Positions 1 through 64,000 of a DNA stretch of 64,000 nt are shown here, one piece after another. The stretch lies in assembly GCF_008271695.1 (NCBI RefSeq), contig NZ_VKKY01000002.1, forward strand, positions 992,001 through 1,056,000, written 5' to 3'. Position numbers and translations under genes: made by a program. The notes below the pieces were generated by a model. It was given only the letters and a program-made list of their open reading frames with translations, did not search any database and was not told the DNA's origin. This stretch comes from Rufibacter hautae (GTDB taxonomy: Bacteria > Bacteroidota > Bacteroidia > Cytophagales > Hymenobacteraceae). The first letter of the stretch is position 1; the number at the start of each line of letters is the position of its first letter.

Positions 1-210
1 AAAGTGAAATACTCCCAAGACGGAGACAACGTGAAGAACAAAGCGAAAGACGATTTCTACCTGAATGATTTCCAGTACGGCCTCTCCGGATTCATCGGGA
101 TTAGAAGCCTGGAGTTCTTCGCCAAGTATAACCTCAACGACCTGTTCCAAGAAAACAAAGGACCTCAGGCCAACGCCTTCGCTGCCGGAATAAGAATCGT
201 AAAATTCTAA
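1..210 (+). CDS. Outer membrane beta-barrel protein, C-terminal end only
   Basis: The reading frame is already open at base 1 and stops at 208-210, so only about the last 69 residues of a longer gene are present. The visible tail alternates hydrophobic and polar residues (LEFFAKYNL, NAFAAGIRIVKF) and ends in an aromatic residue, as the last strands of Gram-negative outer membrane barrels do. It resembles the small PorT/OmpA-like barrel proteins common in Bacteroidota, but the fragment is too short to name. A strong hairpin follows 20 bases after the stop. Confidence 0.6.
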   Translation, partial: KVKYSQDGDNVKNKAKDDFYLNDFQYGLSGFIGIRSLEFFAKYNLNDLFQENKGPQANAFAAGIRIVKF

Positions 211-230
211 ACTGAAGCTGGTATGTAGAT

Positions 231-268
231 AAAACAAAAGAGGAGCTATTACGCTCCTCTTTTGTTTT
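231..268 (+). terminator. Rho-independent terminator after the barrel gene
   Basis: A perfect 16-bp stem (231-246 with 253-268) closes a six-base loop. The right arm ends in a T-rich run (cttttgtttt), which fits termination of the upstream plus-strand gene. The A-rich left arm could also end minus-strand transcription from the methyltransferase gene. Confidence 0.85.
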
Positions 269-359
269 ATGGCTGGTGATTGTTTTGAGGTTGTTTTCAC
301 AAAAACACCTTGTAAACAGTTTATCGGTTTTAAGTAATCCTTAATGTTTGGCCAAAGGC

Positions 360-1109
360 CTATTGAATGTTCCGGAAGAAGTTATCCAGGAGAATGGCGG
401 TGGCGGTGCCTACGTTCAAAGACTCCGCGCCACCGCGGCCGGGGATGTGCAACGGTTGAGAAACCAGGTTCATGATCTCGGGCCGGATGCCGTGCGACTC
501 GTTGCCCATCACCAGCACGCCTTGGGGCTGCAGATCCTGTCGGTGTACGTTCTCTCCTTCCAACGCCGCTCCATAGACAGGTACGTTTTGGGGCCGTTTT
601 TCCAGAAACGAGGCTAAATCAACGTAGTGTGGGGTGATGCGCGTGAAGGAGCCCATGGTGGCGGCAATGACTTTCTGGTTGTAGAAATCGGCGGAAGATT
701 CTGAGAGCACAATGGAGGTGAGCCCGTACCAGTCGGCAATCCGGATGATGGTGCCCAGGTTCCCAGGGTCCCGCACTTCGTCCAACGCCAAAATAAATGG
801 GTGTTGGCTCCAGGCGAACTCCGGCACCGGGCGCATCTTGGCAATGGCCAGCGCGGCGTTGTTGGTTTCCATGGATCCGGCCTTGCCCAGTTCTTCCTCG
901 CCTACCGTGATCACCTCAAAACCTTTCCGGAGGAGATGGGTATGTTTGAGTAAAAATTTTTCGGTGGCCAGAACCGTTTCCAGTTCAAAGTCTGATTGCA
1001 GCAATTCTGCCACACTCTTTTCACCTTCCACCGTGAAAGCTTGGTGAAGCAACCGATATTTCTTTATTTGCAGTGACCTAATGTACTTCAAAAGCCCCTT
1101 TGAGATCAT
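360..1109 (-). CDS. TrmH/SpoU-family RNA 2'-O-methyltransferase
   Basis: This 249-aa SPOUT enzyme should transfer a methyl group from S-adenosylmethionine to a ribose 2'-OH in rRNA or tRNA. The three family motifs are visible: motif 1 at residues 110-129 (DEVRDPGNLGTIIRIADW), motif 2 at about 198-208 (VLVMGNESHGI) and motif 3 at about 222-236 (IPGRGGAESLNVG), which form the knotted SAM site. The N-terminal 80 residues match the substrate-binding domain of RlmB/TsnR-type members. The start overlaps the divergent tamL reading frame by 29 bp. The exact target nucleotide cannot be told from sequence. Confidence 0.9.
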   Translation of the reverse strand: MISKGLLKYIRSLQIKKYRLLHQAFTVEGEKSVAELLQSDFELETVLATEKFLLKHTHLLRKGFEVITVGEEELGKAGSMETNNAALAIAKMRPVPEFAWSQHPFILALDEVRDPGNLGTIIRIADWYGLTSIVLSESSADFYNQKVIAATMGSFTRITPHYVDLASFLEKRPQNVPVYGAALEGENVHRQDLQPQGVLVMGNESHGIRPEIMNLVSQPLHIPGRGGAESLNVGTATAILLDNFFRNIQ

Positions 1110-3573
1110 AATCCTTCTTCGTTTGAAGCTACGATGTTACGTATTCGGCGCGGTATTCACAATGCTGGGCTTTTTTATGGGCTGCACGCCTACCCACCAC
1201 TTAGCCGAAAACGAGCGGCTGCTCTGGAAGATAAAACTGGAAGGGGTTGAACAAGCCGACAAAGGCGCCATTACCCCGCTTTACCAGCAGAAACCCAACC
1301 GTCGGGTGCTGGGCTCCCCTATTTACCTCAATCTCTATTACTTAGGCAAGAACTTCTACAACCCCGAGCGCATTCAGGCCAATATTGTAGAGGAAACCGA
1401 GGACTATGCCCGCCGCATTAAAAGGGCCGGCAGCGACTCGGTGAAGGTGGACAAACTCATCGAGAAAAAGGAAAATAAACTTAACCGGCTCCAGAACAAA
1501 AAGGAGAACGGCAACTGGCTCATGCGCACTGTGGGCGAGCCGCCGGCCATCTTTGACTCGCTTAAACTGGTGCAAACGCAGGAGCAGGTAGGGATTTACC
1601 TCAGCTCTAAAGGCTTTTTCAGAAACAAGGTCACGGCCACCATTGAGGTTAAAAACAAGAAGGTGTACGCCACGCTGCTGGTCCATGAAGACAAGCCGTA
1701 CGTGGTTTCGCAGCACACCTATCAGGTACCTGATACGGCCATCCTAAGGATCCTGAACGCGAACCAGAAGGAAAGCCTGATCAAGGTAAAGCAGAACTTT
1801 GATGAGGCGCTGCTCACCCAGGAACGCACCCGCATTGAACAGCTCCTCAAAAACAACGGCTTTTTTGATTTCCGGCAGCAGTTCATCACCGTGGAGGCAG
1901 ACACCAGCTACGAGGAATACACCGTCAGGCTGAGCACGATCATCGCGAACCCCACCGACACCACGGTGCACAAGATCTACACGATCCAGGATGTCTTCTT
2001 CACCACCGATGCCGGGCTCAACCGTTTTGGCCGCTCCCGCGATACCGTGGAGCTGAACAACATCCATTTCCTGGCCTATGACCAGCGCATCAAACCGCGC
2101 ATCCTCCAACGGAAAGTCATCATCCGGAAAGGCCAGACGTACTCGGCTAACCGCACGCTCAACAACCAGCGCATCATCAGTAACCTGGATGTGTTCAAGT
2201 ACACCACCATCAGCTACACCAAGTCTGATTCGCTCTCCGGTGAGCCGAACCGGGGCTTCCTCAATACCCAGATCAACACCTCGCTGCTGCCGCGCTTCCA
2301 GGAAACCACCGAGATTGGCGGTACTTTCACCGAACAGGTACCGGGGCCTTATGCCAGTATGCGTTTCCGGATCAGGAATATCTTTGGCGGGGCCGAGATC
2401 TTTGACATCGGGGTAAGGGCCGGGATTGAAGGGCAACTGCAGCGTAACGTGAACACGGTAGGCCGCAGAACGGAAATTGGCGCCGACATGGGCGTGACTT
2501 TCCCGCAGATTCTGGTGCCGTTCCGGACGAATGATTTGCTTGTGCGCTTTAACCCGCGTACGCGTTTCAGTACCGGTTACACCTATGTTGACCGGAATGA
2601 ATACACCAGAACCAACCTGGATTTCTCCTTTGACTACATTTGGCAACGCCTGAACATCCACCAGTTCAGTTTCTCTCCGCTGGACATTAACGTGATCAGC
2701 ACACCGCGCATTGACCCTACCTTCAATGAATACCTGCTTACCTTAGAGCAGTCTGGTAACCCTTTGAACGAAAGTTTCAAGAACGCCTTTGTCTCGTCCA
2801 TCAACTTCACCAGCCTTTACAACACCGCCAACTACAACCAATCCAACGACGCCAAACTGTTCCGGATTTTTGCCGAGACGGGCGGTCTGCTCTGGAATTA
2901 CGTGGCCGAGCAGTTCAAGGACTTCAACACCTACCGGTTTGCCAAACTGAACCTGGATTACCGCCGGTACCATTCCTTAGGCAACAACATGACGTTTGTG
3001 TACCGTGCCAACGGCGGGGTGGCCAAACCACTGGGAACCTCAAGGGCCCTTCCTTATGACAAATACTTTTTTGCCGGTGGGTCTTCCAGTGTTAGAGCAT
3101 GGTTACCGCGCCGCTTGGGACCGGGTTCCAGCGCACTCATCAACAAAACCACCGGCGAGACCGATTACTTATTTGAGCAGACCGGCGAGATCTTGCTGGA
3201 GTTGAATTCAGAATACCGGTTCAGGATGTTTCGGTTTGGCAGTACCAACGTGAACGGGGCTTTGTTCCTGGATGCGGGTAACATCTGGCTTTTCAAGGAA
3301 CGAAACACCAACCCCAACCCCGAGTTGTACGAAGCCCAGCCGGGCGCTCAGTTTCAGTTTAACCGCTTCTACAAAGAGTTGGCGGTGGGTACGGGTTTCG
3401 GGGTACGGTTTGATTTCACGTTCGCCATCCTGCGCTTTGATATCGCCACAAAGGTCTATGATCCTGCACAGCCGCAGGGCAGTCGGTTCGTCATCAATGA
3501 ATTCCGGTCTAATAGGATCTTCGGGAACAACACCCAAACCACTTTCAACCTTGGCATTGGCTATCCATTTTAA
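1081..3573 (+). CDS. tamL: TamL-like lipidated Omp85/BamA-TamA family outer membrane protein
   Basis: This 830-aa protein has a signal peptide ending in a lipobox-like FMGC (Cys35 from the first ATG), a POTRA-containing N-terminal half and a C-terminal Omp85 barrel with late motifs such as FFAGGSSSVRAW and the final strand NLGIGYPF. A lipidated TamA homologue, TamL, is known in Bacteroidota and is thought to help insert outer membrane proteins with TamB. The ATG at 1081 gives 29 bp of overlap with the divergent methyltransferase gene and an odd N terminus. A TTG at 1123 would give a cleaner lipoprotein signal (KLRCYVFGAVFTML), so the true start may be there. No tamB gene lies next to it here. 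Confidence 0.8.
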   Translation: MYFKSPFEIIILLRLKLRCYVFGAVFTMLGFFMGCTPTHHLAENERLLWKIKLEGVEQADKGAITPLYQQKPNRRVLGSPIYLNLYYLGKNFYNPERIQANIVEETEDYARRIKRAGSDSVKVDKLIEKKENKLNRLQNKKENGNWLMRTVGEPPAIFDSLKLVQTQEQVGIYLSSKGFFRNKVTATIEVKNKKVYATLLVHEDKPYVVSQHTYQVPDTAILRILNANQKESLIKVKQNFDEALLTQERTRIEQLLKNNGFFDFRQQFITVEADTSYEEYTVRLSTIIANPTDTTVHKIYTIQDVFFTTDAGLNRFGRSRDTVELNNIHFLAYDQRIKPRILQRKVIIRKGQTYSANRTLNNQRIISNLDVFKYTTISYTKSDSLSGEPNRGFLNTQINTSLLPRFQETTEIGGTFTEQVPGPYASMRFRIRNIFGGAEIFDIGVRAGIEGQLQRNVNTVGRRTEIGADMGVTFPQILVPFRTNDLLVRFNPRTRFSTGYTYVDRNEYTRTNLDFSFDYIWQRLNIHQFSFSPLDINVISTPRIDPTFNEYLLTLEQSGNPLNESFKNAFVSSINFTSLYNTANYNQSNDAKLFRIFAETGGLLWNYVAEQFKDFNTYRFAKLNLDYRRYHSLGNNMTFVYRANGGVAKPLGTSRALPYDKYFFAGGSSSVRAWLPRRLGPGSSALINKTTGETDYLFEQTGEILLELNSEYRFRMFRFGSTNVNGALFLDAGNIWLFKERNTNPNPELYEAQPGAQFQFNRFYKELAVGTGFGVRFDFTFAILRFDIATKVYDPAQPQGSRFVINEFRSNRIFGNNTQTTFNLGIGYPF

Positions 3574-3645
3574 ACCGTTGGTTTAAACTCTTAAGTTGAG
3601 ATGCTAGCGGGGGGCTGGATGATAAATATAGAATAAGCCTGCAAA

Positions 3646-3705
3646 AGAAGAGCTCCTGTTTTAGCATTGTTTTCTGAGAAACAGCACTAAAACAGGAGCT
3701 CTTCT
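3646..3705. terminator. Bidirectional hairpin between convergent tamL and E1 genes (hairpin family copy a)
   Basis: A perfect 19-bp stem (3646-3664 with 3687-3705) encloses ATTGTTTTCTGAGAAACAGCA, which itself pairs as TGTTTCTC/GAGAAACA-like inner arms. It lies between two converging genes, so it can end both. The inner GTTTTAG...CTAAAAC arms match the hairpin family found across the window. Confidence 0.75.
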
Positions 3706-3743
3706 ACTTTTATATATTACTTGAGCTAAGCTTTTAATCGAAA

Positions 3744-5825
3744 TTAGTAGCCGAGTAGTTCTTCCAGAGCTGCAAACACCTTCTCAGCATTGGGGAGCAT
3801 CATTTTTTCCAACTCCACATTAAGGGGCACGGCAGGTAAGTTCTCGGCGCCCAAGGTGAAGACTGGTGCATCCAAATACTTGAAGCAGGTCTTGCTGATG
3901 CGGCCGGCCAATGACTCCGCGAAGGAATTCTGGAGGGGTTCTTCGGTTAAGACCAAGACTTTGCCGTGGCGTTTCACCGATGCTTCCACTGATTCATAGT
4001 CCAGCGGATTCAAGGTGCGTAGGTCCACGATCTCAACTGAACCAGGTAACCGCTTGCTGGCGGCTTTGGCCCAGTATACGCCCATGCCGTAGGTGATTAC
4101 GGTAAGGCTGTTGCCTTGGTTTAGTTGTTCCTCAGAGGCTTGCTGCACCACGTTGGCTTTCCCCAATGGCAGGATGTAGTCTTCTGCGGGCTCAATAGTT
4201 TTGGCGTCCTCGGTGCCGGGTACTTTGGACCAGTACAGGCCTTTGTGTTCCAGCATGACTACTGGGTTGGGGTCCAGGAAAGCCGCTTTCATGAGACCTT
4301 TCATATCAGCGGCGTTGCTGGGGTACACCACTTTAATGCCCCGGATATTCAGCAAGGTAGACTCAATGCTGCCGGAGTGGTAAGGACCTCCCCCGCCGTA
4401 CGCTCCAATAGGTACTCTGATGAGCGACTGCACCGGGAATTTGCCCATGCTCAGGTAACAGCTTTTGGAAAGTTCCTCCACCAACTGGTTGATACCCGGC
4501 CAGATGTAATCCGCGAACTGGATCTCCACAATGGGTTTTGCACCTACGGATGACATTCCGGCCGTTGATCCAACAATGTAGGCTTCCTGGATGGGCGTAT
4601 TGAACACCCGGGCATCGCCGTACTTTTTGGCCAGCAAGGCCGCCTCCCGGAAAACCCCTCCCAGTTCACCACCTACGTCCTGGCCGTAGAAGAGCGCGGT
4701 GGGGTACTGTTTCAGTAGATCATCCACGGCATGGAGGGCTGCGTCTACCATGGTGGTTTTCTCAGCATTCTGGGGAGCACGCTCGCCACTTTCCCGGGTG
4801 ATGGGGGTTGGCGCAAATTCATGCTGGTGAAAGGTGGCCGGATCTGGGTCTGGTGCTGCCAAAGCCTTTACGTACTGAGCCTGCACTTCCTCTTTCACTT
4901 CCTGGGCAATGGAGATGAGTTCATCAGCGGTGAGGCCCTGTTCCAGCAGGTAAGTGCCCAATTTGGGCAAAGGGTCCAATAAACCATGCTCTGCTAGGTT
5001 ATCGCCGCGGTACCATTCTCTTCTTACTCCGGAGGTATGATGGCCCAGCAAAGGGCACTTGGCATGCACCAGCACCGGCCGACGTTCCTGCCGGGCAATC
5101 CGGAAGGCCTCGGCCATGCCGGTATAGGAATCTATGAAATCAGCGCCGTCGACCCGCATTCTTTCCAGGCCTTTGAAGCCGGCTGCGTACTCATAGGCAT
5201 CCATGGCGCGCATTTCGGAACCCGTGGCTGAAATACCCCAGTCGTTGTCCTGCACCAGGTAAATGATGGGCAATTTCTTAAGCACCGCCATCTGGAAGGC
5301 CTCCGCAACCTCGCCCTCGGTTACGGAGCCATCGCCCAGGGAACAGACCACTACGCGCCCCTCCGCCGCATCCACCAGGTTCTGCGACTCCAGATACGCC
5401 AGCGCGTGGGCCATACCCGTGGCCGGAATGGCCTGCATGCCTGTGGCCGAACTTTGGTGCGGGATCACGGGAAAGCCTGGCCTGCGCAGGGACGGGTGCC
5501 CGTAGTACGTGCGGCCGCCGCTGAAAGGATCGTCGCGCTTGGCCATGAGCTGGAGCATGAGCTCGTAGGGTGTCAGGCCCAGGCCCAATAAAACGGATTC
5601 ATCGCGGTAGTAAACCGATAAATAATCTTTCTCGGTCAGGTGAAAAGCCGTGGCCAGTTGGATGGCTTCGTGGCCGCGAGAGGTACTGTGGACGTATTTG
5701 CTGCAAATGGCTTTGTTTTCTTCGTAGGTGTCGGCCATGGCTTTGGCGGTGAGCATCAGCCGATAGGCTTTTAAGAGAAGCTCAACCTGCACCGGGGCGG
5801 GAGCTTCAACAGACGTCTGGTTCAT
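3744..5825 (-). CDS. 2-oxo acid dehydrogenase E1, fused alpha and beta subunits
   Basis: This 693-aa protein joins the thiamine-diphosphate alpha subunit (about residues 1-330) and the transketolase-like beta subunit (about 350-693) of a branched-chain 2-oxo acid or related dehydrogenase. The ThDP motif GDGS starts at residue 164 and ends with the Asn of VQDN at 194. The beta half carries EIQFADYIWPGINQLVEEL and the C-terminal transketolase domain (VIVDLRTLNPLDYE-like segment). Such fusions are common in Bacteroidota, where they decarboxylate 2-oxoisovalerate-type acids and pass the acyl group to a lipoyl E2. No E2 or E3 gene is nearby, so the substrate is inferred from family only. Confidence 0.88.
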   Translation of the reverse strand: MNQTSVEAPAPVQVELLLKAYRLMLTAKAMADTYEENKAICSKYVHSTSRGHEAIQLATAFHLTEKDYLSVYYRDESVLLGLGLTPYELMLQLMAKRDDPFSGGRTYYGHPSLRRPGFPVIPHQSSATGMQAIPATGMAHALAYLESQNLVDAAEGRVVVCSLGDGSVTEGEVAEAFQMAVLKKLPIIYLVQDNDWGISATGSEMRAMDAYEYAAGFKGLERMRVDGADFIDSYTGMAEAFRIARQERRPVLVHAKCPLLGHHTSGVRREWYRGDNLAEHGLLDPLPKLGTYLLEQGLTADELISIAQEVKEEVQAQYVKALAAPDPDPATFHQHEFAPTPITRESGERAPQNAEKTTMVDAALHAVDDLLKQYPTALFYGQDVGGELGGVFREAALLAKKYGDARVFNTPIQEAYIVGSTAGMSSVGAKPIVEIQFADYIWPGINQLVEELSKSCYLSMGKFPVQSLIRVPIGAYGGGGPYHSGSIESTLLNIRGIKVVYPSNAADMKGLMKAAFLDPNPVVMLEHKGLYWSKVPGTEDAKTIEPAEDYILPLGKANVVQQASEEQLNQGNSLTVITYGMGVYWAKAASKRLPGSVEIVDLRTLNPLDYESVEASVKRHGKVLVLTEEPLQNSFAESLAGRISKTCFKYLDAPVFTLGAENLPAVPLNVELEKMMLPNAEKVFAALEELLGY

Positions 5826-5912
5826 AAGCTAACATTTGTTCGGTTTCCTAAAGTACGGCTAATCCAGAAGAAAGCAAAATGGAGAAATGCAGGACCTCTC
5901 CCATTTATCGCC

Positions 5913-5920
5913 TATTTTTG
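5913..5920 (+). promoter_or_regulatory. Candidate Bacteroidota -7 element for hemF
   Basis: TATTTTTG matches the Bacteroidota consensus TAnnTTTG and lies 33 bases before the hemF ATG. No clear TTG is present at -33, so the assignment is tentative. Confidence 0.4.
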
Positions 5921-5953
5921 CCAAATCGCCTGTAAAACGGAAAAGCAACCATA

Positions 5954-6850
5954 ATGAGAGATACGATACAAAAATGGTTTAAGTCATTCCAGGAGCGCCT
6001 CTGCGCCGATCTGGAGAACTGTGACGGAGTAGCCCGCTTCCGGGAAGACCACTGGGACAGACCCGGCGGCGGCGGCGGGGCGGCCCGCGTAATTCAGGAC
6101 GGAGCCGTTTTTGAAAAAGGAGGCGTAAATTTCTCAGCGGTGGAAGGCGTACTGCCCGAAAAAGCCGCTGCGGCACTGCACCTGCCAGACCCGCATTTCT
6201 TCGCTACTGGAGTCTCGGTGGTGATTCATCCGGCCAATCCGCATGTGCCCATCACGCACATGAACGTGCGTTATTTCGAGGCGGGCAACGGCGAGGCTTG
6301 GTTCGGCGGCGGCATTGACCTCACGCCCATCTACGTGAACAAAGACCAGGTACGGTTCTTCCACCAGCAGCTGAAGAACACTTGCGACCGCTTTCACCCG
6401 GAATATTACGCACAGTTCAAGCGCTGGGCCGATGACTACTTCTACATTCCGCACCGTGATGAAACCCGGGGCGTGGGAGGCATCTTCTTTGACCGATTGA
6501 CGCCCACCGAGGAGATTTCCCTGGAAGAGCGGTTCGCTTTTGTGCAGGCGGTTGCCGATACCTTTTCTCCTACGTATACCACCATTGTAAACCAGAACAA
6601 GGACCTGGAGTTCAGCGGGCACGAAAAGGAATGGCAACTGATCCGGCGCGGCCGATATGTAGAATTCAATTTGGTGAACGACCGCGGCACCAAGTTTGGG
6701 TTAGAGACCAATGGCCGCACCGAGTCTATCCTCATGAGCCTTCCGCCTCTGGCCTCCTGGCACTACAGCCATGCGCCTGCCCCAGATTCTCCCGAAGGGG
6801 AAGCCTTGGCCTGTTTCAGAAAAGGAATTGACTGGGTTAGTCCCGCATAA
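5954..6850 (+). CDS. hemF: Oxygen-dependent coproporphyrinogen III oxidase
   Basis: This enzyme oxidatively decarboxylates two propionates of coproporphyrinogen III to give protoporphyrinogen IX in haem synthesis, using O2. The 298-aa length is normal for HemF. Conserved blocks are clear: GGGGGAARVI near residue 42, PHVPITHMNVRYFE near 97, AWFGGGIDLTP near 114, RDETRGVGGIFFD near 168 and RRGRYVEFNLVNDRGTKFGL near 230. The histidines in the VHPANPH/THMN and YIPHRDE segments correspond to those conserved in the family. The PAP2 gene begins two bases after the stop, so the two are probably co-transcribed. Confidence 0.96.
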   Translation: MRDTIQKWFKSFQERLCADLENCDGVARFREDHWDRPGGGGGAARVIQDGAVFEKGGVNFSAVEGVLPEKAAAALHLPDPHFFATGVSVVIHPANPHVPITHMNVRYFEAGNGEAWFGGGIDLTPIYVNKDQVRFFHQQLKNTCDRFHPEYYAQFKRWADDYFYIPHRDETRGVGGIFFDRLTPTEEISLEERFAFVQAVADTFSPTYTTIVNQNKDLEFSGHEKEWQLIRRGRYVEFNLVNDRGTKFGLETNGRTESILMSLPPLASWHYSHAPAPDSPEGEALACFRKGIDWVSPA

Positions 6851-6852
6851 AG

Positions 6853-7425
6853 ATGGATGAACTGATAGCCTTTGACCACAACCTATTCCTGGAGTTGAAC
6901 AGCCACCACTCCCCTTTCTGGGATGCGGCGATGATCCTGATCTCCAATAAATATGTGTGGTTTCCTTTCTATGGTGTGCTGGTAGGGCTGTTTATCTATT
7001 TCTACAAGCGCAAAGGCTGGCTCATGGTACTCTCCCTAGGCACCAGCGTAGGCCTGGCAGATTTTATCTCCTCCGGCATCTTGAAGCCCACCGTAGCCCG
7101 TTTGCGGCCCTGTCATGATTTGACGCTAGGCCAGGTGGTCAATGCGGTGGATGGCTGCGGCGGTCAGTATGGGTTTGTGTCTTCGCACGCGGCCAATGCC
7201 TTTGCCGTGGCTATTTTCGTGATCATGCTCTTGCCTAAAAAGCAGTGGGGTTTTAAGCTCCTGCTGTTGGTTTGGGCCATGGCCATCTCATATAGCCGTG
7301 TTTACCTGGGCGTGCATTACCCCGGAGACATCACCGGCGGTGCCCTCATAGGGATTGCCACCGCCTGGTTGAGCATGTATTTTTACAAACAAGCCTCAGA
7401 ACGCTTTTCCTTCTGGCAAAGCTAA
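6853..7425 (+). CDS. PAP2-family membrane phosphatase
   Basis: This 190-aa integral membrane protein has the three phosphatase motifs: KPTVARLRP at residues 78-86, SSHAAN around His112, and SRVYLGVHYPGD at 148-159 with the catalytic His and Asp. Several hydrophobic segments (about 35-50, 58-75, 116-128, 134-150) would span the inner membrane. Members remove phosphate from lipid phosphates such as undecaprenyl pyrophosphate or phosphatidylglycerol phosphate. The exact substrate is not resolved. It follows hemF by two bases, which looks like operon packing rather than shared function. Confidence 0.88.
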   Translation: MDELIAFDHNLFLELNSHHSPFWDAAMILISNKYVWFPFYGVLVGLFIYFYKRKGWLMVLSLGTSVGLADFISSGILKPTVARLRPCHDLTLGQVVNAVDGCGGQYGFVSSHAANAFAVAIFVIMLLPKKQWGFKLLLLVWAMAISYSRVYLGVHYPGDITGGALIGIATAWLSMYFYKQASERFSFWQS

Positions 7426-7446
7426 GTTTCCCAAACCATCACTCTT

Positions 7447-7494
7447 AAAACCTAATTGGTCCTGTTTTTGGGAAAACAGGACCAATTAGGTTTT
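7447..7494. terminator. Bidirectional terminator between PAP2 and ribE genes (hairpin family copy b)
   Basis: A perfect 22-bp stem (7447-7468 with 7473-7494) closes the tetraloop TGGG and is flanked by A and T runs. It lies between convergent genes and touches the ribE stop codon. Its inner CCTGTTTT/AAAACAGG arms match the dispersed hairpin family. Confidence 0.85.
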
Positions 7495-8081
7495 TACTTT
7501 TGCAGCAAACGAGCCACATACTTCCCGATGATGTCAAACTCCAAGTTGACCTGGTCGCCGGGCTTGACGGCATGCAGGTTGGTGAACTCGTAAGTATACG
7601 GGATAATGGCCACCGAGAAGAAATCCGCCCCAGATTCTACCACCGTCAGGCTGATGCCATTCACGCAGATGGACCCTTTCTCCACGGTCACGTTACCGGC
7701 GGCTTGCGGCTGATACCGGAACCGGAAAAGCCAACTGCCCTGCTGGTCTTTCACCTCCTCACAGATGCCCACCTGGTCCACGTGCCCCTGCACAATGTGT
7801 CCATCATAGCGGCTGTTGGCTAAAAGACAGCGTTCCAGGTTCACCGTGTCGCCTGCTTTCAGTTGACCCAAGTTGGTTCTGGACAAGGTCTCGGCAATGG
7901 CCGTTACGGTATAGGTATCCTCCTCAAGCGCTACCACGGTGAGGCAAACCCCGTTATGCGCCACGCTTTGGTCTATCTTCAACTCAGACGTAAGCGGACA
8001 CCGTAAGGTGAAATGCCGGTTCGCCTGTTCATCTCTAATGGCTACCACCTCGGCCTGCGCTTCTATAATTCCAGTGAACAT
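7494..8081 (-). CDS. ribE: Riboflavin synthase, alpha subunit
   Basis: The enzyme dismutates two 6,7-dimethyl-8-ribityllumazine molecules into riboflavin and a pyrimidinedione. The 195-aa protein starts with the family signature MFTGIIE and contains two lumazine-binding half-domains, roughly residues 1-90 and 95-190; each carries the substrate-contact pattern (VCLTV near 50, ICVNGISLTVV near 140). Length and order are standard. It stands alone with no other rib genes nearby, and no FMN riboswitch was seen upstream, where a palindromic repeat fills the gap to the next gene. Confidence 0.96.
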   Translation of the reverse strand: MFTGIIEAQAEVVAIRDEQANRHFTLRCPLTSELKIDQSVAHNGVCLTVVALEEDTYTVTAIAETLSRTNLGQLKAGDTVNLERCLLANSRYDGHIVQGHVDQVGICEEVKDQQGSWLFRFRYQPQAAGNVTVEKGSICVNGISLTVVESGADFFSVAIIPYTYEFTNLHAVKPGDQVNLEFDIIGKYVARLLQK

Positions 8082-8088
8082 TTTTTTA

Positions 8089-8195
8089 ATGTGCTAATTG
8101 GTTAATATGCTATTTTCTAATGTGTAATTTGTCAATGTGCTAGTTTTCTTACGCTAAAAAAATAGCTCATCAGCACATTAAACAATTAGCACATT
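8089..8195. repeat. Palindromic repeat with AATGTGCTAATTG units
   Basis: AATGTGCTAATTG (8089-8101) is repeated inverted as CAATTAGCACATT (8183-8195), with degenerate units (ttaatatgct, aatgtgtaatttgtc, aatgtgctagttt) between. The block fills the space between two minus-strand genes and its right end reaches the stop codon of the sugar transferase. It is a non-coding repeat, not related to the GTTTTAGGC hairpins. Confidence 0.8.
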
Positions 8196-9600
8196 ATTTC
8201 CCTCTGCCCTGTATAATGATCTTAATTGTATAAAGCATGACCCTGAAATCCATGACCAGGGACATATTTTCTATGTAGAGGATGTCGTATTTAAGACGTC
8301 TTACCATTTCCTGTACGTTTTGCGCATATCCGAATTTTACCTGGCCCAGGGACGTGATACCGGGTCTAACGCGGTGCAGGTGTTTGTAGTGGGGCGCTTG
8401 CTGTGTGATGAGGTCAATGAAATGTTGACGCTCAGGGCGTGGACCCACCAGGCTCATCTCTCCTATTAACACGTTATAGAACTGGGGTAGTTCATCCAAT
8501 CTTACCTTACGCATGAAGCGGCCCAGTTTAGTTACCCGGGGGTCGTCATCAGAGGAAAGGGCCGGACCCATTTTCTCGGCATCTAGGTACATGCTTCGGA
8601 ATTTGAGGATGTTGAAGGGCCGTCCGTGCAAGCCAATGCGCTCCTGCCGAAAAAAAACTGGCCCAGATGAGGAGGCCTTCACCAGGATGGCCAGCAATGC
8701 ATAGACCGGTGACAGCAGGATTAACACCAAGATGGCCGCGGCCAGGTCAATAACTCTTTTGAGGAGTTGCTGCCATACTGGCATCAGGTCGCGTTTTACC
8801 TCAATCAAAGGAGTTCCGAAGAGGTGGGCAACTTTCACCGAGCCGAGCAATATCTGGTACACATCCGGGAGGATACTGATCCTGACGTCCTCGCCTTCCA
8901 GGGAGCTGAGGATTTGCTCAATCAGGCGGTGCTCAGAGGGTTCTATGGCGATGATGACTTCCTGCACATCAAACTCTTTGATCACATCCGGCAACCGGTG
9001 GAAAGAACCCAAGGAGGGAATCTCCTCCTGGAAAGCGTGCGGCTGCGAGGGCTGGCTCTGCACAAACCCCACCATCCTGAAGCCCAGGTGCCGGTTGTTG
9101 CTTTCCAGTTCATCGTAGACCTCGCGCGCGTTGCTGCTGGAGCCTACTACCACCGTGTGGAAATACACTTTACCGTGGTACACCAGCCTCTTGAGGTGGC
9201 TTAAAACGGCAAGCTTAAAGAACAGCGAGAAGCTGAAATGTAGGAGAAAATAACTTACAATAGGTTTAGAATAGACCTGGAACCGGTTCAAGCCAGGGTC
9301 CTCAAACAGGAAGGCCAGGTAAATGGCAATGGCGCCACCCAGTGACATACCAGCCAGCACCGTCATTTCCTTGAACCTAGATATCCGGAAAATATCGCGG
9401 TACCGGCCAAGCAGCCCGTACAGTATTACCCAGAAAGAAGCGATGATGAAGGACCTGGTTAAGAAACTTAGGGTAAGAGTTTCAGAGAAATCTACAAATA
9501 CATTGTTGTTTGATACATAGAAGACAGACCAAGCCAGGAAAGCTGCCAGGAAGTCGGCTAAAATCAGTTTATATAGATGTTGGTTTCGGTTTAGAGGCAT
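8194..9600 (-). CDS. Polyprenyl-phosphate sugar-1-phosphate transferase (WcaJ/exopolysaccharide initiating type)
   Basis: This 468-aa inner membrane protein should start exopolysaccharide or lipid-linked glycan synthesis by moving a hexose-1-phosphate from a UDP-sugar to undecaprenyl phosphate. It has four or five N-terminal membrane spans (about residues 10-120), a central Rossmann-like CoA-binding-type domain, another span near 285-310 (VLILLSPVYALLAILVKA) and the C-terminal bacterial sugar transferase domain. That domain shows RQERIGLHGRPFNILKFRSM, KVRLDELPQFYNVL and GEMSLVGPRPE. No other polysaccharide genes are adjacent. Confidence 0.92.
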   Translation of the reverse strand: MPLNRNQHLYKLILADFLAAFLAWSVFYVSNNNVFVDFSETLTLSFLTRSFIIASFWVILYGLLGRYRDIFRISRFKEMTVLAGMSLGGAIAIYLAFLFEDPGLNRFQVYSKPIVSYFLLHFSFSLFFKLAVLSHLKRLVYHGKVYFHTVVVGSSSNAREVYDELESNNRHLGFRMVGFVQSQPSQPHAFQEEIPSLGSFHRLPDVIKEFDVQEVIIAIEPSEHRLIEQILSSLEGEDVRISILPDVYQILLGSVKVAHLFGTPLIEVKRDLMPVWQQLLKRVIDLAAAILVLILLSPVYALLAILVKASSSGPVFFRQERIGLHGRPFNILKFRSMYLDAEKMGPALSSDDDPRVTKLGRFMRKVRLDELPQFYNVLIGEMSLVGPRPERQHFIDLITQQAPHYKHLHRVRPGITSLGQVKFGYAQNVQEMVRRLKYDILYIENMSLVMDFRVMLYTIKIIIQGRGK

Positions 9601-9646
9601 GAATCACATCAAAAACAACGCGGCACAGGATAGCTCCATTCTATCG

Positions 9647-9654
9647 CAAAGCTA
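9647..9654 (-). promoter_or_regulatory. Candidate -7 element for the sugar transferase gene
   Basis: Read on the minus strand this is TAGCTTTG, matching TAnnTTTG, 47 bases before the start codon at 9600. A suitable -33 TTG is not clear. Confidence 0.35.
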
Positions 9655-9741
9655 CACGCAAATTCTAAAATCGGGTCTAAAAATTAAATTTCATGGCAAT
9701 GAGCCCCTATTTGCTAATTTCGCGACGGACGCGCTACAGAT

Positions 9742-9768
9742 TTGACCTGTAAACGTATAGTAAGTTTA
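9742..9768 (+). promoter_or_regulatory. Candidate promoter for pcm
   Basis: TTG at 9742-9744 and TAAGTTTA at 9761-9768 are 16 bases apart, close to the Bacteroidota -33/-7 pattern but with the last base of the -7 box changed. The ATG follows 14 bases later. Confidence 0.3.
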
Positions 9769-9782
9769 TACCTGATCCTCTT

Positions 9783-10433
9783 ATGCTCATAGACAGTTAC
9801 CGACACAAAGGCATGCGCAAAAGCTTGGTGCGCGTTGTTCAGGAAAAAGGAATCAAAGACCCACAGGTGTTACAGGCGCTGGAACAGGTGCCCCGCCACT
9901 TCTTCTTTGAGAAGGCCTTTCTGGAGCAGGCGTATCAAGACAAAGCCTTTCCCATTGGCGAGGGGCAGACCATTTCGCAGCCTTACACGGTAGCTTACCA
10001 GACAGAATTACTGGACATTCACCCACACGACAAGGTACTGGAAATTGGCACGGGGTCTGGTTACCAATGCAGCGTTCTCCTGCAGCTTACCCCCAACGTA
10101 TTTACCATTGAGTACAACGAGGTGCTGTTCCATAAAGCCAACCGCCAGTTCCATTTGATGGGACTCTCTCCTTTCACGTTCCTGGGCGATGGTTCTGAGG
10201 GACTTCCGCAGCACGCTCCTTTTGACAAAATCTTGGTAACGGCGGGGGCTCCCATCATTCCTAAAACGTTACTCCGGCAATTGACCCTAGGCGGTAAATT
10301 GGTCATCCCCGTGGGCGATACCGGGCACCAGAAAATGCTGCGCATCACCCGGCTGGGTGAAGAGGAATTCACCCGGGAGGAATTCGGAAATTTCAAGTTT
10401 GTGCCACTTTTAGGAAAACAAGGCTGGAAATAG
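9783..10433 (+). CDS. pcm: Protein-L-isoaspartate O-methyltransferase
   Basis: This cytosolic repair enzyme methylates isoaspartyl residues of aged proteins with S-adenosylmethionine. The 216-aa protein carries the PCMT signature: QTISQPYTVAYQTELL at about residues 62-77, the SAM motif VLEIGTGSGYQCSVLL at 85-100, and the post-motifs DKILVTAGAPIIP and GGKLVIPVGD. Length matches bacterial Pcm. It is the first of three plus-strand genes in a row (pcm, thioesterase, 210-aa protein) separated by 131 and 24 bases, so it may have its own terminator. Confidence 0.95.
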   Translation: MLIDSYRHKGMRKSLVRVVQEKGIKDPQVLQALEQVPRHFFFEKAFLEQAYQDKAFPIGEGQTISQPYTVAYQTELLDIHPHDKVLEIGTGSGYQCSVLLQLTPNVFTIEYNEVLFHKANRQFHLMGLSPFTFLGDGSEGLPQHAPFDKILVTAGAPIIPKTLLRQLTLGGKLVIPVGDTGHQKMLRITRLGEEEFTREEFGNFKFVPLLGKQGWK

Positions 10434-10534
10434 ACCTTGTGGTAGGCATCTTCTTCAATTGCCTGAAACCTTAACCAGTTAATTTATCAGACTTCCACCG
10501 GATAAAAATGTGGTAGGCTTTACCCATTCTGCCG

Positions 10535-10542
10535 TATCTTTA
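10535..10542 (+). promoter_or_regulatory. Possible -7 element before the thioesterase gene
   Basis: TATCTTTA differs from TAnnTTTG in one base and lies 22 bases before the ATG. No -33 TTG is evident, so support is weak. Confidence 0.25.
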
Positions 10543-10564
10543 CCGTTCAATTACACTCCTTTTT

Positions 10565-11086
10565 ATGCGTAAGCAAAAATCTGTTAAGGATTCTTATGTG
10601 CGGATGACCGAACTGGTCCTGCCCAATGATACCAACACGCTCAACAACCTCATGGGAGGCCGCATGATGCACTGGATGGACATTGTTTCTGCCATTGCCG
10701 CCCAAAAACACTCCAACCGCATTGTAGTAACCGCCTCGGTAGACAACGTTTCCTTTAGAGAAAGCATCAAGCTGGGCAACGTCATCACCCTGGAGGCACA
10801 GGTGACCCGGGCCTTCAGCACTTCCATGGAAGTCCATATCACCGTGTGGGCCGAGGACATCCCGTCAGGCACCAAAGTGAAGTCCAACGAAGCGTATTTC
10901 ACCTTTGTGGCCCTGGACGAAAACGGCAACTCGGTTCCCGTACCGGAAGCAATCCCGGAATCCGCCGAGGAACAGGAGAAATTTGCCGGAGCCCTGCGTA
11001 GACGCCAGCTCCGTCTTATTCTGGCGGGCCGCATGAAACCCAACGATGCCAATGAACTGAAGGCCATCTTTGAACTGGAAGATTAA
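10565..11086 (+). CDS. Acyl-CoA thioesterase, hotdog fold (YciA/BACH type)
   Basis: The 173-aa protein is a single hotdog domain that should hydrolyse acyl-CoA thioesters in the cytoplasm. The N-terminal helix segment LNNLMGGRMMHWMDIVSAIAA (residues about 26-46) and the strand VTASVDNVSFRESIKLGNVI are typical of the YciA/BFIT clade. A charged C-terminal tail (about 130-173) is common in Bacteroidota members. It is not the PaaI thioesterase of phenylacetate breakdown, which is shorter and of another subfamily. Confidence 0.88.
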   Translation: MRKQKSVKDSYVRMTELVLPNDTNTLNNLMGGRMMHWMDIVSAIAAQKHSNRIVVTASVDNVSFRESIKLGNVITLEAQVTRAFSTSMEVHITVWAEDIPSGTKVKSNEAYFTFVALDENGNSVPVPEAIPESAEEQEKFAGALRRRQLRLILAGRMKPNDANELKAIFELED

Positions 11087-11110
11087 TCCCTAAGACTGAT
11101 AACGAAACCG

Positions 11111-11743
11111 ATGTCTTCTTCACCCGCAGACTTTTTATTCTTACAGCAGTTGTATGGCCAGGACACCCTGTACGTGATCCCTGAACCTACCAGCGAAGAA
11201 GCCATAACCATTCCGGTAAACACTGAGGCAGTTCACGCGCCAGTTCCTGAACCTGAACCAACCCCGCAGCAGGTGGAAACGCCGGCCATGGCTCCTGTAA
11301 TTGCTGAGACTAGAGAGGAACCGGTTGCTGCACCCGCTGTACCGGCAGAAGAAATTAAGTGGCTGGGCGAGGCCGTACACGGAACATATTTATTGTTTGA
11401 AGTACCAGACGGCGTGTTCGGTCAACTACCGCACCATGCGTTCCTGCAGAAGGTGATGGCGGCGGTAGGTCTAAATACGGGTCAGATCAAATTCGGGAAT
11501 ATGTCTCCGGCGCTGGTGCATGACGTGAAAAAGATAGCCGCAGAAAACAAAGCCCGGCACATCATCCTGTTCGGGCAGGGCTTGCCGGTGGCCAACCTCT
11601 CCCGGATGGAGTTCTACCGTATGTACCGGTTTGAGGAGTCGCGCTTCGTTTTGGTGGATTCGTTAGAAGACATTGAGAAAAGCGTTGAGCTCAAGAAAAA
11701 ACTATGGGATGTGCTGCAGAAGATCTTTTTACAGCAGAATTAA
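11111..11743 (+). CDS. Unrecognised 210-aa protein, possibly DNA polymerase III psi-like
   Basis: I do not recognise this family with certainty. Residues about 20-80 are a low-complexity linker rich in Pro, Glu, Val and Ala. The C-terminal part (about 85-210) is a compact alpha/beta domain: strand (TYLLFEVPD), helix (HAFLQKVMAAVGL), a QIKFGNMSPA segment, strand (HIILFGQGLP), and a closing helix (SVELKKKLWDVLQKIFL). The order and the short N-terminal peptide (DFLFLQQLYG) recall the psi subunit (HolD) of the clamp loader, which has an N-terminal chi-binding peptide, but this is a fold-level guess. It follows the thioesterase gene by 24 bases. Confidence 0.6.
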   Translation: MSSSPADFLFLQQLYGQDTLYVIPEPTSEEAITIPVNTEAVHAPVPEPEPTPQQVETPAMAPVIAETREEPVAAPAVPAEEIKWLGEAVHGTYLLFEVPDGVFGQLPHHAFLQKVMAAVGLNTGQIKFGNMSPALVHDVKKIAAENKARHIILFGQGLPVANLSRMEFYRMYRFEESRFVLVDSLEDIEKSVELKKKLWDVLQKIFLQQN

Positions 11744-11756
11744 AAAAATGCCCCTA

Positions 11757-11802
11757 AAACAGAAAGCGGCTGCCATTCTCCAATGGCAGCCGCTTTCTGT
11801 TT
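11757..11802. terminator. Bidirectional terminator between convergent genes
   Basis: A perfect 21-bp stem (11757-11777 with 11782-11802) closes the loop CTCC between two converging genes. The left arm is preceded by CCCCTAA and an A run (ttaaaaaaatg). It lacks the GTTTTAGGC core and so is a separate type of terminator from the dispersed family. Confidence 0.85.
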
Positions 11803-11818
11803 ATGATGATTGGTTTGC

Positions 11819-12943
11819 TTATTGCAGCAAAGAAGCCAGTTTCTCCTCAAGGGCCGGGCCCCGCAGGTTTTTGGCGATAATCTTTCCTTCTTTGTCCAGC
11901 AATACCGTTTGCGGAATTGCCGTGATGCCGTACAGGGCGGCAGCAGAGCTTTCCCAACCTTTCAGGTCAGAAACGTGCGGCCAGGTTAGTTTATCATTCT
12001 CAATCGCTTTTAACCATTTAGCGCGGTCCTGGTCAAGGCTCACCCCGAAGATCTCAAAGCCTTTGTCTTTGTACTTGTTGTACATGCGGACCACGTTAGG
12101 GTTTTCCTGGCGGCAAGGCCCGCACCAGCTGGCCCAGAAATCGATCAACACATATTTCCCTTTCAAAGAAGATAAGGCAACCTCAGGACCGTTTGGCGTA
12201 GGAAGTTTAATGTCTGGGGCTACACTGCCCATGGCCGTAGAACGCATCTTGGTTAAGCGCTCCTCCAAAGACTTAGTGTACTTTGAATTAGGCAGGGACC
12301 CTTTGAAAGCGGTAGCCATGCTGTCCACGAACGTATAGTGCTCATCTAGGTTCAGGATGTTGCCCGCGGTGTACACCGAAACCACCGAGGTAGGGTTCGC
12401 TTTCACGAAGGACTTCAACTTGCTTTGGTTTTCCTGCTGCAAGGCCATGAACTGCTCCTGAATCCTTTTCACCTCGGCCTGGTTGCCCGAGTTGGCGGCT
12501 TCCTGGAACTGCTGGTTTAGGGTAGTGGCGCTTTGCTGCATGCCCTGCATAATGCCGTTCAGTTCTTTGATCAGCTCAGAGTCTTTTGACCCGGTCACCG
12601 TGTAGGACTGGGCTACTTTGCCAGAGTCAGCGGTCACTTGGATGCTCTTGTTGTCTACCACCAGCATGATGCCTTCCTGGTTCTCAAACCCAAGTTTGTA
12701 GATTGCCGGCTCTTTCACGGTGCCCTCTAAAAGGAAGGTTCCGTCTTTGTTGATGCTGGCGGTGTCAAAGGGAACAAAGGCCTGTTCGCCCAGTTCATCC
12801 AGGAACACTTTACCAGTGGTCATGTTGTTGATCTTGCCAGAGATGCGGTAGCTTTTATCTGTATCTACCGTAGCAACTCCTTTCTTTTGGCAGGCGCCTA
12901 TCACCAGTAGGGAGGCAGCGGCCAATATGATTTGTTTCTTCAT
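11819..12943 (-). CDS. TlpA-type thioredoxin lipoprotein with N-terminal DUF4369
   Basis: This 374-aa lipoprotein has a signal peptide with the lipobox VIGAC (Cys18). Residues about 30-110 form the beta-rich DUF4369 domain, about 125-235 are helical, and about 240-374 are a thioredoxin domain with the redox motif WCGPC (Cys274, Cys277) and the cis-Pro segment GITAIPQTVLLD. Such proteins act in the periplasm as thiol-disulfide reductases, for example in cytochrome c maturation. It starts 19 bases after gatB ends and is probably co-transcribed with it; the two functions are not obviously related. Confidence 0.92.
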   Translation of the reverse strand: MKKQIILAAASLLVIGACQKKGVATVDTDKSYRISGKINNMTTGKVFLDELGEQAFVPFDTASINKDGTFLLEGTVKEPAIYKLGFENQEGIMLVVDNKSIQVTADSGKVAQSYTVTGSKDSELIKELNGIMQGMQQSATTLNQQFQEAANSGNQAEVKRIQEQFMALQQENQSKLKSFVKANPTSVVSVYTAGNILNLDEHYTFVDSMATAFKGSLPNSKYTKSLEERLTKMRSTAMGSVAPDIKLPTPNGPEVALSSLKGKYVLIDFWASWCGPCRQENPNVVRMYNKYKDKGFEIFGVSLDQDRAKWLKAIENDKLTWPHVSDLKGWESSAAALYGITAIPQTVLLDKEGKIIAKNLRGPALEEKLASLLQ

Positions 12944-12961
12944 CTTTTTATGGAAATGAGC

Positions 12962-14419
12962 TTATCTATCCAGGCTCTCTTTCAACAGTTTATTGGCCAC
13001 TTTGGGATCTGCCTTACCTTTGGTTTGTTTCATGAGATCACCCATGAACATGCCCAGCAAAGAGGCTTTCCCGGCTTTGTACTCGGCCACCTTCTGCGGA
13101 TTGGCCGCCAGTACCTGATCAATGATTCCCTGTAAAGCCCCTTCGTCAGATTCCTGCACCAGGTTCTGCTCCGTGGCTACCTGCTGCGCCGTTTTACCCG
13201 GATTCTCTAGCAAATACGGGAAGATCTGCTTGGCGGCTACGCTGTGGCTTACTTTGTTGCTGTCTACCAGTTCAATAAGGCCGGCTATCTGCTCCGGCTT
13301 CAACGGGAAGGCCGACATGTCCAGTGCCAGTTCATTCAGGTAAGATTTCACCGGTCCGCTCACCCAGTTAGCCGCACCTTTGTAGTTTTTGGTGTGCTGG
13401 CAAAGCGCATGATAAAACAAGGCAACCTCTTTGTCATCGGTCAACACACCGGCGTCATAGTCAGAAAGGCCGTACTCTTGCGTGAAGCGGTTATAGAGTT
13501 CCTGCGGCAACGCGGGCATGCTTTCCTTTACCGTATGCAGCCACTCTTCTGAGATGATGACCGGCGGAAGGTCCGGCTCTGGGAAGTACCGGTAGTCGTT
13601 CATGGTTTCCTTGGAGCGCATGCCGGTGGTAGTGCCAGTGTTGGCATCAAAATTCCGGGTCTCAGAATCGATGGTACCGCCGTTCTCCAGAATCTCAATC
13701 TGCCGGTCAATCTCGTGTTCAATGGCACGCTGCACGTTCCGGAAGGAGTTCATGTTCTTCACCTCCACCTTAGTGCCCCACTTGCTGGCGCCTTTTTTCA
13801 TCACTGAGATGTTGGCATCGCAGCGCAAAGAACCTTCTTCCATGTTGCCGTCGCAAATCTCCAGGTACTGCACCAATTTCTTGATATGGGTCAGGTACGC
13901 GTAGGCTTCCTCTGAGTCCCGGATGTCTGGCTCAGACACGATCTCGATCAGCGGCGTGCCGGCGCGGTTCAGGTCCACCAGGGTTTCGGTCTCCCCGGCC
14001 AAGTGCATGGATTTCCCGGCGTCCTCTTCCATGTGGATGCGGGTAATGCCAATGCGTTTCTCCTGGCCATCCTTGGTTTTGACGTCCAGGTGCCCTTTGG
14101 TGCAGATAGGCGTTTTGTCCTGCGTGATCTGGTAGCCTTTGGGAAGATCTGGATAGAAATAGTTCTTCCGGGCGTAATAGTTGTTCCGGGTGATTTCGCA
14201 GTTGGTGGCCAAGCCCATTTTCATGGCCATCTCTACCACTTTCTTGTTCACCCGCGGCAATGTACCTGGGTGCCCCAAGGTGATCACACTCAGGTTGGTG
14301 TTCGGCAGCATGCCGTACTCCGTGGAATCTGAGGAATACGCCTTGCTCTCGGTTAGCAACTGCGCGTGCACCTCCAGACCGATGATGGCTTGGTATTGGG
14401 AACGGATCTCTTCGTTCAT
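12962..14419 (-). CDS. gatB: Asp-tRNA(Asn)/Glu-tRNA(Gln) amidotransferase subunit B
   Basis: GatB activates mischarged Glu-tRNA(Gln) or Asp-tRNA(Asn) by phosphorylation so that ammonia from GatA can make the amide. The 485-aa protein shows the N-terminal signature IGLEVHAQLLTESKAYS, the family pattern RNNYYARKNYFYPDLPKGYQI near residue 80, and EGSLRCDANIS near 195. The C-terminal YqeY-like tail domain (about 340-485) has DEGALQGIIDQVLAANPQKV and ASLLGMFMGDLMK. The gene is complete. gatA and gatC are not in the window. Confidence 0.97.
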   Translation of the reverse strand: MNEEIRSQYQAIIGLEVHAQLLTESKAYSSDSTEYGMLPNTNLSVITLGHPGTLPRVNKKVVEMAMKMGLATNCEITRNNYYARKNYFYPDLPKGYQITQDKTPICTKGHLDVKTKDGQEKRIGITRIHMEEDAGKSMHLAGETETLVDLNRAGTPLIEIVSEPDIRDSEEAYAYLTHIKKLVQYLEICDGNMEEGSLRCDANISVMKKGASKWGTKVEVKNMNSFRNVQRAIEHEIDRQIEILENGGTIDSETRNFDANTGTTTGMRSKETMNDYRYFPEPDLPPVIISEEWLHTVKESMPALPQELYNRFTQEYGLSDYDAGVLTDDKEVALFYHALCQHTKNYKGAANWVSGPVKSYLNELALDMSAFPLKPEQIAGLIELVDSNKVSHSVAAKQIFPYLLENPGKTAQQVATEQNLVQESDEGALQGIIDQVLAANPQKVAEYKAGKASLLGMFMGDLMKQTKGKADPKVANKLLKESLDR

Positions 14420-14460
14420 GTTTCTCTTTTAGCACGTCTTGCGCGGGGCGCAACACGATT

Positions 14461-14497
14461 TCTGTTTTGGGTCTATTTTCTAAAAAATAGCCGGTAA
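14461..14497. repeat. Degenerate hairpin (family copy t) between alaS and gatB
   Basis: TCTGTTTTGGGTCTATTTTC followed by TAAAAAATAGCCGGTAAACG keeps the core pattern GTTTTgGgtctaTTTTct-AAAAAatagcCggTAAAC. A second small hairpin, ATAGCCG-GTAAA-CGGCTAT, overlaps its right end. Confidence 0.5.
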
Positions 14498-14516
14498 ACG
14501 GCTATCTTAATTAATT

Positions 14517-14541
14517 CGGTGGGGCTTTCATAGCCTCACCG
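14517..14541. terminator. Possible alaS terminator hairpin
   Basis: CGGTGGGGCT (14517-14526) pairs with AGCCTCACCG (14532-14541) with one mismatch and a five-base loop. It lies downstream of the minus-strand alaS, but the following bases on that strand are AATTAATTAA rather than a T run, so termination is only possible. Confidence 0.4.
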
Positions 14542-14596
14542 GATTGTCTCTATTTAAGGGTTCTTTTGCTGTAAACAGGTCAGAAACTCCAGATGT

Positions 14597-17218
14597 TTAA
14601 GACAGAAGCGATTCGGCTTTGGCCAGGGCTGCTGAGAGACCGGCTACTTCCTTGCCGCCAGCAGTAGCGTAGAATGGCTGTCCGCCGCCGCCGCCTTTGA
14701 TTTCTTTGGCTAGTTCCTTCACCATCTGCACGGCGTTCAGACCTTTGCCTGCTACCACTTCGTCAGATAACATAACGGCCAGTTGCGGTTTTCCGTCTAC
14801 ATCGGCGGCTAGCACTAGCACCAGGTTGTCTACCACGCTGCGTAGGTCAAACGCCAGTTTTTTCAGGTAATCAGCGGAGCTCACGTCTACGCGGGCGGCC
14901 AGGAAGTTGATTCCGTTCAGGTTGCGCACCTCAGAGGCGAGTTTCTCTTTCTGGGCGGTCACCTGCTTCAGTTCAAAAGCTTCCAATTGTTTGCGGAGAG
15001 CGCTGTTCTCGTCCTGCAGTTTCTCAATGGCCTTGCCGAACTCTTTCTGCACGCCCAGTAACTGCTTCACTTCCTCAAACTGGGTGATTTGCTCGTCTAC
15101 GTACTGCTCGGCTACATCGGCGGTAACAGCTTCAATGCGGCGCACGCCGGCGGCAACCGAGCTTTCGCTCACGATTTTAAAGAACCCGATGTTACCGGTA
15201 TTGGCTACGTGCGTTCCGCCGCAAAGCTCAATGGAAAACGTCGGATTGAACGTGATCATCCGCACGAACTCGCCGTATTTCTCCCCGAACAAAGCGGTGG
15301 CCCCGAAAGCCTTAGCCTCTTCAATAGGCACGTTGCGGCGCTCGTCTTTCTCGATGGATTCGCGGATGCGCTCGTTTACAATCTGCTCCACTTCGCGCAA
15401 CTGCTCCTCGGTTACTTTGGTGAAGTGCGAGAAGTCAAAGCGAAGAAGTTTATCGCTCACCAAAGAGCCTTTCTGGTTTACGTGGTCGCCCAACACCTGC
15501 TTCAAGGCGGCGTGCAGCAAGTGCGTGGCCGAGTGGTTCTTCTTGATCAATTCACGGCGCTTGGCGTCTACGCTGGCCATCACCGGAGCATCCAAGTCTT
15601 TGGGGAGCTCCGCCGTGATATGAATGATCAGGTCGTTCTCTTTGGTGGTGTTCAGGACTTTCACCTTGCCGGAAGCTGCTTCCAGTACGCCGGTATCGCC
15701 TACCTGTCCGCCGCTCTCGGCGTAGAAAGGCGTGCGGTCCAGCACCACATGGAATTCCTTCTTGTTTTTGGCCGTCACCTGGCGGTAGCGCACAATGCGG
15801 GCTTCCACCGATTCAGCGTCATAGGCTACCCACTCGGTTTCCACGTCTGGTTGCAGCACGATCCAGTCGCCCTGCTCAGTTTGGGCCGCATTGCGGGAAC
15901 GGTTTTTCTGCTGCTCCATCTCGACGGTGAAGCCGGCTTCGTCAATAGTGAGACAGTTTTCTTTCGCAATCAGGGCCGTCAGGTCCAGCGGGAACCCGAA
16001 GGTATCGTATAGTTCAAAGGCGGTTTTCCCGTCAATGGTATTGCCGTTGCTTTTGAAAGTCTCCTGCAAAGAATCCAAGCGCTTCAGGCCGTTCTCCAGT
16101 GTGCGCAGGAAAGCGTTCTCTTCTTCCTCAATCACGCGCTGCACAAATGCCTGTTGGGCCTTCAGTTCAGGAAACACAGACGCCAATTGATCTGCCAACA
16201 CTGGTACGATGGTGTTTAGGAACGGCTTCTTGAAGTTCAGATACGTGAAGGAGTAACGTACCGCGCGGCGCAGAATCCGGCGGATCACGTAACCGGCCTT
16301 GTTGTTACTCGGCAACTGACCATCGGCGATGGTGAAGGAGATGGCCCGGATGTGGTCCGCAATCACGCGGATGGCGATATCGGTTTTCTCGTTCTCGCCG
16401 TAAGTTACGCCGGCTTCTTTGGCAATGAACTGGATGATGGGCTGGAAAACGTCCGTATCATAGTTGGACTGTTTGCCCTGAATGGCCATGCACAAACGCT
16501 CGAAGCCCATGCCCGTATCTACGTGTTGTGCAGGGAGTTTCACCAAAGAGCCATCGGCTAAGCGGTTGAACTCCATGAACACGTTGTTCCAGATTTCCAC
16601 CACCTGCGGATGGTCGTTGTTCACCAGGTCTTTCCCGGAAATCTTGGCTACTTCCTCCTCAGAGCGCAGGTCCACGTGGATTTCAGAGCAAGGACCGCAC
16701 GGACCGGTATCGCCCATTTCCCAGAAGTTGTCTTTCTTGTTGCCCATCAAGATGCGGTCCTCCGAGATCATGGTCTTCCAGATATCATAGGCCTCCTGGT
16801 CCATGGGCAGGTTCTCTGAACCGTCACCCTGGAAAACAGAAACGTACAATCTGTCTTTAGGCAGTTGGTATACTTCCGTCAGCAATTCCCAGGACCATTT
16901 CAGCGCGTCTTGCTTAAAGTAATCGCCAAAGGACCAGTTGCCCAGCATCTCAAACATGGTGTGGTGGTAGGTATCATAGCCTACTTCCTCCAGGTCATTG
17001 TGCTTGCCAGACACGCGAAGGCACTTCTGGGTATCGGCCACGCGCGGCGAGGGCGCAGGTTTGTTGCCCAGGAAATAATCCTTGAACGGCGCCATGCCCG
17101 AATTGATGAACATAAGCGTAGGATCGTCTTTTACCACAATAGGGGCAGACGGAACAATCTGGTGGCCTTTGGAGGCGAAGAAATCCAGGAACTTCTGACG
17201 AATCTCAGCGGAGGTCAT
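14597..17218 (-). CDS. alaS: Alanyl-tRNA synthetase
   Basis: The 873-aa class II synthetase attaches alanine to tRNA(Ala) and edits Ser/Gly errors. The aminoacylation core (about 1-450) has [39 protein letters not shown] and [17 protein letters not shown]. The editing domain (about 550-720) shows the zinc-binding HSATHLLH and CGGTHV motifs. The C-terminal C-Ala domain ends with a glycine-rich KGGGGGQPF segment. All domains are present. A hairpin-family copy and a CTCAGAACT palindrome separate it from the divergent merR gene. Confidence 0.98.
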
Positions 17219-17356
17219 GTATCTAAATAATTGCTTTCTTAAACTAGGCGCAAGGGCTTGTAAATGCGAAAGAAAAAGCCAATTTTTGCCGTTCCAGCGC
17301 GCACTACGCCGCCTGCAAAAGTAAGCTTTTTTAGCAAACTGCGGTGGTAACCGGCG

Positions 17357-17393
17357 CGTTTTAGCGCTGTTTTTCAGAAAACAAGCTTAAAAG
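17357..17393. repeat. Dispersed hairpin family copy c, between divergent alaS and merR
   Basis: CGTTTTAGCGCTGTTTTTCA then GAAAACAAGCTTAAAAG matches the consensus closely. It lies between two genes that start away from each other, so it cannot be a terminator for either gene. Confidence 0.7.
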
Positions 17394-17398
17394 AAGGT

Positions 17399-17478
17399 AG
17401 TTCTGAGTTCTGAGTCTTTAGTCCGGAGTCGGCTTGGGATGAGAATGGCTCAGAACTCAGAACTCAAGACTCAGAACT
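17399..17478. repeat. Palindromic CTCAGAACT repeat upstream of merR
   Basis: AGTTCTGAGTTCTGAGTC at 17399-17416 is answered by inverted units (CTCAGAACTCAGAACT and GACTCAGAACT) ending at 17478, nine bases before the merR start codon. A similar palindrome lies just downstream of merR and a third near 21.2 kb. Confidence 0.85.
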
Positions 17479-17487
17479 AACAAAAAA

Positions 17488-17826
17488 GTGCCTTACAAAG
17501 AACGAGACATAGAGAAGCAGTATTACAGCATTGGGGAAGTGGCGGCCATGTTTGAGGTGGCTCCCTCTTTGATCCGGTTTTGGGAGACCGAGTTTGACAT
17601 CCTCAAGCCGAAGAAAAACAAGAAGGGAAACCGTCTTTTTTCGCCAAAAGACATTGAGAACCTGCGCTTTGTGTACCACCTGGTAAAGGAACGCGGCTAC
17701 ACCATCCAAGGCGCCCGCGAAATGCTCAAAACCCGCGGCGTACAGGCCAAAGAAAAGTTTGAGATGATTCAATCCCTGGAAAAGGTGAAAGAATTCTTGA
17801 TCAGCATAAAATCACAGTTACCATAA
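17488..17826 (+). CDS. MerR-family transcriptional regulator
   Basis: The 112-aa protein begins at GTG and contains one winged-helix MerR DNA-binding domain at about residues 13-80: YYSIGEVAAMFEVAPSLIRF, then the wing and NRLFSPKDIENLRFVYHLVK. The remaining helix (about 85-112) is too short for an effector domain, so no ligand can be inferred. Small stand-alone MerR proteins of this kind are common in Bacteroidota. The gene is bracketed by two CTCAGAACT palindromes; no target operator was identified. Confidence 0.9.
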   Translation: MPYKERDIEKQYYSIGEVAAMFEVAPSLIRFWETEFDILKPKKNKKGNRLFSPKDIENLRFVYHLVKERGYTIQGAREMLKTRGVQAKEKFEMIQSLEKVKEFLISIKSQLP

Positions 17827-17829
17827 ATT

Positions 17830-17903
17830 AGTCTTGAGTTCTGAGTTTTGAGTCCTGAGTTTAAAAACCAGACTCAGAACTCAGAACTCAAGACTCAGAA
17901 CTG
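17830..17903. repeat. Palindromic CTCAGAACT repeat between merR and dprA
   Basis: AGTCTTGAGTTCTGAG (17830-17845) is perfectly inverted at 17880-17895, with further CTCAGAACT units around it. The repeat ends seven bases before the dprA start codon and begins four bases after the merR stop, so it fills the whole gap and could form a long stem in the mRNA. Confidence 0.88.
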
Positions 17904-17910
17904 ACGCCCC

Positions 17911-19023
17911 GTGTCCCGAGACCTTTTTTACCAGGTGGCCCTTCCTTTGATCCCCGGCGTGGCTGGGGTAATGTCACGTGCTTTATTGGGGTACTGCGGA
18001 TCGGCGGAAGCGGTGTTCTCCGCCTCCAAAGAAAGGCTGACCAAGGTTCCGGGTGTGGGTTCTTTGCTAGCCGATAAAATCCTGGCTCACCGTACTTCAG
18101 CGTTGCGCGAGGCGGAAACCATTCTCAAGCGGGTAGAAAAAGAAGACGTCAAACTCCTGTTCTACACCTCGCCTGATTACCCGCAGCGGCTCAAAAATGT
18201 TCCAGATGCGCCGCTCCTGCTCTACTACAAAGGCAACGCCGATCTGAATGCCGCCAAGGTGATCAGCATTGTGGGTACCCGCAAAAGCACAGAGTACGGC
18301 CGAGCCGTGACCGAGCAACTGGTGCAGGCCTTGGTGAAACATGAGGTGCTGGTAGTAAGCGGGCTGGCTTACGGCATTGATATCGCGGCGCACAGGGCAG
18401 CCTTGAAAGCGGGATTGCCTACGATAGGTGTCATGGGCACCGGCATTGACCTGATCTACCCCAGTGTTCATAAATCAGAGGCCCAGAAGATGCTTTCTCA
18501 GGGCGGGCTTTTAACGGAGTTCACCTTCGGAACGGCGCCGGACGCCCCTCGTTTCCCAGCCCGGAACCGCATCATCGCGGGTTTGGCAGATTGCACCATC
18601 GTGGTAGAGTCTACCTCCAAGGGCGGTTCCCTTATCTCCGCGGACATTGCGCATGGCTATGACCGCGAAGTAATGGCTGTTCCCGGGCCAATCACCTCAC
18701 CTACTTCGCAGGGGTGCAACCACCTCATCAAATCCCTGAAAGCGGTGCCGTATACCCAACCCAAAGACCTAGAAGAACTCCTGAACTGGGACAAAGCCTT
18801 GGCCTCTCCCAAGGTAAATTCTGCGCCGCAGGAAGATTACCATGGGTTTTCTGACGAAGAACGCAAGGTTTTGAGAACATTGAAGGAAGCCGGTCCCTTG
18901 CATATCGACGTACTCAGCAGGCATACGCAGCTTTCCATGAACCAGCTTTCCACGGTATTGCTCACGCTGGAGTTCAGTAGCCGCATCAAGAGCTTACCGG
19001 GTAAGCAGTTCGCTTTGGTTTAA
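17911..19023 (+). CDS. dprA: DNA-processing protein DprA
   Basis: DprA binds incoming single-stranded DNA and loads RecA during natural transformation. The 370-aa protein starts at GTG and has an N-terminal helical (SAM/HhH-like) region with VPGVGSLLADKIL, a central Rossmann DprA/Smf domain (about 105-310) with VGTRKSTEYGRAVTEQLV, VVSGLAYGIDIAAHRAAL and ARFPARNRIIAGL-type motifs, and a C-terminal winged helix (about 315-370). No other competence genes are adjacent. The start codon directly follows the palindromic repeat. Confidence 0.95.
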   Translation: MSRDLFYQVALPLIPGVAGVMSRALLGYCGSAEAVFSASKERLTKVPGVGSLLADKILAHRTSALREAETILKRVEKEDVKLLFYTSPDYPQRLKNVPDAPLLLYYKGNADLNAAKVISIVGTRKSTEYGRAVTEQLVQALVKHEVLVVSGLAYGIDIAAHRAALKAGLPTIGVMGTGIDLIYPSVHKSEAQKMLSQGGLLTEFTFGTAPDAPRFPARNRIIAGLADCTIVVESTSKGGSLISADIAHGYDREVMAVPGPITSPTSQGCNHLIKSLKAVPYTQPKDLEELLNWDKALASPKVNSAPQEDYHGFSDEERKVLRTLKEAGPLHIDVLSRHTQLSMNQLSTVLLTLEFSSRIKSLPGKQFALV

Positions 19024-19071
19024 TCGGTTCTTCACTCCTGCCCAATCTTTCACCAACCACTCCAGACAACG

Positions 19072-19890
19072 GTGTATCTACTTTATAACGGCCAAACCAT
19101 TTTAGAAGAAGAATTGCTCTTGCCTATCTCTAACCGGGCCTTCCAGTACAACGATGGTTTTTTTGAGACGATTATCCTAAAAGAAGGCAAAATCAGGTTC
19201 TGGCCCCAGCACTTGGAACGAATCAGAGAGGCTGCCGATGCATTGGGGATTGAAATGCCCGCAGAACTGTTTTCTGATCAATTTTCAAAAACGTTGCTCC
19301 AACTTGCAGAACAGAATAAGTACGGGTCTTTGGCAAGAGTGAAACTGAAAGTTTGGCGGGCGGGTGCCGGGCTCTACACGCCCCAAACAGACAAGGCCGA
19401 ATGGCTTGTCACTGTGCAGGAAGCCCAAAAGCCTCTAACAAACCCCATTCAAGTGGGAATTTGTCAAACGAGTAGAACCATCCCCTCGCCTTTCTCCTCC
19501 TTTAAAGGAGTCAACTCACCAGTGTACGTGTTGGCCAGCCGCGAGAAAGCATCCCGCGGGTTAGACGACCTTATCTTATTAGATCCGGCTGGTAACTTAG
19601 CCGAACTCACCTTCTCCAACCTTTTCTGGATCAAGGACCAGATGCTTTTCACGCCAGCCTTGGCAACTGGATGCTTAAACGGGATTCTCCGTCGGAAGCT
19701 CCTGCAATTGGTGAGCCAAAACAATTGGGATGTACAAGAAGGCTTGTTCAAGCCTGATGCATTGAAAGAGGCGCAGGTAGTTTTTGGCGGAAACGTGACG
19801 GGCCTCAGGATGATTGAGACATTGGACGGAGAAATAATCGGCACCCAGCCACTGGTGCTGGAAAGTATCATGAACGAGCTAGGCTTTTAA
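19072..19890 (+). CDS. Class IV aminotransferase (aminodeoxychorismate lyase / branched-chain type)
   Basis: This 272-aa PLP enzyme starts at GTG. It shows the fold type IV pattern: NRAFQYNDGFFETI near residue 22, the presumed PLP lysine in FSSFKGVNSPVYVLASR near 145, then LDPAGNLAELTFSNLFWI and TGCLNGILRRKLL. The size and DGFFETI segment suit 4-amino-4-deoxychorismate lyase (PabC, folate synthesis), but D-amino acid or branched-chain transaminases look alike. It follows dprA by 48 bases with no folate genes around, so PabC is only the preferred reading. Confidence 0.82.
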   Translation: MYLLYNGQTILEEELLLPISNRAFQYNDGFFETIILKEGKIRFWPQHLERIREAADALGIEMPAELFSDQFSKTLLQLAEQNKYGSLARVKLKVWRAGAGLYTPQTDKAEWLVTVQEAQKPLTNPIQVGICQTSRTIPSPFSSFKGVNSPVYVLASREKASRGLDDLILLDPAGNLAELTFSNLFWIKDQMLFTPALATGCLNGILRRKLLQLVSQNNWDVQEGLFKPDALKEAQVVFGGNVTGLRMIETLDGEIIGTQPLVLESIMNELGF

Positions 19891-19906
19891 CAGAGGCAAA
19901 TCTCAT

Positions 19907-19954
19907 TTTAGCCTGATTTTGCCTAAAGATGCGGAAAACAGAACGGGCCTGTTC
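19907..19954. repeat. Degenerate hairpin (family copy s) between convergent genes
   Basis: TTTTAGCCTGATTTTGCCTA and GATGCGGAAAACAGAAC recall the dispersed family core. A small AGAAC-GGGCCT-GTTCT hairpin overlaps its right end. It lies between the class IV aminotransferase and the M19 dipeptidase and may terminate one or both. Confidence 0.45.
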
Positions 19955-21153
19955 TAGTTTTTAGCCACGCTTTTGGGTTCGTTCGCTTCCCAAACCCTGA
20001 TAAAGTTGCCCCCCAGGATTTTCCCGATGTCCTGCTTGCTGTAGCCGCGTTCCAGCAGCCCTTTGGTGATCAAGGGATAAGTACTGACATCATGCAAGCC
20101 GATGGGCGCTGATGAGATACCGTCATAGTCTGAGCCCAGGCCTACGTGGTCAATTCCCGCTAGTTTCACGATGTGGTCTATGTGGTCCAGCAGCGCACCG
20201 ATGGGTGGTTCAATGGTACTGGACTCCTCGGGGTAGCGCTGGAAAATGGTTTTACGAAGGTCCATATCCTTGACGCCTGAATCGTGGAGCTGCTTAATCT
20301 CGGGTTCGTGTTTTGCAATAAAAGCCTTGATGCGGGTGGTGTAGGCACTGTCCAGGAACTCTGAGAAGAAGTTCACATGGATGACGCCCCCGTTTTTGCC
20401 GATGGCTTTGATCTGGTCGTCTGTAAGGTTGCGGGGATGCGGACAAAGAGCAGCGGCACAACTGTGGGACACCAGCACTGGTTTGGTGGAGGTGGCCAAG
20501 GCATCGTAAAAGGATACCTCGCCCACGTGCGAAAGGTCCACCAGCATGCCCAGATCGTTCATGCGCTTGACCACCTGCTTCCCGAAGTCGTTCAGGCCTT
20601 TTTTCCCGTTGAAGCCGGATCCTTTGGTTTCATCGGCGGCCGAGGACGCCCAGGAGGTGCTGTTGTTCCAGGTAAGGGTAAGATACCGCACGCCCCGGCG
20701 GTAGAGAAGGTCCAGGTTCTCCAGTTTATCTTCCATCATGTGGCCGCCTTCTACCCCGGTCAGGGCCGCAATCTTTTTGGCTTTCACTGCCTCGCGCATC
20801 TGAGCCGGCGAAGTCACCAAGGCTAGCTTATCGGGATTGCGGTGAACAATGGCTTCCAGGGTGTCTATCTGCTGGTTAGCAAACTTGAAAGCGCGGCCGG
20901 GACCATATGTCTCGTCACAAAAAACGGCAAACACCTGCACATCCATCCCTCCTTTCTTCATCCTAGCTAAATCTGTGTGGGCCTTTCCGGTCAAATCCTG
21001 CTCCATGGACTGCCCTTCCATGACCACCTGAGACAAGACATCGTTGTGGGTATCCACTAAGATGGCTTTCTGGTGGATGGCCTGGTAAGAACTGCTACAA
21101 GACGCCAGAAAACTCAAAGACAATACAGCAAGAGGAAGAAGAGAAGGTTTCAT
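19954..21153 (-). CDS. M19-family (renal) dipeptidase, lipoprotein
   Basis: The 399-aa protein has a lipoprotein signal (LASC, Cys19) and an M19 metallo-dipeptidase domain. Zinc ligands are visible as the HxD of VDTHNDVLS (His36, Asp38), Glu in TGVEGGHMMEDKLENL, and histidines in LVDLSHVGEVSF and VLVSHSCAAALCPHPRN; the acidic GLGSDYDGI segment closes the site. It should cut dipeptides, including L,D or D,D forms, at the cell surface or in the periplasm. It is transcribed alone, followed by a hairpin repeat. Confidence 0.92.
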   Translation of the reverse strand: MKPSLLPLAVLSLSFLASCSSSYQAIHQKAILVDTHNDVLSQVVMEGQSMEQDLTGKAHTDLARMKKGGMDVQVFAVFCDETYGPGRAFKFANQQIDTLEAIVHRNPDKLALVTSPAQMREAVKAKKIAALTGVEGGHMMEDKLENLDLLYRRGVRYLTLTWNNSTSWASSAADETKGSGFNGKKGLNDFGKQVVKRMNDLGMLVDLSHVGEVSFYDALATSTKPVLVSHSCAAALCPHPRNLTDDQIKAIGKNGGVIHVNFFSEFLDSAYTTRIKAFIAKHEPEIKQLHDSGVKDMDLRKTIFQRYPEESSTIEPPIGALLDHIDHIVKLAGIDHVGLGSDYDGISSAPIGLHDVSTYPLITKGLLERGYSKQDIGKILGGNFIRVWEANEPKSVAKN

Positions 21154-21224
21154 GGAGGTGACGAGGACAGACCATTGGTTTAGGCATCTATTTTACACAA
21201 AAACAACGGAACCCCCAAGGTGGA

Positions 21225-21350
21225 AGTCCTGAGTTCTGAGCCTGTAGTTCTGAGTTGAATTTTAAAAAGCAGACTCTAAACCCCATATCCTGTTCAATAG
21301 CCTAAAATCGAAAAACTAAACTCAGGACTCTAGACTCAGAACTCAGAACT
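21225..21350. repeat. Palindromic CTCAGAACT repeat, third copy
   Basis: AGTCCTGAG and AGTTCTGAG units at 21225-21256 are inverted as CTCAGGACT (21321-21329) and CTCAGAACT (21342-21350). The block fills most of the space between the M19 gene start and the threonine synthase stop. Confidence 0.8.
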
Positions 21351-21355
21351 ACCTT

Positions 21356-22552
21356 TTAGTACCTTCCTTCAATGTTCTCTATGTATTTCTGGCCGGAGCC
21401 GGTATTGAGGAGCAGTACCTTTTCTTCGGGTTTGAGCCAGCCTTGTTTCAGGAGTTTGCGGGCGGCCATCCAGACGGCGGCGCCTTCGGGGGCCACAAAC
21501 AAGCCTTCCTTCCGGGCGATCTCCCGTACCCCTTCCACCATCTCTTCCTCGGTGATGGAGATAGCCGTGCCGCTAGATTGCGCCAGCACCTGCAACATGA
21601 GCGGCTCGCCCAAGGGACGCGGCACGGCCAGGCCGTTGGCAAGAGTAGGCTGGCCATTATAGTTCTGACAATGTTCCTGCAGCCCTAAAAAGGTGTCTAC
21701 AATCGGGCGGCAGTTCTCTGCCTGTACCGCTACCATGCGGGGCAATTGCACATCTTCCTTAAGCCAACCTATGGCAATCATCTCCTGGAAGGCCTTCCAA
21801 ATCCCGATGAGGCCTGTACCGCCACCGGCAGGATAGAGAATCACATCCGGGAGGGTCCAGTTCAACTGCTCGGCAATCTCGTAGCCCATGGTTTTCTTGC
21901 CTTCTATCCGGTAGGGTTCTTTGAGCGTGGAGACATCCAGCAGTTGGATGTCCTGGTTCAGGCGCCGCACCTCGGCTGCGCAGTCGTTGATGAGGCCATC
22001 TATCAAATGGATCTGGGCACCGTACCAGTAACACTCTTCTTTGAAGGCTTTGGGCGTATGCCGGGGCATGACCACCACGGCAGGCAGATGGGCTTTGGCG
22101 CAGTAAGCGGCCATGGCAACCCCAGCATTTCCGGCGGTGGGAATAATGCAGCCCTCAGTGCCTAATTCCAAAGCTTTGGAGATGGCCATACTCAGCCCCC
22201 GTGCCTTAAACGATCCGGTAGGGTTTTTTCCTTCGTCTTTCAGCAGCAAATCACGGAAGCCATAGGCACTGCCCAGGTTTTTGAAATCCAGAATGGGCGT
22301 GAATCCTTCCCCTAAAGAGACTTTGTATTTGTTGTCCAATACGGGGAGAACCTCCTGGTAGCGCCACATGGTGCCTTCTCTATTTTGGAGGGCTTTTTTA
22401 GAAAACGTGCCTGAAAGGTCATACTGCGCCAGCAGCGGTAGGGCACAACAGGAAGAGACACGCTGTTGCTCTTCATGGTCATGGGACTGACCACACTTGG
22501 AACAGGTAAGCGCGGTGATGGTGCTGAGACTGGTTTCTACTTGCGTGGCCAT
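21356..22552 (-). CDS. thrC: Threonine synthase-like PLP enzyme
   Basis: The 398-aa fold type II PLP enzyme has an N-terminal zinc-finger-like region (Cys17, Cys20, Cys35, Cys36), the PLP lysine in KNPTGSFKARGL (Lys116), the phosphate-binding TAGNAGVAMAAY and YPAGGGTGLIG segments. These fit threonine synthase, which turns O-phosphohomoserine into threonine. It is not next to thrA or thrB, and related enzymes with other substrates exist, so the role is probable rather than certain. A LysR gene lies upstream on the same strand, 67 bases away, and might control it. Confidence 0.8.
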   Translation of the reverse strand: MATQVETSLSTITALTCSKCGQSHDHEEQQRVSSCCALPLLAQYDLSGTFSKKALQNREGTMWRYQEVLPVLDNKYKVSLGEGFTPILDFKNLGSAYGFRDLLLKDEGKNPTGSFKARGLSMAISKALELGTEGCIIPTAGNAGVAMAAYCAKAHLPAVVVMPRHTPKAFKEECYWYGAQIHLIDGLINDCAAEVRRLNQDIQLLDVSTLKEPYRIEGKKTMGYEIAEQLNWTLPDVILYPAGGGTGLIGIWKAFQEMIAIGWLKEDVQLPRMVAVQAENCRPIVDTFLGLQEHCQNYNGQPTLANGLAVPRPLGEPLMLQVLAQSSGTAISITEEEMVEGVREIARKEGLFVAPEGAAVWMAARKLLKQGWLKPEEKVLLLNTGSGQKYIENIEGRY

Positions 22553-22619
22553 AGGTATAAATTTGCTACGGCAAGTAGTACAACTACTATGAGGAGAACA
22601 AATAGCTATTTGCTATAGA

Positions 22620-23525
22620 CTATTCCGTTTTGGAATACTGGCGTTTCATGAACTGTATGAAGTTCTTATAAGGGGCATTGTTCTCGGTGCCTTTGCGCTG
22701 AATGAAATTAAAGGTCCTGTGCACCTGCAGGTCTTTGATCTTCACCTGCACCAACTCGCCAGACTCAAGTTCCTTCACCACAGCTTGCCGGGGCAGAAAA
22801 GCCAAGCAGGTATCTACCCGCACGAAGTTCTTCAGGGCCTCGGTGCCGCCTAAGCGTACGCGCACTGGTAACTGGGCCAGCTTGACGCCTTTCTGCACCA
22901 GCGCCTCCTCCAATACCGCCAAGGTGCCGGAACCAGACTCGCGCAGCGCCAATGGGATTTGGTATAAGTCCTTCAACTCCAGGTCATGCTTGATGAGCGG
23001 ATTACGGGGCGAGCACACAGCGATGACTTCATCGGTAAGGAAAGGCGTATAAGTAACCTGGCTTACTTTGTTGATGCCTTCAATTATGCCCAGGTCTATG
23101 TCATGGTCCAGCAAGGCTTTCAAAATGTTCTCGCTGTTCCGGTTTCGGAGGCTCAGTTCTACCTTCGGATATTGGGTCAGGTAAGCCGAGAGCACCGGCG
23201 GCAGGATGTACAGGGAAATAGTGGTGCTGGCGCCCAACACCAGCGAAATCTGCGGCTGAAATTCCTGGCTGAGAAGCGGAAGCTCCTGGTGCAAATCGTT
23301 CTGGATCTGTTGCACCGCCTCTAATTTCTGGAACAAGAGCTGTCCTGCCGGGGTAAGGCTGATGGTGTTGCCGTGCCGTTCAAACAACCCGGTTTTATAG
23401 TAATCTTCCAGGGCCTTAATCTGCTTACTTATGGCCGATTGGCTGATGTACAGAATCTGGCTCGCCTTGGTGAAACTGAGTTGGCGGGCCACTTCAAAAA
23501 AAACAACGTGTTTGTGCGAGATCAC
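22620..23525 (-). CDS. LysR-family transcriptional regulator
   Basis: The 301-aa protein starts at GTG. Residues 1-60 are the winged helix-turn-helix (FFEVARQLSFTKASQILYIS, then QSAISKQIKALED). Residues about 90-295 are the type 2 periplasmic-binding-like effector domain, with LPPVLSAYLTQYPKVELSL, IDLGIIEG and an ALRESGSGTL segment that usually contacts the ligand. The CysB/CbbR-like layout suggests control by a small metabolite, but no ligand can be assigned. It is co-oriented with the threonine synthase-like gene. Confidence 0.92.
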   Translation of the reverse strand: MISHKHVVFFEVARQLSFTKASQILYISQSAISKQIKALEDYYKTGLFERHGNTISLTPAGQLLFQKLEAVQQIQNDLHQELPLLSQEFQPQISLVLGASTTISLYILPPVLSAYLTQYPKVELSLRNRNSENILKALLDHDIDLGIIEGINKVSQVTYTPFLTDEVIAVCSPRNPLIKHDLELKDLYQIPLALRESGSGTLAVLEEALVQKGVKLAQLPVRVRLGGTEALKNFVRVDTCLAFLPRQAVVKELESGELVQVKIKDLQVHRTFNFIQRKGTENNAPYKNFIQFMKRQYSKTE

Positions 23526-23557
23526 GGCAAGGGTTCATGAGGAAATGTGAATTTGAT

Positions 23558-23920
23558 CTACAAATGATCAAGGGTGAGACGGGTGCGTTCGTTGTCCTGG
23601 CGGTTGCCGGTGTTCACGGTAGAAGCGGGTTCAAACAACAGCACACTTACTTCTTTATCGGCTACGGGCCTATGCTCTACCCCGCGGGGCACGATCAGGA
23701 ATTCGCCTTCGCGCAGCTCCACGGTTTTATCCCTGAACTCCATCCTGAACTGGCCCTGCACTACCAGAAACAGCTCATCTTCCTCCTCGTGGTGGTGCCA
23801 CACAAAAGGACCGCTGAATTTGGCAAGTTTTACGTGCTGGCCGTTGAGCTCGCCTACAATTCTGGGGTTCCAGTGGTCAGAGAAAAGCGCCAGCTTCTCC
23901 GCAAGGTTTACTTTGTCCAT
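23558..23920 (-). CDS. Cupin-domain protein
   Basis: I place the start at the ATG at 23920 (MDKVNLAEKL), giving 120 aa; a longer frame begins at 23959 but adds an unlikely Pro/Thr-rich head. The protein is a single beta-barrel cupin with metal-binding motif 1 (GPFVWHHHEEEDELFLVVQG) and motif 2 (LREGEFLIVPRGVEHRPV). Similar small cupins bind a divalent metal and serve as isomerases, dioxygenases or sensors. It ends 32 bases from the LysR start on the same strand, so it may be in the same transcript. Confidence 0.85.
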   Translation of the reverse strand: MDKVNLAEKLALFSDHWNPRIVGELNGQHVKLAKFSGPFVWHHHEEEDELFLVVQGQFRMEFRDKTVELREGEFLIVPRGVEHRPVADKEVSVLLFEPASTVNTGNRQDNERTRLTLDHL

Positions 23921-24016
23921 GGGTTTAGGTGTTTGGCTTGTTGGGTGAAGATAGCACATTGGCGGTGATATTCTTTTCTAAAGCTTCGCCAAGGCACCCT
24001 GGTCTGCCTTCAAACA

Positions 24017-24047
24017 AAAAAGCTTCTCCTAAAAAGAGAAGCTTTTT
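24017..24047. terminator. Terminator of the small membrane protein gene
   Basis: AAAAAGCTTCTC (24017-24028) pairs perfectly with GAGAAGCTTTTT (24036-24047) around the loop CTAAAAA. On the minus strand the stem is followed by T-rich sequence, as expected for the gene ending at 24103. Confidence 0.85.
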
Positions 24048-24102
24048 CAGATTGTGTGCCTATCTGGCCTAAAGCCAGACAAAGAAGAAAGGAAGCTACA
24101 AC

Positions 24103-24429
24103 TTAAGCCGTAGTTCCATTGAATGCTTCGCCTTTGTTGATTTTACGCTGTTTTTTCAATCTATCGGCCAGCACGTAAACGTCGCCATATTCTTCAGAGA
24201 ATTTCTCTGCGTCGTATAAAACTGTGTCAATTTTGGAATGGTGCTCTTTCGTGTCAGCGGCCATGAGTTTATCCCAAAAGATGGTAATAATTGATAAGAA
24301 ACAACCTATGGCCAAGTACGCCAGTACGCGCATGGCCGCAATATCAGAGTCGTTGGAGGAGAAAGCTATCACAAAGGTTCCGGCAAAGAATCCTATGGCA
24401 ATCAGGGTAGATAATTGGTCTTTTTTCAT
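24103..24429 (-). CDS. Small two-span membrane protein of unknown function
   Basis: The likely start is the ATG at 24429 (MKKDQLSTLI), giving 108 aa. Two hydrophobic spans are visible at about residues 6-24 (LSTLIAIGFFAGTFVIAFSS) and 34-52 (VLAYLAIGCFLSIITIFW). A charged cytoplasmic tail of about 55 residues follows, including SKIDTVLYDAEKFSEEYGDV. I do not recognise the family. The gene is monocistronic with its own terminator. Confidence 0.65.
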   Translation of the reverse strand: MKKDQLSTLIAIGFFAGTFVIAFSSNDSDIAAMRVLAYLAIGCFLSIITIFWDKLMAADTKEHHSKIDTVLYDAEKFSEEYGDVYVLADRLKKQRKINKGEAFNGTTA

Positions 24430-24805
24430 GATTTCTATATTTAAAAGCCCTACTGAATTCCAAGGAAAAGTCACATCAATTGTGATATGCTTAGGTTTTT
24501 ATACGTTCTGGTTTTTAGATAGTTACATTTAGTTCTTCTATTTTTACAATTATGGTGAAAAATCTTTCATTTTCACCCCCTAAAAAATCATTTTGTCAAT
24601 TCTTTGTTTTAAGGCCATTTTCCAGAAATAACACGCAAAACAAAGCAGAGGGAAGGTTTACTTGTCATGTAAACTAAAAGGTAATCTTCAAAAGGAATCT
24701 TGTTTTTCTTAGGTTGAACAGGGTGCTTAAAATAAATCAGCGTTGAAGGCAGTGGAATTTTGCCATATTCGTAGTTTCTTACATTGAAGAATCAACTTTA
24801 CGATT
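24430..24805. other. Gene-free divergent intergenic region
   Basis: This 376-bp AT-rich gap separates a minus-strand small membrane protein gene from plus-strand pncB. It contains one hairpin-family copy (24602-24645). A weak promoter-like pair for pncB, TTG at 24760-24762 and TACATTGA at 24780-24787 with 17 bases between, is visible. Nothing else was recognised. Confidence 0.6.
24602..24645. repeat. Dispersed hairpin family copy d, between divergent genes
   Basis: Perfect outer arms CTTTGTTTT (24602-24610) and AAAACAAAG (24637-24645) enclose AAGGCCATTTTCCAGAAATAACACGC, a degenerate form of the core. Its location between divergent starts argues against a terminator role. Confidence 0.65.
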
Positions 24806-26287
24806 ATGAACATCAGCCAACGCTACCAGCTCTCCCTTGCCCTGCTCACCGACATGTACCAACTAACCATGGCCCAGGGATACTGGAAAAAAGAGATGCA
24901 AGAGCAGGAAGCCGTTTTTCATCTGTATTTCCGCTCTAACCCCTTCAAAGGAGGCTACACCGTGTGCGCCGGCCTGGAAGATGCCCTAGACCTGCTGCGT
25001 AATTTCAAGTTCACCGAAGAAGATCTGGCCTACCTCAAAGGCCTGAAAGGAAGCCAGAACCAGCAGTTGTTTGAGGACGGTTTTCTGGATCACCTGCGCC
25101 ACCTGGAGTTCACCTGCGATGTAGACGCCATCCCCGAGGGCACGGTGGTGTTCCCCAATGAGCCGCTGTTGCGCATCAAAGGCCCTATTCTGCAGTGCCA
25201 GTTGCTGGAAACCCCTTTGTTGACGATCCTGAACTTCCAAACCTTGATTGCCACTAAGGCCGCCCGCGTAGTGGATGCCGCCCAGGGCGACAATGTCTTG
25301 GAGTTTGGCATGCGGCGCGCCCAAGGTCCGGACGGCGCCATCTCGGCCGCCCGGGCTGCGTTCATAGGCGGAGTTGGGGCCACCTCCAACATGATGGCGG
25401 GGCAGTTGTTCAACATTCCGGTGAAGGGCACCCACGCGCATAGCTGGGTGATGTCCTTTGACGAGGAGCAGGACGCTTTCTCATCCTACGCCGATGTGTT
25501 CCCCCATGACTCTGTGTTCCTGGTAGACACCTACAAAACCCTGGATGGCATCAAAAAGGCGATTGAAGTGGCCCGGCAAATGCGGGCGAACGGAAGTGAA
25601 CTGAGGGGAATCAGGCTGGATTCCGGGGATTTGGCTTACCTGAGCATTGAAGGCCGCAGGATGCTGGACGAGGCAAGTTTCCCTAAAGTATCCATTCTGG
25701 CCAGCAATGATCTGGATGAGCACCTGATCCAAAGTTTGAAACTACAGGGCGCGCGCATTGATACCTGGGGTATTGGTACCAAACTGGTAACGGCTTATGA
25801 CCAACCAGCCTTGGGTGGGGTTTATAAACTAGCCGCTTTCCGGCAAGCCGATGGTGAGTGGGACTATAAACTCAAACTCTCTGAGCAATTGATCAAAATC
25901 TCCACACCGGGCATACTGCAGGTACGCCGGTTCTACCAAGGCAATACCATTGTAGGTGACATGATTTACTCTGAGCCCTTGGAGGTCAACACCTCCGGAA
26001 CCATGGTGCACCCCAATGACCCCACGCAGCGCAAGAGTTTCTCTAAAGAGTGCCACTATGAAGACTTGTTGGTGCCAGTTTTTAGATCCGGGAAACAGGT
26101 CTATGACTCCCCTGCTTTGGGGGCCATCCAGCAACGGACCAAGCAGCAACTAAGCCTATTGCATGAGACCTACCGCCGTTTCCTTAATCCGCACATCTAT
26201 AAAGTAGGCTTGGAAGAACGCCTGCATGACCAAAAAATGAACCTGATCATTCAGCTCAGAAAAAAGGAGCAGAACCAGGAAGCGTAA
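24806..26287 (+). CDS. pncB: Nicotinate phosphoribosyltransferase
   Basis: The enzyme joins nicotinate to PRPP (with ATP) to make nicotinate mononucleotide in NAD salvage. The 493-aa protein has the family's N-terminal LLTDMYQLTMAQGYWK, the VFPNEPLLRIKGPILQCQLLE region near residue 115, the conserved EFGMRRAQGPDGAISAARAA near 165, a GTHAHSWVMSF segment with the catalytic-site His near 212, and RGIRLDSGDLAYLS near 268. It converges with pncA across a shared hairpin, so the two successive salvage enzymes sit tail to tail. Confidence 0.96.
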   Translation: MNISQRYQLSLALLTDMYQLTMAQGYWKKEMQEQEAVFHLYFRSNPFKGGYTVCAGLEDALDLLRNFKFTEEDLAYLKGLKGSQNQQLFEDGFLDHLRHLEFTCDVDAIPEGTVVFPNEPLLRIKGPILQCQLLETPLLTILNFQTLIATKAARVVDAAQGDNVLEFGMRRAQGPDGAISAARAAFIGGVGATSNMMAGQLFNIPVKGTHAHSWVMSFDEEQDAFSSYADVFPHDSVFLVDTYKTLDGIKKAIEVARQMRANGSELRGIRLDSGDLAYLSIEGRRMLDEASFPKVSILASNDLDEHLIQSLKLQGARIDTWGIGTKLVTAYDQPALGGVYKLAAFRQADGEWDYKLKLSEQLIKISTPGILQVRRFYQGNTIVGDMIYSEPLEVNTSGTMVHPNDPTQRKSFSKECHYEDLLVPVFRSGKQVYDSPALGAIQQRTKQQLSLLHETYRRFLNPHIYKVGLEERLHDQKMNLIIQLRKKEQNQEA

Positions 26288-26294
26288 ACCAGCT

Positions 26295-26340
26295 TTTCTG
26301 TTTTACCCCTTTTTTTCAGAAAGTAGGGGTAAAACAGAAA
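26295..26340. terminator. Bidirectional terminator between pncB and pncA (hairpin family copy e)
   Basis: A perfect 16-bp stem (26295-26310 with 26325-26340) contains the family GTTTTACCCCT/AGGGGTAAAAC arms and the loop TTTTTTCAGAAAGT. Convergent gene placement supports a terminator role. Confidence 0.8.
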
Positions 26341-26349
26341 GCCATTAAT

Positions 26350-26961
26350 TTAGTCCAAAATGTCAATGCTCTGCAAAAAGCGTCCGCCTTTCGCCTGCAT
26401 ATCAGCTTTGGCCTTGGCAAACCCATCGGCGTTGATGGCCCGGGTGGCGTCTTCTATAAAATAGGTGGTAAACCCTTCCTTGATTGCGTCCAGAGCCGTG
26501 AAATACACGCAATAATCCGCGGCTAAACCCACCAGGTACACCTCTGTGACTTGTTTGCCCTTGAGGTAGTCTGCCAAGGCTGTGGACTTCAGGTGGCCGT
26601 TGTCAAAGAATCCGCTGTAGGAATCAATCTCCGGATCGGTGCCTTTACGGAAAATAGCTTCTACCCTGTTCATCTCTAGTGCTGGAGAAAATTCCGCTCC
26701 GGGTGTGCCCTGCACGCAGTGATCGGGCCAGAGAACTTGCTCCAGGCCCTGCAGCTGGGTAGTCTCAAAAACCTGCTTCACGGCATGCTGCGAGGCGAAG
26801 CTTTTATGGTCAGCAGGGTGCCAGTCCTGCGTGGCCACCACCAAATCAAAGTGCGGCTGCAAAGCATTGACAATGGGCAGGATGGCATCGCCTTCTGGAA
26901 CAGCAAGCGCGCCGCCCGGAATAAAGTCATTTTGGATATCAATCAGCAGAAGTGCTTTCAT
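26350..26961 (-). CDS. pncA: Nicotinamidase (pyrazinamidase)
   Basis: PncA deamidates nicotinamide to nicotinate, the substrate of the neighbouring PncB. The 203-aa isochorismatase-fold protein has the catalytic triad: Asp8 in LLIDIQNDF, Lys106 in FRKGTDP, and Cys151 in GLAADYCVYF. The metal-site segment TQDWHPADHKSF (Asp46, His48, His52) is intact. Length and motifs match bacterial PncA closely. Confidence 0.96.
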   Translation of the reverse strand: MKALLLIDIQNDFIPGGALAVPEGDAILPIVNALQPHFDLVVATQDWHPADHKSFASQHAVKQVFETTQLQGLEQVLWPDHCVQGTPGAEFSPALEMNRVEAIFRKGTDPEIDSYSGFFDNGHLKSTALADYLKGKQVTEVYLVGLAADYCVYFTALDAIKEGFTTYFIEDATRAINADGFAKAKADMQAKGGRFLQSIDILD

Positions 26962-27047
26962 GTGCGTGGGTCTTCGTGCAAAAATAGTCTTTTACGCCAA
27001 ATCTGGTAAAAGCTTAATTAAAGAAGGGGTTTTGGTAAGTCCAAGGG

Positions 27048-28295
27048 TCATCTCCGTACCTGTCCCTCTCCTTTTATGATCCATTTATAGCTGGTCAACT
27101 CCTCCAATCCCATAGGACCGCGGGCATGCAGTTTCTGGGTACTAATGCCAATTTCCGCCCCCAAGCCAAACTGGGCTCCGTCGGTGAAGGCCGTGGAGGT
27201 ATTGGCATACACCGCGGCTGCATCTACCGTGGTCAGGAACGTATCTATGGTTTTGGGGTCTTCCGCCAGAATGGCCTCGCTGTGTTTGGAGCTGTACCGG
27301 GCAATGTGCTCCAGCGCCTCTGACAAATCCGGGACTGTTTTCACGGCTAGTTTCAAGGAAAGAAATTCCATTCCAAAGTGTTCTTCCTCGGCCAATTGCA
27401 GCAATTCAGTTGGGTATTCTTGTTTCAGCGCCGCGAAAGCTAGTTCATCGGCGTAGATCATCACCTTTTCTGAGGCCAAGGGAGACACCAATAAAGCCAA
27501 ATCTGCCAAGCGGCCTTGGTGTACCAAAAGACAGTCCAGGGCATTGCAGACGCTTACCCGGCGGGTTTTGGCGTTGTGAATGATGCTGCGGCTTTTCTCC
27601 AGATCCCCAGAGGCATCGAAATAGGTGTGTACAATGCCGGCGCCGGTTTCAATCACGGGTACTTTAGCGTTCTGCCGCACGTAATCAATCAGCGCTTGGC
27701 TGCCTCTGGGAATAAGCACCTCTACGTACCCGATGGCTTCTAACAGAGCCTTGGTAGCGTCTCTACCCGGCGGCAACAGCGTAGCGATGCTTGGGTCAAG
27801 CCCATGTTTGTCAAGTACTTGGTGGATGACCGAAATAATGGATTGGTTAGAGAATTCTGCATCACTGCCTCCTTTTAGCAGGCAAGCGTTTCCCGTTTTA
27901 AAACAGAGCGCAAAGACATCAAACGTCACGTTGGGCCGGGCTTCATAGATTACCCCCACCACACCCAAGGGCACCCGGACTTTGCTCATTTTTAACCCGT
28001 TAGGAAGTTCCTTTTGCAGCAGGACTTCGCCTAAAGGCGAGTGGAGGCTGGCCACGTTCTCAAGGTCTTTAGCGATGTCTTGCAGGCGGGCTGGGGTAAG
28101 TTCCAGTCGGTCATATTTGGGGTCATCAGGAGACATGCGGGCCAGGTCTTTTTGGTTCTCGGCCAGAATAAAATCAGTCTGCGCCAAAGCGGCTGCAGCC
28201 ACCTCCCGCAAGATGGTATTTACCTGGTCTGGTTTCAACATTCCCAAAGACCTGCTGGCCTGTTGGGTTTGCCTGAATATTTCTTCGTACTCCAT
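27048..28295 (-). CDS. proA: Glutamate-5-semialdehyde dehydrogenase (gamma-glutamyl phosphate reductase)
   Basis: ProA reduces gamma-glutamyl phosphate with NADPH in the second step of proline synthesis. The 415-aa protein has the aldehyde dehydrogenase fold with [19 protein letters not shown] near residue 106, [13 protein letters not shown] near 133, and the catalytic cysteine in [14 protein letters not shown] near 250. The C-terminal [21 protein letters not shown] is the standard ProA ending. It lies 95 bases downstream of proB with a degenerate hairpin between them. Confidence 0.96.
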
Positions 28296-28345
28296 GCTCC
28301 TGTTTACAAGGGTGATTCTTTATTTAACCTCTAATCTTAAAGGAA

Positions 28346-28380
28346 TTTAGACCTGTTTTCTTAATTTCTGGCTTAAAATA
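28346..28380. repeat. Degenerate hairpin (family copy f) between proB and proA
   Basis: TTTAGACCTGTTTTCTTAAT then TTCTGGCTTAAAATA keeps the family core with a damaged stem. It sits within the probable proB-proA operon. Confidence 0.45.
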
Positions 28381-28390
28381 AAAAGCGGGT

Positions 28391-29482
28391 TTACACCAGC
28401 TCCGGATTGAGGAAGAGGTAATCATAGTGCACCAGCGGTTTTTGCTTTTGCAGCCCCAGTTTCTCCAGTGCCTTCTCTGAGCCATACTCGGCAATCCCGA
28501 AGCCAACCTGCCGGTGCTGTTCATCCACCAGTTTCACAATGTCCCCTTTCTGGAAGTCGCCCTGGATCTGCACCACGCCAACCAGCAGCAGACTAATGGC
28601 AGCCTGAGAGCTGCATAGGGCGGCTTTGGCGCCTTCGTTGATTTGCACCACCCCCTTGGCGAAGGTCCCGGAATGAGCGATCCATTTCTTTCGCCCGGAG
28701 GCAGATTTATCGGGCAGGAAGCGGGTGTTCTCCAGTTCTCCCTTCAGCAGCCGGGGCAGTACGTTTTCCGTTTTGCCGTTGGCAATGTGCACCGGAATAC
28801 CCAGTTGGGCCACTTTGCGAGCCATATGGCATTTGGTGATCATGCCGCCCCGGCCAAACTGAGATCGCTGTGTGGTCACGAAGGAGGAAAAACCTGTGGT
28901 GGAAGCATCAATGTCCTTGATCACCGTGCTGGCTGGGTCTTTGGGATCACCGTTATAGATGCCGTTCACGTTGCTCAAAATTAAAAGGGCGTCGGCGTTG
29001 AGCATGGACGCGATCAGGCCGGCCAGTTCGTCGTTATCAGTGAACATAAGCTCAGTGACAGAGATCACATCGTTCTCATTCACAATGGGAATGACGTTAT
29101 TCTGCAGCAGCACCTGAAAACAGTTCTTCATGTTCAGGTAATGGCCCCGGTCCCGAAAATCTTCTTTGGTAACCAGGACCTGCGCGCAGACTAGCCCGTG
29201 CTGGCTGAAAAGCTGCGAATAAGTATTGATGAGTTTCACCTGTCCCACAGAAGCCAGCAACTGACGCGCACTCACGGCATCCGTTTTCTCGGGAATGGAA
29301 AGGAGACTTCGGCCGGAGGCCACTGCCCCCGAGGAGACCACAATGACTTCCTTCCCCTCCTTTTTCAAAGTCGAGATCTGCTCTACCAGGTGCTGCATGC
29401 GGGCTTCATCTGGCATCCCATCTTCCTGAGTGAGTACGTTTGAGCCAATCTTGACAATGATCCTCTTATAAATAAATGACAT
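28391..29482 (-). CDS. proB: Glutamate 5-kinase
   Basis: ProB phosphorylates glutamate with ATP in the first step of proline synthesis and is usually inhibited by proline. The 363-aa protein has an amino acid kinase domain (about 1-255): IVKIGSNVLTQEDG at the start, EVIVVSSGAVASGRSLL near 45, IVNENDVISVTELMFTDNDELAG near 135, and GRGGMITKCHMARKV near 210. A C-terminal PUA domain (about 275-355) matches the long bacterial form. It heads the proB-proA unit. Confidence 0.96.
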   Translation of the reverse strand: MSFIYKRIIVKIGSNVLTQEDGMPDEARMQHLVEQISTLKKEGKEVIVVSSGAVASGRSLLSIPEKTDAVSARQLLASVGQVKLINTYSQLFSQHGLVCAQVLVTKEDFRDRGHYLNMKNCFQVLLQNNVIPIVNENDVISVTELMFTDNDELAGLIASMLNADALLILSNVNGIYNGDPKDPASTVIKDIDASTTGFSSFVTTQRSQFGRGGMITKCHMARKVAQLGIPVHIANGKTENVLPRLLKGELENTRFLPDKSASGRKKWIAHSGTFAKGVVQINEGAKAALCSSQAAISLLLVGVVQIQGDFQKGDIVKLVDEQHRQVGFGIAEYGSEKALEKLGLQKQKPLVHYDYLFLNPELV

Positions 29483-29670
29483 AAGTGACTTCCACTTTGA
29501 GAATAGGAAATTTTAAGAATCAGAGCAGATTACTCTATTCTTTTTAAAGAATATGAACAGGTAGAAAGAAATTTAAAGAGAATATAGGCATTTCTTTCAG
29601 AGAAGCATAATATTAGATTTCTACAGTAATATAAATTATAGTTTCCAAATGCAATTCTAGCATATAAATC

Positions 29671-29703
29671 AAAAAAGCCCTTGAATATCTCAAGGGCTTT
29701 TTC
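29671..29703 (-). terminator. Terminator of the M16 peptidase gene
   Basis: AAAAAAGCCCTTGA and TCAAGGGCTTTTTT form a perfect stem with a five-base loop, downstream of the minus-strand M16 gene. The T run on the minus strand supports Rho-independent termination. Confidence 0.85.
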
Positions 29704-29727
29704 GCACTATACTAAATCAAGTATATT

Positions 29728-32577
29728 TTACTTGGTACTGGAGGTTTTAATAGGATGTCCTTCATGGTCCAGTTCTACCACTTCATAGCCCAAGGTAACA
29801 AGTTTAGGCAGAACAGTCTTTTTGTCGCCCACTACCAGAATGTGCATTTTATCAGCGGGTAGGTTCTTAGCGGCAAGTGCGTTTACCTCTGTTTTAGAAA
29901 TACAATCTAAAATAGCCGATTGCTTTTTCATGAAATCCTTTTGTAAATCAAATTCTACTATCTGGTCCAGGAAGTCTGCTTTCTGCCACGGGGTTTCGTA
30001 ATTGCGGGCGTCTGATTGGCCAATAGAGTTCTTCAAAAATTGAAGTTCTTTTTCATCTAAGCCACTTTTTTGAAAGGCCTTGATCTCTTTCATGAACTCA
30101 GCCACCGACTCAGCCGTCACATCGGCCCGCACACCGGCATAGGCCGTAAAGTTTCCCCCATTTTTGTTTCCGCTGAACCCCGAAAAAGCACCGTAGGTAT
30201 AACCTTTGTCTTCGCGCAGGTTCAGGTTCAAGCGGCTGTTGAACCCACCACCCAACACAAAGTTCATCAGGTTAGACTTGAAGTACTCCCCCGTAGCATC
30301 ATAAGGCAGAGCCAGGTACCCAATCCTTATCTCTGATTGAGCAGCTTCCTTTTTGTCTACTAAGTAAATCCGGGTTTGATTATTAGTTGGGGCAGCAGTT
30401 AAGGTTGGAATAGAGACCTTCTTTTTCTCCCACCTATTCAAAAAGGAAAGTTTCTGTAGTATTTCCTTTTCGCTAAGGTCACTTACAATCACCATCCGTG
30501 CCACGGAAGGAGAAAAATTGGTCTTGTAGAATTGCTTTACATCGTCTAAAGTAAGACTGCTCACACTCTCCGTTGTGCCGGAGGTTGGAATCGCTTGGTA
30601 ATGATCAGGGCCATAGAGAAGGGTTTGATACACATTGTGGGCTATGGAGGTAGGCTGCGTGGCTTGGTTGGCGATGCCTTCCAGTTGCTGCTTCTTCAAC
30701 CGGTCAAAATCTTCCTGGCCAAATTTGGGGTGCAATAGGCGTTCCTCCACTAATTGCAGGGTTTTGTCCAGGTGTTTGGTAAGTGAGTTTACATAGATGG
30801 TCACCTCATGGGAACCGCTGTTGATGGACACACTGCTGCCCATTTGGCTGAGCTGCCGGGCAATCTCCTCGGAGGTGAACTTCTCGGTGTCTTCGTTCAT
30901 CATGGAGGCGGTGAGGGCACTGATGCCAGCTTTCCCCGGAGTAGCCGCCGATAACTGATGGCCGCCTTCCACCGTGATTTTGATCGTCACTGTAGGGATT
31001 TCATCAGACTTGGTGCCTATGATTTTTAGCCCGTTTTTCAATTTGGCCGTGTAAAACTCCGGAACTACGGCGGTCTTGGCGGCGCCCACTACGGGTCGCT
31101 TGCTCCGGTCAAAAGAATCAACCGCTTTGGTGTATTTTAATTGGCTGAAATCCTGCGGAGGGCTCGTGGGCAGTTTGGTGTTCAGAAGGAAATTATCTGC
31201 CCTTGCAATAAGCTTTTCTTCTCCTTTGGGCACCACGCTCAGAATCACGCTGGGCTTGCTTTTTAAATATTGATTGTACACCCTCACTACGTCTTCTTTG
31301 GTGACTGCCTGAATGTTTCGCAGCGTTTCCTGCAGGTAGTTGGGAGTATTCTGAAATGTCTCAAAGAGCGCCAACTGGAAAACCTTGCCATTTACGCTGG
31401 CCAGACGGTTGATCAGGCTAGCCTCCGCCGATGCCTTGTACCGGATCAGATCATCGTCTGTAATCCCTCTTTCTTCAAAAGAAGCGATGTATTTTCGTAA
31501 AAGCGCTTCTGTTTGGGAAAGCGGAGTATTGGGAAGGGCCGTAATGGATATTTGGAACTCTCCGGCAAGTTCACCGCCTGAATTATACGCGTTAGCTGAT
31601 ATTGCTTTCTGGTCTTTTACGAACGTTTTATGGAAAATAGAGCTATTCCCCTGGCCCAGCACCTGCGCTAACACAGAGAGTGCGTTCTCATCTTTGTGCC
31701 CACCTGGCACCGTAGGAAAAGACATGCGCAGCATCGGGAACCCCACATTGTCCTGGTAAGAGACGTACCGGTCTTTGTTTAAGGAAGGAAGGATGGGTGG
31801 CACATCTTCTACGGCAGGACCCGAAGGAATGGACCCAAAGTATTTTTCCACCAATTTGATTACCTCGGCAGTCGTCACGTCCCCACCCACCGATAAAGTG
31901 GCGTTGTTAGGACCGTACCAGCGCAAGAAGAAGTTCTTGAGGTCCTGGACGTTCACGCGGTTGAGGTCCTCCACGTAGCCAATCACTGGCCAGGAATACG
32001 GATGCCCGGGTGGGTACATGGTCTGGTCTATGATCTCAGAGGCGCGCCCGTACGGTTGGTTGTCTACCCGCTGCCCCCTTTCATTTTTCACGGTTTCGCG
32101 TTGCACCTCAAATTTCTGTTGGGTAACGGCGTCAAGTAAGAAGCCCATGCGGTCCGCCTCCAGCCAGAGAGCCGTCTCCAGATGGTTGCTGGGCATGGTT
32201 TCATAGTAATTGGTAATGTCACGGTAAGTTCCTCCGTTCATGGTGCCGCCCGCCTCAGACACAATCTTGACGTGCTCCTCATCCGCCAAATGGTCGGTGC
32301 CCTGGAACATCATGTGCTCAAAGAAATGGGCGAAGCCAGATTTCCCTACCTCCTCGCGGGCTGAGCCCACGTGGTACGTCACATCTACATGTACCACCGG
32401 GTCAGAATGGTCCTCGTGCACAATCAAGGTAAGGCCGTTGGCCAGTTTATACTTCTCGAAAGGAATAGTAAACTCATTCCCTTTTTTGGAGACCTTCTCA
32501 ATGAGCTTCGTTTGGGCCCCAGCGGTAACCAAAGTCCCGACCACGAGCAGAACGCTTATTCCAATTCTGTGTAACAT
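29728..32577 (-). CDS. M16-family zinc peptidase, two-domain periplasmic form
   Basis: The 949-aa protein has a signal peptide (LVTAGAQ, cut near residue 21) and two M16 repeats. The N-terminal repeat carries the inverted zinc motif HFFEH (His84, Glu87, His88) and is catalytic; the C-terminal repeat (about 500-900) includes RLNLNLREDKGYTYGAFS, the usual substrate-clamping segment. Such pitrilysin-like enzymes degrade short peptides in the periplasm. It lies 121 bases after SusD and reads the same way, which suggests it digests peptides brought in by the SusCD transporter. Confidence 0.93.
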   Translation of the reverse strand: MLHRIGISVLLVVGTLVTAGAQTKLIEKVSKKGNEFTIPFEKYKLANGLTLIVHEDHSDPVVHVDVTYHVGSAREEVGKSGFAHFFEHMMFQGTDHLADEEHVKIVSEAGGTMNGGTYRDITNYYETMPSNHLETALWLEADRMGFLLDAVTQQKFEVQRETVKNERGQRVDNQPYGRASEIIDQTMYPPGHPYSWPVIGYVEDLNRVNVQDLKNFFLRWYGPNNATLSVGGDVTTAEVIKLVEKYFGSIPSGPAVEDVPPILPSLNKDRYVSYQDNVGFPMLRMSFPTVPGGHKDENALSVLAQVLGQGNSSIFHKTFVKDQKAISANAYNSGGELAGEFQISITALPNTPLSQTEALLRKYIASFEERGITDDDLIRYKASAEASLINRLASVNGKVFQLALFETFQNTPNYLQETLRNIQAVTKEDVVRVYNQYLKSKPSVILSVVPKGEEKLIARADNFLLNTKLPTSPPQDFSQLKYTKAVDSFDRSKRPVVGAAKTAVVPEFYTAKLKNGLKIIGTKSDEIPTVTIKITVEGGHQLSAATPGKAGISALTASMMNEDTEKFTSEEIARQLSQMGSSVSINSGSHEVTIYVNSLTKHLDKTLQLVEERLLHPKFGQEDFDRLKKQQLEGIANQATQPTSIAHNVYQTLLYGPDHYQAIPTSGTTESVSSLTLDDVKQFYKTNFSPSVARMVIVSDLSEKEILQKLSFLNRWEKKKVSIPTLTAAPTNNQTRIYLVDKKEAAQSEIRIGYLALPYDATGEYFKSNLMNFVLGGGFNSRLNLNLREDKGYTYGAFSGFSGNKNGGNFTAYAGVRADVTAESVAEFMKEIKAFQKSGLDEKELQFLKNSIGQSDARNYETPWQKADFLDQIVEFDLQKDFMKKQSAILDCISKTEVNALAAKNLPADKMHILVVGDKKTVLPKLVTLGYEVVELDHEGHPIKTSSTK

Positions 32578-32697
32578 AAGGTTGATATCTAGATTTTAAC
32601 TTCAATGAAATGCCAGGCCATCTCCTACTTTTAGGTAAGAATGGCTAAAACAGGCTGAAAACAGTGCTTTGTTGCTTGGCTGCTTAGATGTGTTTTC

Positions 32698-34134
32698 TTA
32701 GTAACCTGGGTTGGGAGCAAGACCGGCATCTATGCTGCTTCTAGGGAAAGGCAACACATACTTCTCGGTGCCGCCCGAGGCTGAACTTTCCAGCAGGGTG
32801 GATTTCTTAGCCGAAATCATGAAAGTAGGATCAACGGTTTCGTACCGGATCAAGTCAAACCAATCTTCCCCATTTTCAGTGGCTAACTCCATCACCTTCT
32901 CTACCCTGATGGCTTCCAGTATCTCTGCCTTGGTGGTAGTGGCTGGGTAAGGATCTGCGCCTGCCCGGACTCTCACTTGGTTCAAGGCTTCCAAGGCATT
33001 ATTGATTGATCCGCTTCTGGCTTCTGCCTCGGCGTAGATCAGGTAAACTTCAGCCATGCGCATGTGGAAGTACGTGCTCTTGGTGGGGCCACCCGGAAAG
33101 GGAAATTTTCCATTCATGGGGAAGCACACATTTGGGGCAAAGCAGTGCACACTATCCGTCAATGTTATTCTTCCTTTGTCCAGTTTCACGGAGGTGCCGC
33201 CAATCATCACGCTTTGTTCTTTAAGGCTTTTCACATAAGGCGATATGGCGTATTGGGCAAAGAAAAAGTACAGGTTGTCCATGCCCACGGAAGAAGTTTC
33301 GTTCGTGGCCACGGAGAAAAGCGCTTCTTTGGAGTTGAAGGAGGCCGGAATAGGCGCAAACACTTCATTGAAGGTAGGCACCAGTTCATACGCATCTGCC
33401 CTATCGTCTATGATCTGCTTGGCTGTGGCGGCGGCACCGGCAAAGTCTTGGTGGAACAATTGCACTTTCGCCTTCAAAGCTTTGGCAGCCACGCTGCTGG
33501 CAAAATAATGCTGTCTGAAGGCCGGAGCCTCGGCAATGGCTTCCTCCAGGTCTTTCAGAATATAGGTGTACACGTCTTCTACCCGGTCGCGGGGGAAAAT
33601 CTCGGCGGAACGGGAAGGTTCCTTTTTCAGGGTGATGCCCAAGGGCGAGTTCTTGTCCCAGAACTGCCCGAAACAGCGTAACAGATAGAAATGGCCCAAG
33701 GCTCTGTTGTATTTGGCTTCCCCAATGATCTCCGTTCTGCGGTTGCCGGCAAAACCCGTGTTAGGCAAAGCACTCACCCGGTCAATCACCCAATTGGCCC
33801 GGTTGATCATGTTATACAGACCCGAATGGATGTTGGAGGAGAAGTTGTCATTGGCTTTGATGTCATTCCGCTGGTAATCCGTAACCGGATTGGTGGGCGT
33901 TGCCACCGACGACACGCCTAATTGGGAGGTGATGGTGGCCATATACGGCATGAAATCTCCTTGGTAATAGCTGTTGTATACCCCGTTCAGGGCCAACTCC
34001 GCCGAGGGGGCATCGGTGATTACGGTACCTGAATCCAGAACGTAAAGAGGGTCAATGTCTTCTACATCCTGCATGAGGCCACAAGCTCCCAGGAACGTAG
34101 CCCCTAAAAGGAAAATATAGGTATAGGTTTTCAT
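32698..34134 (-). CDS. SusD/RagB-family substrate-binding lipoprotein
   Basis: The start is placed at 34134 (MKTYTYIFLLG), 44 codons inside the longest frame, because this gives a lipoprotein signal with lipobox LGAC (Cys18). The 478-aa protein shows the SusD pattern: N-terminal helices with APSAELALNGVYNSYY, TPR-like GEAKYNRALGHFYLLRCFGQFW, and the C-terminal RMAEVYLIYAEAEARSGSIN and NEDWFDLIRY-like segment (here NGEDWFDLIRY). It forms the surface lid of the SusC channel. It begins 10 bases after the SusC stop, so the pair is one unit. Confidence 0.93.
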   Translation of the reverse strand: MKTYTYIFLLGATFLGACGLMQDVEDIDPLYVLDSGTVITDAPSAELALNGVYNSYYQGDFMPYMATITSQLGVSSVATPTNPVTDYQRNDIKANDNFSSNIHSGLYNMINRANWVIDRVSALPNTGFAGNRRTEIIGEAKYNRALGHFYLLRCFGQFWDKNSPLGITLKKEPSRSAEIFPRDRVEDVYTYILKDLEEAIAEAPAFRQHYFASSVAAKALKAKVQLFHQDFAGAAATAKQIIDDRADAYELVPTFNEVFAPIPASFNSKEALFSVATNETSSVGMDNLYFFFAQYAISPYVKSLKEQSVMIGGTSVKLDKGRITLTDSVHCFAPNVCFPMNGKFPFPGGPTKSTYFHMRMAEVYLIYAEAEARSGSINNALEALNQVRVRAGADPYPATTTKAEILEAIRVEKVMELATENGEDWFDLIRYETVDPTFMISAKKSTLLESSASGGTEKYVLPFPRSSIDAGLAPNPGY

Positions 34135-34144
34135 GGTCTGAGGT

Positions 34145-37100
34145 TTAAAAGCCGATGTTGATTCCGAAGGAGATGACGCGCGAGAAAGGATAGCCTTCCA
34201 GGTCCCGGCCATTGTCAATGGTGGAGTTGCCCACCGGACGCTCTGAGGTAACCGCTTCCGCATCTAAGCCCGGATAGTTGGTGATGCTGAAAATATTGGA
34301 GGCCGCCACAAAAACCTGTGCCCGGGTGATGTACGCCTTGCTGAACATTTTCTCAGGGAAGGTATAAGCCAACTGCACGTTCTTCAGCTTCAGATAATCG
34401 GCTTTCAGCACATTGGCGGTGGAGGTGCGGCGGTTGTCATTGGGGTCGTCCAGAATGACTCTTGGGAATTCAGCGTCTGGGTTTTCAGGGGTCCAGGCGT
34501 CATAAACCTGGTCTCTCAATACATTGCTGGAACCAGAATGGAAGGTTTCGCCTGTAAGCCATTCCTTAGAGTTACCCGCGGCGTACGTGAAGAGGAACGA
34601 GAAGTCAAAACCTTTGTAATTGATGTTATTGTACCAGCCACCGTAGTAATCAGGTTGGATGTACCCAATGATGGTGCGGTCATCGCTGGTGATGCGGCCG
34701 TCGGGCACGCCGTTGGGGCCACTTATGTCTTTGTATTTATAGTCGCCGGGCGAGGTTTTCTCTACTTGGTAAAAAGCGCCTCCGCCAGCCTGCGCCTGGG
34801 TGTTGAGGGCAGTAATCTCATCAGCCGTCTGAAAGATGCCTTCTACCACGTAGCCCATGATGAAACCAAGGGGCTCCCCTTCCCGGATGTTGCCGTTTCC
34901 ACCGCCGGAAAAAATATACCCCCCGTTCAGGCTGGTGACTTCATTTTTGATGCGGGAATAGTTGAACGTGGAAGACCACCTAACCTTGGGCGTTCTGATG
35001 ATGTCGCCTCCAATCTGGACTTCGTAGCCCAGGTTCTGGAGATCGGCGCGGTTCTGGATTTGCTGCCCAAAACCCAATTGCCCGGGTATAGGCGCATACG
35101 TCAACAAGCCATTGGTCTTTTTGGAGAAGAACCCTATTTCCCCGAAAATCCGGTCCTGGAACAAACCAAACTCCAACGCTACGTCTACCTGCTTGGTAGT
35201 CTCCCATTGTATGTTGCGGTTGGGCACGCCCAGAGGCGCTAACCCATTTTCCCCGTTGTACCGGAAACCGGCCCCGAAAAAGGTCTCGTAAAGAAATCCG
35301 GCGAAATTGGCGTTTCCTGTTTTACCCACGCTGGCCCGTAGCTTCAGGTTGTTCACTACCGGGAAGTCAGCCATGAACGGTTCGTTGTGTACTTTCCAGC
35401 CCACGGCAACTGACGGGAAGAACCCCCATTTGTTTCCGGGCCCAAATTTGGAAGAACCGTCATATCTAGCTGTGAGCGTTAAAAGATAGCGGTCCCGTAA
35501 ACCATAGTCCACCCGCCCGAAATAGGAGTTCAGCCCCCCTTCTACTTTGGTGTTGGATACGGGCATGGCTTTGTTCGCCGATCCTGGGTTCGTCAACACT
35601 TCATCATCGGGGAAATCCAGGTACTCCCGGCCGGTCACCTCGTCAATACTGTTAAACCAGGAGGCTCCCACCACCGCATTTACCGAATGGATTTCCTTGA
35701 AGGTTCTCAGGTAATTCAAGGTGTTGTCAAAGGTGAGGCTGGTAGAAGTAAAGTCATTCTGGAAGAGTTGTGCCTGCCCCAAAGGCATTCTCAGCCGCTT
35801 GGGCATGAAGTTGTTTTGGGCACTGGCCAACTCCCCCACGTTCACGGAGGTCCTGAACTTTAGGCCCTCCACGAGCTTCACTTCCATGAACCCGTTGGCC
35901 AGTATGTTGCGGGCTATGCCTTCGTTTTTTCGGGTGTTCTGCATCACCGGGTTGATGAGGTTCAGCCCCGGGGTGTTGCCAGTATAGTAGTCCCCGTTTT
36001 CATTGTAAATGGGGAAATCAGGCCTAAAACTGATGACATTGGAGATTCTGTCAATCCCGGCATTGAAGGTCTTGGAATGGGAGTAATTGGCCGTAGCCCC
36101 AAAGGACAGCCGTTCATTTACCTTGTTGTCTACCGTTAACCGGATGCTGTATCTTTTCAGCCCCGATTTCTTTACCAAACCATCCTGGTCCGCAGACGAG
36201 ACCGATAAGGCATAGGCGGCATTGTCAGAGCCGCCCCTGATGGAAATGTTGGCTTCCTTGATGCTGGCATTCTCCTCCAAAAGTTCGTCCATCCAATTGG
36301 TATTTCCAGGACCGGGCTTTTGAGGGCCATTAAGTTGGGTCAGGTAGCTTGCGAACTCGGTCGCGTTCAGCATGTCATAGGTGTTGGCTACCCTCTGAAA
36401 GGAATGCGTGTAGTTGAAGTTGAGCGTTGGTTTCTGCCCGAACTTCCCTCTTTTGGTAGTGACAATGATGACGCCGTTCGCTGCCCTGGCCCCGTAGATA
36501 CCTGCCGCCGATGCATCTTTGAGGATGTCTATACTGGCAATATCGTTGGGGTTTAAAGCCAGCAAGGGGTTCTCGCGCGGGGTGAAAGAAGCCGCAGAGT
36601 TCTCACCGAACTGCTGCACCTTGAGGATGGGCACTCCGTCAATCACGTACAAGGGTTCATTGTCCCCCGTCAACGTTTGGGCTCCTCTGATGTTGATGGT
36701 AGCCCCAGAACCCGGGGCACCGGAATTCTGCATGACCATTACGCCCGTTGCCCGTCCTGTCAATAGTTGGTCAAAACTTTGTATTCCTGAGATTTGTAGA
36801 TCCTCGGCCTTAATGGTTGCGATGGAACCTGTTAAATCCTTCTTCTCCACCGTGCTATACCCTAGGACCACCACTTCATTGAGGTTGGTCTGATCGGGGG
36901 TTAGCTGCACGTCTAAGGTGGTTCTCCCGTTCAGGGCAACTTCAGTTTTCTGAAAGCCCAAATAAGAAAAGGTCAACGTAGCCCCTTCTGGAACGCTGAG
37001 CCGGAAGGATCCATCGCCTTCGGTCATGGTGCCTCTGGTGGTACCGTTGATGCTGATGCTCACTCCAGGCAAAGGCCCGCCTTTCGCATCTAACACACGA

Positions 37101-37570
37101 CCTGTAACGGGAATGTCTTTTTGCTGCCCAACAGAGGTTGCCACCTCACCCTTGGGGGAGGTTTTGGCAGCAGGCACCTCGGTTGGAACAGCTTCTGCAT
37201 CACCAGACTTAAAGCTGGTTTTATTTTTTTTTGGGGAAATGGCATAAAATCCCTCTCTTACTTTTCTATAGGTAAGCCCGGTTTTAGAAAGTACCTCGTC
37301 CAAGGCTTCTTCTACCGTTTTGTGGTTGGCTGAGGGAAGTGTTGTTTTCCCTGCCACTAATTTGCTCTGGTAGAAAAAAGATACCCGGTAGGTTTTTTCC
37401 AGCTGTTTTAAGCTCGTTTCTAGTTTTTGGGGCTGAGAACCCCGATCTCCTTTAGAAGGACCCCACCGGACGGCAGGTCTGGAGGAAAATTGGGGCGCCT
37501 CCTGCGCGAACGCCAGAGGGTTGGTACTTGCCCAGACAAAAAGCAGCGGTAAAAAGTAGATTTTCTGCAT
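34145..37570 (-). CDS. SusC/RagA-family TonB-dependent transporter with N-terminal STN signalling domain
   Basis: The 1141-aa outer membrane receptor has a signal peptide (cut near AFA-22), an STN domain at about residues 50-112 (SLKQLEKTYRVSFFYQ, TVEEALDEVLSKTGLTY), a carboxypeptidase-regulatory-like domain at about 155-225 (VTGRVLDAKGGPLPGVSIS), the TonB-box-like NEVVVLGYS at about 231-239, a plug domain (about 245-370, with VIDGVPI and GARAANGVIIVTTKRG) and a long barrel. An STN domain lets a receptor pass a signal to a FecR anti-sigma factor. The FecR and ECF sigma genes just upstream supply the partners, so transport and self-induction are probably coupled. Confidence 0.95.
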   Translation of the reverse strand: MQKIYFLPLLFVWASTNPLAFAQEAPQFSSRPAVRWGPSKGDRGSQPQKLETSLKQLEKTYRVSFFYQSKLVAGKTTLPSANHKTVEEALDEVLSKTGLTYRKVREGFYAISPKKNKTSFKSGDAEAVPTEVPAAKTSPKGEVATSVGQQKDIPVTGRVLDAKGGPLPGVSISINGTTRGTMTEGDGSFRLSVPEGATLTFSYLGFQKTEVALNGRTTLDVQLTPDQTNLNEVVVLGYSTVEKKDLTGSIATIKAEDLQISGIQSFDQLLTGRATGVMVMQNSGAPGSGATINIRGAQTLTGDNEPLYVIDGVPILKVQQFGENSAASFTPRENPLLALNPNDIASIDILKDASAAGIYGARAANGVIIVTTKRGKFGQKPTLNFNYTHSFQRVANTYDMLNATEFASYLTQLNGPQKPGPGNTNWMDELLEENASIKEANISIRGGSDNAAYALSVSSADQDGLVKKSGLKRYSIRLTVDNKVNERLSFGATANYSHSKTFNAGIDRISNVISFRPDFPIYNENGDYYTGNTPGLNLINPVMQNTRKNEGIARNILANGFMEVKLVEGLKFRTSVNVGELASAQNNFMPKRLRMPLGQAQLFQNDFTSTSLTFDNTLNYLRTFKEIHSVNAVVGASWFNSIDEVTGREYLDFPDDEVLTNPGSANKAMPVSNTKVEGGLNSYFGRVDYGLRDRYLLTLTARYDGSSKFGPGNKWGFFPSVAVGWKVHNEPFMADFPVVNNLKLRASVGKTGNANFAGFLYETFFGAGFRYNGENGLAPLGVPNRNIQWETTKQVDVALEFGLFQDRIFGEIGFFSKKTNGLLTYAPIPGQLGFGQQIQNRADLQNLGYEVQIGGDIIRTPKVRWSSTFNYSRIKNEVTSLNGGYIFSGGGNGNIREGEPLGFIMGYVVEGIFQTADEITALNTQAQAGGGAFYQVEKTSPGDYKYKDISGPNGVPDGRITSDDRTIIGYIQPDYYGGWYNNINYKGFDFSFLFTYAAGNSKEWLTGETFHSGSSNVLRDQVYDAWTPENPDAEFPRVILDDPNDNRRTSTANVLKADYLKLKNVQLAYTFPEKMFSKAYITRAQVFVAASNIFSITNYPGLDAEAVTSERPVGNSTIDNGRDLEGYPFSRVISFGINIGF

Positions 37571-37656
37571 AGCTTAAAACTCAAAGGGTTGAGAAAGTAT
37601 AGGCAATAGAAATCCAGGTGCGCTTTTGGCGCACTAATCAAAAGGGGATTTTTTTA

Positions 37657-38640
37657 TTATTTTTTAGAAAAAAGTAAGCGTTTGTTCTCCTGCTTGATGT
37701 CCACTCCCAACGTTTCACCTAAAGCCGCTAGCAACACCTGCACATTGTCATTCGGCACCAACCCGGTCACCAACGTGGTTAAGATTTCTTCATCCTGCAC
37801 TACTACCTCGTACCCGTAGGTTTCCTGAAGCATCGCCACAATGTCACTAACAGGTGTGTTCTCAAATACCATCTGGGGTGCCTGCCAGGAGGTGTATTTC
37901 TCAGGTTTAACCGCCTGTTTGCTAATCTTTCGGGTGGCCGTGTTTACCTCAATTAAGTCCCCAGGTTTTAATAACAGGCTTTGAAGCTTGTTTTCTGACG
38001 TGCTTTCCACCTGCAATCGGATGCTTCCTTCCCGCAACACCACTTGGGTGCCGCTTTGCCGTTTCTTCACGTTGAACTCAGTGCCCAGCACTTCCACCGT
38101 TACCCCATCAGAGGTATGAACCAGAAACTTCTGATGGCTTTTCGTGTGCTGCACAGAGAAGAAGGCCTCCCCGGTCAACCAAACTTCCCTTTCTGTATCT
38201 GAGGACCATTCCTTCGCGGAGCGCATGGAGGATTTTCCGTTCAGCACTACTTTGGAGCCATCCGGGAGCATGATGATGTGGCGCTCGCCGTAGGCAGTTT
38301 CATATACTTTGTCTTTTTTGATAGAGTACTGGTATATTCCTAAAACACTAGCTGTAAGAAGTAAGAAAACAGCCGCCACTTTTAGCCATAGTGATTTAGG
38401 AGAAGGATTAGTCACAGGTTTGAAAGGCAAACTTTTCATTCCTTCATCGGAAACCTTTTGATGGATTCCAGCCAGCAGTTTGTTTTCGAGGCTTACCTGC
38501 TCCTCTTCTGAGTAGCTATCCAGAATGTCTCCATTCATATCGAAAGATGCGTACCAACGCTCCACTTCTAACTTTTCCTCAGGGGTGCAGTTATTGGCCA
38601 GGTACTTGTCTATTAAATGGGGAGAGATTCTATTGCTCAT
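37657..38640 (-). CDS. FecR-family anti-sigma factor
   Basis: The 327-aa single-span protein has a cytoplasmic N-terminal region (about 1-82) that should hold the sigma factor, a transmembrane segment at about 85-105 (LKVAAVFLLLTASVLGIY), a periplasmic FecR domain (about 112-220, with YGERHIIMLPDGSKVVLN and VTVEVLGTEFNV), and a C-terminal DUF4974/STN-like domain (about 250-327). This is the standard Bacteroidota form. It lies between the sigma gene and the SusC gene, all on the same strand. Confidence 0.95.
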   Translation of the reverse strand: MSNRISPHLIDKYLANNCTPEEKLEVERWYASFDMNGDILDSYSEEEQVSLENKLLAGIHQKVSDEGMKSLPFKPVTNPSPKSLWLKVAAVFLLLTASVLGIYQYSIKKDKVYETAYGERHIIMLPDGSKVVLNGKSSMRSAKEWSSDTEREVWLTGEAFFSVQHTKSHQKFLVHTSDGVTVEVLGTEFNVKKRQSGTQVVLREGSIRLQVESTSENKLQSLLLKPGDLIEVNTATRKISKQAVKPEKYTSWQAPQMVFENTPVSDIVAMLQETYGYEVVVQDEEILTTLVTGLVPNDNVQVLLAALGETLGVDIKQENKRLLFSKK

Positions 38641-38847
38641 TCTGGCTTCCCAGCTTTTGTATAAATGACTGGTATACTTCTATGACACCTGCGCGCATCC
38701 CAAACCGCCACCTGGTCTAAAAAATAATTTTTTTAATTCAGACGGCCCTTTCAACGAAGTAGTAGTTAAAAATACTTTTGATGACAAAAGCCTAACTTAG
38801 AACTTGCTTGCAGTACAGATTTCTAGGAAGGGAAAGGAAGATAAATA

Positions 38848-38886
38848 CCTGTTTAAGGGCTAATTTTCAGGAAAGTGGCTAAAAGG
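38848..38886. repeat. Degenerate hairpin (family copy h) between sigma and fecR genes
   Basis: CCTGTTTAAGGGCTAATTTT followed by CAGGAAAGTGGCTAAAAGG has the family core (TTTAagGgCtaaTTTTcagGAAAgtgGcTAAA). The gap around it (38641-38922) holds no gene. Confidence 0.5.
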
Positions 38887-38922
38887 CGCTCCTGGACATT
38901 TACCATTAAATGCCACAGAGTT

Positions 38923-39519
38923 TCACCCTATAGTCTGGAAAAAAAGAACCAAGGCGAAATAGTCTTGTAGGTGCAGCCGCAAATAGGAGATGGCTTTTTT
39001 TAGTTGTTTCTCTACCGTGGAGACTGGCCTTTGAAGGTGCTGCGCCACTTCCGATACGGATAGGTGTTGCTCTCGGTTCAAAAGATAAACCTCTCTGTTC
39101 CGATCCGGCATTTGCTCTACATGGAATTGAAGGGCGTGCGCCAGTTCATTGTATTCAACGGACAGCTCCACATGGTGATAGGCTTCTTCTTTGGTAGAAG
39201 CAGCTTGGTGAACATGCTTTTGTTCAGTGGCTTTTTGACGAAGGCAATTAAGAACCTTGTTTCTAACCGCTGAATGCAAATAACCTATTAGAGATTGGTT
39301 AATTTCCAACTGATGCCGTGAACCGTACAAATAGACAAATAGGTCCTGCACTAGTTCTTCACAGGCTTCTTTGTCCTGCAGGCGTTTGTACGCGGCGTTG
39401 TACAGTTGTTTCCAGTGCTTGCGGTAAAGGGTGTTAAACGCTTCTATGTCATCCTGCCGGACCAACTCCCAAAGCTGCTCATCTGGCAAAGAAGACATAT
39501 AAAGCACACGTGCTGACAT
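38923..39519 (-). CDS. ECF-type RNA polymerase sigma factor (Bacteroidota family)
   Basis: The 198-aa protein has region 2 at about residues 25-95 (FNTLYRKHWKQLYNAAYKR, ACEELVQDLFVYLY) and region 4 at about 125-185 (MPDRNREVYLLNREQHLS, then VSEVAQHLQRPVSTVEKQLK). It should direct transcription of the fecR-susC-susD unit once released by FecR. A second ATG at 39498 (MSSLPDEQLW) would remove seven residues and is equally possible. On the minus strand TAAATTTC lies just upstream as a weak -7-like match. Confidence 0.93.
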   Translation of the reverse strand: MSARVLYMSSLPDEQLWELVRQDDIEAFNTLYRKHWKQLYNAAYKRLQDKEACEELVQDLFVYLYGSRHQLEINQSLIGYLHSAVRNKVLNCLRQKATEQKHVHQAASTKEEAYHHVELSVEYNELAHALQFHVEQMPDRNREVYLLNREQHLSVSEVAQHLQRPVSTVEKQLKKAISYLRLHLQDYFALVLFFQTIG

Positions 39520-39877
39520 GGTTACCGTAGAAATTTATAATCTAATATGATCTTTTATCTTATGTAAATCAAATAATTATTAAAATTTAAAAAAGGGCTT
39601 ATTAATTTTTCATCTCTACTAGTATTGTTTTGTTAAAATTGTAAATGATTGTTTTACATGTTCAGCATATGAGGATTTCAGCTGTTGAATAAATAGAAAT
39701 CATCCACCTGCAAAGTTGCTGATTCACAAGCTAGTTAGGTAGGGTGTAGTGGTTTAAGGGTAATCATCGCTTCACGTAAGTTGGCTTGTACCTCATAAAA
39801 AAACCTCCTCGTTTAAGGCTGCTTTTATAGAAGTAGCCTTAAACGAGGAGGTTAATTATCCCTTATTTACTTAATCC
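39520..39877. other. Gene-free region upstream of the sigma gene
   Basis: This AT-rich gap of about 358 bp lies between the start of the sigma gene and the end of the crotonase gene. It contains a strong terminator at 39802-39853. No reading frame with coding character was found in the rest. Confidence 0.6.
39802..39853 (-). terminator. Terminator of the paa cluster's last gene (hairpin family copy r)
   Basis: A perfect 19-bp stem (39802-39820 with 39835-39853) encloses GCTTTTATAGAAGT. On the minus strand it is followed by TTTTTTTATGAGG, a clear T run, as expected after the crotonase gene ending at 39878. The GTTTAAGGCT/AGCCTTAAAC arms link it to the dispersed family. Confidence 0.85.
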
Positions 39878-40642
39878 TTACTTCAACTTAAAATCCTGAA
39901 TGAAATTTCTGGTGAAGTCAGATAATACAAGGGTGCCGCTAATGCCTGCCCTGTCCACTAAAAGTTTATTCCAGTGCTCTGTTCCTTGCCAGAATACTTG
40001 TTTAAGAGCAGCTAAAGCATCTGGGCTGTAAGTAGCAAGTTTAGCCGCAAAAGCCTGAACTGCCGCATCCATTGCCTCCGTAGTTTCGAACACTTGGGCG
40101 TATAATCCTTTCTCTTGGGCCCAAGCCGCGGACCTGAACTCAGTGGCATCCAGCGCCAGTTGCGAAAACGCAGACAGACCTATTTTCCGCTCTACGGCCG
40201 GACCTACTACAAAGGGCCCGATGCCCAAAGCAATTTCACTTAGCTTCACCGAGGCTTGCTGCGTGGCAAAACAGTAATCGGTGGCGGCGGCTACCCCCAC
40301 GCCGCCCCCAATGGCTTTGCCCTGTACCCGTCCAATGATGATTTTACCACAGGTCCGGCACGCGTTGATAACCTTGGCAAACCCCGAGAAGAATTCCATG
40401 CCCTGTACTTTGTTTTGGATGGAAATCAACTCATCAAAGCTGGCGCCGGCGCAGAAAGTCCGTTCCCCCTCGCTCCTGAGCACGATCACTTTTACCCGCT
40501 CCTCTTTTCCAGCCTGCAGGATGGTCTGTGCCAGCTCGTTCAACAGCGCCCCAGGCAAAGAATTGTGCGAAGGGTGGAAAAAGGAGATGACGGCAATGCC
40601 AGCCTCGTCAAGGGTGATGTCAACTTTACCTGTAAGGGTCAT
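39878..40642 (-). CDS. Crotonase-family enoyl-CoA hydratase, methylglutaconyl/LiuC-like
   Basis: I start at the ATG at 40642 (MTLTGKVDITL), giving 254 aa; the longer frame would include a repeat-bearing leader. The oxyanion-hole segment is FCAGASFDEL, near residue 63. In the usual active site one glutamate is in GGGCEL-type sequence and one in PEI(T)LG; here the first is replaced (AIGGGVGVAAA) and the second is kept (SEIALGIGPFVVGPAV). That pattern is seen in methylglutaconyl-CoA hydratase-like members. It may serve as the PaaF hydratase or act on another acyl-CoA. Confidence 0.82.
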   Translation of the reverse strand: MTLTGKVDITLDEAGIAVISFFHPSHNSLPGALLNELAQTILQAGKEERVKVIVLRSEGERTFCAGASFDELISIQNKVQGMEFFSGFAKVINACRTCGKIIIGRVQGKAIGGGVGVAAATDYCFATQQASVKLSEIALGIGPFVVGPAVERKIGLSAFSQLALDATEFRSAAWAQEKGLYAQVFETTEAMDAAVQAFAAKLATYSPDALAALKQVFWQGTEHWNKLLVDRAGISGTLVLSDFTRNFIQDFKLK

Positions 40643-40790
40643 ATGATTTGTTTCTGTTTGTTGGTTGTTTTTGTAAATAGAGCCTTGAAGCTTTAAATCA
40701 AGTTTTAAAAGAGATAATTGGCCTGTTTGCTGAATTCTTTTGGGTAGGAAATACAACAGTGAGCTTATGCTCCACTTGTGAAAAGAACTC

Positions 40791-40811
40791 ACGCAAGTTG
40801 CAAACTTGCGT
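40791..40811. repeat. Perfect palindrome ACGCAAGTT-GCA-AACTTGCGT
   Basis: Nine-base arms (40791-40799 and 40803-40811) pair without mismatch around GCA. It may be a regulator-binding site or a short dispersed repeat; no second copy was seen in the window. Confidence 0.7.
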
Positions 40812-40855
40812 CAATGAGGCTCCAAGTTGAAAATTTGAAGCAGGGTTGGTAGCCA

Positions 40856-40895
40856 TTGTTTTGAGGCTGATTTCTAAAAATCAGCCCCAAAACAA
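40856..40895. repeat. Dispersed hairpin family copy i
   Basis: TTGTTTTGAGGCTGATTT (40856-40873) pairs with AAATCAGCCCCAAAACAA (40878-40895) with one mismatch and loop CTAA. It follows paaZ on the minus strand and could attenuate transcription into the crotonase gene. Confidence 0.75.
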
Positions 40896-40956
40896 CGGGC
40901 CTAAAAGATTATAATTTGGTCACACTCAAAAGTCCTCATCTGAAAATCAAGACACC

Positions 40957-40997
40957 TTCAAATTTCCAAATCCTCAAATCTCCAAATCTCCAAATCT
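40957..40997. repeat. Short tandem repeat of CTCCAAAT units
   Basis: Imperfect units of about nine bases (TTCAAATTTCCAAATCCTCAA, then ATCTCCAAATCTCCAAATCT) run up to the paaZ stop codon region. The pattern is simple-sequence-like and non-coding. Confidence 0.6.
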
Positions 40998-40998
40998 A

Positions 40999-43050
40999 CT
41001 ACTCCTGATTCATCTTTCTAACCATGGTCATGATGGTAGCGATGGCCACGGTTTCGCCAATTTCATCGGTGACATCCACGAGCCATTTCACGATGCCTTT
41101 GGCTACATCTTCCTCGCTGCGTTTTTCCTGGGCCACTTTTTCTTTCACGGTCAGTTTCACCCCGATGGTCATGCCTGGGTAAACAGGTTTGGTGAAGCGG
41201 CAGCTTTCTAGGCCGTAGTTCAGCAGTACAGGGCCTTTTTTGGGGTCCACGAACATACCGGCTGCTTTGGAGAGGATGTAGTAGCCGTGAGCCACACGGC
41301 CAGTGAACAGGGTGCCTTCCAAAGAAGTGGCGTCCACGTGGGCGTAGAAATGGTCACCAGAAACGTTGGCGAAGTTGGTGATATCGGATTCGGTGACGGT
41401 GTGGCGGTGGGTGACCCAAGTCTCGGAGATCTCCAATTCCTCAAAATGCTTCCGAAACGGGTGCACGTCTTTCTCTATCTGCTTCGCGCCTTGTTGGTAC
41501 ACGCCGGTAATAGCAGTGATCATGGAGGGTGAACCTTGGATGGCCGTGCGTTGCATGAAGTGCTTCACGCCGCGTACGCCGCCCATCTCCTCGCCTCCGC
41601 CGGCGCGGCCCGGACCACCGTGCGTGAGCATAGGCATGGGTGAGCCGTGGCCGGTGCTTTCCTTCGCGCAGGCATTGTCCAGGACCAGAATACGTCCGTG
41701 GTGGGTAGCAGCGCCTATGGCAAACTGTTGGGCGATTTCTGGATCTGCGGTGGCAATGGAAGACACCAGCGAGCCTTTACCCATTTTAGTCAGTTCAATG
41801 GCCTCGTTCAGGTGTTTGTAGGGCATGATGGTGGCAACCGGCCCGAATGCCTCCACCTCATGGGTATCGGTGTACCGGAAAGGCTCCGGATTCAGCATCA
41901 CGATGGGTGAGATAAAGGCACCTTTCTCCTGGTCTGCTCCTACCAAATTTACTTTGTCCAAGTCGCCGTACACAATGGGTGTCTGCTTGGCCAGTTCTTT
42001 CACCTGCTCGCGCAATTTCTTCAATTGTTCTCTGCCCACCAGCGCCCCCATACGCACACCCTCCGCCTGCGGATCCCCGATGGCAGTTTTGGAAAGCTCT
42101 TTGCCCAGGGCAATCTGCACGTCTTCTACTAACTTCTCAGGCACAATGGCGCGGCGGATGGCGGTACATTTTTGCCCAGCCTTGGCCGTAATCTCCTTCC
42201 GGATTTCCTTGATAAATAAATCAAACTCAAATGTGCCAGGTACCGCGTCTTCCCCCAGCACAGAGCTGTTCAAGGAGTCTGCTTCCATGGTAAACGGAAC
42301 GGCTTCCTGGATAAGTCGCGGGTGCGCCTTCAGCAAACGCCCGGTATGTGCCGATCCCGTGAAGGTCACCACATCCTGGTAGGTTACATGGTCCAGAATG
42401 CCTTCGCCGGTGCCGGTCACCAGTTGCAGTGCTCCTTCGGGTAATATGTTGGAGGCGATGATTTCCCGCACCACGGCCTCGGTGAGGAAAGCGGTGATGG
42501 GCGCCGGTTTCACAATGGCCGGCATGCCTGCCAGCAGGTTCACGGCTATTTTCTCCAGCATGCCCCAAACCGGAAAATTGTACGCGTTGATGTGCACGGC
42601 CACGCCTTCTTTCGGCACCAGGATGTGGTGCCCCATGAACGTGCCACCCTTTGACAGCCCCACCGGTTCATCCTCCACAAAGTAAGGTTTGTCGGGGAAT
42701 TGCTTACGCAGGGAAGCATAGGCAAACAGGTTCCCGATGCCGCCTTCAATGTCCACCCAGCTATCGGCGCGGGTGGCCCCGGTGCGGTAGCTCAGCTTAT
42801 AGAAATCTTCTTTTCTGGCTTGCAGGTGCAGCGCCAGGGCCTTAAGCATGCGGCCTCGTTCCTGGAACGTCATTTTCCGGAGGGCTTTGTTTCCCTTGGC
42901 TCGGGCAAACTCCATCATGGCGTTGAAATCCAGCCCGCCGCTGTACGCGAGACAGATCAGATCACCCGTGACGGCATCCACAATCTCGCTTTCCTTTCCG
43001 GATCCGGGCGTCCACTGGCCCATGGCGTAATTCTGCAATACTGCGGTCAT
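40999..43050 (-). CDS. paaZ: Oxepin-CoA hydrolase / 3-oxo-5,6-dehydrosuberyl-CoA semialdehyde dehydrogenase
   Basis: PaaZ opens the oxepin ring of the phenylacetate intermediate and oxidises the resulting aldehyde. The 683-aa protein is the full bifunctional form. The N-terminal aldehyde dehydrogenase (about 1-520) has the catalytic Cys in AGQKCTAIRRAIVP and Glu in FTMEADSLNSS. The C-terminal MaoC-like hydratase (about 540-683) has ITNFANVSGDHFYAHVD and FTGRVAHGYYILS, with the catalytic Asp and His. Both halves look intact, so no separate PaaN-type enzyme is needed. Confidence 0.95.
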   Translation of the reverse strand: MTAVLQNYAMGQWTPGSGKESEIVDAVTGDLICLAYSGGLDFNAMMEFARAKGNKALRKMTFQERGRMLKALALHLQARKEDFYKLSYRTGATRADSWVDIEGGIGNLFAYASLRKQFPDKPYFVEDEPVGLSKGGTFMGHHILVPKEGVAVHINAYNFPVWGMLEKIAVNLLAGMPAIVKPAPITAFLTEAVVREIIASNILPEGALQLVTGTGEGILDHVTYQDVVTFTGSAHTGRLLKAHPRLIQEAVPFTMEADSLNSSVLGEDAVPGTFEFDLFIKEIRKEITAKAGQKCTAIRRAIVPEKLVEDVQIALGKELSKTAIGDPQAEGVRMGALVGREQLKKLREQVKELAKQTPIVYGDLDKVNLVGADQEKGAFISPIVMLNPEPFRYTDTHEVEAFGPVATIMPYKHLNEAIELTKMGKGSLVSSIATADPEIAQQFAIGAATHHGRILVLDNACAKESTGHGSPMPMLTHGGPGRAGGGEEMGGVRGVKHFMQRTAIQGSPSMITAITGVYQQGAKQIEKDVHPFRKHFEELEISETWVTHRHTVTESDITNFANVSGDHFYAHVDATSLEGTLFTGRVAHGYYILSKAAGMFVDPKKGPVLLNYGLESCRFTKPVYPGMTIGVKLTVKEKVAQEKRSEEDVAKGIVKWLVDVTDEIGETVAIATIMTMVRKMNQE

Positions 43051-43156
43051 ATTTTTGGTTGTTAGTTTCTGATGGTTAATTTTTTGATCTGCAAATGGTG
43101 AACTATAGAAAGGCGTTTAAAGCCGATCTTTGGGAAAACGGGCCTAAAACAGATGC

Positions 43157-43753
43157 TTAACCGCTTTTCCGTTCGGTCCAGGTTTGGTAGCCAGTTTCCT
43201 GCACCTTTCGGTCAGTGGGCACTTCGCGGAGGGGTTCGCAGGGCTTCAGGGTGGCGTGGCAATCGGCGGGAAGCTGCATGTAGATTTGGGTGCCTTCGGT
43301 TTTCCAGTGGATCATCTCATCGCTCACCTCTTTCACAATCTTATGCGGATTGCCCACCACCACACTGCGCGGGGGGATCTTTTCATCGGCCCGCACGAAA
43401 CAAAGGGCACCTACAATGCTCTCGTCGCCAATCTCTACCCGGTCCATGACCACTGCGTTCATGCCCACCATCACATTGCGCCCAATAGTAGCCCCGTGGA
43501 TGATAGCGCCGTGGCCAATGTGGGCCATTTCCTTCAACAGCACCGTAGTGCCCGGAAACATATGAATGGTACAGTTCTCCTGCACGTTGCAGTTGTCTTC
43601 AATGATGATCTGACCCCAGTCACCCCTGATAGCGGCTCCCGGTCCCACGTACACGTTTCTCCCGATGACCACATTTCCCGTCACCGTGGCCTGCGGATGC
43701 ACAAAGGCGCTTTCATGCACCACCGGGATATAGCCGTTGAACTCGTAAATCAT
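43157..43753 (-). CDS. paaY: PaaY-like left-handed beta-helix thioesterase (gamma-carbonic anhydrase fold)
   Basis: The 198-aa hexapeptide-repeat protein matches PaaY in length. Repeats such as VTGNVVIGRNVYVGPGAAIRGD and IGHGAIIHGATIGRNVMVGM run from about residue 20 to 130, with histidines (His in GHGAIIHGA and the MFPG segment) that bind metal in this fold. PaaY removes dead-end CoA adducts to protect phenylacetate breakdown. Its start overlaps the paaJ stop by four bases (ATGA), which shows tight co-translation. Confidence 0.9.
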   Translation of the reverse strand: MIYEFNGYIPVVHESAFVHPQATVTGNVVIGRNVYVGPGAAIRGDWGQIIIEDNCNVQENCTIHMFPGTTVLLKEMAHIGHGAIIHGATIGRNVMVGMNAVVMDRVEIGDESIVGALCFVRADEKIPPRSVVVGNPHKIVKEVSDEMIHWKTEGTQIYMQLPADCHATLKPCEPLREVPTDRKVQETGYQTWTERKSG

Positions 43754-44955
43754 ACGCGTTCAATGATGGCGGCGTACCCCTGGCCCACGCCCACGCACAT
43801 GGTCACCAGCGCATACCGCTTGTTTTGTCTTTGCAGTTCCAGAGCAGCCGAGTTCAGGATTCTGGCCCCACTCATGCCCAAGGGGTGTCCTAAGGCAATT
43901 GCCCCACCGTTAGGGTTGATGCGCGGATCACGGTCATCGATGCCCAAGGCCCGGGTACAAGTCAGCACCTGGGAGGCAAAAGCTTCATTAATCTCAATTA
44001 GGTCCATGTCATCCAGGGTGAGGCCGGCTCTCTGAAGGGCCATATGAGTCGCGGGCACCGGCCCCATGCCCATGTACCGGGGCTCTACCCCAGCGGCGCC
44101 CATGGATACGTAGCGCGCCTTGGGCGTGAGGTTGTACTTCTTCAGCCCATCCTCTGAGGCAAACAGGAGCGCAGCCGCCCCATCGTTCAACCCCGAGGCA
44201 TTTCCTGCCGTTACGGTTCCTTCTTTATGGAAGGCGGGCCTAAGCTTGGCCAATACTTCTGAAGTGGTGGTGGGCTTGATAAACTCGTCCTGGACAAACA
44301 TTTTAGGCTCACCTTTCTTCTGCGGAATCTGCACTGGCACAATCTCCTGGGCTAGAATTCCAGCTTCCTGGGCTTTGGTGGCTTTTTGCTGAGACCATAG
44401 CGCAAACGCATCCTGGTCTTCACGGGTGATACCCTCCCGGCGCGCCAGGTTCTCGGCGGTCTCGCCCATACCATCAGTACCGAACACCTCGTGGATTTTA
44501 GGGTTTACAAACCGCCATCCGAAGCTGGAGTCAAACATTTGGGCATCACGACCAAAAGGGGTACTTGTCTTAGAGATAACCCAAGGTCCGCGTGTCATGT
44601 TCTCCAACCCTCCGGCGACAAATAGGTCACCGTCGCCGGCCTGAATGGCGCGCGCGGCAGCTACCGAGGCAGAAAGCCCAGAGGCACACAGCCGGTTCAC
44701 AGTTTCGCCGGGTACAGAGAAGGGCAAGCCTGCTAATAGTAAAGACATGCGGGCAACGTTCCGGTTATCCTCCCCGGCCTGGTTGGCGCAGCCCATGATC
44801 ACATCGGCTATGGCGGCTAGATCTACACTGGGGTTCCGTTTCAACAACTCCTCTATCACAAGGGCGCCCAAATCATCAGGCCGCACCGTGGCCAATGCCC
44901 CTCCAAAATTCCCGATGGGCGTGCGCACGCCGTCAACTAAGTATGCTTGCTTCAT
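43750..44955 (-). CDS. paaJ: 3-oxoadipyl-CoA/3-oxo-5,6-dehydrosuberyl-CoA thiolase
   Basis: The 401-aa thiolase cleaves C2 units from 3-oxoacyl-CoAs made in phenylacetate breakdown. The nucleophilic Cys is in [11 protein letters not shown] near residue 90, the His in [17 protein letters not shown] near 352, and the second Cys in TMCVGVGQG near 386; the CxGVGQG form fits the PaaJ/PcaF group. The frame continues directly into paaY by a four-base overlap, while 250 bp with a palindromic repeat separate it from paaH upstream. Confidence 0.94.
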
Positions 44956-45023
44956 GGTGGTTCTGTTGTATGTTAAAACTGAACCTTCAGAGTGGTCAGG
45001 TTCAAAGTTTCTTTTTGTTGGAG

Positions 45024-45063
45024 CTACTGTAGGGGCAATCCCTTGTGGTTGCCCCTACAGTAG
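45024..45063. repeat. Perfect 15-bp inverted repeat CTACTGTAGGGGCAA, inside the paa cluster
   Basis: CTACTGTAGGGGCAA (45024-45038) pairs with TTGCCCCTACAGTAG (45049-45063) around TCCCTTGTGG. A longer relative lies at 49968-50035. It sits between paaH and paaJ, not at the end of the cluster. Confidence 0.85.
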
Positions 45064-45205
45064 TTACGAATAATAATGGCTTCTTCGACCTACCTGGTCA
45101 TGCCCAACCTCCTTCAAAGGAGGACGGAATGCGTGTTGATCTTTGCCTCTGATTACTGTTACCCTACTACTCGTTTAAAGCCTTCTTTTATAACAACGTG
45201 TCTCC

Positions 45206-46363
45206 TCAGCCTAAGAACGTGCTGTTCTCGCGGACTACTTTTCTCAGGAGCGGGCTGGCGCGGTAGCGGTCTTCGTGGTATTCTTTGTAGAGGGCGTCCA
45301 GGTTGGCTAGAATGTGTTCCGGACCTAGTTCATCGGCCCATGCCAGCAAACCTTTGGGGTAGTTCACTCCTTTGGTCATGGCTAGTTCCAGGTCTTCTTT
45401 GGTAGCCACATGCATGGCAAGGGCATCCACGGCCTCGTTGATGAGCATGGCCAGGATACGGGTAAGGATTTGCTCGCCCAACTTTTCGTCTTTTGTTGGT
45501 TCCGGGAGTACGGCTCCTTCCTGGTAGTTGTAGAACCCTCTCCCCGATTTCCGGCCGAAATAGCCGGCCTCAAACAGGCGCTTTTGGGTAAAGGAGGGCT
45601 TATAGCGCGGATCATAGAAAAACGAGGCAAAAACGGATTCCGTGACGCGGTAATTGACATCGTGCCCAATGAAGTCCATGAGGGTGAACGGTCCCATCTT
45701 GAAACCGCCCAGCGCGGTCATGGCCCAGTCAATGGTAGCGATGTCGGCGCTGCCTTCCTCGTAGATGCGAATGGCCTCGCCGTAGAAGGGACGCGCCACC
45801 CGGTTCACGATGAAGCCGGGGGTGTCTTTAGCTATGACGGGCACTTTGCCCCAGGACTGTACCAGGTACTTTATCTCCTCTGCCAAGCCGTTGCGGGTCT
45901 GCACGGCGGGGATGATCTCCACCAAAGGCATCAACGGGGCTGGGTTGAAAAAGTGAATCCCGATCACGCGTTCTGGTTTTTCGCAGGCGGCGGCAATGGA
46001 GGCAATAGACAAAGAGGAAGTATTGGTAGCCAGGACACACTCATCGGTGACCATCAATTCCAACTCCTTGAACAGCTGTTGCTTCACCTGCAGATCCTCT
46101 ACCACCGCTTCCAGTACCAAGTCGCAGTTCCCGAACTCCTGGTTGTTCTCAGTAAAGTTGAGCCGGTCCATAATCTCGGCCGCCTCATTTTCTGACAACC
46201 TGCCTTTTGAGGACATTTTCCGCAACGTGTCTTTGATAGATTGTGCCGCCCGCTGCAGTGCCTGGGCGTTTTTGTCCAGCAGGTGGACCTTGTGGCCTGC
46301 CGTGGCGATAACCTGCGCAATGCCAGAGCCCATGGCTCCGCTCCCGATGATGCCTACAATCAT
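45206..46363 (-). CDS. paaH: 3-hydroxyacyl-CoA dehydrogenase
   Basis: The enzyme oxidises the 3-hydroxyacyl-CoA intermediate with NAD in the paa beta-oxidation steps. The 385-aa protein has the N-terminal Rossmann domain (GIIGSGAMGSGIAQVIATAG at residues 4-23), the catalytic HFFNPAPLMPLVEIIPA near 138, and the C-terminal helical domain with DTPGFIVNRVARPFYGEA near 180. It is shorter than the E. coli PaaH, which duplicates the C-terminal domain only partly more; here about one and a half domains remain. Its start overlaps the paaG stop by four bases (ATGA). Confidence 0.92.
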   Translation of the reverse strand: MIVGIIGSGAMGSGIAQVIATAGHKVHLLDKNAQALQRAAQSIKDTLRKMSSKGRLSENEAAEIMDRLNFTENNQEFGNCDLVLEAVVEDLQVKQQLFKELELMVTDECVLATNTSSLSIASIAAACEKPERVIGIHFFNPAPLMPLVEIIPAVQTRNGLAEEIKYLVQSWGKVPVIAKDTPGFIVNRVARPFYGEAIRIYEEGSADIATIDWAMTALGGFKMGPFTLMDFIGHDVNYRVTESVFASFFYDPRYKPSFTQKRLFEAGYFGRKSGRGFYNYQEGAVLPEPTKDEKLGEQILTRILAMLINEAVDALAMHVATKEDLELAMTKGVNYPKGLLAWADELGPEHILANLDALYKEYHEDRYRASPLLRKVVRENSTFLG

Positions 46364-47145
46364 TGCCCTTTAAAGTTAGGTTGACGTTTCTGGATAAAGG
46401 CTTCTACCCCTTCCTTGAAATCTTCAGTCTGCCCAGCCTTTTGCTGGTAAACGGCTTCCTGCTCCAGCTGTTCTGAGAGGGAATTCTGGAACGTGCCGTT
46501 GAGCAATTGTTTGGTATAGGCTAAGCCTTTGGTGGGCATGGAGGCTAGTTTCTGGGCCAGCGCCAAGGCTTCTGCTGCAAATGAATCCTCCGGAAAGGTT
46601 TTGTAGATCATGCCCATTTGCATGGCTTCAGTAGCGGATACTTTGTCGCCGGTCATCATCAAAGCCGAGGCGCGCTGCAGCCCGATGAGGCGAGGCAGGA
46701 AATAGGTACCGGCGCTGTCTGGGATCAACCCTATTTTGCTGAACGCCTGAATAAAGGAAGCCGATTCTTTGGCCACTACAAGATCGCAGGCCAGGGCCAG
46801 GTTCGCGCCCGCTCCGGCGGCTACTCCGTTCACCGCGGCTATGACGGGTTTCTCCAGTTCACGCAGAAGGAGGATGATAGGGTTGTAATGCTGCACCACA
46901 ATCTCAGAGACCTCCATGCTATTAGGGCCGGTGGCCTCCGCCAAATCCTGGCCGGCGCAGAAGGCTTTCCCTTCACCGGTCAGCAGCACCGCGCGCACTG
47001 CTTCGTCCTGAGCGCAGTGCCGCAGGTGATCCTGCAGAGCCAAAGCCATTTCACGGTTAAAGCTGTTGAAGACGTTGGGCCGGTTGAGCGTGAGCGTGGC
47101 TACGCCGTTTTCCAGAGAGTATTTGATGTAGTCGCTGTGGGTCAT
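46360..47145 (-). CDS. paaG: Ring 1,2-epoxyphenylacetyl-CoA isomerase
   Basis: I start at 47145 (MTHSDYIKYSL), giving 261 aa. The crotonase-fold protein closely follows PaaG: LTLNRPNVFNSFNREMALAL near residue 16, FCAGQDLAEA near 65, AVNGVAAGAGANLALACDLV near 102, and AFSKIGLIPDSAGTYFLPRL near 130, where the catalytic Asp replaces the hydratase Glu. PaaG turns the epoxide into the oxepin and also moves a double bond later. It begins four bases after paaD and overlaps paaH, so it is translated in the same unit. Confidence 0.93.
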   Translation of the reverse strand: MTHSDYIKYSLENGVATLTLNRPNVFNSFNREMALALQDHLRHCAQDEAVRAVLLTGEGKAFCAGQDLAEATGPNSMEVSEIVVQHYNPIILLLRELEKPVIAAVNGVAAGAGANLALACDLVVAKESASFIQAFSKIGLIPDSAGTYFLPRLIGLQRASALMMTGDKVSATEAMQMGMIYKTFPEDSFAAEALALAQKLASMPTKGLAYTKQLLNGTFQNSLSEQLEQEAVYQQKAGQTEDFKEGVEAFIQKRQPNFKGQ

Positions 47146-47149
47146 AGTT

Positions 47150-47662
47150 TTATTTGAGGCACTTGAAATAGTCAAAAGGCTCCAGGCAGTCGTTGCATTG
47201 GTAATGGGCCTTGCAGGAAGTGGAACCGAACTGGCTGACAAGTTTGGTGTTTTCTGATTTGCAGAGCGGGCACCGCACCGCCGTATCCCTCCCGAAGAGG
47301 GCGTGGATGTCGCCGGCGGGTTCTACCGGGGGTGCAATGCCGTAGGCCTCCAGTTTGTCTTTCCCCTCGGGGGTCAGCCAGTCGGTGGTCCAGGCTGGAC
47401 TGAGCTGCAGATCCACAGCCACGTCTTTGAACCCTTCGGCCAAAAGCTTTATCCTGATATCGGCGGCGATGGTGTTCATGGCCGGGCACCCCGAATAGGT
47501 GGGCGTGATGGTCACCTGTACCTTCCCACCTTCCTGCACCTGCACTTTTTTGAGCACGCCAAGGTCCAGGATGCTCAGCACCGGAATCTCCGGGTCAGAA
47601 ACTTCCTCTAAAAGCTTCCAGATGTGGTCTTCAGTGGTTAGGTTTTGGGTTACCAGTGCCAT
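47150..47662 (-). CDS. paaD: PaaD-type Fe-S assembly factor of the phenylacetyl-CoA epoxidase
   Basis: The 170-aa protein has the MIP18/DUF59 domain (about residues 8-100, IPVLSILDLGVLKKV, ITPTYSGCPAMN with a conserved Cys) and a C-terminal zinc ribbon (CPLCKSENTKLV...CKAHYQCNDCLEPF). PaaD helps mature the Fe-S cluster of the epoxidase reductase. It follows paaC with 88 bases between, where a hairpin-family copy lies. Confidence 0.93.
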   Translation of the reverse strand: MALVTQNLTTEDHIWKLLEEVSDPEIPVLSILDLGVLKKVQVQEGGKVQVTITPTYSGCPAMNTIAADIRIKLLAEGFKDVAVDLQLSPAWTTDWLTPEGKDKLEAYGIAPPVEPAGDIHALFGRDTAVRCPLCKSENTKLVSQFGSTSCKAHYQCNDCLEPFDYFKCLK

Positions 47663-47698
47663 TTTAATTTTATAGATTCTGAAGGTAAGGCGCTTGTC

Positions 47699-47742
47699 TC
47701 CTGTTTTTGGCCTACTTAGTCAAAAGCAGCCTCTAAACAGGA
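47699..47742. repeat. Dispersed hairpin family copy k, between paaC and paaD
   Basis: Outer arms TCCTGTTT (47699-47706) and AAACAGGA (47735-47742) pair perfectly and enclose TTGGCCTACTTAGTCAAAAG and CAGCCTCT. It lies inside the operon, so if it terminates at all it must be leaky. Confidence 0.7.
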
Positions 47743-47750
47743 ATTGTTTT

Positions 47751-48554
47751 TTACCACTCCAACCCCGGATAAGCCCGCTGCAGGTATTGCAACTCGGTTA
47801 AGAGATAGCCCAAGTGCTCTGAGTGCCGGCCAGTTTTGCCGCCTTTCTGCATGAACACGTTTTGGGGCACCTCCAAAGTGGCCTCGGCGAACACCTTACC
47901 CACGTGCGCCTCCCATTGGCTCAGTAAACCGCTGTAATCCGGAATGAAGCCAGCCTGGGCCAGTGCTTTCTCAGTATCGGTCATGGTGTAGAGCTCGCCG
48001 GAGAACATCCAGAGGTTGTCCAGGGCTTTCTGGATGCGGCGGCGGCTTTCCTCAGTGCCGTCACCCAGCCGAATGATCCATTCTGCGCTCCACTTCACGT
48101 GGTAGCTGGCTTCTTTAAACGACTTTGCCGCGATGCCCGCCAGACCTTTGTCGGGGCTGTTTTGGAGCTCTTTCAGCAAAAAGAAGTGAAAACCGTCAAA
48201 GAGAAACTGCCGCATGACCGTGTCCCCGAAATCACCGTTAGGTTGTTCCACCAGCAGCGGGTTCTTGTACTCCACGGCATCCCGCAGGGACGCCAGGTCA
48301 TCCTCGGTGCGCCCCTGGCCTTCCAACTCAGCGGCGTATTGGTAAAGGCTGCGGGACTCTCCAATCAAATCCAGCGCGATGTTAGCCATAGCCAGGTCCT
48401 GCTCCAGGATGGGACCGTGCCCGCACCACTCAGAAAGCCGGTGTCCTAGGATAAGGCTGGTATCGGCGAGTTGCAGGGTGTAGTCATACACGAGCGCCCG
48501 GATCTCAGGCGAATAACCTTGCAGATCAACCGTAGGTTTATGGTGTAGGTCCAT
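47751..48554 (-). CDS. paaC: Phenylacetyl-CoA epoxidase structural subunit
   Basis: I start at the ATG at 48554 (MDLHHKPTVDL), giving 267 aa; the longer frame adds an Arg-rich head that overlaps paaB. PaaC is a catalytically inactive ferritin-like partner of PaaA. The helical bundle is visible as LADTSLILGHRLSEWCGHGP, LALDLIGESRSLYQYAA-like sequence and a KEASYHVKWSAEWIIRLGDG segment, the family hallmark. It starts after paaB with only five bases between. Confidence 0.93.
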   Translation of the reverse strand: MDLHHKPTVDLQGYSPEIRALVYDYTLQLADTSLILGHRLSEWCGHGPILEQDLAMANIALDLIGESRSLYQYAAELEGQGRTEDDLASLRDAVEYKNPLLVEQPNGDFGDTVMRQFLFDGFHFFLLKELQNSPDKGLAGIAAKSFKEASYHVKWSAEWIIRLGDGTEESRRRIQKALDNLWMFSGELYTMTDTEKALAQAGFIPDYSGLLSQWEAHVGKVFAEATLEVPQNVFMQKGGKTGRHSEHLGYLLTELQYLQRAYPGLEW

Positions 48555-48559
48555 GGCGC

Positions 48560-48850
48560 TTACATGTTTTTGATTTCGGCGGGAACCTCGTAGAAGGTAG
48601 GGTGCCGGTACACTTTGTCGTTGGCGGGGTCGAAGAAGGCTCCAGCCTCGTCTGGGTTGGAGGCGTGCACGTGCTTTGACTCCACTACCCAAATGCTCAC
48701 CCCTTCCATGCGGCGGGTGTAGACGTCGCGGGCGTTCTGGATGGCCATCTCGGCATCGGCGGCGTGCAGGCTGCCTACGTGTTTATGGTCAAGGCCCTGT
48801 TTGCTTCTGATGAAGACTTCCCACAGGGGCCATTCTTTCTGCTGACTCAT
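48560..48850 (-). CDS. paaB: Phenylacetyl-CoA epoxidase subunit B
   Basis: The start is at 48850 (MSQQKEWPLWEVF), giving 96 aa, the usual PaaB size; the longer frame adds 30 unlikely residues. The protein shows the family pattern WPLWEVFIRSKQGLDHKHVG and ARDVYTRRMEGVSIWVVES, then HVHASNPDEAGAFFDP. PaaB bridges the catalytic PaaA-PaaC pairs into the active complex. Confidence 0.94.
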   Translation of the reverse strand: MSQQKEWPLWEVFIRSKQGLDHKHVGSLHAADAEMAIQNARDVYTRRMEGVSIWVVESKHVHASNPDEAGAFFDPANDKVYRHPTFYEVPAEIKNM

Positions 48851-48905
48851 ATCAATTGAGTGAATGTGTGGTTGAGTGAAGGAGTGATTGTAACACCCAC
48901 TAATT

Positions 48906-49865
48906 TTATTTTGCCTGATTAGCGGCTTCCCGAGCGGCACGTTTCTGGGCGTGGGCCAAGGCGGCTTCGCGCACCCAGGCGCCTTCTTCGTAGGCTTTCA
49001 CGCGGGTGTTGATGCGGTCTTTGTTGCAGGGCCCGTTGCCTTTCACCACGTTCCAGAACTCTTCCCAGTCCACGTCCCCGAAATCATAGCCGTTTTTTGC
49101 CTCGTTCCACTTCAGGTCTTTGTCGGGCACGGTGAGGCCCAGAAACTCGGCTTGCGGCACCATCATATCCACGAACCGCTGGCGCAGCTCATCGTTGGTG
49201 AACCGCTTGATTTTCCACCGCATGGACTGCTCGGTATTGGGCGACTCAGCATCCTTCGGACCGAACATCATGAGCGTTGGCCACCACCACCGGTTGAAGG
49301 CCTCCTGGGCCATTTTCTTCTGGGCGGGTGCCCCGTTGCACAAGGACATCATGATCTCAAACCCCTGGCGCTGGTGGAAGCTTTCCTCTTTGCACACCCG
49401 CACCATGGCCCGGGCGTAAGGTCCGTAGGAAGTCCTGATCAAAGGCACCTGGTTCATGATGGCCGCGCCATCCACGAGCCAGCCAATTGCCCCGATATCG
49501 GCCCAGGAAAGAGTTGGATAGTTGAAGATGCTGGAGTATTTGGCTTTGCCTGAGTGCAGGTCGGCGATCATCTGGTCACGGGAAGTGCCCAGCGTCTCAG
49601 CGGCGCTGTAGAGGTACAAGCCGTGGCCGGCCTCATCCTGCACCTTGGAGAGCAGAATGGCCTTCCGCTTGAGCGAGGGGGCGCGGGTGATCCAGTTGCC
49701 CTCGGGCAGCATGCCTACAATCTCGGAGTGGGCGTGCTGCGAAATCTGGCGCACCAGCGTTTTACGGTACTGCTCTGGCATCCAGTCTTTTGGCTCAATG
49801 CGGATCTCTTTCGCGATCTTCTCCTCAAACGCTTCTTCCAGTGATTTTTCTATGATCGTTTCCAT
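48906..49865 (-). CDS. paaA: Phenylacetyl-CoA epoxidase catalytic subunit
   Basis: PaaA is the di-iron oxygenase that forms the 1,2-epoxide of phenylacetyl-CoA with O2. The 319-aa protein carries both iron-binding motifs: DEAGH at residues 77-81 and the EESFH motif in [16 protein letters not shown] near 170. The family start [16 protein letters not shown] and [14 protein letters not shown] are also present. It is followed by paaB in the same direction 55 bases on. Confidence 0.96.
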
Positions 49866-49921
49866 ACCCTTTTAACTGTTGTACTGATACTTACGTTTCT
49901 TTTGCGCCCTGCGGCGACCCC

Positions 49922-49965
49922 TTTGTTTTTAGCCTGTTTTCAAGAAAATGCGGCCTAAACATTTT
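49922..49965. repeat. Dispersed hairpin family copy l, between paaE and paaA
   Basis: TTTGTTTTTAGCCTGTTTTC and AAGAAAATGCGGCCTAAACA match the family core closely. It lies directly beside the long GGGGCC inverted repeat. Confidence 0.65.
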
Positions 49966-49967
49966 GT

Positions 49968-50035
49968 AGGGGCCATCCCTTGTGGTTGCCCTAATTGCAC
50001 CAAACAGCAAAGGGCAACCACAAGGGATGGCCCCT
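49968..50035. repeat. Perfect 25-bp inverted repeat AGGGGCCATCCCTTGTGG...
   Basis: Arms 49968-49992 and 50011-50035 are exact inverses and can form a 25-bp stem with an 18-base loop. Inner bases (ATCCCTTGTGGTTGCCC) match the repeat at 45024-45063, so both belong to one family. It lies just past the paaE stop, inside the paa cluster. Confidence 0.9.
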
Positions 50036-50040
50036 CCATT

Positions 50041-51117
50041 TTATTGATCAAAATCTACTACCACGCGCTCGGATAAAGGACGGGCCTGGCAGGTGAGGAT
50101 GTAGCCAGCGGCTACTTCCTCGGGTTCCAGGGAATAGTTCACGTCCATCTCCACCTCTCCTTCCAGCACCTTGGCGCGGCAGGTGCTGCACACGCCGCCT
50201 TTGCAGGAGTACGGAACATCGGCACCGGTTTCGGCGGCGGCGTCCAGGATGGTATTGCCGTAGTATGACATCTCCAGGTTGAGGTAGTTCCCATCCAGAC
50301 GCACCTGCACCCGGCTTTTCTTGTCTTCGTGGGCTTGGGCGTTTTCGGCCCGTTTTTGGGATTTCTGCCCCGATTCAGCGGCGGTAAAAAGTTCGAAGTG
50401 GATGCGCTCGCGGGCTACGCCAGCTTCTTCCAACGCTTCCTTCGCCCCGAAGATCATTTCCTCGGGTCCGCAGATAAAGCACTCGTCTATTTCCTCGGCC
50501 TTGATGATTTTCTGCAGGAACAACTCGGTTTTCCCCTTGTCAATACGCCCGAACAGAAGATCAGTGTCTCCGTGCTCACGGCTGAGGATGTGGTACACGC
50601 TGAGACGTTCCAGAAACTTGTTCTTAAGGCCTTCAATCTCTTCCTTGAACATGATGGAGTTGCGCCCGCGGTTACCGTACAGGAGCAACACCTGGCTTTT
50701 AGGCTCGGCGAGCAGGACCGTCTTGATGATGGAAAGGATGGGCGTGATGCCGCTGCCGGCCGCCACCATAAGGTAGCTTTTCTGCTGTTCTGGATGTACT
50801 TGGGTGTAGAATTTGCCCATGGGCGGCATCACCTCCAGTTCCTCGCCGGGTTGCAACGCCTCATTGGCAAAGGAAGAAAAACGGCCCTCCGGCACTTTCT
50901 TGATGGCTACCTTCCAGATGTTCTCAAGCGGGCTGGAGCAGATGGAATAGGATCTTCTCAGCTCCTCGCCGTTGTGGTGCCTCCTGAACGTGAGGTACTG
51001 CCCTTGGGTATAGCGGAAGGTGTCTTTGAGTTCTTCGGGCACATCCAGGGTCACGGTCACGCTGTCGTGCGTTTCACGGTCTACTTTCTTTATTCTGACT
51101 TTATGAAATCTGCTCAT
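50041..51117 (-). CDS. paaE: Phenylacetyl-CoA epoxidase reductase
   Basis: PaaE passes electrons from NAD(P)H to the PaaA di-iron site. The 358-aa protein has an FNR-like FAD/NAD(P)H part (RRSYSICSSPLE near residue 55, MVAAGSGITPILSIIKTV near 117, CFICGPEEMIFGAKEAL near 215) and a C-terminal plant-type 2Fe-2S ferredoxin domain (CKGGVCSTCRAKV and LTCQARP). Its start overlaps the TetR stop by four bases (ATGA), so regulator and reductase are translated together. It is placed ahead of paaABCD, unlike the usual paaABCDE order. Confidence 0.95.
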   Translation of the reverse strand: MSRFHKVRIKKVDRETHDSVTVTLDVPEELKDTFRYTQGQYLTFRRHHNGEELRRSYSICSSPLENIWKVAIKKVPEGRFSSFANEALQPGEELEVMPPMGKFYTQVHPEQQKSYLMVAAGSGITPILSIIKTVLLAEPKSQVLLLYGNRGRNSIMFKEEIEGLKNKFLERLSVYHILSREHGDTDLLFGRIDKGKTELFLQKIIKAEEIDECFICGPEEMIFGAKEALEEAGVARERIHFELFTAAESGQKSQKRAENAQAHEDKKSRVQVRLDGNYLNLEMSYYGNTILDAAAETGADVPYSCKGGVCSTCRAKVLEGEVEMDVNYSLEPEEVAAGYILTCQARPLSERVVVDFDQ

Positions 51118-51704
51118 GCTTCCTTTTTGCCCAAACCGTTAAATAAGATCGTGAGGATGGTGTCTTCCAGTTCTTCCAAGGAGATGCCCCGGTTGGGCCG
51201 CCACCAAAGCTCTACCCAACGCACCGCCGATAAAAGCGTGAAAAGCGCCACCGATTGATTCACCTCTTCCAACTCCCCCGCCTGAATGCCCTGCTCAATC
51301 ACCTTTGACAAGCCTTTCTCATATTGGCTTCTCAGGTCTTTGAACTCTGCCAAAGACTCCGTAGCCAGGTACTTCCAGTCGTTGTTCGCCACGGAGACCT
51401 CGGCGCCTTTGGTGGCCATTAGGTGAATGTGCAACCGCACCAAGGCCTTTAGTTTGTCTATAAAAGGGGTGTTGGCTTTTTCAATCTCGGCTAGTTGCGT
51501 GATGTAGATGGAGGCGATGTCAAAACAGATGGTCTTCAGGATCTCGTCTTTGGAGCTGATGTAATGGTACATGGTGGCGGCATCCATCCCTACCCGTTCT
51601 GCCAGGTCCCGCATGGAAGTCCCCCCGAAGCCTTTCTGCTTAAACAGCCGGGCTGCTTCTTCCATGATGCTCTCCCGCCGGATTTCCTTCTTTTTCTTTG
51701 TCAT
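51114..51704 (-). CDS. TetR-family regulator, probable PaaR-type repressor of the paa cluster
   Basis: The 196-aa protein has an N-terminal TetR helix-turn-helix (about residues 11-57: SIMEEAARLFKQKGFGGTSM, then AERVGMDAATMYHYISSKDE) and a ligand-binding C-terminal domain (about 70-196). Its position at the head of the paa genes and four-base overlap with paaE indicate that it controls this cluster, probably relieved by phenylacetyl-CoA as known for TetR-type PaaR. A palindromic operator candidate lies about 113 bases upstream. Confidence 0.9.
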   Translation of the reverse strand: MTKKKKEIRRESIMEEAARLFKQKGFGGTSMRDLAERVGMDAATMYHYISSKDEILKTICFDIASIYITQLAEIEKANTPFIDKLKALVRLHIHLMATKGAEVSVANNDWKYLATESLAEFKDLRSQYEKGLSKVIEQGIQAGELEEVNQSVALFTLLSAVRWVELWWRPNRGISLEELEDTILTILFNGLGKKEA

Positions 51705-51788
51705 TTGACCTGATTGTCGATCAAAGTTTCATAAGCATCTCCCATCTCACCTACACTAGGCAAGCTATTTCCATTGCTGCTCTGGGAA

Positions 51789-51796
51789 CAAGTATA
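51789..51796 (-). promoter_or_regulatory. Candidate -7 element of the tetR-paaE promoter
   Basis: Read on the minus strand this is TATACTTG, one base from TAnnTTTG. TTG within the operator palindrome lies about 20 bases upstream of it, giving a plausible -33/-7 pair. Confidence 0.4.
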
Positions 51797-51816
51797 CCAA
51801 GATAAACGCAATTATT

Positions 51817-51830
51817 CAAATGTTCGTTTG
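51817..51830 (-). promoter_or_regulatory. PaaR-type operator candidate
   Basis: CAAATGTTCGTTTG fits the TetR-type PaaR operator CNAACGNNCGTTNG, known from Thermus, at all but one defined base. It lies within a wider palindrome (ATTCAAA...TTTGAAT) and overlaps the likely -33 region of the tetR-paaE promoter. A bound repressor would block polymerase there. Confidence 0.6.
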
Positions 51831-51871
51831 AATTTTAAACAAAATAATCTTTCCTATTAAATAGATACGAA

Positions 51872-51913
51872 AAAGCCCATCAAACTCTGGTCTATCAGAG
51901 CCTGACGGGCTTT
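51872..51913 (-). terminator. Terminator of the 170-aa secreted protein gene
   Basis: AAAGCCC (51872-51878) pairs with GGGCTTT (51907-51913), with additional inner pairing TCA/TGA and CTCTG/CAGAG. On the minus strand it is followed by TTCG and T-rich sequence. It lies 54 bases past the stop of the gene at 51967. Confidence 0.75.
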
Positions 51914-51966
51914 CAGCATCTTATTGAAGCCTTCCTACTTGCCTAAAGAGTAAGAAGGTTTACTAG

Positions 51967-52479
51967 TTAGTCATTCTTCACCAGGAACTCGTAGCGCTTG
52001 TTTTCTTTCTCGTCCAGTACGCACACGAAATCACCGGTTTTTAAGGGTTGCTCCAGCACCAGTTTGCCAGAGGTTTTATAACCTGAAACTCCTGCCACAA
52101 TGGTTGGGGAAACTACGCCGTCAATTTTTGTTCTCATCTTTTCTTTACCGGCCGCATCCAACACTAAAATAGTGAACAGTTTAGGATCCACTGATGCAGG
52201 TGTGTAGCGGGAGATGTCTACCTGCAAAAAGCCCCCAACCGGAACTTTGGCCAGTTCTTCTTTCTTTACTGCCTCATTCCATTTCTTGGTACGGGCATCT
52301 TTCTGGATTCTGGCCTGCAACTCTTTCGGTGTTTCATACACTACTGCCGTGGTTTTGTTGGAGGTTACATCCAGAATGTTCACGTCTTTGGTAGGTACTG
52401 GCTGAGGGTGCTTTTTAACTTCTTGGGCTGCTACAAACAGGGGCAACATGAGCATAACAGAGAGTAATACTTTTTTCAT
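51967..52479 (-). CDS. Secreted protein of unknown function
   Basis: The 170-aa protein has a clear signal peptide (MKKVLLSVMLMLPLFVAAQ, cut near residue 18). The mature part starts with a charged, Pro-rich stretch and continues as a beta-rich domain of about 100 residues (GGFLQVDISRYTPAS, LFTILVLDAAGKEK, GDFVCVLDEKENKRYEF). I do not recognise the family. A periplasmic or outer-surface location is likely. It is monocistronic with its own terminator. Confidence 0.75.
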   Translation of the reverse strand: MKKVLLSVMLMLPLFVAAQEVKKHPQPVPTKDVNILDVTSNKTTAVVYETPKELQARIQKDARTKKWNEAVKKEELAKVPVGGFLQVDISRYTPASVDPKLFTILVLDAAGKEKMRTKIDGVVSPTIVAGVSGYKTSGKLVLEQPLKTGDFVCVLDEKENKRYEFLVKND

Positions 52480-52598
52480 AAAGGGTTAGGTAAGGTTGAA
52501 GGATCAAAATTATCAGCAACAATTCACTTTTACAAGAAAAATGCAATTTAAGAATAGTAGCAGAGTTAAGGTAAGACCAAGTTATCTAGGACACCAAA

Positions 52599-52640
52599 TG
52601 TAAGCCCAAACAGGTTTGAACTTGATTTTGAAGGCTTACA
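52599..52640. repeat. Inverted repeat TGTAAGCC/GGCTTACA
   Basis: Eight-base perfect arms (52599-52606 and 52633-52640) enclose CAAACAGGTTTGAACTTGAT and TTTGAA, similar in bases to the hairpin core in copy q. It may be a worn member of the dispersed family. Confidence 0.5.
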
Positions 52641-52862
52641 CTTGTCCCAAAGCGTAAGTTTTTCTGTATTATTCACCACCTTAAAATGATGCTTTGTGGT
52701 AATCATTTCCTGAAGGTAAATCCTTTTTTTGATTTTCCCACATTAGGTATTTGTAGGTAGTAAAATTACTTCCAATTATATAGACTATTTAAGCTTTTTA
52801 CCTTATATAAGCTATTGCAATTTTTTAACTATTTGAAGGACAAGCAGGTTTAACAATGACAA

Positions 52863-52906
52863 GCTTGTTTTAGCTGCGTTTTATGAAAATGCATCATAAA
52901 CTGAGC
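52863..52906. repeat. Dispersed hairpin family copy m, between divergent genes
   Basis: GCTTGTTTTAGCTGCGTTTT with ATGAAAATGCATCATAAACTGAGC follows the family core; the inner TGCGTTTT-ATG-AAAATGCA pairs well. Its place between two outward-facing genes rules out a simple terminator. Confidence 0.65.
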
Positions 52907-53354
52907 ACCTTCCCTACCTCTAACCTTATTCTAAGATTACAGGATTACTGTTTTTGTGCGTGCCGGAAAGATGAAACCTCTGCTCCATTTCGGCATCAAA
53001 GAGGTATAAACTATAGGAAAAGCCTTCGTTCTAAAGTTTAAAAAATAGCACCGAAACCTTTTGCATAGTAAATACTCTAGATTAGTTATGTTAAACAAAG
53101 GAAAAATACAGGTTAAAAGCAGCCTTATTGTTTCCCAAACCTTTCATTCCTCTACTTGGTAGATAGGGATAATTACAGAACCGTTCCTTAGAATTCCCCC
53201 CTTTCGCTTACCTGCTTGTTGTCTTTGGCCATTTTGACTAAAGCGCAATTCCATTACTTATAAAACTGCGAGTAAGAATTCCTGCAGTTTTATGCCAAAC
53301 CCAATCCTTTTCCTAACCTAACAAACATCTATGTTCAACCTCTATTCTCTAAAA

Positions 53355-56084
53355 ATGAAGAAAGTACTAAGTGCCCTGGCACTCGCTTTCTTTGTAGGTG
53401 CCCAGGCAAATGGGCAGGCCATTGTTGACAAACAACTGGTCCAGGTTCTTCAATCTTCTACTACTCCCGTTCAAGTGGTAGTTACCTTCAATGGGTACGG
53501 TGCTCCCAGCAGCACGCATCTGCAGCTTTTGAAAAGCTTGGATCTTACTAAAGGCCTTACCTTCAAAAACCTTCCTATTGCAGGTCTATTAGCTACCCAG
53601 GCGCAAGTAGATGCCTTGTCCAAGAGCCCTTATGTGCGTTCTATTTACCTGAACAAGAAACTGTCTTACTTTAACAATGACGACACCAATTTAACCGGGG
53701 TGCAGCGCCTAAGGAAAGACCCCACCTTCATCTCCCGTAACAAGGGTGTTCCGATCTCTGGAAAGGGCGTAACCGTGATGATTAACGACAGTGGGGTTGA
53801 CGGCACCCATGAGGATGTAAAATTGGGAACCCACCTGGTGCAGAACGTGCTGGGCTCTACTAACCTATCGTCTTTGTCTACCCTCCTGCCGGTGACTTAC
53901 CTGGAGAATGTGCCTAACACAGACACCAACTCCGGCCACGGTACCCATTGTGCCGGATCGGTGGGAGGTAACGGTGCCAGATCAAATGGCCTTTACGCCG
54001 GAGCGGCTCCAGGCGCTACTCTGGTTGGCTACGGCTCAGGCGGGGCACTTTTCATTCTTGACGCCATCGGGGGGTATGACTACGCCTTGACACACCAATT
54101 TCAGTACGGCATCAGGGTCATCAGCAACTCCTGGGGCACCAGCGGCGATTTTGACCCACTGGATCCCGTAAACGTGGCTTCCAAGAAAGCCTATGATTTA
54201 GGCATCGTTTCAGTTTTTGCGGCTGGAAACGATGGCCCAAGCTCTGACACCCACAATCCCTACGCCATTGCTCCCTGGGTAATCTCGGTAGGTGCTGGTG
54301 ATAAATACGGTAAACTGGCCGACTTCTCATCCCGCGGGGTGAAAGGCGAAAGCGGCACCTTCACGTATGATGACCAAACCTGGAAGTATGAAAACCGTCC
54401 TACCCTTGTAGGCCCAGGCGTGGACGTGGTTTCTACAAGAGCACTTGCTCCTGTGTCTTCGCTCTCGGCGCAGATGGATGCTGAATTGCTTGAACCGGCG
54501 CATATCCCTTTCTATACCCACATGAGCGGAACTTCCATGGCTACCCCGCACGTAGCAGGCGTGGTGGCTTTGTTATTGGAGGCGAACCCTTCCCTCACTC
54601 CTAGCCAGGTAAAAGAAATCCTGCAGAAGACTGCGACCAACATGCCCGGACATGAGTCCTGGGAAGTGGGCGCTGGTTATGTGAATGCCTATGCGGCCGT
54701 GGACCACATTTACAGAAACACCGCCTTCGGTGCTTTCTTGAATTATGCCCGCACTTTCAGAAGTTCCGTGAACACTGCTTCTGAGTCTCAGGCCTTCACC
54801 ATCAACTTCAACCCGGTGGTAGCGGCTGGAAACCAAATCACGTTCAACGTGGCTTCGGGTACCAACAGCATTGAGGCAAAATTCAATGCCACTGGTCTTC
54901 TGGGCCAAACCGGTAATCCGGTAAACCTGATCCTGCTTTCCCCAAGTGGGGCAGAGTACCGTTCCGGCATTCCGCTTACTTTTGCCTTGTACTCTGACAG
55001 AGGCATGGCCGTAGCTAATCCTGAGCCAGGCACCTGGACGCTGAAGGCGGAAGGCTTGAATGGATTGGCTTTGCCCGAGACCATCAACGGAACCCTGAAC
55101 ACCTCTAAGATCACTGGTACCACCGGATTGGCTGACATCGCCGGTCACCCGGCGGAAGCTTCCATCAAAATGGCCGTTTCGGCACGCTTAATGGATGGTC
55201 TCTCAACCGGATTCAAGCCAAACGAAACCCTGAAACGCATTGATTTAGCAGATTACCTTGTGATGGGCCAAGGTGTTCGTCAGTTCATGCCTACCAGCGG
55301 TGCCCTTTCTTTCTCTGACCTCAGCGGTACCCAAGTTTTATTGGGAGAATCAGTAACCTCCAAAGGCGCAGCCTTGAGAGACAGAGCCCACCGCTTCAAC
55401 GGCGTGATGCTTCCTTCCGCTACCGGTAAGTTCAACCCTACCGGAACGGTGCAACGGGCGCAACTGGCTTACAGCTTGGTTCAGTCTCTGGGCTTGCAAG
55501 AATCTGCTTTGCAGCGAAACGGTAAACCGGTGACCGTGAAAAATAACGGACAGTCTTACCCTATTGAAGACGCCGCTTCTATTCCGGCGGGTTTGGAAGG
55601 CTACGTGAGTGTTGCCCTTGATCTTAATTTGATCAACGCCTTCTACTCTGTGACCCAAGGTCCTTTTGATTTGTTCCCGAAGATGCATGCCACCTTCAAA
55701 CCTTTGCAGGAAGTAACCAGAGCAGAGTTTGCCGTGATTGTTACCCGCACCCATGAAAGCTGGAACGCTCTGACGCAGCCTACTGCTACCGCCAGTTCAG
55801 CCGCTCTTGGTTTACCGGCCCAGGCCCAAGCCAAGAACTTCTCCTATCCTAACCCTTTCACCGGAAGCACTACCATCACTTACTCCCTGGAGGAAGCTGG
55901 CTTTGTCACCGTGGAGGTGTACACCCTGAAGGGCAGCAAAGTGCGCACCCTGGTGGCCGAGGAAAAAGGAGCCGGTACGTACTCAGTGCCTTTCCAAGCC
56001 AATAACTTGCCCGCCGGTACTTACCTGTACAAGGTTTCAACCAAAGGCAAAGAGATCAGCAACAGAATGGTTCTGACCAAATAA
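53355..56084 (+). CDS. Secreted subtilase (S8) with SLH-like repeats and T9SS sorting domain
   Basis: I start at 53355 (MKKVLSALAL), giving 909 aa; an ATG 24 bases earlier adds eight residues before the signal peptide. The order is: signal peptide (to about 22), I9-like propeptide (23-105), S8 catalytic domain (about 135-450) with Asp145 (MINDSGVDG), His195 (SGHGTHCAG), Asn292 (FAAGNDG) and Ser394 (GTSMATPH); a beta-sandwich (about 475-580); three SLH-like repeats (about 592-638, 654-712, 737-800, the last with TFKPLQEVTRAEFAVIVTR); and a C-terminal type A sorting domain (about 829-909, YPNPFTGSTTITYSLEEAG to NRMVLTK). It should be exported by type IX secretion and anchored or released outside. 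Confidence 0.93.
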   Translation: MKKVLSALALAFFVGAQANGQAIVDKQLVQVLQSSTTPVQVVVTFNGYGAPSSTHLQLLKSLDLTKGLTFKNLPIAGLLATQAQVDALSKSPYVRSIYLNKKLSYFNNDDTNLTGVQRLRKDPTFISRNKGVPISGKGVTVMINDSGVDGTHEDVKLGTHLVQNVLGSTNLSSLSTLLPVTYLENVPNTDTNSGHGTHCAGSVGGNGARSNGLYAGAAPGATLVGYGSGGALFILDAIGGYDYALTHQFQYGIRVISNSWGTSGDFDPLDPVNVASKKAYDLGIVSVFAAGNDGPSSDTHNPYAIAPWVISVGAGDKYGKLADFSSRGVKGESGTFTYDDQTWKYENRPTLVGPGVDVVSTRALAPVSSLSAQMDAELLEPAHIPFYTHMSGTSMATPHVAGVVALLLEANPSLTPSQVKEILQKTATNMPGHESWEVGAGYVNAYAAVDHIYRNTAFGAFLNYARTFRSSVNTASESQAFTINFNPVVAAGNQITFNVASGTNSIEAKFNATGLLGQTGNPVNLILLSPSGAEYRSGIPLTFALYSDRGMAVANPEPGTWTLKAEGLNGLALPETINGTLNTSKITGTTGLADIAGHPAEASIKMAVSARLMDGLSTGFKPNETLKRIDLADYLVMGQGVRQFMPTSGALSFSDLSGTQVLLGESVTSKGAALRDRAHRFNGVMLPSATGKFNPTGTVQRAQLAYSLVQSLGLQESALQRNGKPVTVKNNGQSYPIEDAASIPAGLEGYVSVALDLNLINAFYSVTQGPFDLFPKMHATFKPLQEVTRAEFAVIVTRTHESWNALTQPTATASSAALGLPAQAQAKNFSYPNPFTGSTTITYSLEEAGFVTVEVYTLKGSKVRTLVAEEKGAGTYSVPFQANNLPAGTYLYKVSTKGKEISNRMVLTK

Positions 56085-56105
56085 AGATTCTTCATTTTGG
56101 TTTTG

Positions 56106-56138
56106 AAAAGGAGGCTCTTACATAAGGGCCTCTTTTTT
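56106..56138 (+). terminator. Terminator of the subtilase gene
   Basis: AAAAGGAGGCTCTTA (56106-56120) pairs with TAAGGGCCTCTTTTTT (56123-56138) with one G-U pair, ending in a six-T run 22 bases after the stop. Confidence 0.88.
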
Positions 56139-56275
56139 CATTTTAGGAGAGGGTGAATGTACCTAAGGGTAAATACGTCCGTATAAATCGAAAAAATTAA
56201 TTTTTTTCTTTAACTAAGATACTATTGAACGATTTTTTTACTTACTTGGTACTACCTGTATAATCAAAAAACAAT

Positions 56276-56467
56276 ATGAACAACGGTAAAGTAAAATTCT
56301 TTAACACCGAAAAAGGCTTCGGATTTATTAAAGACAGCAATTCAAACCAAGAGTATTTCGTACACGTTTCTGGTCTGGTAGATGAAATCAGAGAAAATGA
56401 CGAAGTTACTTTTGAACTCAAAGAAGGCAAAAAAGGGCTAAACGCGGTAAACGTTAGACTCGCTTAG
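56276..56467 (+). CDS. Cold-shock domain protein
   Basis: The 63-aa protein is a single cold-shock OB fold that binds single-stranded RNA or DNA. RNP1 (KGFGFIKD, residues 14-21) and RNP2 (YFVHVS, near 28-33) are intact. Length is slightly under the 67-70 aa typical of CspA, with a shortened loop. The 5' leader is long and AT-rich, as is usual for csp genes regulated through mRNA structure. It has its own terminator. Confidence 0.95.
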   Translation: MNNGKVKFFNTEKGFGFIKDSNSNQEYFVHVSGLVDEIRENDEVTFELKEGKKGLNAVNVRLA

Positions 56468-56490
56468 TCTTTAGTCATAAAGACATTGGT

Positions 56491-56522
56491 AAAAAGCCTT
56501 GCCTTTTGGTAAGGCTTTTTTT
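56491..56522 (+). terminator. Terminator of the cold-shock gene
   Basis: AAAAAGCCTT (56491-56500) pairs with AAGGCTTTTT (56511-56520), with extra inner GCC/GGT pairing, and ends in a run of seven T. Confidence 0.88.
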
Positions 56523-56536
56523 ATGCTTGCCCCTTT

Positions 56537-56575
56537 CGTTTTAAGGACCTTTTTAGTAAAAAAAGGTAAAAACAG
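56537..56575. repeat. Dispersed hairpin family copy n
   Basis: CGTTTTAAGGACCTTTTTAG then TAAAAAAAGGTAAAAACAGG has the GTTTTAaGg core and inner ACCTTTTT/AAAAAGGT arms. It directly follows the cold-shock terminator, so it is redundant as a terminator. Confidence 0.6.
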
Positions 56576-56759
56576 GATCATCCTCTTTTATAAAAGCCTG
56601 ACTCTTGTAGGACCATGCTTGCATGTTCTCCTCTATAAAGAGAAAGGTCCATTCTCCTAAAATTTTAAGCCTTCCCTTTCGGCAGAACGCTTGCTTTGCC
56701 CGTACTTTGTTTAGCCTTTTCCAAATGGAAGGCCTTTCACCTACATATAAAACAAAGCA

Positions 56760-57209
56760 GTGCAACATACCAGAGACAAAGAAGCCATCCTTCACCTGTA
56801 CAACAAGATCCTTCCCCAAGTAGCCGAGCGCATTTTCCAGAACCTGACAGAGGTCACACCACTCTTTGACGACTTTAACCTAGAGCGAGTGGTAGACACC
56901 TGGACCAAAGACAAATCAGGATTCTCAGAAAAGGAAATCAGTATTGAGAATGGGAATGTGCAACAGGTTGGCCTCAGGTTAAGGCTCAATGGATTTCAGC
57001 CCGCCGGCGCCCAAACCTTTGACATGAGCAAAGAGTTGATGTTCAAGCTGGAATATTCCTCTTATGAGGTAGGGCCAGACAAAAATACAAAATGGGCAGA
57101 GAAAGCCTATCTGGAACCGTGGTCCAAACAGGAAACCGAGGAAATCGCCAATCGCTGGACAGAGGATCTGATTGAGGAAATTACCCAAAAGGTGCAAAAC
57201 TTAGGATAA
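56760..57209 (+). CDS. Unrecognised 149-aa protein
   Basis: The gene starts at GTG; no nearby ATG fits. The protein is acidic and looks like an alpha/beta cytosolic domain: an N-terminal helix (KEAILHLYNKILPQVAERIF), a central beta part (KEISIENGNVQQVGLRLRLN, KELMFKLEYSSYE) and a C-terminal helix (EEIANRWTEDLIEEITQKVQ). There is no signal peptide and no membrane span. I do not recognise the family. It stands alone between a cold-shock gene and two other orphan genes. Confidence 0.65.
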   Translation: MQHTRDKEAILHLYNKILPQVAERIFQNLTEVTPLFDDFNLERVVDTWTKDKSGFSEKEISIENGNVQQVGLRLRLNGFQPAGAQTFDMSKELMFKLEYSSYEVGPDKNTKWAEKAYLEPWSKQETEEIANRWTEDLIEEITQKVQNLG

Positions 57210-57522
57210 CCTTCCAAAAGGCTCTATCTTCTATAAACAATCATAGAAATAGGTAAACCTTTAGTATTCTTGTCTAAGAACCTTAAATTCAAACACATAT
57301 CTAGTATTTACTGTTTAGTTATTCACTTATAGCTGGTTTGAGAGATTTAAAATGGGTTTAGTTGTATCTAAGCCCTTCCTCTAGTCATCTTCGTTTTAAA
57401 AAATAATTTGGTTTTCAGGTAAAATAAATTGCCTCTTTGTGCAAGTGTATTAAAGTTAATTTAGTATTTTTCCATCGTTACCATATGTATAAACCGATTG
57501 ACTAGGGTTTATTATCTATCTG
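57210..57522. other. AT-rich gene-free gap
   Basis: This 313-bp stretch between two orphan genes is clearly more AT-rich than its surroundings and includes long T and A runs. I saw no hairpin-family copy, RNA gene or clear promoter, apart from a loose TATTTTTC match near 57464. Confidence 0.5.
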
Positions 57523-57747
57523 ATGGATCATATTTTTGGCAGCCCTTTAAAGTCTCACCAGTACTCTGTTCCCTCTGAGCAGATGTCAGTGGCGAACCTT
57601 GTCTTAGCCATGCGCCTGAAACGAATGGGGCATTCCTCTGATTACATCACCGACTTTGTGACCGGCTCCTGGAGCCCGATGCCTTTCTCCCCAGACATGC
57701 AGGCCCCTTGCCCCGAACTGACTCTGCCCGGCCGAAAGAAAGAGTAA
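57523..57747 (+). CDS. Small 74-aa protein of unknown function
   Basis: The frame starts at ATG and has coding-like base use (GC-rich third positions such as GTGACCGGCTCCTGGAGC) compared with the AT-rich flanks. The product is basic in the middle (AMRLKRMGHSSDYI) with a Pro-rich tail (PMPFSPDMQAPCPELTLPG). No signal peptide, span or known motif is present. I cannot assign a role; it may be a lineage-specific small protein. Confidence 0.5.
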   Translation: MDHIFGSPLKSHQYSVPSEQMSVANLVLAMRLKRMGHSSDYITDFVTGSWSPMPFSPDMQAPCPELTLPGRKKE

Positions 57748-57840
57748 TCACTCCTAATTTTTACCAGTTTACTTCCGGGAATTTACCCATCAGGGAATTA
57801 CCACTATTCTCTGTCCAAACCCATTTTGCTGATTGGGTTA

Positions 57841-57882
57841 GCTTTCCCTTTTTGGTTCATTTCTAAAAACCAGATCGAAAGC
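57841..57882. repeat. Dispersed hairpin family copy v
   Basis: GCTTTC (57841-57846) and GAAAGC (57877-57882) enclose CCTTTTTGGTTCATTTCTAA and AAACCAGATC, a worn version of the core (TTTTTGGttcaTTTCtaAAAAcCAga). It lies downstream of the 74-aa gene. Confidence 0.55.
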
Positions 57883-57975
57883 TATTCTCATTGATTTCAA
57901 TGCTAATTCTTACTTGCTTTTCCGCTTTCATCACCTCACTATAAGAGATTAAAAGGCAGGCTCTTCCTCTTTTCT

Positions 57976-58527
57976 TTGTCGACTGTAGCACCCAAAAAGA
58001 AAACAACTTTTGTAGTAGACCTTTCTCATTTCTTCAGTAGATTTACTAAAAGCCACCTGCCTATGCTTCCACCTGATGACGATGAAGGCTTCGCTGTGCC
58101 TGAGCAACTTCCGCTGTACCTGAAAGGAAGGGAGATTTTCAGCCTTACCAAAAAAATTGCGGGTCTCATAGACGAGGAAGACGAGATTCTATCTTCCTTG
58201 AAAGAATACATGCTGCTGGATGCCTCCTTCCTGACGGTGAAAGTGGCCGGGGCCGAGGCCGCGGATCTCTATGACCTGCGCATGGAAAACGCCACCCTCA
58301 TCAGGAAAGCTGCCAACGACCTTCTCTCCCACTGCAATAGCCTGGAAATGTTCGGGTTTAAAGACGTGCAGTACTTTCACCTGCTGCGTGAGGCTGTGGA
58401 GGAATACCGGTACCTTTTCGTGGATTGGGTGCAGGGCTTTGACCCGTGGAATTACGTCACAGATAAATGGGGATTGTTCAACCCTCCCGGGGTGCAAGCG
58501 CAGGACGCCGAGGATGATTCTTTATAA
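57976..58527 (+). CDS. Unrecognised 183-aa helical protein
   Basis: The gene seems to start at TTG (57976); an in-frame ATG at 58063 (MLPPDDDEG) would remove 29 residues. The product is rich in helices (LSLTKKIAGLIDEEDEILSS-like region near residue 55, and AAADLYDLRMENATLIRKAA-like region near 95) and acidic at the C terminus (AQDAEDDSL). There is no signal peptide. The family is not recognised. It is followed after 132 bases by the LVIVD lipoprotein gene on the same strand. Confidence 0.65.
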   Translation: MSTVAPKKKTTFVVDLSHFFSRFTKSHLPMLPPDDDEGFAVPEQLPLYLKGREIFSLTKKIAGLIDEEDEILSSLKEYMLLDASFLTVKVAGAEAADLYDLRMENATLIRKAANDLLSHCNSLEMFGFKDVQYFHLLREAVEEYRYLFVDWVQGFDPWNYVTDKWGLFNPPGVQAQDAEDDSL

Positions 58528-58659
58528 AGGATCTGAACACCAGATTAAATTTTCTCCCCTTGAAAATTCGCTGCAACCTTTAGGTCTATCAGAGGCTCTT
58601 CTTATTAGAAATCTTCCGTGACTTTCAGTAAGTTGGATGTTCCCTTAACCCCTTCATGT

Positions 58660-59952
58660 ATGCAGCAAAAACTACTACTCACCAGGCAATGGACATTTCT
58701 TTTATTGGTGTTCCTCTCCAGTGTATTGCTGGGGGCCTGCACCGATGAATGTACGTCCACCATTACGTACACCGCGTATGAACCCGTGTACATGACCAAA
58801 ACTGAACTACGGAGCTCTGTGCAGGTTGAACCCGCCCGTACCCTTCAGAAGCCCGGCAAAATTTACGCGTATGGTGATTACCTTTTCATCAACGAACAAC
58901 TGGCCGGCATCCACATCATAGACAACAGCAACCCGGCGGCGCCCCAGCGCATCAGTTTTCTAGCCATCCCCGGCAACGTGGATATGGCGGTGAAAGGGAA
59001 TACGCTGTACGCTGATAACTACATAGATTTAGTGGTGTTGGACATCACCAACCCAAAAGCAGTCACGCTTAAAAAGCGGGTCGAGGATGTTTTCTCCATC
59101 AACAACAGCTCTACGGCGGTTCAGGCGGAAACCTTCATTGCCACCTACAAAGAGAAAAAAGTAACTGAGCCACTCACGGGGTCAGACTGCGATTCTAATT
59201 TCCCGAGGGTGATGCTTTCGGATGGAATCGCGAACGGGTCTTTCCAATCCAATATGGCGATGCCTAGATCTGCCATCCCGAGCGGAAAAGGAGGCTCTAT
59301 GGCCCGTTTCACCATCACCGGCGATCACCTCTACACCGTAGGAATGAGTTCGTTACAGCTTTTCGATATTGCCGAAGAGGCAAATCCCCGAAAGGGTGCA
59401 TTGATTCAGTTAGGCTGGGGTATTGAGACTATTTTCCCTTACCAGGATAAACTCTTCATTGGGTCTACCACCGGCATGCACATCTATGACAACAGCAATC
59501 CGGCGAGCCCCGCCTGGATGTCCACGTATGCCCACGTTAGAAGCTGTGATCCGGTGGTGGTAGACGGGAACCTGGCCTGGGTTACGCTGCGATCGGGGAA
59601 TGCCTGCGCCGGGTTTACGAACCAATTGGAAGTGATTGACATCAGCAATCCCAGAAGCCCGCAACTTTTGAAAACCTACCCTATGCAACATCCCCACGGC
59701 TTAGGCATTGACGGCTCCACCCTATTCCTTTGCGAGGGGGCGTTCGGGCTAAAGGTGTTTGACATCAAGAACCCCTTGCAGGTAGCAGATAAACAACTGA
59801 TGCACCTCAAAGACCAGCATTCCTATGATGTCATTCCGCTAGGTACTATTCTATTGATGATTGGGGAGGACGGTTTATACCAGTATGATTACTCTAACCC
59901 GTCTGCCCTCAAATTAATCAGCAAAATCTCCGTTTCTCCCGCCAAATCATAG
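58660..59952 (+). CDS. LVIVD-repeat beta-propeller lipoprotein
   Basis: I start at 58660 (MQQKLLLTRQW), giving 430 aa with a lipoprotein signal (LLGAC, Cys27). From about residue 70 the protein is built of LVIVD-type repeats: AGIHIIDNSNPAAPQRI, LVVLDITNPKAVTL, LQLFDIAEEANPRKG, GMHIYDNSNPASPAWM, LEVIDISNPRSPQLL, LKVFDIKNPLQVAD and GLYQYDYSNPSALKL. These probably form a beta-propeller on the cell surface or periplasmic face. The ligand is unknown. The stop is followed at once by the ATG of the barrel gene, so the two are one unit. Confidence 0.88.
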   Translation: MQQKLLLTRQWTFLLLVFLSSVLLGACTDECTSTITYTAYEPVYMTKTELRSSVQVEPARTLQKPGKIYAYGDYLFINEQLAGIHIIDNSNPAAPQRISFLAIPGNVDMAVKGNTLYADNYIDLVVLDITNPKAVTLKKRVEDVFSINNSSTAVQAETFIATYKEKKVTEPLTGSDCDSNFPRVMLSDGIANGSFQSNMAMPRSAIPSGKGGSMARFTITGDHLYTVGMSSLQLFDIAEEANPRKGALIQLGWGIETIFPYQDKLFIGSTTGMHIYDNSNPASPAWMSTYAHVRSCDPVVVDGNLAWVTLRSGNACAGFTNQLEVIDISNPRSPQLLKTYPMQHPHGLGIDGSTLFLCEGAFGLKVFDIKNPLQVADKQLMHLKDQHSYDVIPLGTILLMIGEDGLYQYDYSNPSALKLISKISVSPAKS

Positions 59953-60549
59953 ATGAAGACTCCTTTTACCATGCTCCTCTCCTTGTTGCTGATGGTTTCG
60001 CTTACTTCTTCGGCTCAAAATAATCAGGTAGCAAACAGTACCTTCAACGGAACAACCGCTTCCTCCTATGTGGGGATGGTGGAAGTTGGATACCTGTACC
60101 AAGACAATAAAAACAACGCACCCAACACCGCTGATTCATCGCCTACGCTAATCCTTTTCAATGGGTATCAATTTCATCGTCTGTTCAGTTTGGGGGCAAC
60201 CGTTGGGTTGGACTTTTACAACCAGGTGCTGGTATCACCGGTTGCCCTGGGCATTAGAGGAACCCTGCTCACCACCCGCGTTAGTCCCACCTTCGGGGTA
60301 GACGCCGGGTATGGTACCACCTTTTTAAGCGATGAATCAGATAATATCAAAAACAAAGGTGGCTGGATGGTCAACCCCACCTTGGGCATGCGGGTACTGG
60401 CGGGGAACAACACTGCTTTCCTGTTCAACCTCGGGTATAAAATCCAAAGGGCCACCACCACAGAACCCGTACCTTGGGGTAACAACATGTTCATCACGGA
60501 AAAACATTCCTTTAAAAGGCTTTCTGCCCGTCTGGGATTCATGTTTTAA
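59953..60549 (+). CDS. Small outer membrane beta-barrel protein
   Basis: The 198-aa protein has a signal peptide (SLTSSAQ, cut near residue 21) and alternating amphipathic strands with aromatic girdles (YVGMVEVGYLYQ, FSLGATVGLDFYNQ, ALGIRGTLLTTRV, FLFNLGYKIQRA, RLSARLGFMF). It ends in Phe, as barrel proteins recognised by BamA do. It begins directly after the stop of the LVIVD lipoprotein, which suggests a complex in which a surface propeller sits on a small barrel. Confidence 0.8.
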   Translation: MKTPFTMLLSLLLMVSLTSSAQNNQVANSTFNGTTASSYVGMVEVGYLYQDNKNNAPNTADSSPTLILFNGYQFHRLFSLGATVGLDFYNQVLVSPVALGIRGTLLTTRVSPTFGVDAGYGTTFLSDESDNIKNKGGWMVNPTLGMRVLAGNNTAFLFNLGYKIQRATTTEPVPWGNNMFITEKHSFKRLSARLGFMF

Positions 60550-60581
60550 AAGATCAGTTTTAGCCAATCAATACCACTAAT

Positions 60582-60635
60582 GCAGGCTAGGGTTTAGGAC
60601 TTGTTTTTTGAAAACAGGCCGAAACCCTAGCCTGC
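60582..60635 (+). terminator. Terminator of the LVIVD-barrel unit (hairpin family copy o)
   Basis: GCAGGCTAGGGTTT (60582-60595) pairs perfectly with AAACCCTAGCCTGC (60622-60635); the inner part AGGACTTGTTTTTTGAAAAC and AGGCCG is the family core. It lies 33 bases after the barrel gene and is followed by TTCTTG. Confidence 0.8.
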
Positions 60636-60717
60636 TTCTTGTATCTCTTGCCTTCTTAATTCTGATGAATCACATATCAGGTTTCTTGATTTGGTAGGTT
60701 CCGAGCCTTTACTTTCA

Positions 60718-60770
60718 CCTGGTTTAAGCCTTATTTTGCTAAAACGAAGTAAAAACTCAGGCTAAACCTA
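60718..60770. repeat. Dispersed hairpin family copy p
   Basis: GGTTTAAGCCT and AGGCTAAACC enclose TATTTTGCTAAAACGAAGTA and AAAACTC. The arms differ by one base insertion. It is the second family copy within about 200 bp in the gap between the barrel gene and xdhC (60550-60910), which otherwise holds nothing recognised. Confidence 0.55.
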
Positions 60771-60910
60771 TAATAGGAACAGCCGTCCTGCGTAAGTAAG
60801 ATTTTGTCAGTTTTTAAGAAAGAAACTTGCAAGCAGGAAAAGAGTAGAAGCGATAACTTCGTTTTGCCATTGGCTATCAAGAACACCGTGGCGGCTTTTA
60901 AAAAACGTGA

Positions 60911-62068
60911 ATGAAAGAAATACAGGACATAGTTCAGGCGTTTACCCGGCATACCGCAGAAGGAAAACAGACGGCGCTGGCCACAGTAGTGCACGTGGAA
61001 GGTAGCTCTTACAGAAGACCGGGTGCCCGGATGCTGGTTTCTGATGATGGACAATTAACCGGTGCCATCAGCGGCGGCTGCCTGGAAGGCGATGCCCTCC
61101 GCAAAGCTCGTTTAGCCATGAGTGAGGGAAGACCCGCCTTGGTAAAATATGATACCATGGACGACGATGACGCAAAACTGGGCGTAGGGTTAGGCTGCAA
61201 CGGTATCATCCATATTCTTATTGAACCCATAGACCTCACCTCGTCGCAGCATCCGTTAAGTCTATTGCAGAAAGTGATAGGGCAGCGGCAGGTAGCAGTG
61301 GTGGTCACCTTGTTTTCATTGCAGGACCGCAAAGGTCCCCAGCCTGGCACCTGCTATGTAACCCAATTTGATGAGGAGGTAATTACCCCAGCATTATCAG
61401 AGGCCCTCCTCTCCGAAGTGCAGGCGGATGTTCGGGCCACCCGGTCAAGTCTTGTTTCCAGCACGAAATCCTATAAACATGGCCAAAACACGTTTACCGC
61501 TTTTCTGGAGGTCCTTCAGCCCGCTCCTGCTTTGGTTATTTGCGGGGCCGGAAATGACGTGATGCCCTTGGTGAACATGGCAAGCCTTTTAGGTTGGCCT
61601 ACCACGGTGGTAGATGGTCGGGCCAATTACGCTACCCAGGACCGCTTCCCGCATGCCCGGCAGGTGCTGGTGGCAAAACCAGAGCAGGTATTGCCAAACC
61701 TCACCGTTGACCATACCACCATATTCCTGCTCTTCACACACAACTACAATTATGACTTGGCGATGCTGCGGTTACTGTTGCCTCTGCCCCTGCCGTATAT
61801 TGGTGTTTTAGGGCCAAAAAAGAAAATGGCCCGCATGTTAGACGAGCTACAGGAAGAAGGCTTGCACCTGGAGGAAGCACAAGTGAACAAAGTATTTGGC
61901 CCAGTAGGACTAGACCTTGGTGCAGAAACATCAGAGGAAATCGCGCTTTCGGTTTTAGCAGAGATCAAAGCCGTTTTAGCGCGCAGAAATGCCAGGTTCC
62001 TGCGTGACAAACAAGAAAGCATTCATGCTACGGCGGGTGCATCCATACCTGAACCGACTATTTCTTAA
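60911..62068 (+). CDS. xdhC: XdhC/CoxI-family molybdenum hydroxylase maturation factor
   Basis: XdhC proteins bind molybdenum cofactor, help add the terminal sulfur ligand, and deliver it to xanthine dehydrogenase-type enzymes. The 385-aa protein has the N-terminal XdhC_CoxI domain (about 10-85: ALATVVHVEGSSYRRPGARM, ISGGCLEGDAL) and a C-terminal Rossmann domain (about 200-345: LVICGAGNDVMPLVNMA, YIGVLGPKKKMARML). It heads the operon, with the nucleotidyltransferase gene starting three bases after its stop. Confidence 0.93.
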   Translation: MKEIQDIVQAFTRHTAEGKQTALATVVHVEGSSYRRPGARMLVSDDGQLTGAISGGCLEGDALRKARLAMSEGRPALVKYDTMDDDDAKLGVGLGCNGIIHILIEPIDLTSSQHPLSLLQKVIGQRQVAVVVTLFSLQDRKGPQPGTCYVTQFDEEVITPALSEALLSEVQADVRATRSSLVSSTKSYKHGQNTFTAFLEVLQPAPALVICGAGNDVMPLVNMASLLGWPTTVVDGRANYATQDRFPHARQVLVAKPEQVLPNLTVDHTTIFLLFTHNYNYDLAMLRLLLPLPLPYIGVLGPKKKMARMLDELQEEGLHLEEAQVNKVFGPVGLDLGAETSEEIALSVLAEIKAVLARRNARFLRDKQESIHATAGASIPEPTIS

Positions 62069-62070
62069 CC

Positions 62071-62667
62071 TTGATGACAGGAATAATTGTACTCGCTGCC
62101 GGTTCTTCCAGTAGGTTAGGGCAGCCCAAGCAACAACTCCTATACAAAGGGCAAACCTTGTTGCAACATTCCCTTCAGGCGGCCCTGGCATCTGGCGGAT
62201 CACCGGTAATGGTGGTGTTAGGAGCCAACGCTGAAGCAATCCTTTCCAAAATAGAAGAAACAGAAACAATAGTACTTCATAACCCTCATTGGGAGGAAGG
62301 AATGGCCTCTTCCATTCGGGTGGGCATATCTAAGCTATTGGAAGTTGCTCCTGAATCTACGTCGGCCTTGTTCCTGCTCTGTGACCAGCCCTTTGTTTCT
62401 GCGGATTTGCTTAACCAGATGATCCAGCAGAAAGAGGAAACCCAGAAGGGGATTGTGGCTTGCGCTTATCAAAACACCTTGGGAGCGCCCGTTCTTTTTG
62501 ATCAGCATTTCTTTCCCCGGCTCCAGCAACTGAAAGGCCAAGAAGGTGCAAAAAAGCTACTCGGCCAGTTTCCTGCTGAAGTTTCCCCTGTACCGTTCCC
62601 CGCGGGAGCTGTTGACATTGACACCTTAGCTGATTATGCCTCCCTGAAAGCTGGCGAGGTACAATAA
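62071..62667 (+). CDS. MocA-like molybdenum cofactor cytidylyltransferase
   Basis: The 198-aa NTP transferase has the signature LAAGSSSRLGQPKQQLLYKG at residues 6-25 (nucleotide and metal binding), an acidic CDQPFVSADLL segment near 106, and the usual GAPVLFDQHFFP region. The family adds CMP to molybdopterin before insertion into hydroxylases. Its place between xdhC and the 2Fe-2S subunit of such an enzyme supports this function. Confidence 0.9.
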   Translation: MMTGIIVLAAGSSSRLGQPKQQLLYKGQTLLQHSLQAALASGGSPVMVVLGANAEAILSKIEETETIVLHNPHWEEGMASSIRVGISKLLEVAPESTSALFLLCDQPFVSADLLNQMIQQKEETQKGIVACAYQNTLGAPVLFDQHFFPRLQQLKGQEGAKKLLGQFPAEVSPVPFPAGAVDIDTLADYASLKAGEVQ

Positions 62668-62978
62668 TCTTTCTCCTTCCTTTGCTTTCCTGAGGTTCTT
62701 AAGGTAGAACCTTTTAGGTCACGAGCTTCCAGGATCGGCCGTTTTGAACCTGTTTTTTCAAAATCTACACGAAAACAGCCGTTTTTAAATTGGGCTCTTT
62801 TCTCCTTTCTGCCCCTATTTCCCTTAACTGAACTCCATTTTAACCGTTAGAAAGACAATTGAAAATGGTTCGTCTTTTCTGTTCGGTTTCATGGGCCTAC
62901 CAAACGCCTTCAAGAAATTAGAAAAAGCGTAACTGGCGTCTGTTAAAAGAAAGTTTCACCAGTTCATTCACCGCCCCC
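62668..62978. other. Gap between mocA-like gene and the 2Fe-2S subunit
   Basis: This gap of 311 bp contains one hairpin-family copy (62738-62780). No gene was recognised. It is long for an operon interior, so the oxidoreductase genes may also have their own promoter here. Confidence 0.55.
62738..62780. repeat. Dispersed hairpin family copy q
   Basis: GGCCGTTTTGAACCTGTTTT followed by TTCAAAATCTACACGAAAAC and AGCC follows the family core with damaged pairing on the right side. It is within a likely operon. Confidence 0.6.
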
Positions 62979-63506
62979 ATGAACACACAAAATTCACTCG
63001 GGGCAGAAACGGCTGTACGGCCGCTGCTGCCAGAGACCAGAACCGTTACCCTCCGGGTGAACGGCACCACCCACCAACTCCAATTAGCTCCGTGGACCTC
63101 GGTACTGGATGCCTTGCGGGAGCACCTCCAGTTAACAGGCACCAAAAAAGGCTGCGACCATGGTCAATGTGGAGCCTGCACGGTGCTGCTCAATGGAAAG
63201 CGCATCAATTCCTGCCTTACCCTGGCAGTGATGCAGGAAAACAAAGAAATCACCACGGTAGAAGGCTTGGCACAGAATGGAGAATTACACCCGGTACAAC
63301 AAGCTTTTATTGACCACGATGCGTTCCAGTGCGGTTACTGCACCCCAGGACAAATCTGCTCGGTCATTGGCCTGGTAAACGAAGGGAAAGCAAAGACGCT
63401 GGACGACATCAAGGACCTCATGAGCGGAAATGTGTGCCGGTGCGGAGCCTATGTGAACATTGTAAAAGTGGCGCAGGAGGCCCTGGAAAAAAACACCGGA
63501 TTATGA
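62979..63506 (+). CDS. 2Fe-2S subunit of a molybdenum hydroxylase (PaoA/YagT type)
   Basis: The 175-aa protein is the iron-sulfur subunit of an aldehyde or xanthine oxidoreductase. The plant-type 2Fe-2S centre uses Cys59, Cys64, Cys67 and Cys79 (CDHGQCGAC...C), and the second centre uses Cys118, Cys121, Cys153 and Cys155 (CGYC...CRC). Unlike E. coli PaoA/YagT it has no visible Tat signal; its 22-residue head lacks a twin arginine. The FAD subunit gene overlaps its stop by four bases (ATGA). Confidence 0.94.
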
Positions 63507-64000
63507 GACCATTCACCTTTACCCAATCCCAAGATGTAGACACCGCCGTACAGGAAGTCTCCAAGGAGGGCGCCAAATTCATTGCCGGCGGCACCAATCT
63601 GCTGGATTTGATGAAAATAGACGTCATGAGCCCCTCTCATCTGGTGGACATCACGCAAATAGCCTTAGACACCATAGAGGAAACCGAAGCAGGAGGAATC
63701 AGGTTAGGAGCCTTGGCCAAAAACGCCGACACTGCTTACCATGAACTGGTGGAAACCCGTTACCCGTTGCTTTCCCACGCTATTCTTGCCGGAGCTACCG
63801 CTCAGTTGCGCAACATGGCCACAGACGGCGGCAACCTGCTGCAACGCACCCGCTGCTACTATTTCTATGATACCCACACGCCTTGCAACAAACGGGAACC
63901 AGGCTCAGGCTGCTCAGCCATACAGGGCTACAACCGTGATTTAGCCATTCTGGGCACCAGCGAACATTGCATTGCCACCCATCCTTCTGATATGTGTGTA
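63503..64000 (+). CDS. FAD-binding subunit of a molybdenum hydroxylase (PaoB/YagS type), cut by the window end
   Basis: About 166 N-terminal residues are present and the frame is open at base 64000. The FAD-binding motif [13 protein letters not shown] (near residues 26-38) and the [21 protein letters not shown] segment match the CutM/PaoB family. Cys118, Cys128, Cys137 and Cys156 ([27 protein letters not shown]) mark the extra 4Fe-4S cluster of the PaoB-type subunit. The molybdenum subunit is expected just beyond the window. Confidence 0.92.

What the first reader, a model, noticed from the sequence alone, without database searches (positions are those of the whole stretch)
3646..62780. A dispersed intergenic hairpin family with a common GTTTTAGGC core, about 20 copies
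Between genes across the whole window I see about 20 related 35-55 bp imperfect palindromes. The shared pattern is a copy-specific outer arm, then GTTTTaGgC, tgTTTT, a short CAG-like loop, AAAAca, GcCtAAAAC, then the matching outer arm. Copies are near 3646, 7447, 14461, 17357, 19907, 24602, 26295, 28346, 38848, 39802, 40856, 47699, 49922, 52863, 56537, 57841, 60582, 60718 and 62738. Simple terminators share no such sequence between loci (compare 231-268 or 11757-11802). A conserved core with private arms suggests either a mobile non-coding element that becomes a terminator, or a binding site for an RNA protein or nucleoid factor.
Basis: seen in the sequence. Interest (0 to 1): 0.72.

Follow-up and report, generated by a model that had tools for sequence, protein, structure and literature searches.

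The report
Genus-wide dispersed palindromic DNA tag
A 36-base mirror-symmetric DNA tag is repeated hundreds to thousands of times in each of the 16 genomes searched of one bacterial genus, roughly once every two kilobases, and it behaves more like a "this is my own DNA" label than like a jumping element or a simple transcription stop signal.

Summary
The repeat family is real and larger than reported: 19 of 19 listed places match, and the window has 40 copies at score >=12. In 456 kb sampled there are 292, versus 6 in a Markov control. It occurs in 16 of 16 genus genomes (strict pattern 37-1823, control 0) and is at control level in the sister-genus genomes searched.

It is not mainly a hairpin: two half-sites (YGTTTTRRGSCYGTTTTC) face each other at a 4-bp spacing, and the inner arms do not covary within copies. 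Matching outer arms exist in a minority at gene ends.

It does not look mobile: orthologous gaps keep it, and gains or losses look like point substitutions. Copies tend to avoid each other within 1-2 kb (uncorrected p). Relaxed-motif species also carry copies inside genes, far above synonymous shuffles. One species switched dialect genome-wide (1459 copies versus 2-37).

Best reading: a self-DNA recognition tag read by an unidentified symmetric protein, behaving like DNA-uptake sequences, although the genus lacks pilus-motor ATPases. Main rival: binding sites of a chromosome-organising protein. No binding protein and no uptake was shown.

The parts
282..317 (.). motif copy, score 34.0, convergent gap, just beyond the terminator-like hairpin at 229-270
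585..620 (.). motif copy, score 33.1, inside gene 360-1109
3658..3693 (.). motif copy, score 33.1, convergent gap, with 12-bp matching outer arms (3646-3705)
5903..5938 (.). motif copy, score 27.1, divergent gap
7453..7488 (.). weak copy, score 17.0, mostly a plain long hairpin (7447-7494), between convergent genes
10396..10431 (.). motif copy, score 19.6, inside 3' end of gene 9813-10433
11725..11760 (.). weak copy, score 17.2, overlaps the start of the terminator-like hairpin 11757-11802
14464..14499 (.). motif copy, score 34.9, gap between gatB and alaS; aligned places in G014 score 35.2 and in G003 31.7
14552..14587 (.). second copy in the gatB-alaS gap, score 27.8
17358..17393 (.). motif copy, score 38.6, divergent gap beside alaS; by eye similar to copies in the gatB/alaS region of G004, G006, G012 and G013, with the changed dialect in G012
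19159..19194 (.). motif copy inside a gene, score 20.0; absent (-29) at the ungapped aligned place in G003
19904..19939 (.). motif copy, score 22.7, between convergent genes
21246..21281 (.). motif copy, score 22.0, tandem gap
22382..22417 (.). motif copy, score 25.4, at a gene start (start codon uncertain), aligned places score 30.6 in G014 and 28.5 in G003
24606..24641 (.). motif copy, score 32.5, divergent gap
26300..26335 (.). motif copy, score 32.5, between convergent genes
28344..28379 (.). motif copy, score 24.1 (35.2 in G014), tandem gap
31022..31057 (.). weak copy inside gene 29728-32577, score 18.4
38851..38886 (.). motif copy, score 24.8, tandem gap
39810..39845 (.). motif copy, score 21.8, with matching outer arms (39802-39853)
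40656..40691 (.). motif copy, score 23.9, at a gene start (start codon uncertain)
40858..40893 (.). strongest window copy, score 41.5, tandem gap
43115..43150 (.). motif copy, score 30.3, tandem gap
47703..47738 (.). motif copy, score 28.9, tandem gap
48159..48194 (.). motif copy inside a gene, score 26.9; aligned places score 22.1 in G014 and 26.4 in G003
49925..49960 (.). motif copy, score 35.5, tandem gap
50341..50376 (.). motif copy inside gene 50041-51117, score 20.7
52867..52902 (.). motif copy, score 18.5, divergent gap
56538..56573 (.). motif copy, score 30.7, tandem gap
57847..57882 (.). motif copy, score 19.5, tandem gap
60591..60626 (.). motif copy, score 30.5, tandem gap, with matching outer arms (60582-60635)
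60721..60756 (.). motif copy, score 28.2, same gap as 60591
61454..61489 (.). motif copy inside gene 60911-62068, score 18.9
62741..62776 (.). motif copy, score 32.0, tandem gap

Best explanation
The family is a genus-specific self-DNA recognition tag: a double-stranded, dyad-symmetric signal of two inverted half-sites at a 4-bp spacing, read by a symmetric DNA-binding protein. It probably works like the DNA uptake sequences of Neisseriaceae and Pasteurellaceae: DNA carrying it is preferentially taken up or recombined. Biased transfer then lets copies accumulate by point mutation wherever the sequence is free to change, to about one per 1.5-3 kb (molecular drive). SHOWN by computation: the motif, its symmetry and spacing, genus restriction among the genomes searched, orthologous gain and loss without insertions, constraint on the T-tracts, a tendency to mutual spacing, copies inside genes, and a dialect switch. 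INFERRED: the reading protein, biased uptake or recombination, and drive. A subset at gene ends has additionally been built into hairpin terminators.
For: 16 of 16 genus genomes have it; 41 of 41 other same-family genomes show 0 places at <=1 mismatch. Gain and loss without insertion; uptake sequences are likewise said to arise by point mutation (PMC1939737, passages). Constraint against G014: T-core (positions 3, 4, 14-16) mismatch 0.062 versus 0.238 for flanking A/T in intergenic copies, and 0.062 versus 0.170 inside genes; orthologue score above the mean of a null with about the same number of changes in 34 of 34 intergenic and 29 of 31 coding copies. Copies inside genes: frames 28/28/29 in own; 65 versus 7.2 in synonymous shuffles, repeated in G009 33 versus 4.4 and G008 20 versus 1.9. 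Pairs of occupied gaps within 1.5 kb are fewer than a null stratified by gap type and length in four of four species (p 0.049, 0.034, 0.055, 0.012, uncorrected); in own, coding copies avoid occupied gaps (p 0.0005 at 2 kb). Dialect: 1459 copies of the CATTT form in G012 versus 2-37 in the other 15, G012 being nested beside standard-form species; dialects are described for DUS (PMC3630211, passages). Two Riemerella species, Bacteroidota, are naturally competent without pilus homologues, and R. columbina prefers its own DNA (PMC8459023, PMC7965970, passages and abstract). ComEC in 19 of 19 genomes searched.
Against: No uptake or transformation has been shown. PF00437, the pilus/secretion ATPase family, is above cut-off in 0 of 16 genus genomes (8 have weak sub-threshold matches); it is the motor of the Neisseria, Haemophilus and Vibrio systems. 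ComEC is equally present in the six non-genus genomes of the same search. Described uptake sequences are not palindromes (PMC1939737). Gene 3' ends are favoured: at gap length 80-180, convergent 42/48, tandem 55/114, divergent 4/17 (summed), which free space may explain only in part. In G005 only 7 of 157 copies are inside genes, and coding copies there (6 versus 0.9) and in five other sharp species (2 versus 1.0) are few. A Riemerella transformation protein carries DUF5689; this domain is in 8 of 16 genus genomes and not in the window's own, and in the two loci read it sits beside a SusD-like gene (my reading), so it is no consistent receptor. The spacing test is not significant at 500 bp in any species, at 1 kb in three of four, at 2 kb in own, and at 3 kb in two of four; coding copies avoid occupied gaps in own, only at 2 kb in G009, not in G008. 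Against G003, coding copies are less conserved (T-core 0.133 versus 0.200; 16 of 22).
Confidence: 0.4

Rival explanations
1. Binding sites of a sequence-specific chromosome-organising (nucleoid or topological) protein. A symmetric oligomer contacts four T-tracts over 36-44 bp and needs a site every few kb; sites sit where they do not disturb transcription.
For: Dyad symmetry with rigid 4-bp spacing (in G005 at half-site threshold 14: 124 pairs at spacing 4, 2 at 15, no other spacing above one). Two T-tracts 11 bp apart in each half. Fairly even coverage along the G005 chromosome, 4-9 copies per separate 20-kb piece apart from one piece with a single copy. Mutual spacing and constraint.
Against: A switch of specificity at about 1,459 sites in one species seems costly for an architectural protein. 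No genus-specific HU/IHF-type protein: each genus genome has one strong PF00216 match, as the relatives do. 49 strong unpaired half-sites versus 9 in control in G005 are not explained by a strict dimer. I know of no precedent with thousands of such strong 36-bp sites (recalled).
Confidence: 0.3
2. A transcription-unit boundary element: a protein-bound roadblock, insulator or terminator helper placed at gene ends, some copies doubling as hairpin terminators.
For: Convergent gaps >=80 occupied 41/46 (own) and 32/36 (G005); gaps of 0-40 nt between tandem genes 1/61 and 2/49. Of 40 terminator hairpins lying upstream of a copy, 17 end within -3 to +6 nt of it. Outer arms pair beyond chance mainly in gene-end gaps.
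Against: Occupancy of a gap tends to depend on distance to neighbouring copies. Many copies lie inside genes in the relaxed clade and are conserved there. Terminator-like hairpins are not fewer where the motif is present (own tandem 23/80 with motif versus 8/54 without; G005 19/70 versus 16/60), and 30 lie downstream of the motif against 40 upstream. 31 of 56 divergent gaps of 250-2000 bp carry a copy (summed). No T-run follows it.
Confidence: 0.15
3. A REP/MITE/RPE-like palindromic mobile element, past or present.
For: High copy number, palindrome, extragenic bias, genus restriction; Y1_Tnp matches in 15 of 16 genus genomes.
Against: No clean insertion seen in 40 discordant orthologous gaps; no Y1_Tnp match in G006 with 798 places, and matches in genera without the motif (G017, G018); no GTAG or CGTC tag in the consensus; coding copies in all frames, with ungapped alignment to orthologues lacking the motif in several cases; dialect switch.
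Confidence: 0.04
4. An RNA hairpin family, bound by an RNA protein or acting as terminators through pairing.
For: Consensus arms are complementary; flanks -6 to -1 and positions 6-7 covary in gene-end gaps (389 copies).
Against: Positions 8-18 do not covary in gene-end gaps (z at most 1.6), including the C/G-ambiguous position 9 (0.43 observed, 0.43 expected); no position covaries beyond z 1.9 in 192 divergent and coding copies. No Rfam match in the window.
Confidence: 0.04

Closest known systems
DNA uptake sequences (DUS of Neisseriaceae, USS of Pasteurellaceae)
   Same: Hundreds to thousands of copies, lineage-restricted, dialects between related species, gain and loss without insertion, bias to non-coding DNA with some copies inside genes.
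   Different: 36-44 bp and dyad-symmetric instead of about 9-12 bp and not palindromic; bias to gene 3' ends; genus lacks PilT/PilB-type ATPases above cut-off; no uptake shown.
REP elements and RAYT transposases
   Same: Short palindromes, high copy number, extragenic, often downstream of genes.
   Different: No GTAG/CGTC tag, no dependence on Y1_Tnp genes, no insertions seen, no pairing constraint in the inner arm.
Nucleoid-protein binding sites (IHF/HU type)
   Same: About 36 bp, phased T-tracts, dyad geometry plausible for a homodimer (recalled comparison).
   Different: Far more numerous strong sites; the even (between-base) dyad does not give the 9-bp kink spacing of HU/IHF (recalled); no genus-specific HU paralogue seen.
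Intrinsic bidirectional terminators
   Same: A minority of copies at gene ends carry extended paired arms and T tails.
   Different: Conserved sequence instead of conserved pairing; no T tail in general; copies inside genes.

Membership tests
DNA uptake sequence (DUS/USS) | Strongly over-represented, lineage-specific motif | tested here: met
   16 of 16 genus genomes 37-1823 copies, control 0; of 287 non-genus genomes in the order draw three clearly exceeded control (G025, G133, G158)
DNA uptake sequence (DUS/USS) | Arises by point mutation, not insertion | tested here: met
   27 of 40 discordant orthologous gaps agree in length within 15% (my count), no clean insertion seen; some discordances are threshold effects
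DNA uptake sequence (DUS/USS) | Species dialects | tested here: met
   G012: 1459 copies of CATTT form versus 2-37 in the other 15
DNA uptake sequence (DUS/USS) | Short, non-palindromic core | tested here: not met
   36-bp dyad, 4-bp centre
DNA uptake sequence (DUS/USS) | Type IV pilus uptake machinery | tested here: not met
   PF00437 above cut-off in 0 of 16 genus genomes, sub-threshold matches in 8
DNA uptake sequence (DUS/USS) | Enhances binding, uptake or transformation of DNA | not testable with these tools
   needs experiment
REP/RAYT | GTAG (or CGTC) tag at one end | tested here: not met
   Consensus of 157 G005 copies and of the own copies lacks it; definition from PMC3733652, passages
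REP/RAYT | Cognate Y1_Tnp transposase in the genome | tested here: not met
   G006 has 0 matches but 798 motif places; the other 15 genus genomes have matches, but so do genera without the motif
REP/RAYT or MITE | Insertion/empty-site polymorphism | tested here: not met
   no clean insertion in 40 discordant gaps
Intrinsic terminator | Paired stem under selection | tested here: not met
   Inner arm not covarying; outer arms paired in a minority
Intrinsic terminator | T tail downstream on the sense strand | tested here: not met
   Sense-oriented tandem copies nearly symmetric, no T run; 18 of 236 gene ends have a T-tailed hairpin centred on the motif
HU/IHF-type site | Bound by HU/IHF-family protein | not testable with these tools
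   One strong PF00216 match in each genus genome, as in relatives

The most novel reading that the evidence does not exclude
The genus uses a palindromic self-DNA recognition code with species dialects, read by an unknown pilus-independent uptake or recombination machinery of Bacteroidota: an uptake-sequence system in that phylum, and a dyad-symmetric one.
Probability: 0.35. Interest if true: 0.9.

Novelty: new variant of a known kind. Interest (0 to 1): 0.77.

Why it matters
If it is a self-DNA tag, it is an independent origin of an uptake-sequence-like system in a phylum where the studied competent Riemerella species lack pili and use largely unknown machinery, and the motif itself is a bait to fish out the receptor. 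If instead it is an architectural site, it is a genome-wide array of thousands of strong, conserved protein sites in a bacterium, whose specificity has been rewritten in one species. Either way G012 (switched dialect), G005 (sharp motif) and the window's clade (relaxed motif with copies inside genes) form a natural comparison of how thousands of sites follow a change of reader.

Tried and rejected
Rfam scan of the window: no match. Mobile-element reading: orthologous gap comparison and Y1_Tnp search speak against it. Terminator-by-pairing: covariation, T-tail and terminator co-occurrence tests. HU family: no genus-specific paralogue. ComEC: present in 19 of 19, not discriminating. DUF5689 as a Riemerella-type receptor: 8 of 16 genus genomes, next to SusD-like genes in the 2 of 6 fetched loci that I read; dropped. 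Look-alikes outside the genus: in G025 and G158 the copies seen share long conserved flanks, so they look like parts of longer repeats; G133 unresolved. De novo gapped-dyad search: the motif is the top signal in own DNA (z 25.3); top signals elsewhere were 9.8 (G017), 10.5 (G018), 15.3 (G016, TAAT-type repeats in a 60-kb sample, not followed) and 6.9 (Hymenobacter loci), none with this layout. Naming the genus failed: the genome-contig scan returned Hymenobacter as best (74%) and may leave out close records; a plasmid search gave only a Gloeocapsopsis fragment. Nearest-neighbour test of coding copies alone was inconclusive (24 of 300 null draws as low in own; 5 copies in G005, 267 of 300). Literature: the listings of the searches showed no description of this repeat; only CC-licensed PMC papers were searched, and of the papers cited I saw passages found by term (and abstracts), not whole texts.

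Limits: gene calls are a home-made codon-score caller; PWMs were trained on the sequences they scanned (controls were scanned with the same PWM); blastn alignment favours conserved sites, and many intergenic copies were unaligned or had indels and are not in the constraint counts; the genomes of the genus were sampled in stretches, only pattern and family searches saw them whole; spacing p-values are not corrected for five distances and four species. In one search the second species was scored at >=12 and own at >=14, so some discordances are threshold effects. In some searches the allowed mismatches differ (3 and 2). Counts summed by gap length are mine.


Full report
OBSERVATION. The 19 listed places all lie on copies of one motif (scores 17.0-41.5). 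The window has 40 copies at PWM score >=12. A simple two-arm consensus scan gave 35 window hits, against 0, 0, 0, 2 and 2 in five Markov shuffles. In the own genome (5.84 Mb) the pattern GTTTT-N7-TTTT-N4-AAAA-N7-AAAAC with up to 2 mismatches has 1153 places versus 4 for the reversed control. A PWM built from 456 kb finds 292 copies at score >=12 (6 in an order-2 Markov control), which extrapolates to roughly 3,700 per genome.

ANATOMY. The sharpest form is in G005 (440 kb of its 4.82-Mb single contig sampled; 157 copies at score >=20, none in the reversed control). It reads YGTTTTRRGSCYGTTTTCY and its reverse complement, total core 36 bp, extending a few bases outward. In each half two T-tracts lie 11 bp apart. 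At half-site threshold 14, pairs of inverted half-sites occur at a spacing of 4 bp (124), with 2 at 15 and no other spacing above one; 49 half-sites are unpaired, against 9 in the reversed control. In the own species spacings 3 and 5 also appear at lower counts.

NOT A PAIRING STRUCTURE. Pooled over 581 copies from three species, inner-arm positions 8-18 show no within-copy covariation in gene-end gaps (389 copies, z at most 1.6); in divergent gaps and genes (192 copies) no position exceeds z 1.9. Position 9, which accepts C or G, pairs at 0.43 observed versus 0.43 expected in gene-end gaps. Covariation exists at flanks -6 to -1 and positions 6-7 (and weakly at 2, 3 and 5), only in gene-end gaps. 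When copies with paired flanks are set aside, the flank signal largely goes, while position 6 stays (z 4.9). So a subset at gene ends has become hairpins: >=7 of 10 flank pairs in 8 of 54 convergent, 6 of 98 tandem, 1 of 37 divergent and 0 of 71 coding copies (own).

WHERE IT IS. Own: 57 convergent, 39 divergent, 102 tandem, 92 inside genes, 2 edge. Gaps >=80 occupied: own convergent 41/46, tandem 82/134, divergent 32/60; G005 32/36, 71/130, 12/39. Gaps of 0-40 nt between tandem genes: 1/61 and 2/49. The sense-oriented sequence around tandem copies is nearly symmetric, without a T run. At 236 gene ends with exactly one copy in the gap, a T-tailed hairpin was found upstream of the motif in 40, downstream in 30, centred on it in 18, otherwise overlapping in 10 and absent in 138; 17 of the 40 upstream ones end -3 to +6 nt from the motif. 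Terminator-like hairpins are not fewer where the motif is present.

INSIDE GENES. Of 85 copies wholly inside genes in own, 28, 28 and 29 lie in the three frames. Observed counts at score >=16 against synonymous-codon shuffles: own 65 versus 7.2 (maximum 10), G009 33 versus 4.4, G008 20 versus 1.9, G014+G003 18 versus 0.8, G005 6 versus 0.9, five other sharp species pooled 2 versus 1.0, outgroup G016 1 versus 0.2. Abundant copies inside genes are thus a feature of the relaxed-motif species, which a gatB tree places on one side of a branch (support 83/94).

EVOLUTION. Against G014 (85.0% identity over 224 kb), the T-core of intergenic copies mismatches at 0.062, flanking A/T at 0.238. Inside genes it is 0.062 versus 0.170. 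Orthologue scores exceed the mean of a null with about the same number of changes in 34 of 34 intergenic and 29 of 31 coding copies. Against G003: 10 of 11 and 16 of 22; there the coding T-core (0.133) is closer to flanking A/T (0.200). Many copies were unaligned or had indels and are not in these counts (G014: 32 intergenic and 3 coding unaligned, 29 and 4 indel; G003: 62 and 14 unaligned, 22 and 3 indel). Orthologous gaps mostly agree: G014 both 67, own only 5, other only 5, neither 44; G003 40/8/11/26; G008 14/7/4/9. Of the 40 discordant gaps 27 agree in length within 15%, and in 23 of these at least 19 of the 36 motif positions are identical (my count). The other 13 differ more in length; the three with the motif mostly gapped are among them. 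No clean 36-bp insertion was seen, so gain and loss is best read as substitution.

RANGE AND DIALECTS. 16 of 16 genomes of the genus have it (strict pattern 37-1823, control 0; loose pattern 491-2018). In nine genomes of five sister genera counts are 0-11 against 0-14 in the control, and 41 of 41 same-family genomes outside the genus show none at <=1 mismatch. Of 287 non-genus genomes in the order draw, three exceeded control clearly (a few more slightly, such as G041 with 6 versus 0); two of the three (G025, G158) look like parts of longer repeats, G133 is unresolved. In G012 the sequence TGTTTT has become TCATTT on both halves: 1459 copies against 2-37 elsewhere, and the standard form stands at 37. 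G012 groups with G013 and G006, which keep the standard form (support 99/96). Copies in the gatB/alaS region of G012, G006, G013 and G004, matched by eye, show the change within a conserved surrounding.

SPACING. Keeping gap type and length fixed, pairs of occupied gaps within 1.5 kb are fewer than expected: own 52 versus 60.1 (p 0.049), G005 24 versus 31.2 (0.034), G009 29 versus 34.6 (0.055), G008 11 versus 17.5 (0.012). At 1 kb p is 0.012, 0.47, 0.08 and 0.17; at 2 kb 0.14, 0.020, 0.025 and 0.003; at 3 kb 0.58, 0.021, 0.029 and 0.17; at 500 bp none is significant. In own, coding copies avoid occupied gaps (77 versus 93.3 within 2 kb, p 0.0005); G009 shows this only at 2 kb (p 0.013) and G008 not at all (uncorrected). 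Copies therefore tend to act as a coverage system. This argues against a pure gene-end function and for either a self-DNA tag or an architectural array.

MECHANISM. I favour a self-DNA tag of the uptake-sequence kind. The objections are length, symmetry and the lack of PF00437 ATPases (0 of 16 above cut-off). The last is softened by published work on Riemerella (passages read): competence without pilus homologues, and preference of R. columbina for its own DNA (PMC8459023, PMC7965970). A receptor lead, DUF5689, did not hold. The architectural-protein rival explains symmetry and spacing but makes the dialect switch harder. No binding protein was identified, and I found no experiment on it in the searches made.

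IDENTITY. The genus is unnamed in the tools. Rufibacter is my guess from recall (GC about 51%, family of Hymenobacter), not a result.

Noticed in passing
window 29728-38640: A run of large genes with only five weak motif copies (scores 12.1-18.4), none of which could be aligned to the matching region of G014 or G003; possibly a newly acquired island.
   Followed up: partly
L209 (G005:C1:2260001-2280000): Only one motif copy in 20 kb, against 4-9 in the other separate 20-kb pieces of the same chromosome; may be a foreign island.
   Followed up: partly
G133 (loci L189-L191): A genome of another family has 78 places of the T-tract pattern versus 3 in control, with a TTTTGGGCAAAAA-like core and no obvious shared flanks in the three loci read; could be an independent analogue.
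   Followed up: partly
G158 (L179-L182) and G025 (L183-L188): Longer dispersed repeats whose inner 36 bases resemble the motif's T-tract layout.
   Followed up: partly
L219:1275-1310 (IMGVR_UViG_2839759663_000002): A viral contig carries one perfect strict-pattern copy directly behind a terminator-like hairpin.
   Followed up: partly
window 17399-17483 and 17830-17902: AGTTCTGAGT-type inverted repeats in two neighbouring stretches, unrelated to the motif.
   Followed up: no
window 49965-50038 and 45024-45063: A long near-perfect inverted repeat (28-nt arms, 96%) beside the motif copy at 49925, and a second one at 45024-45063; both left arms contain TGTAGGGGC.
   Followed up: no
G000:C2:1102047-1106279 (own genome, outside the window): A 1411-aa gene that looks like a maltooligosyl trehalose synthase / 4-alpha-glucanotransferase fusion (my reading, not scanned) carrying three motif copies inside its coding sequence.
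   Followed up: partly
G004, G009 (L281, L285) and others: DUF5689 lipoprotein-like genes in 8 of 16 genus genomes; beside SusD-like genes in the two loci read.
   Followed up: partly
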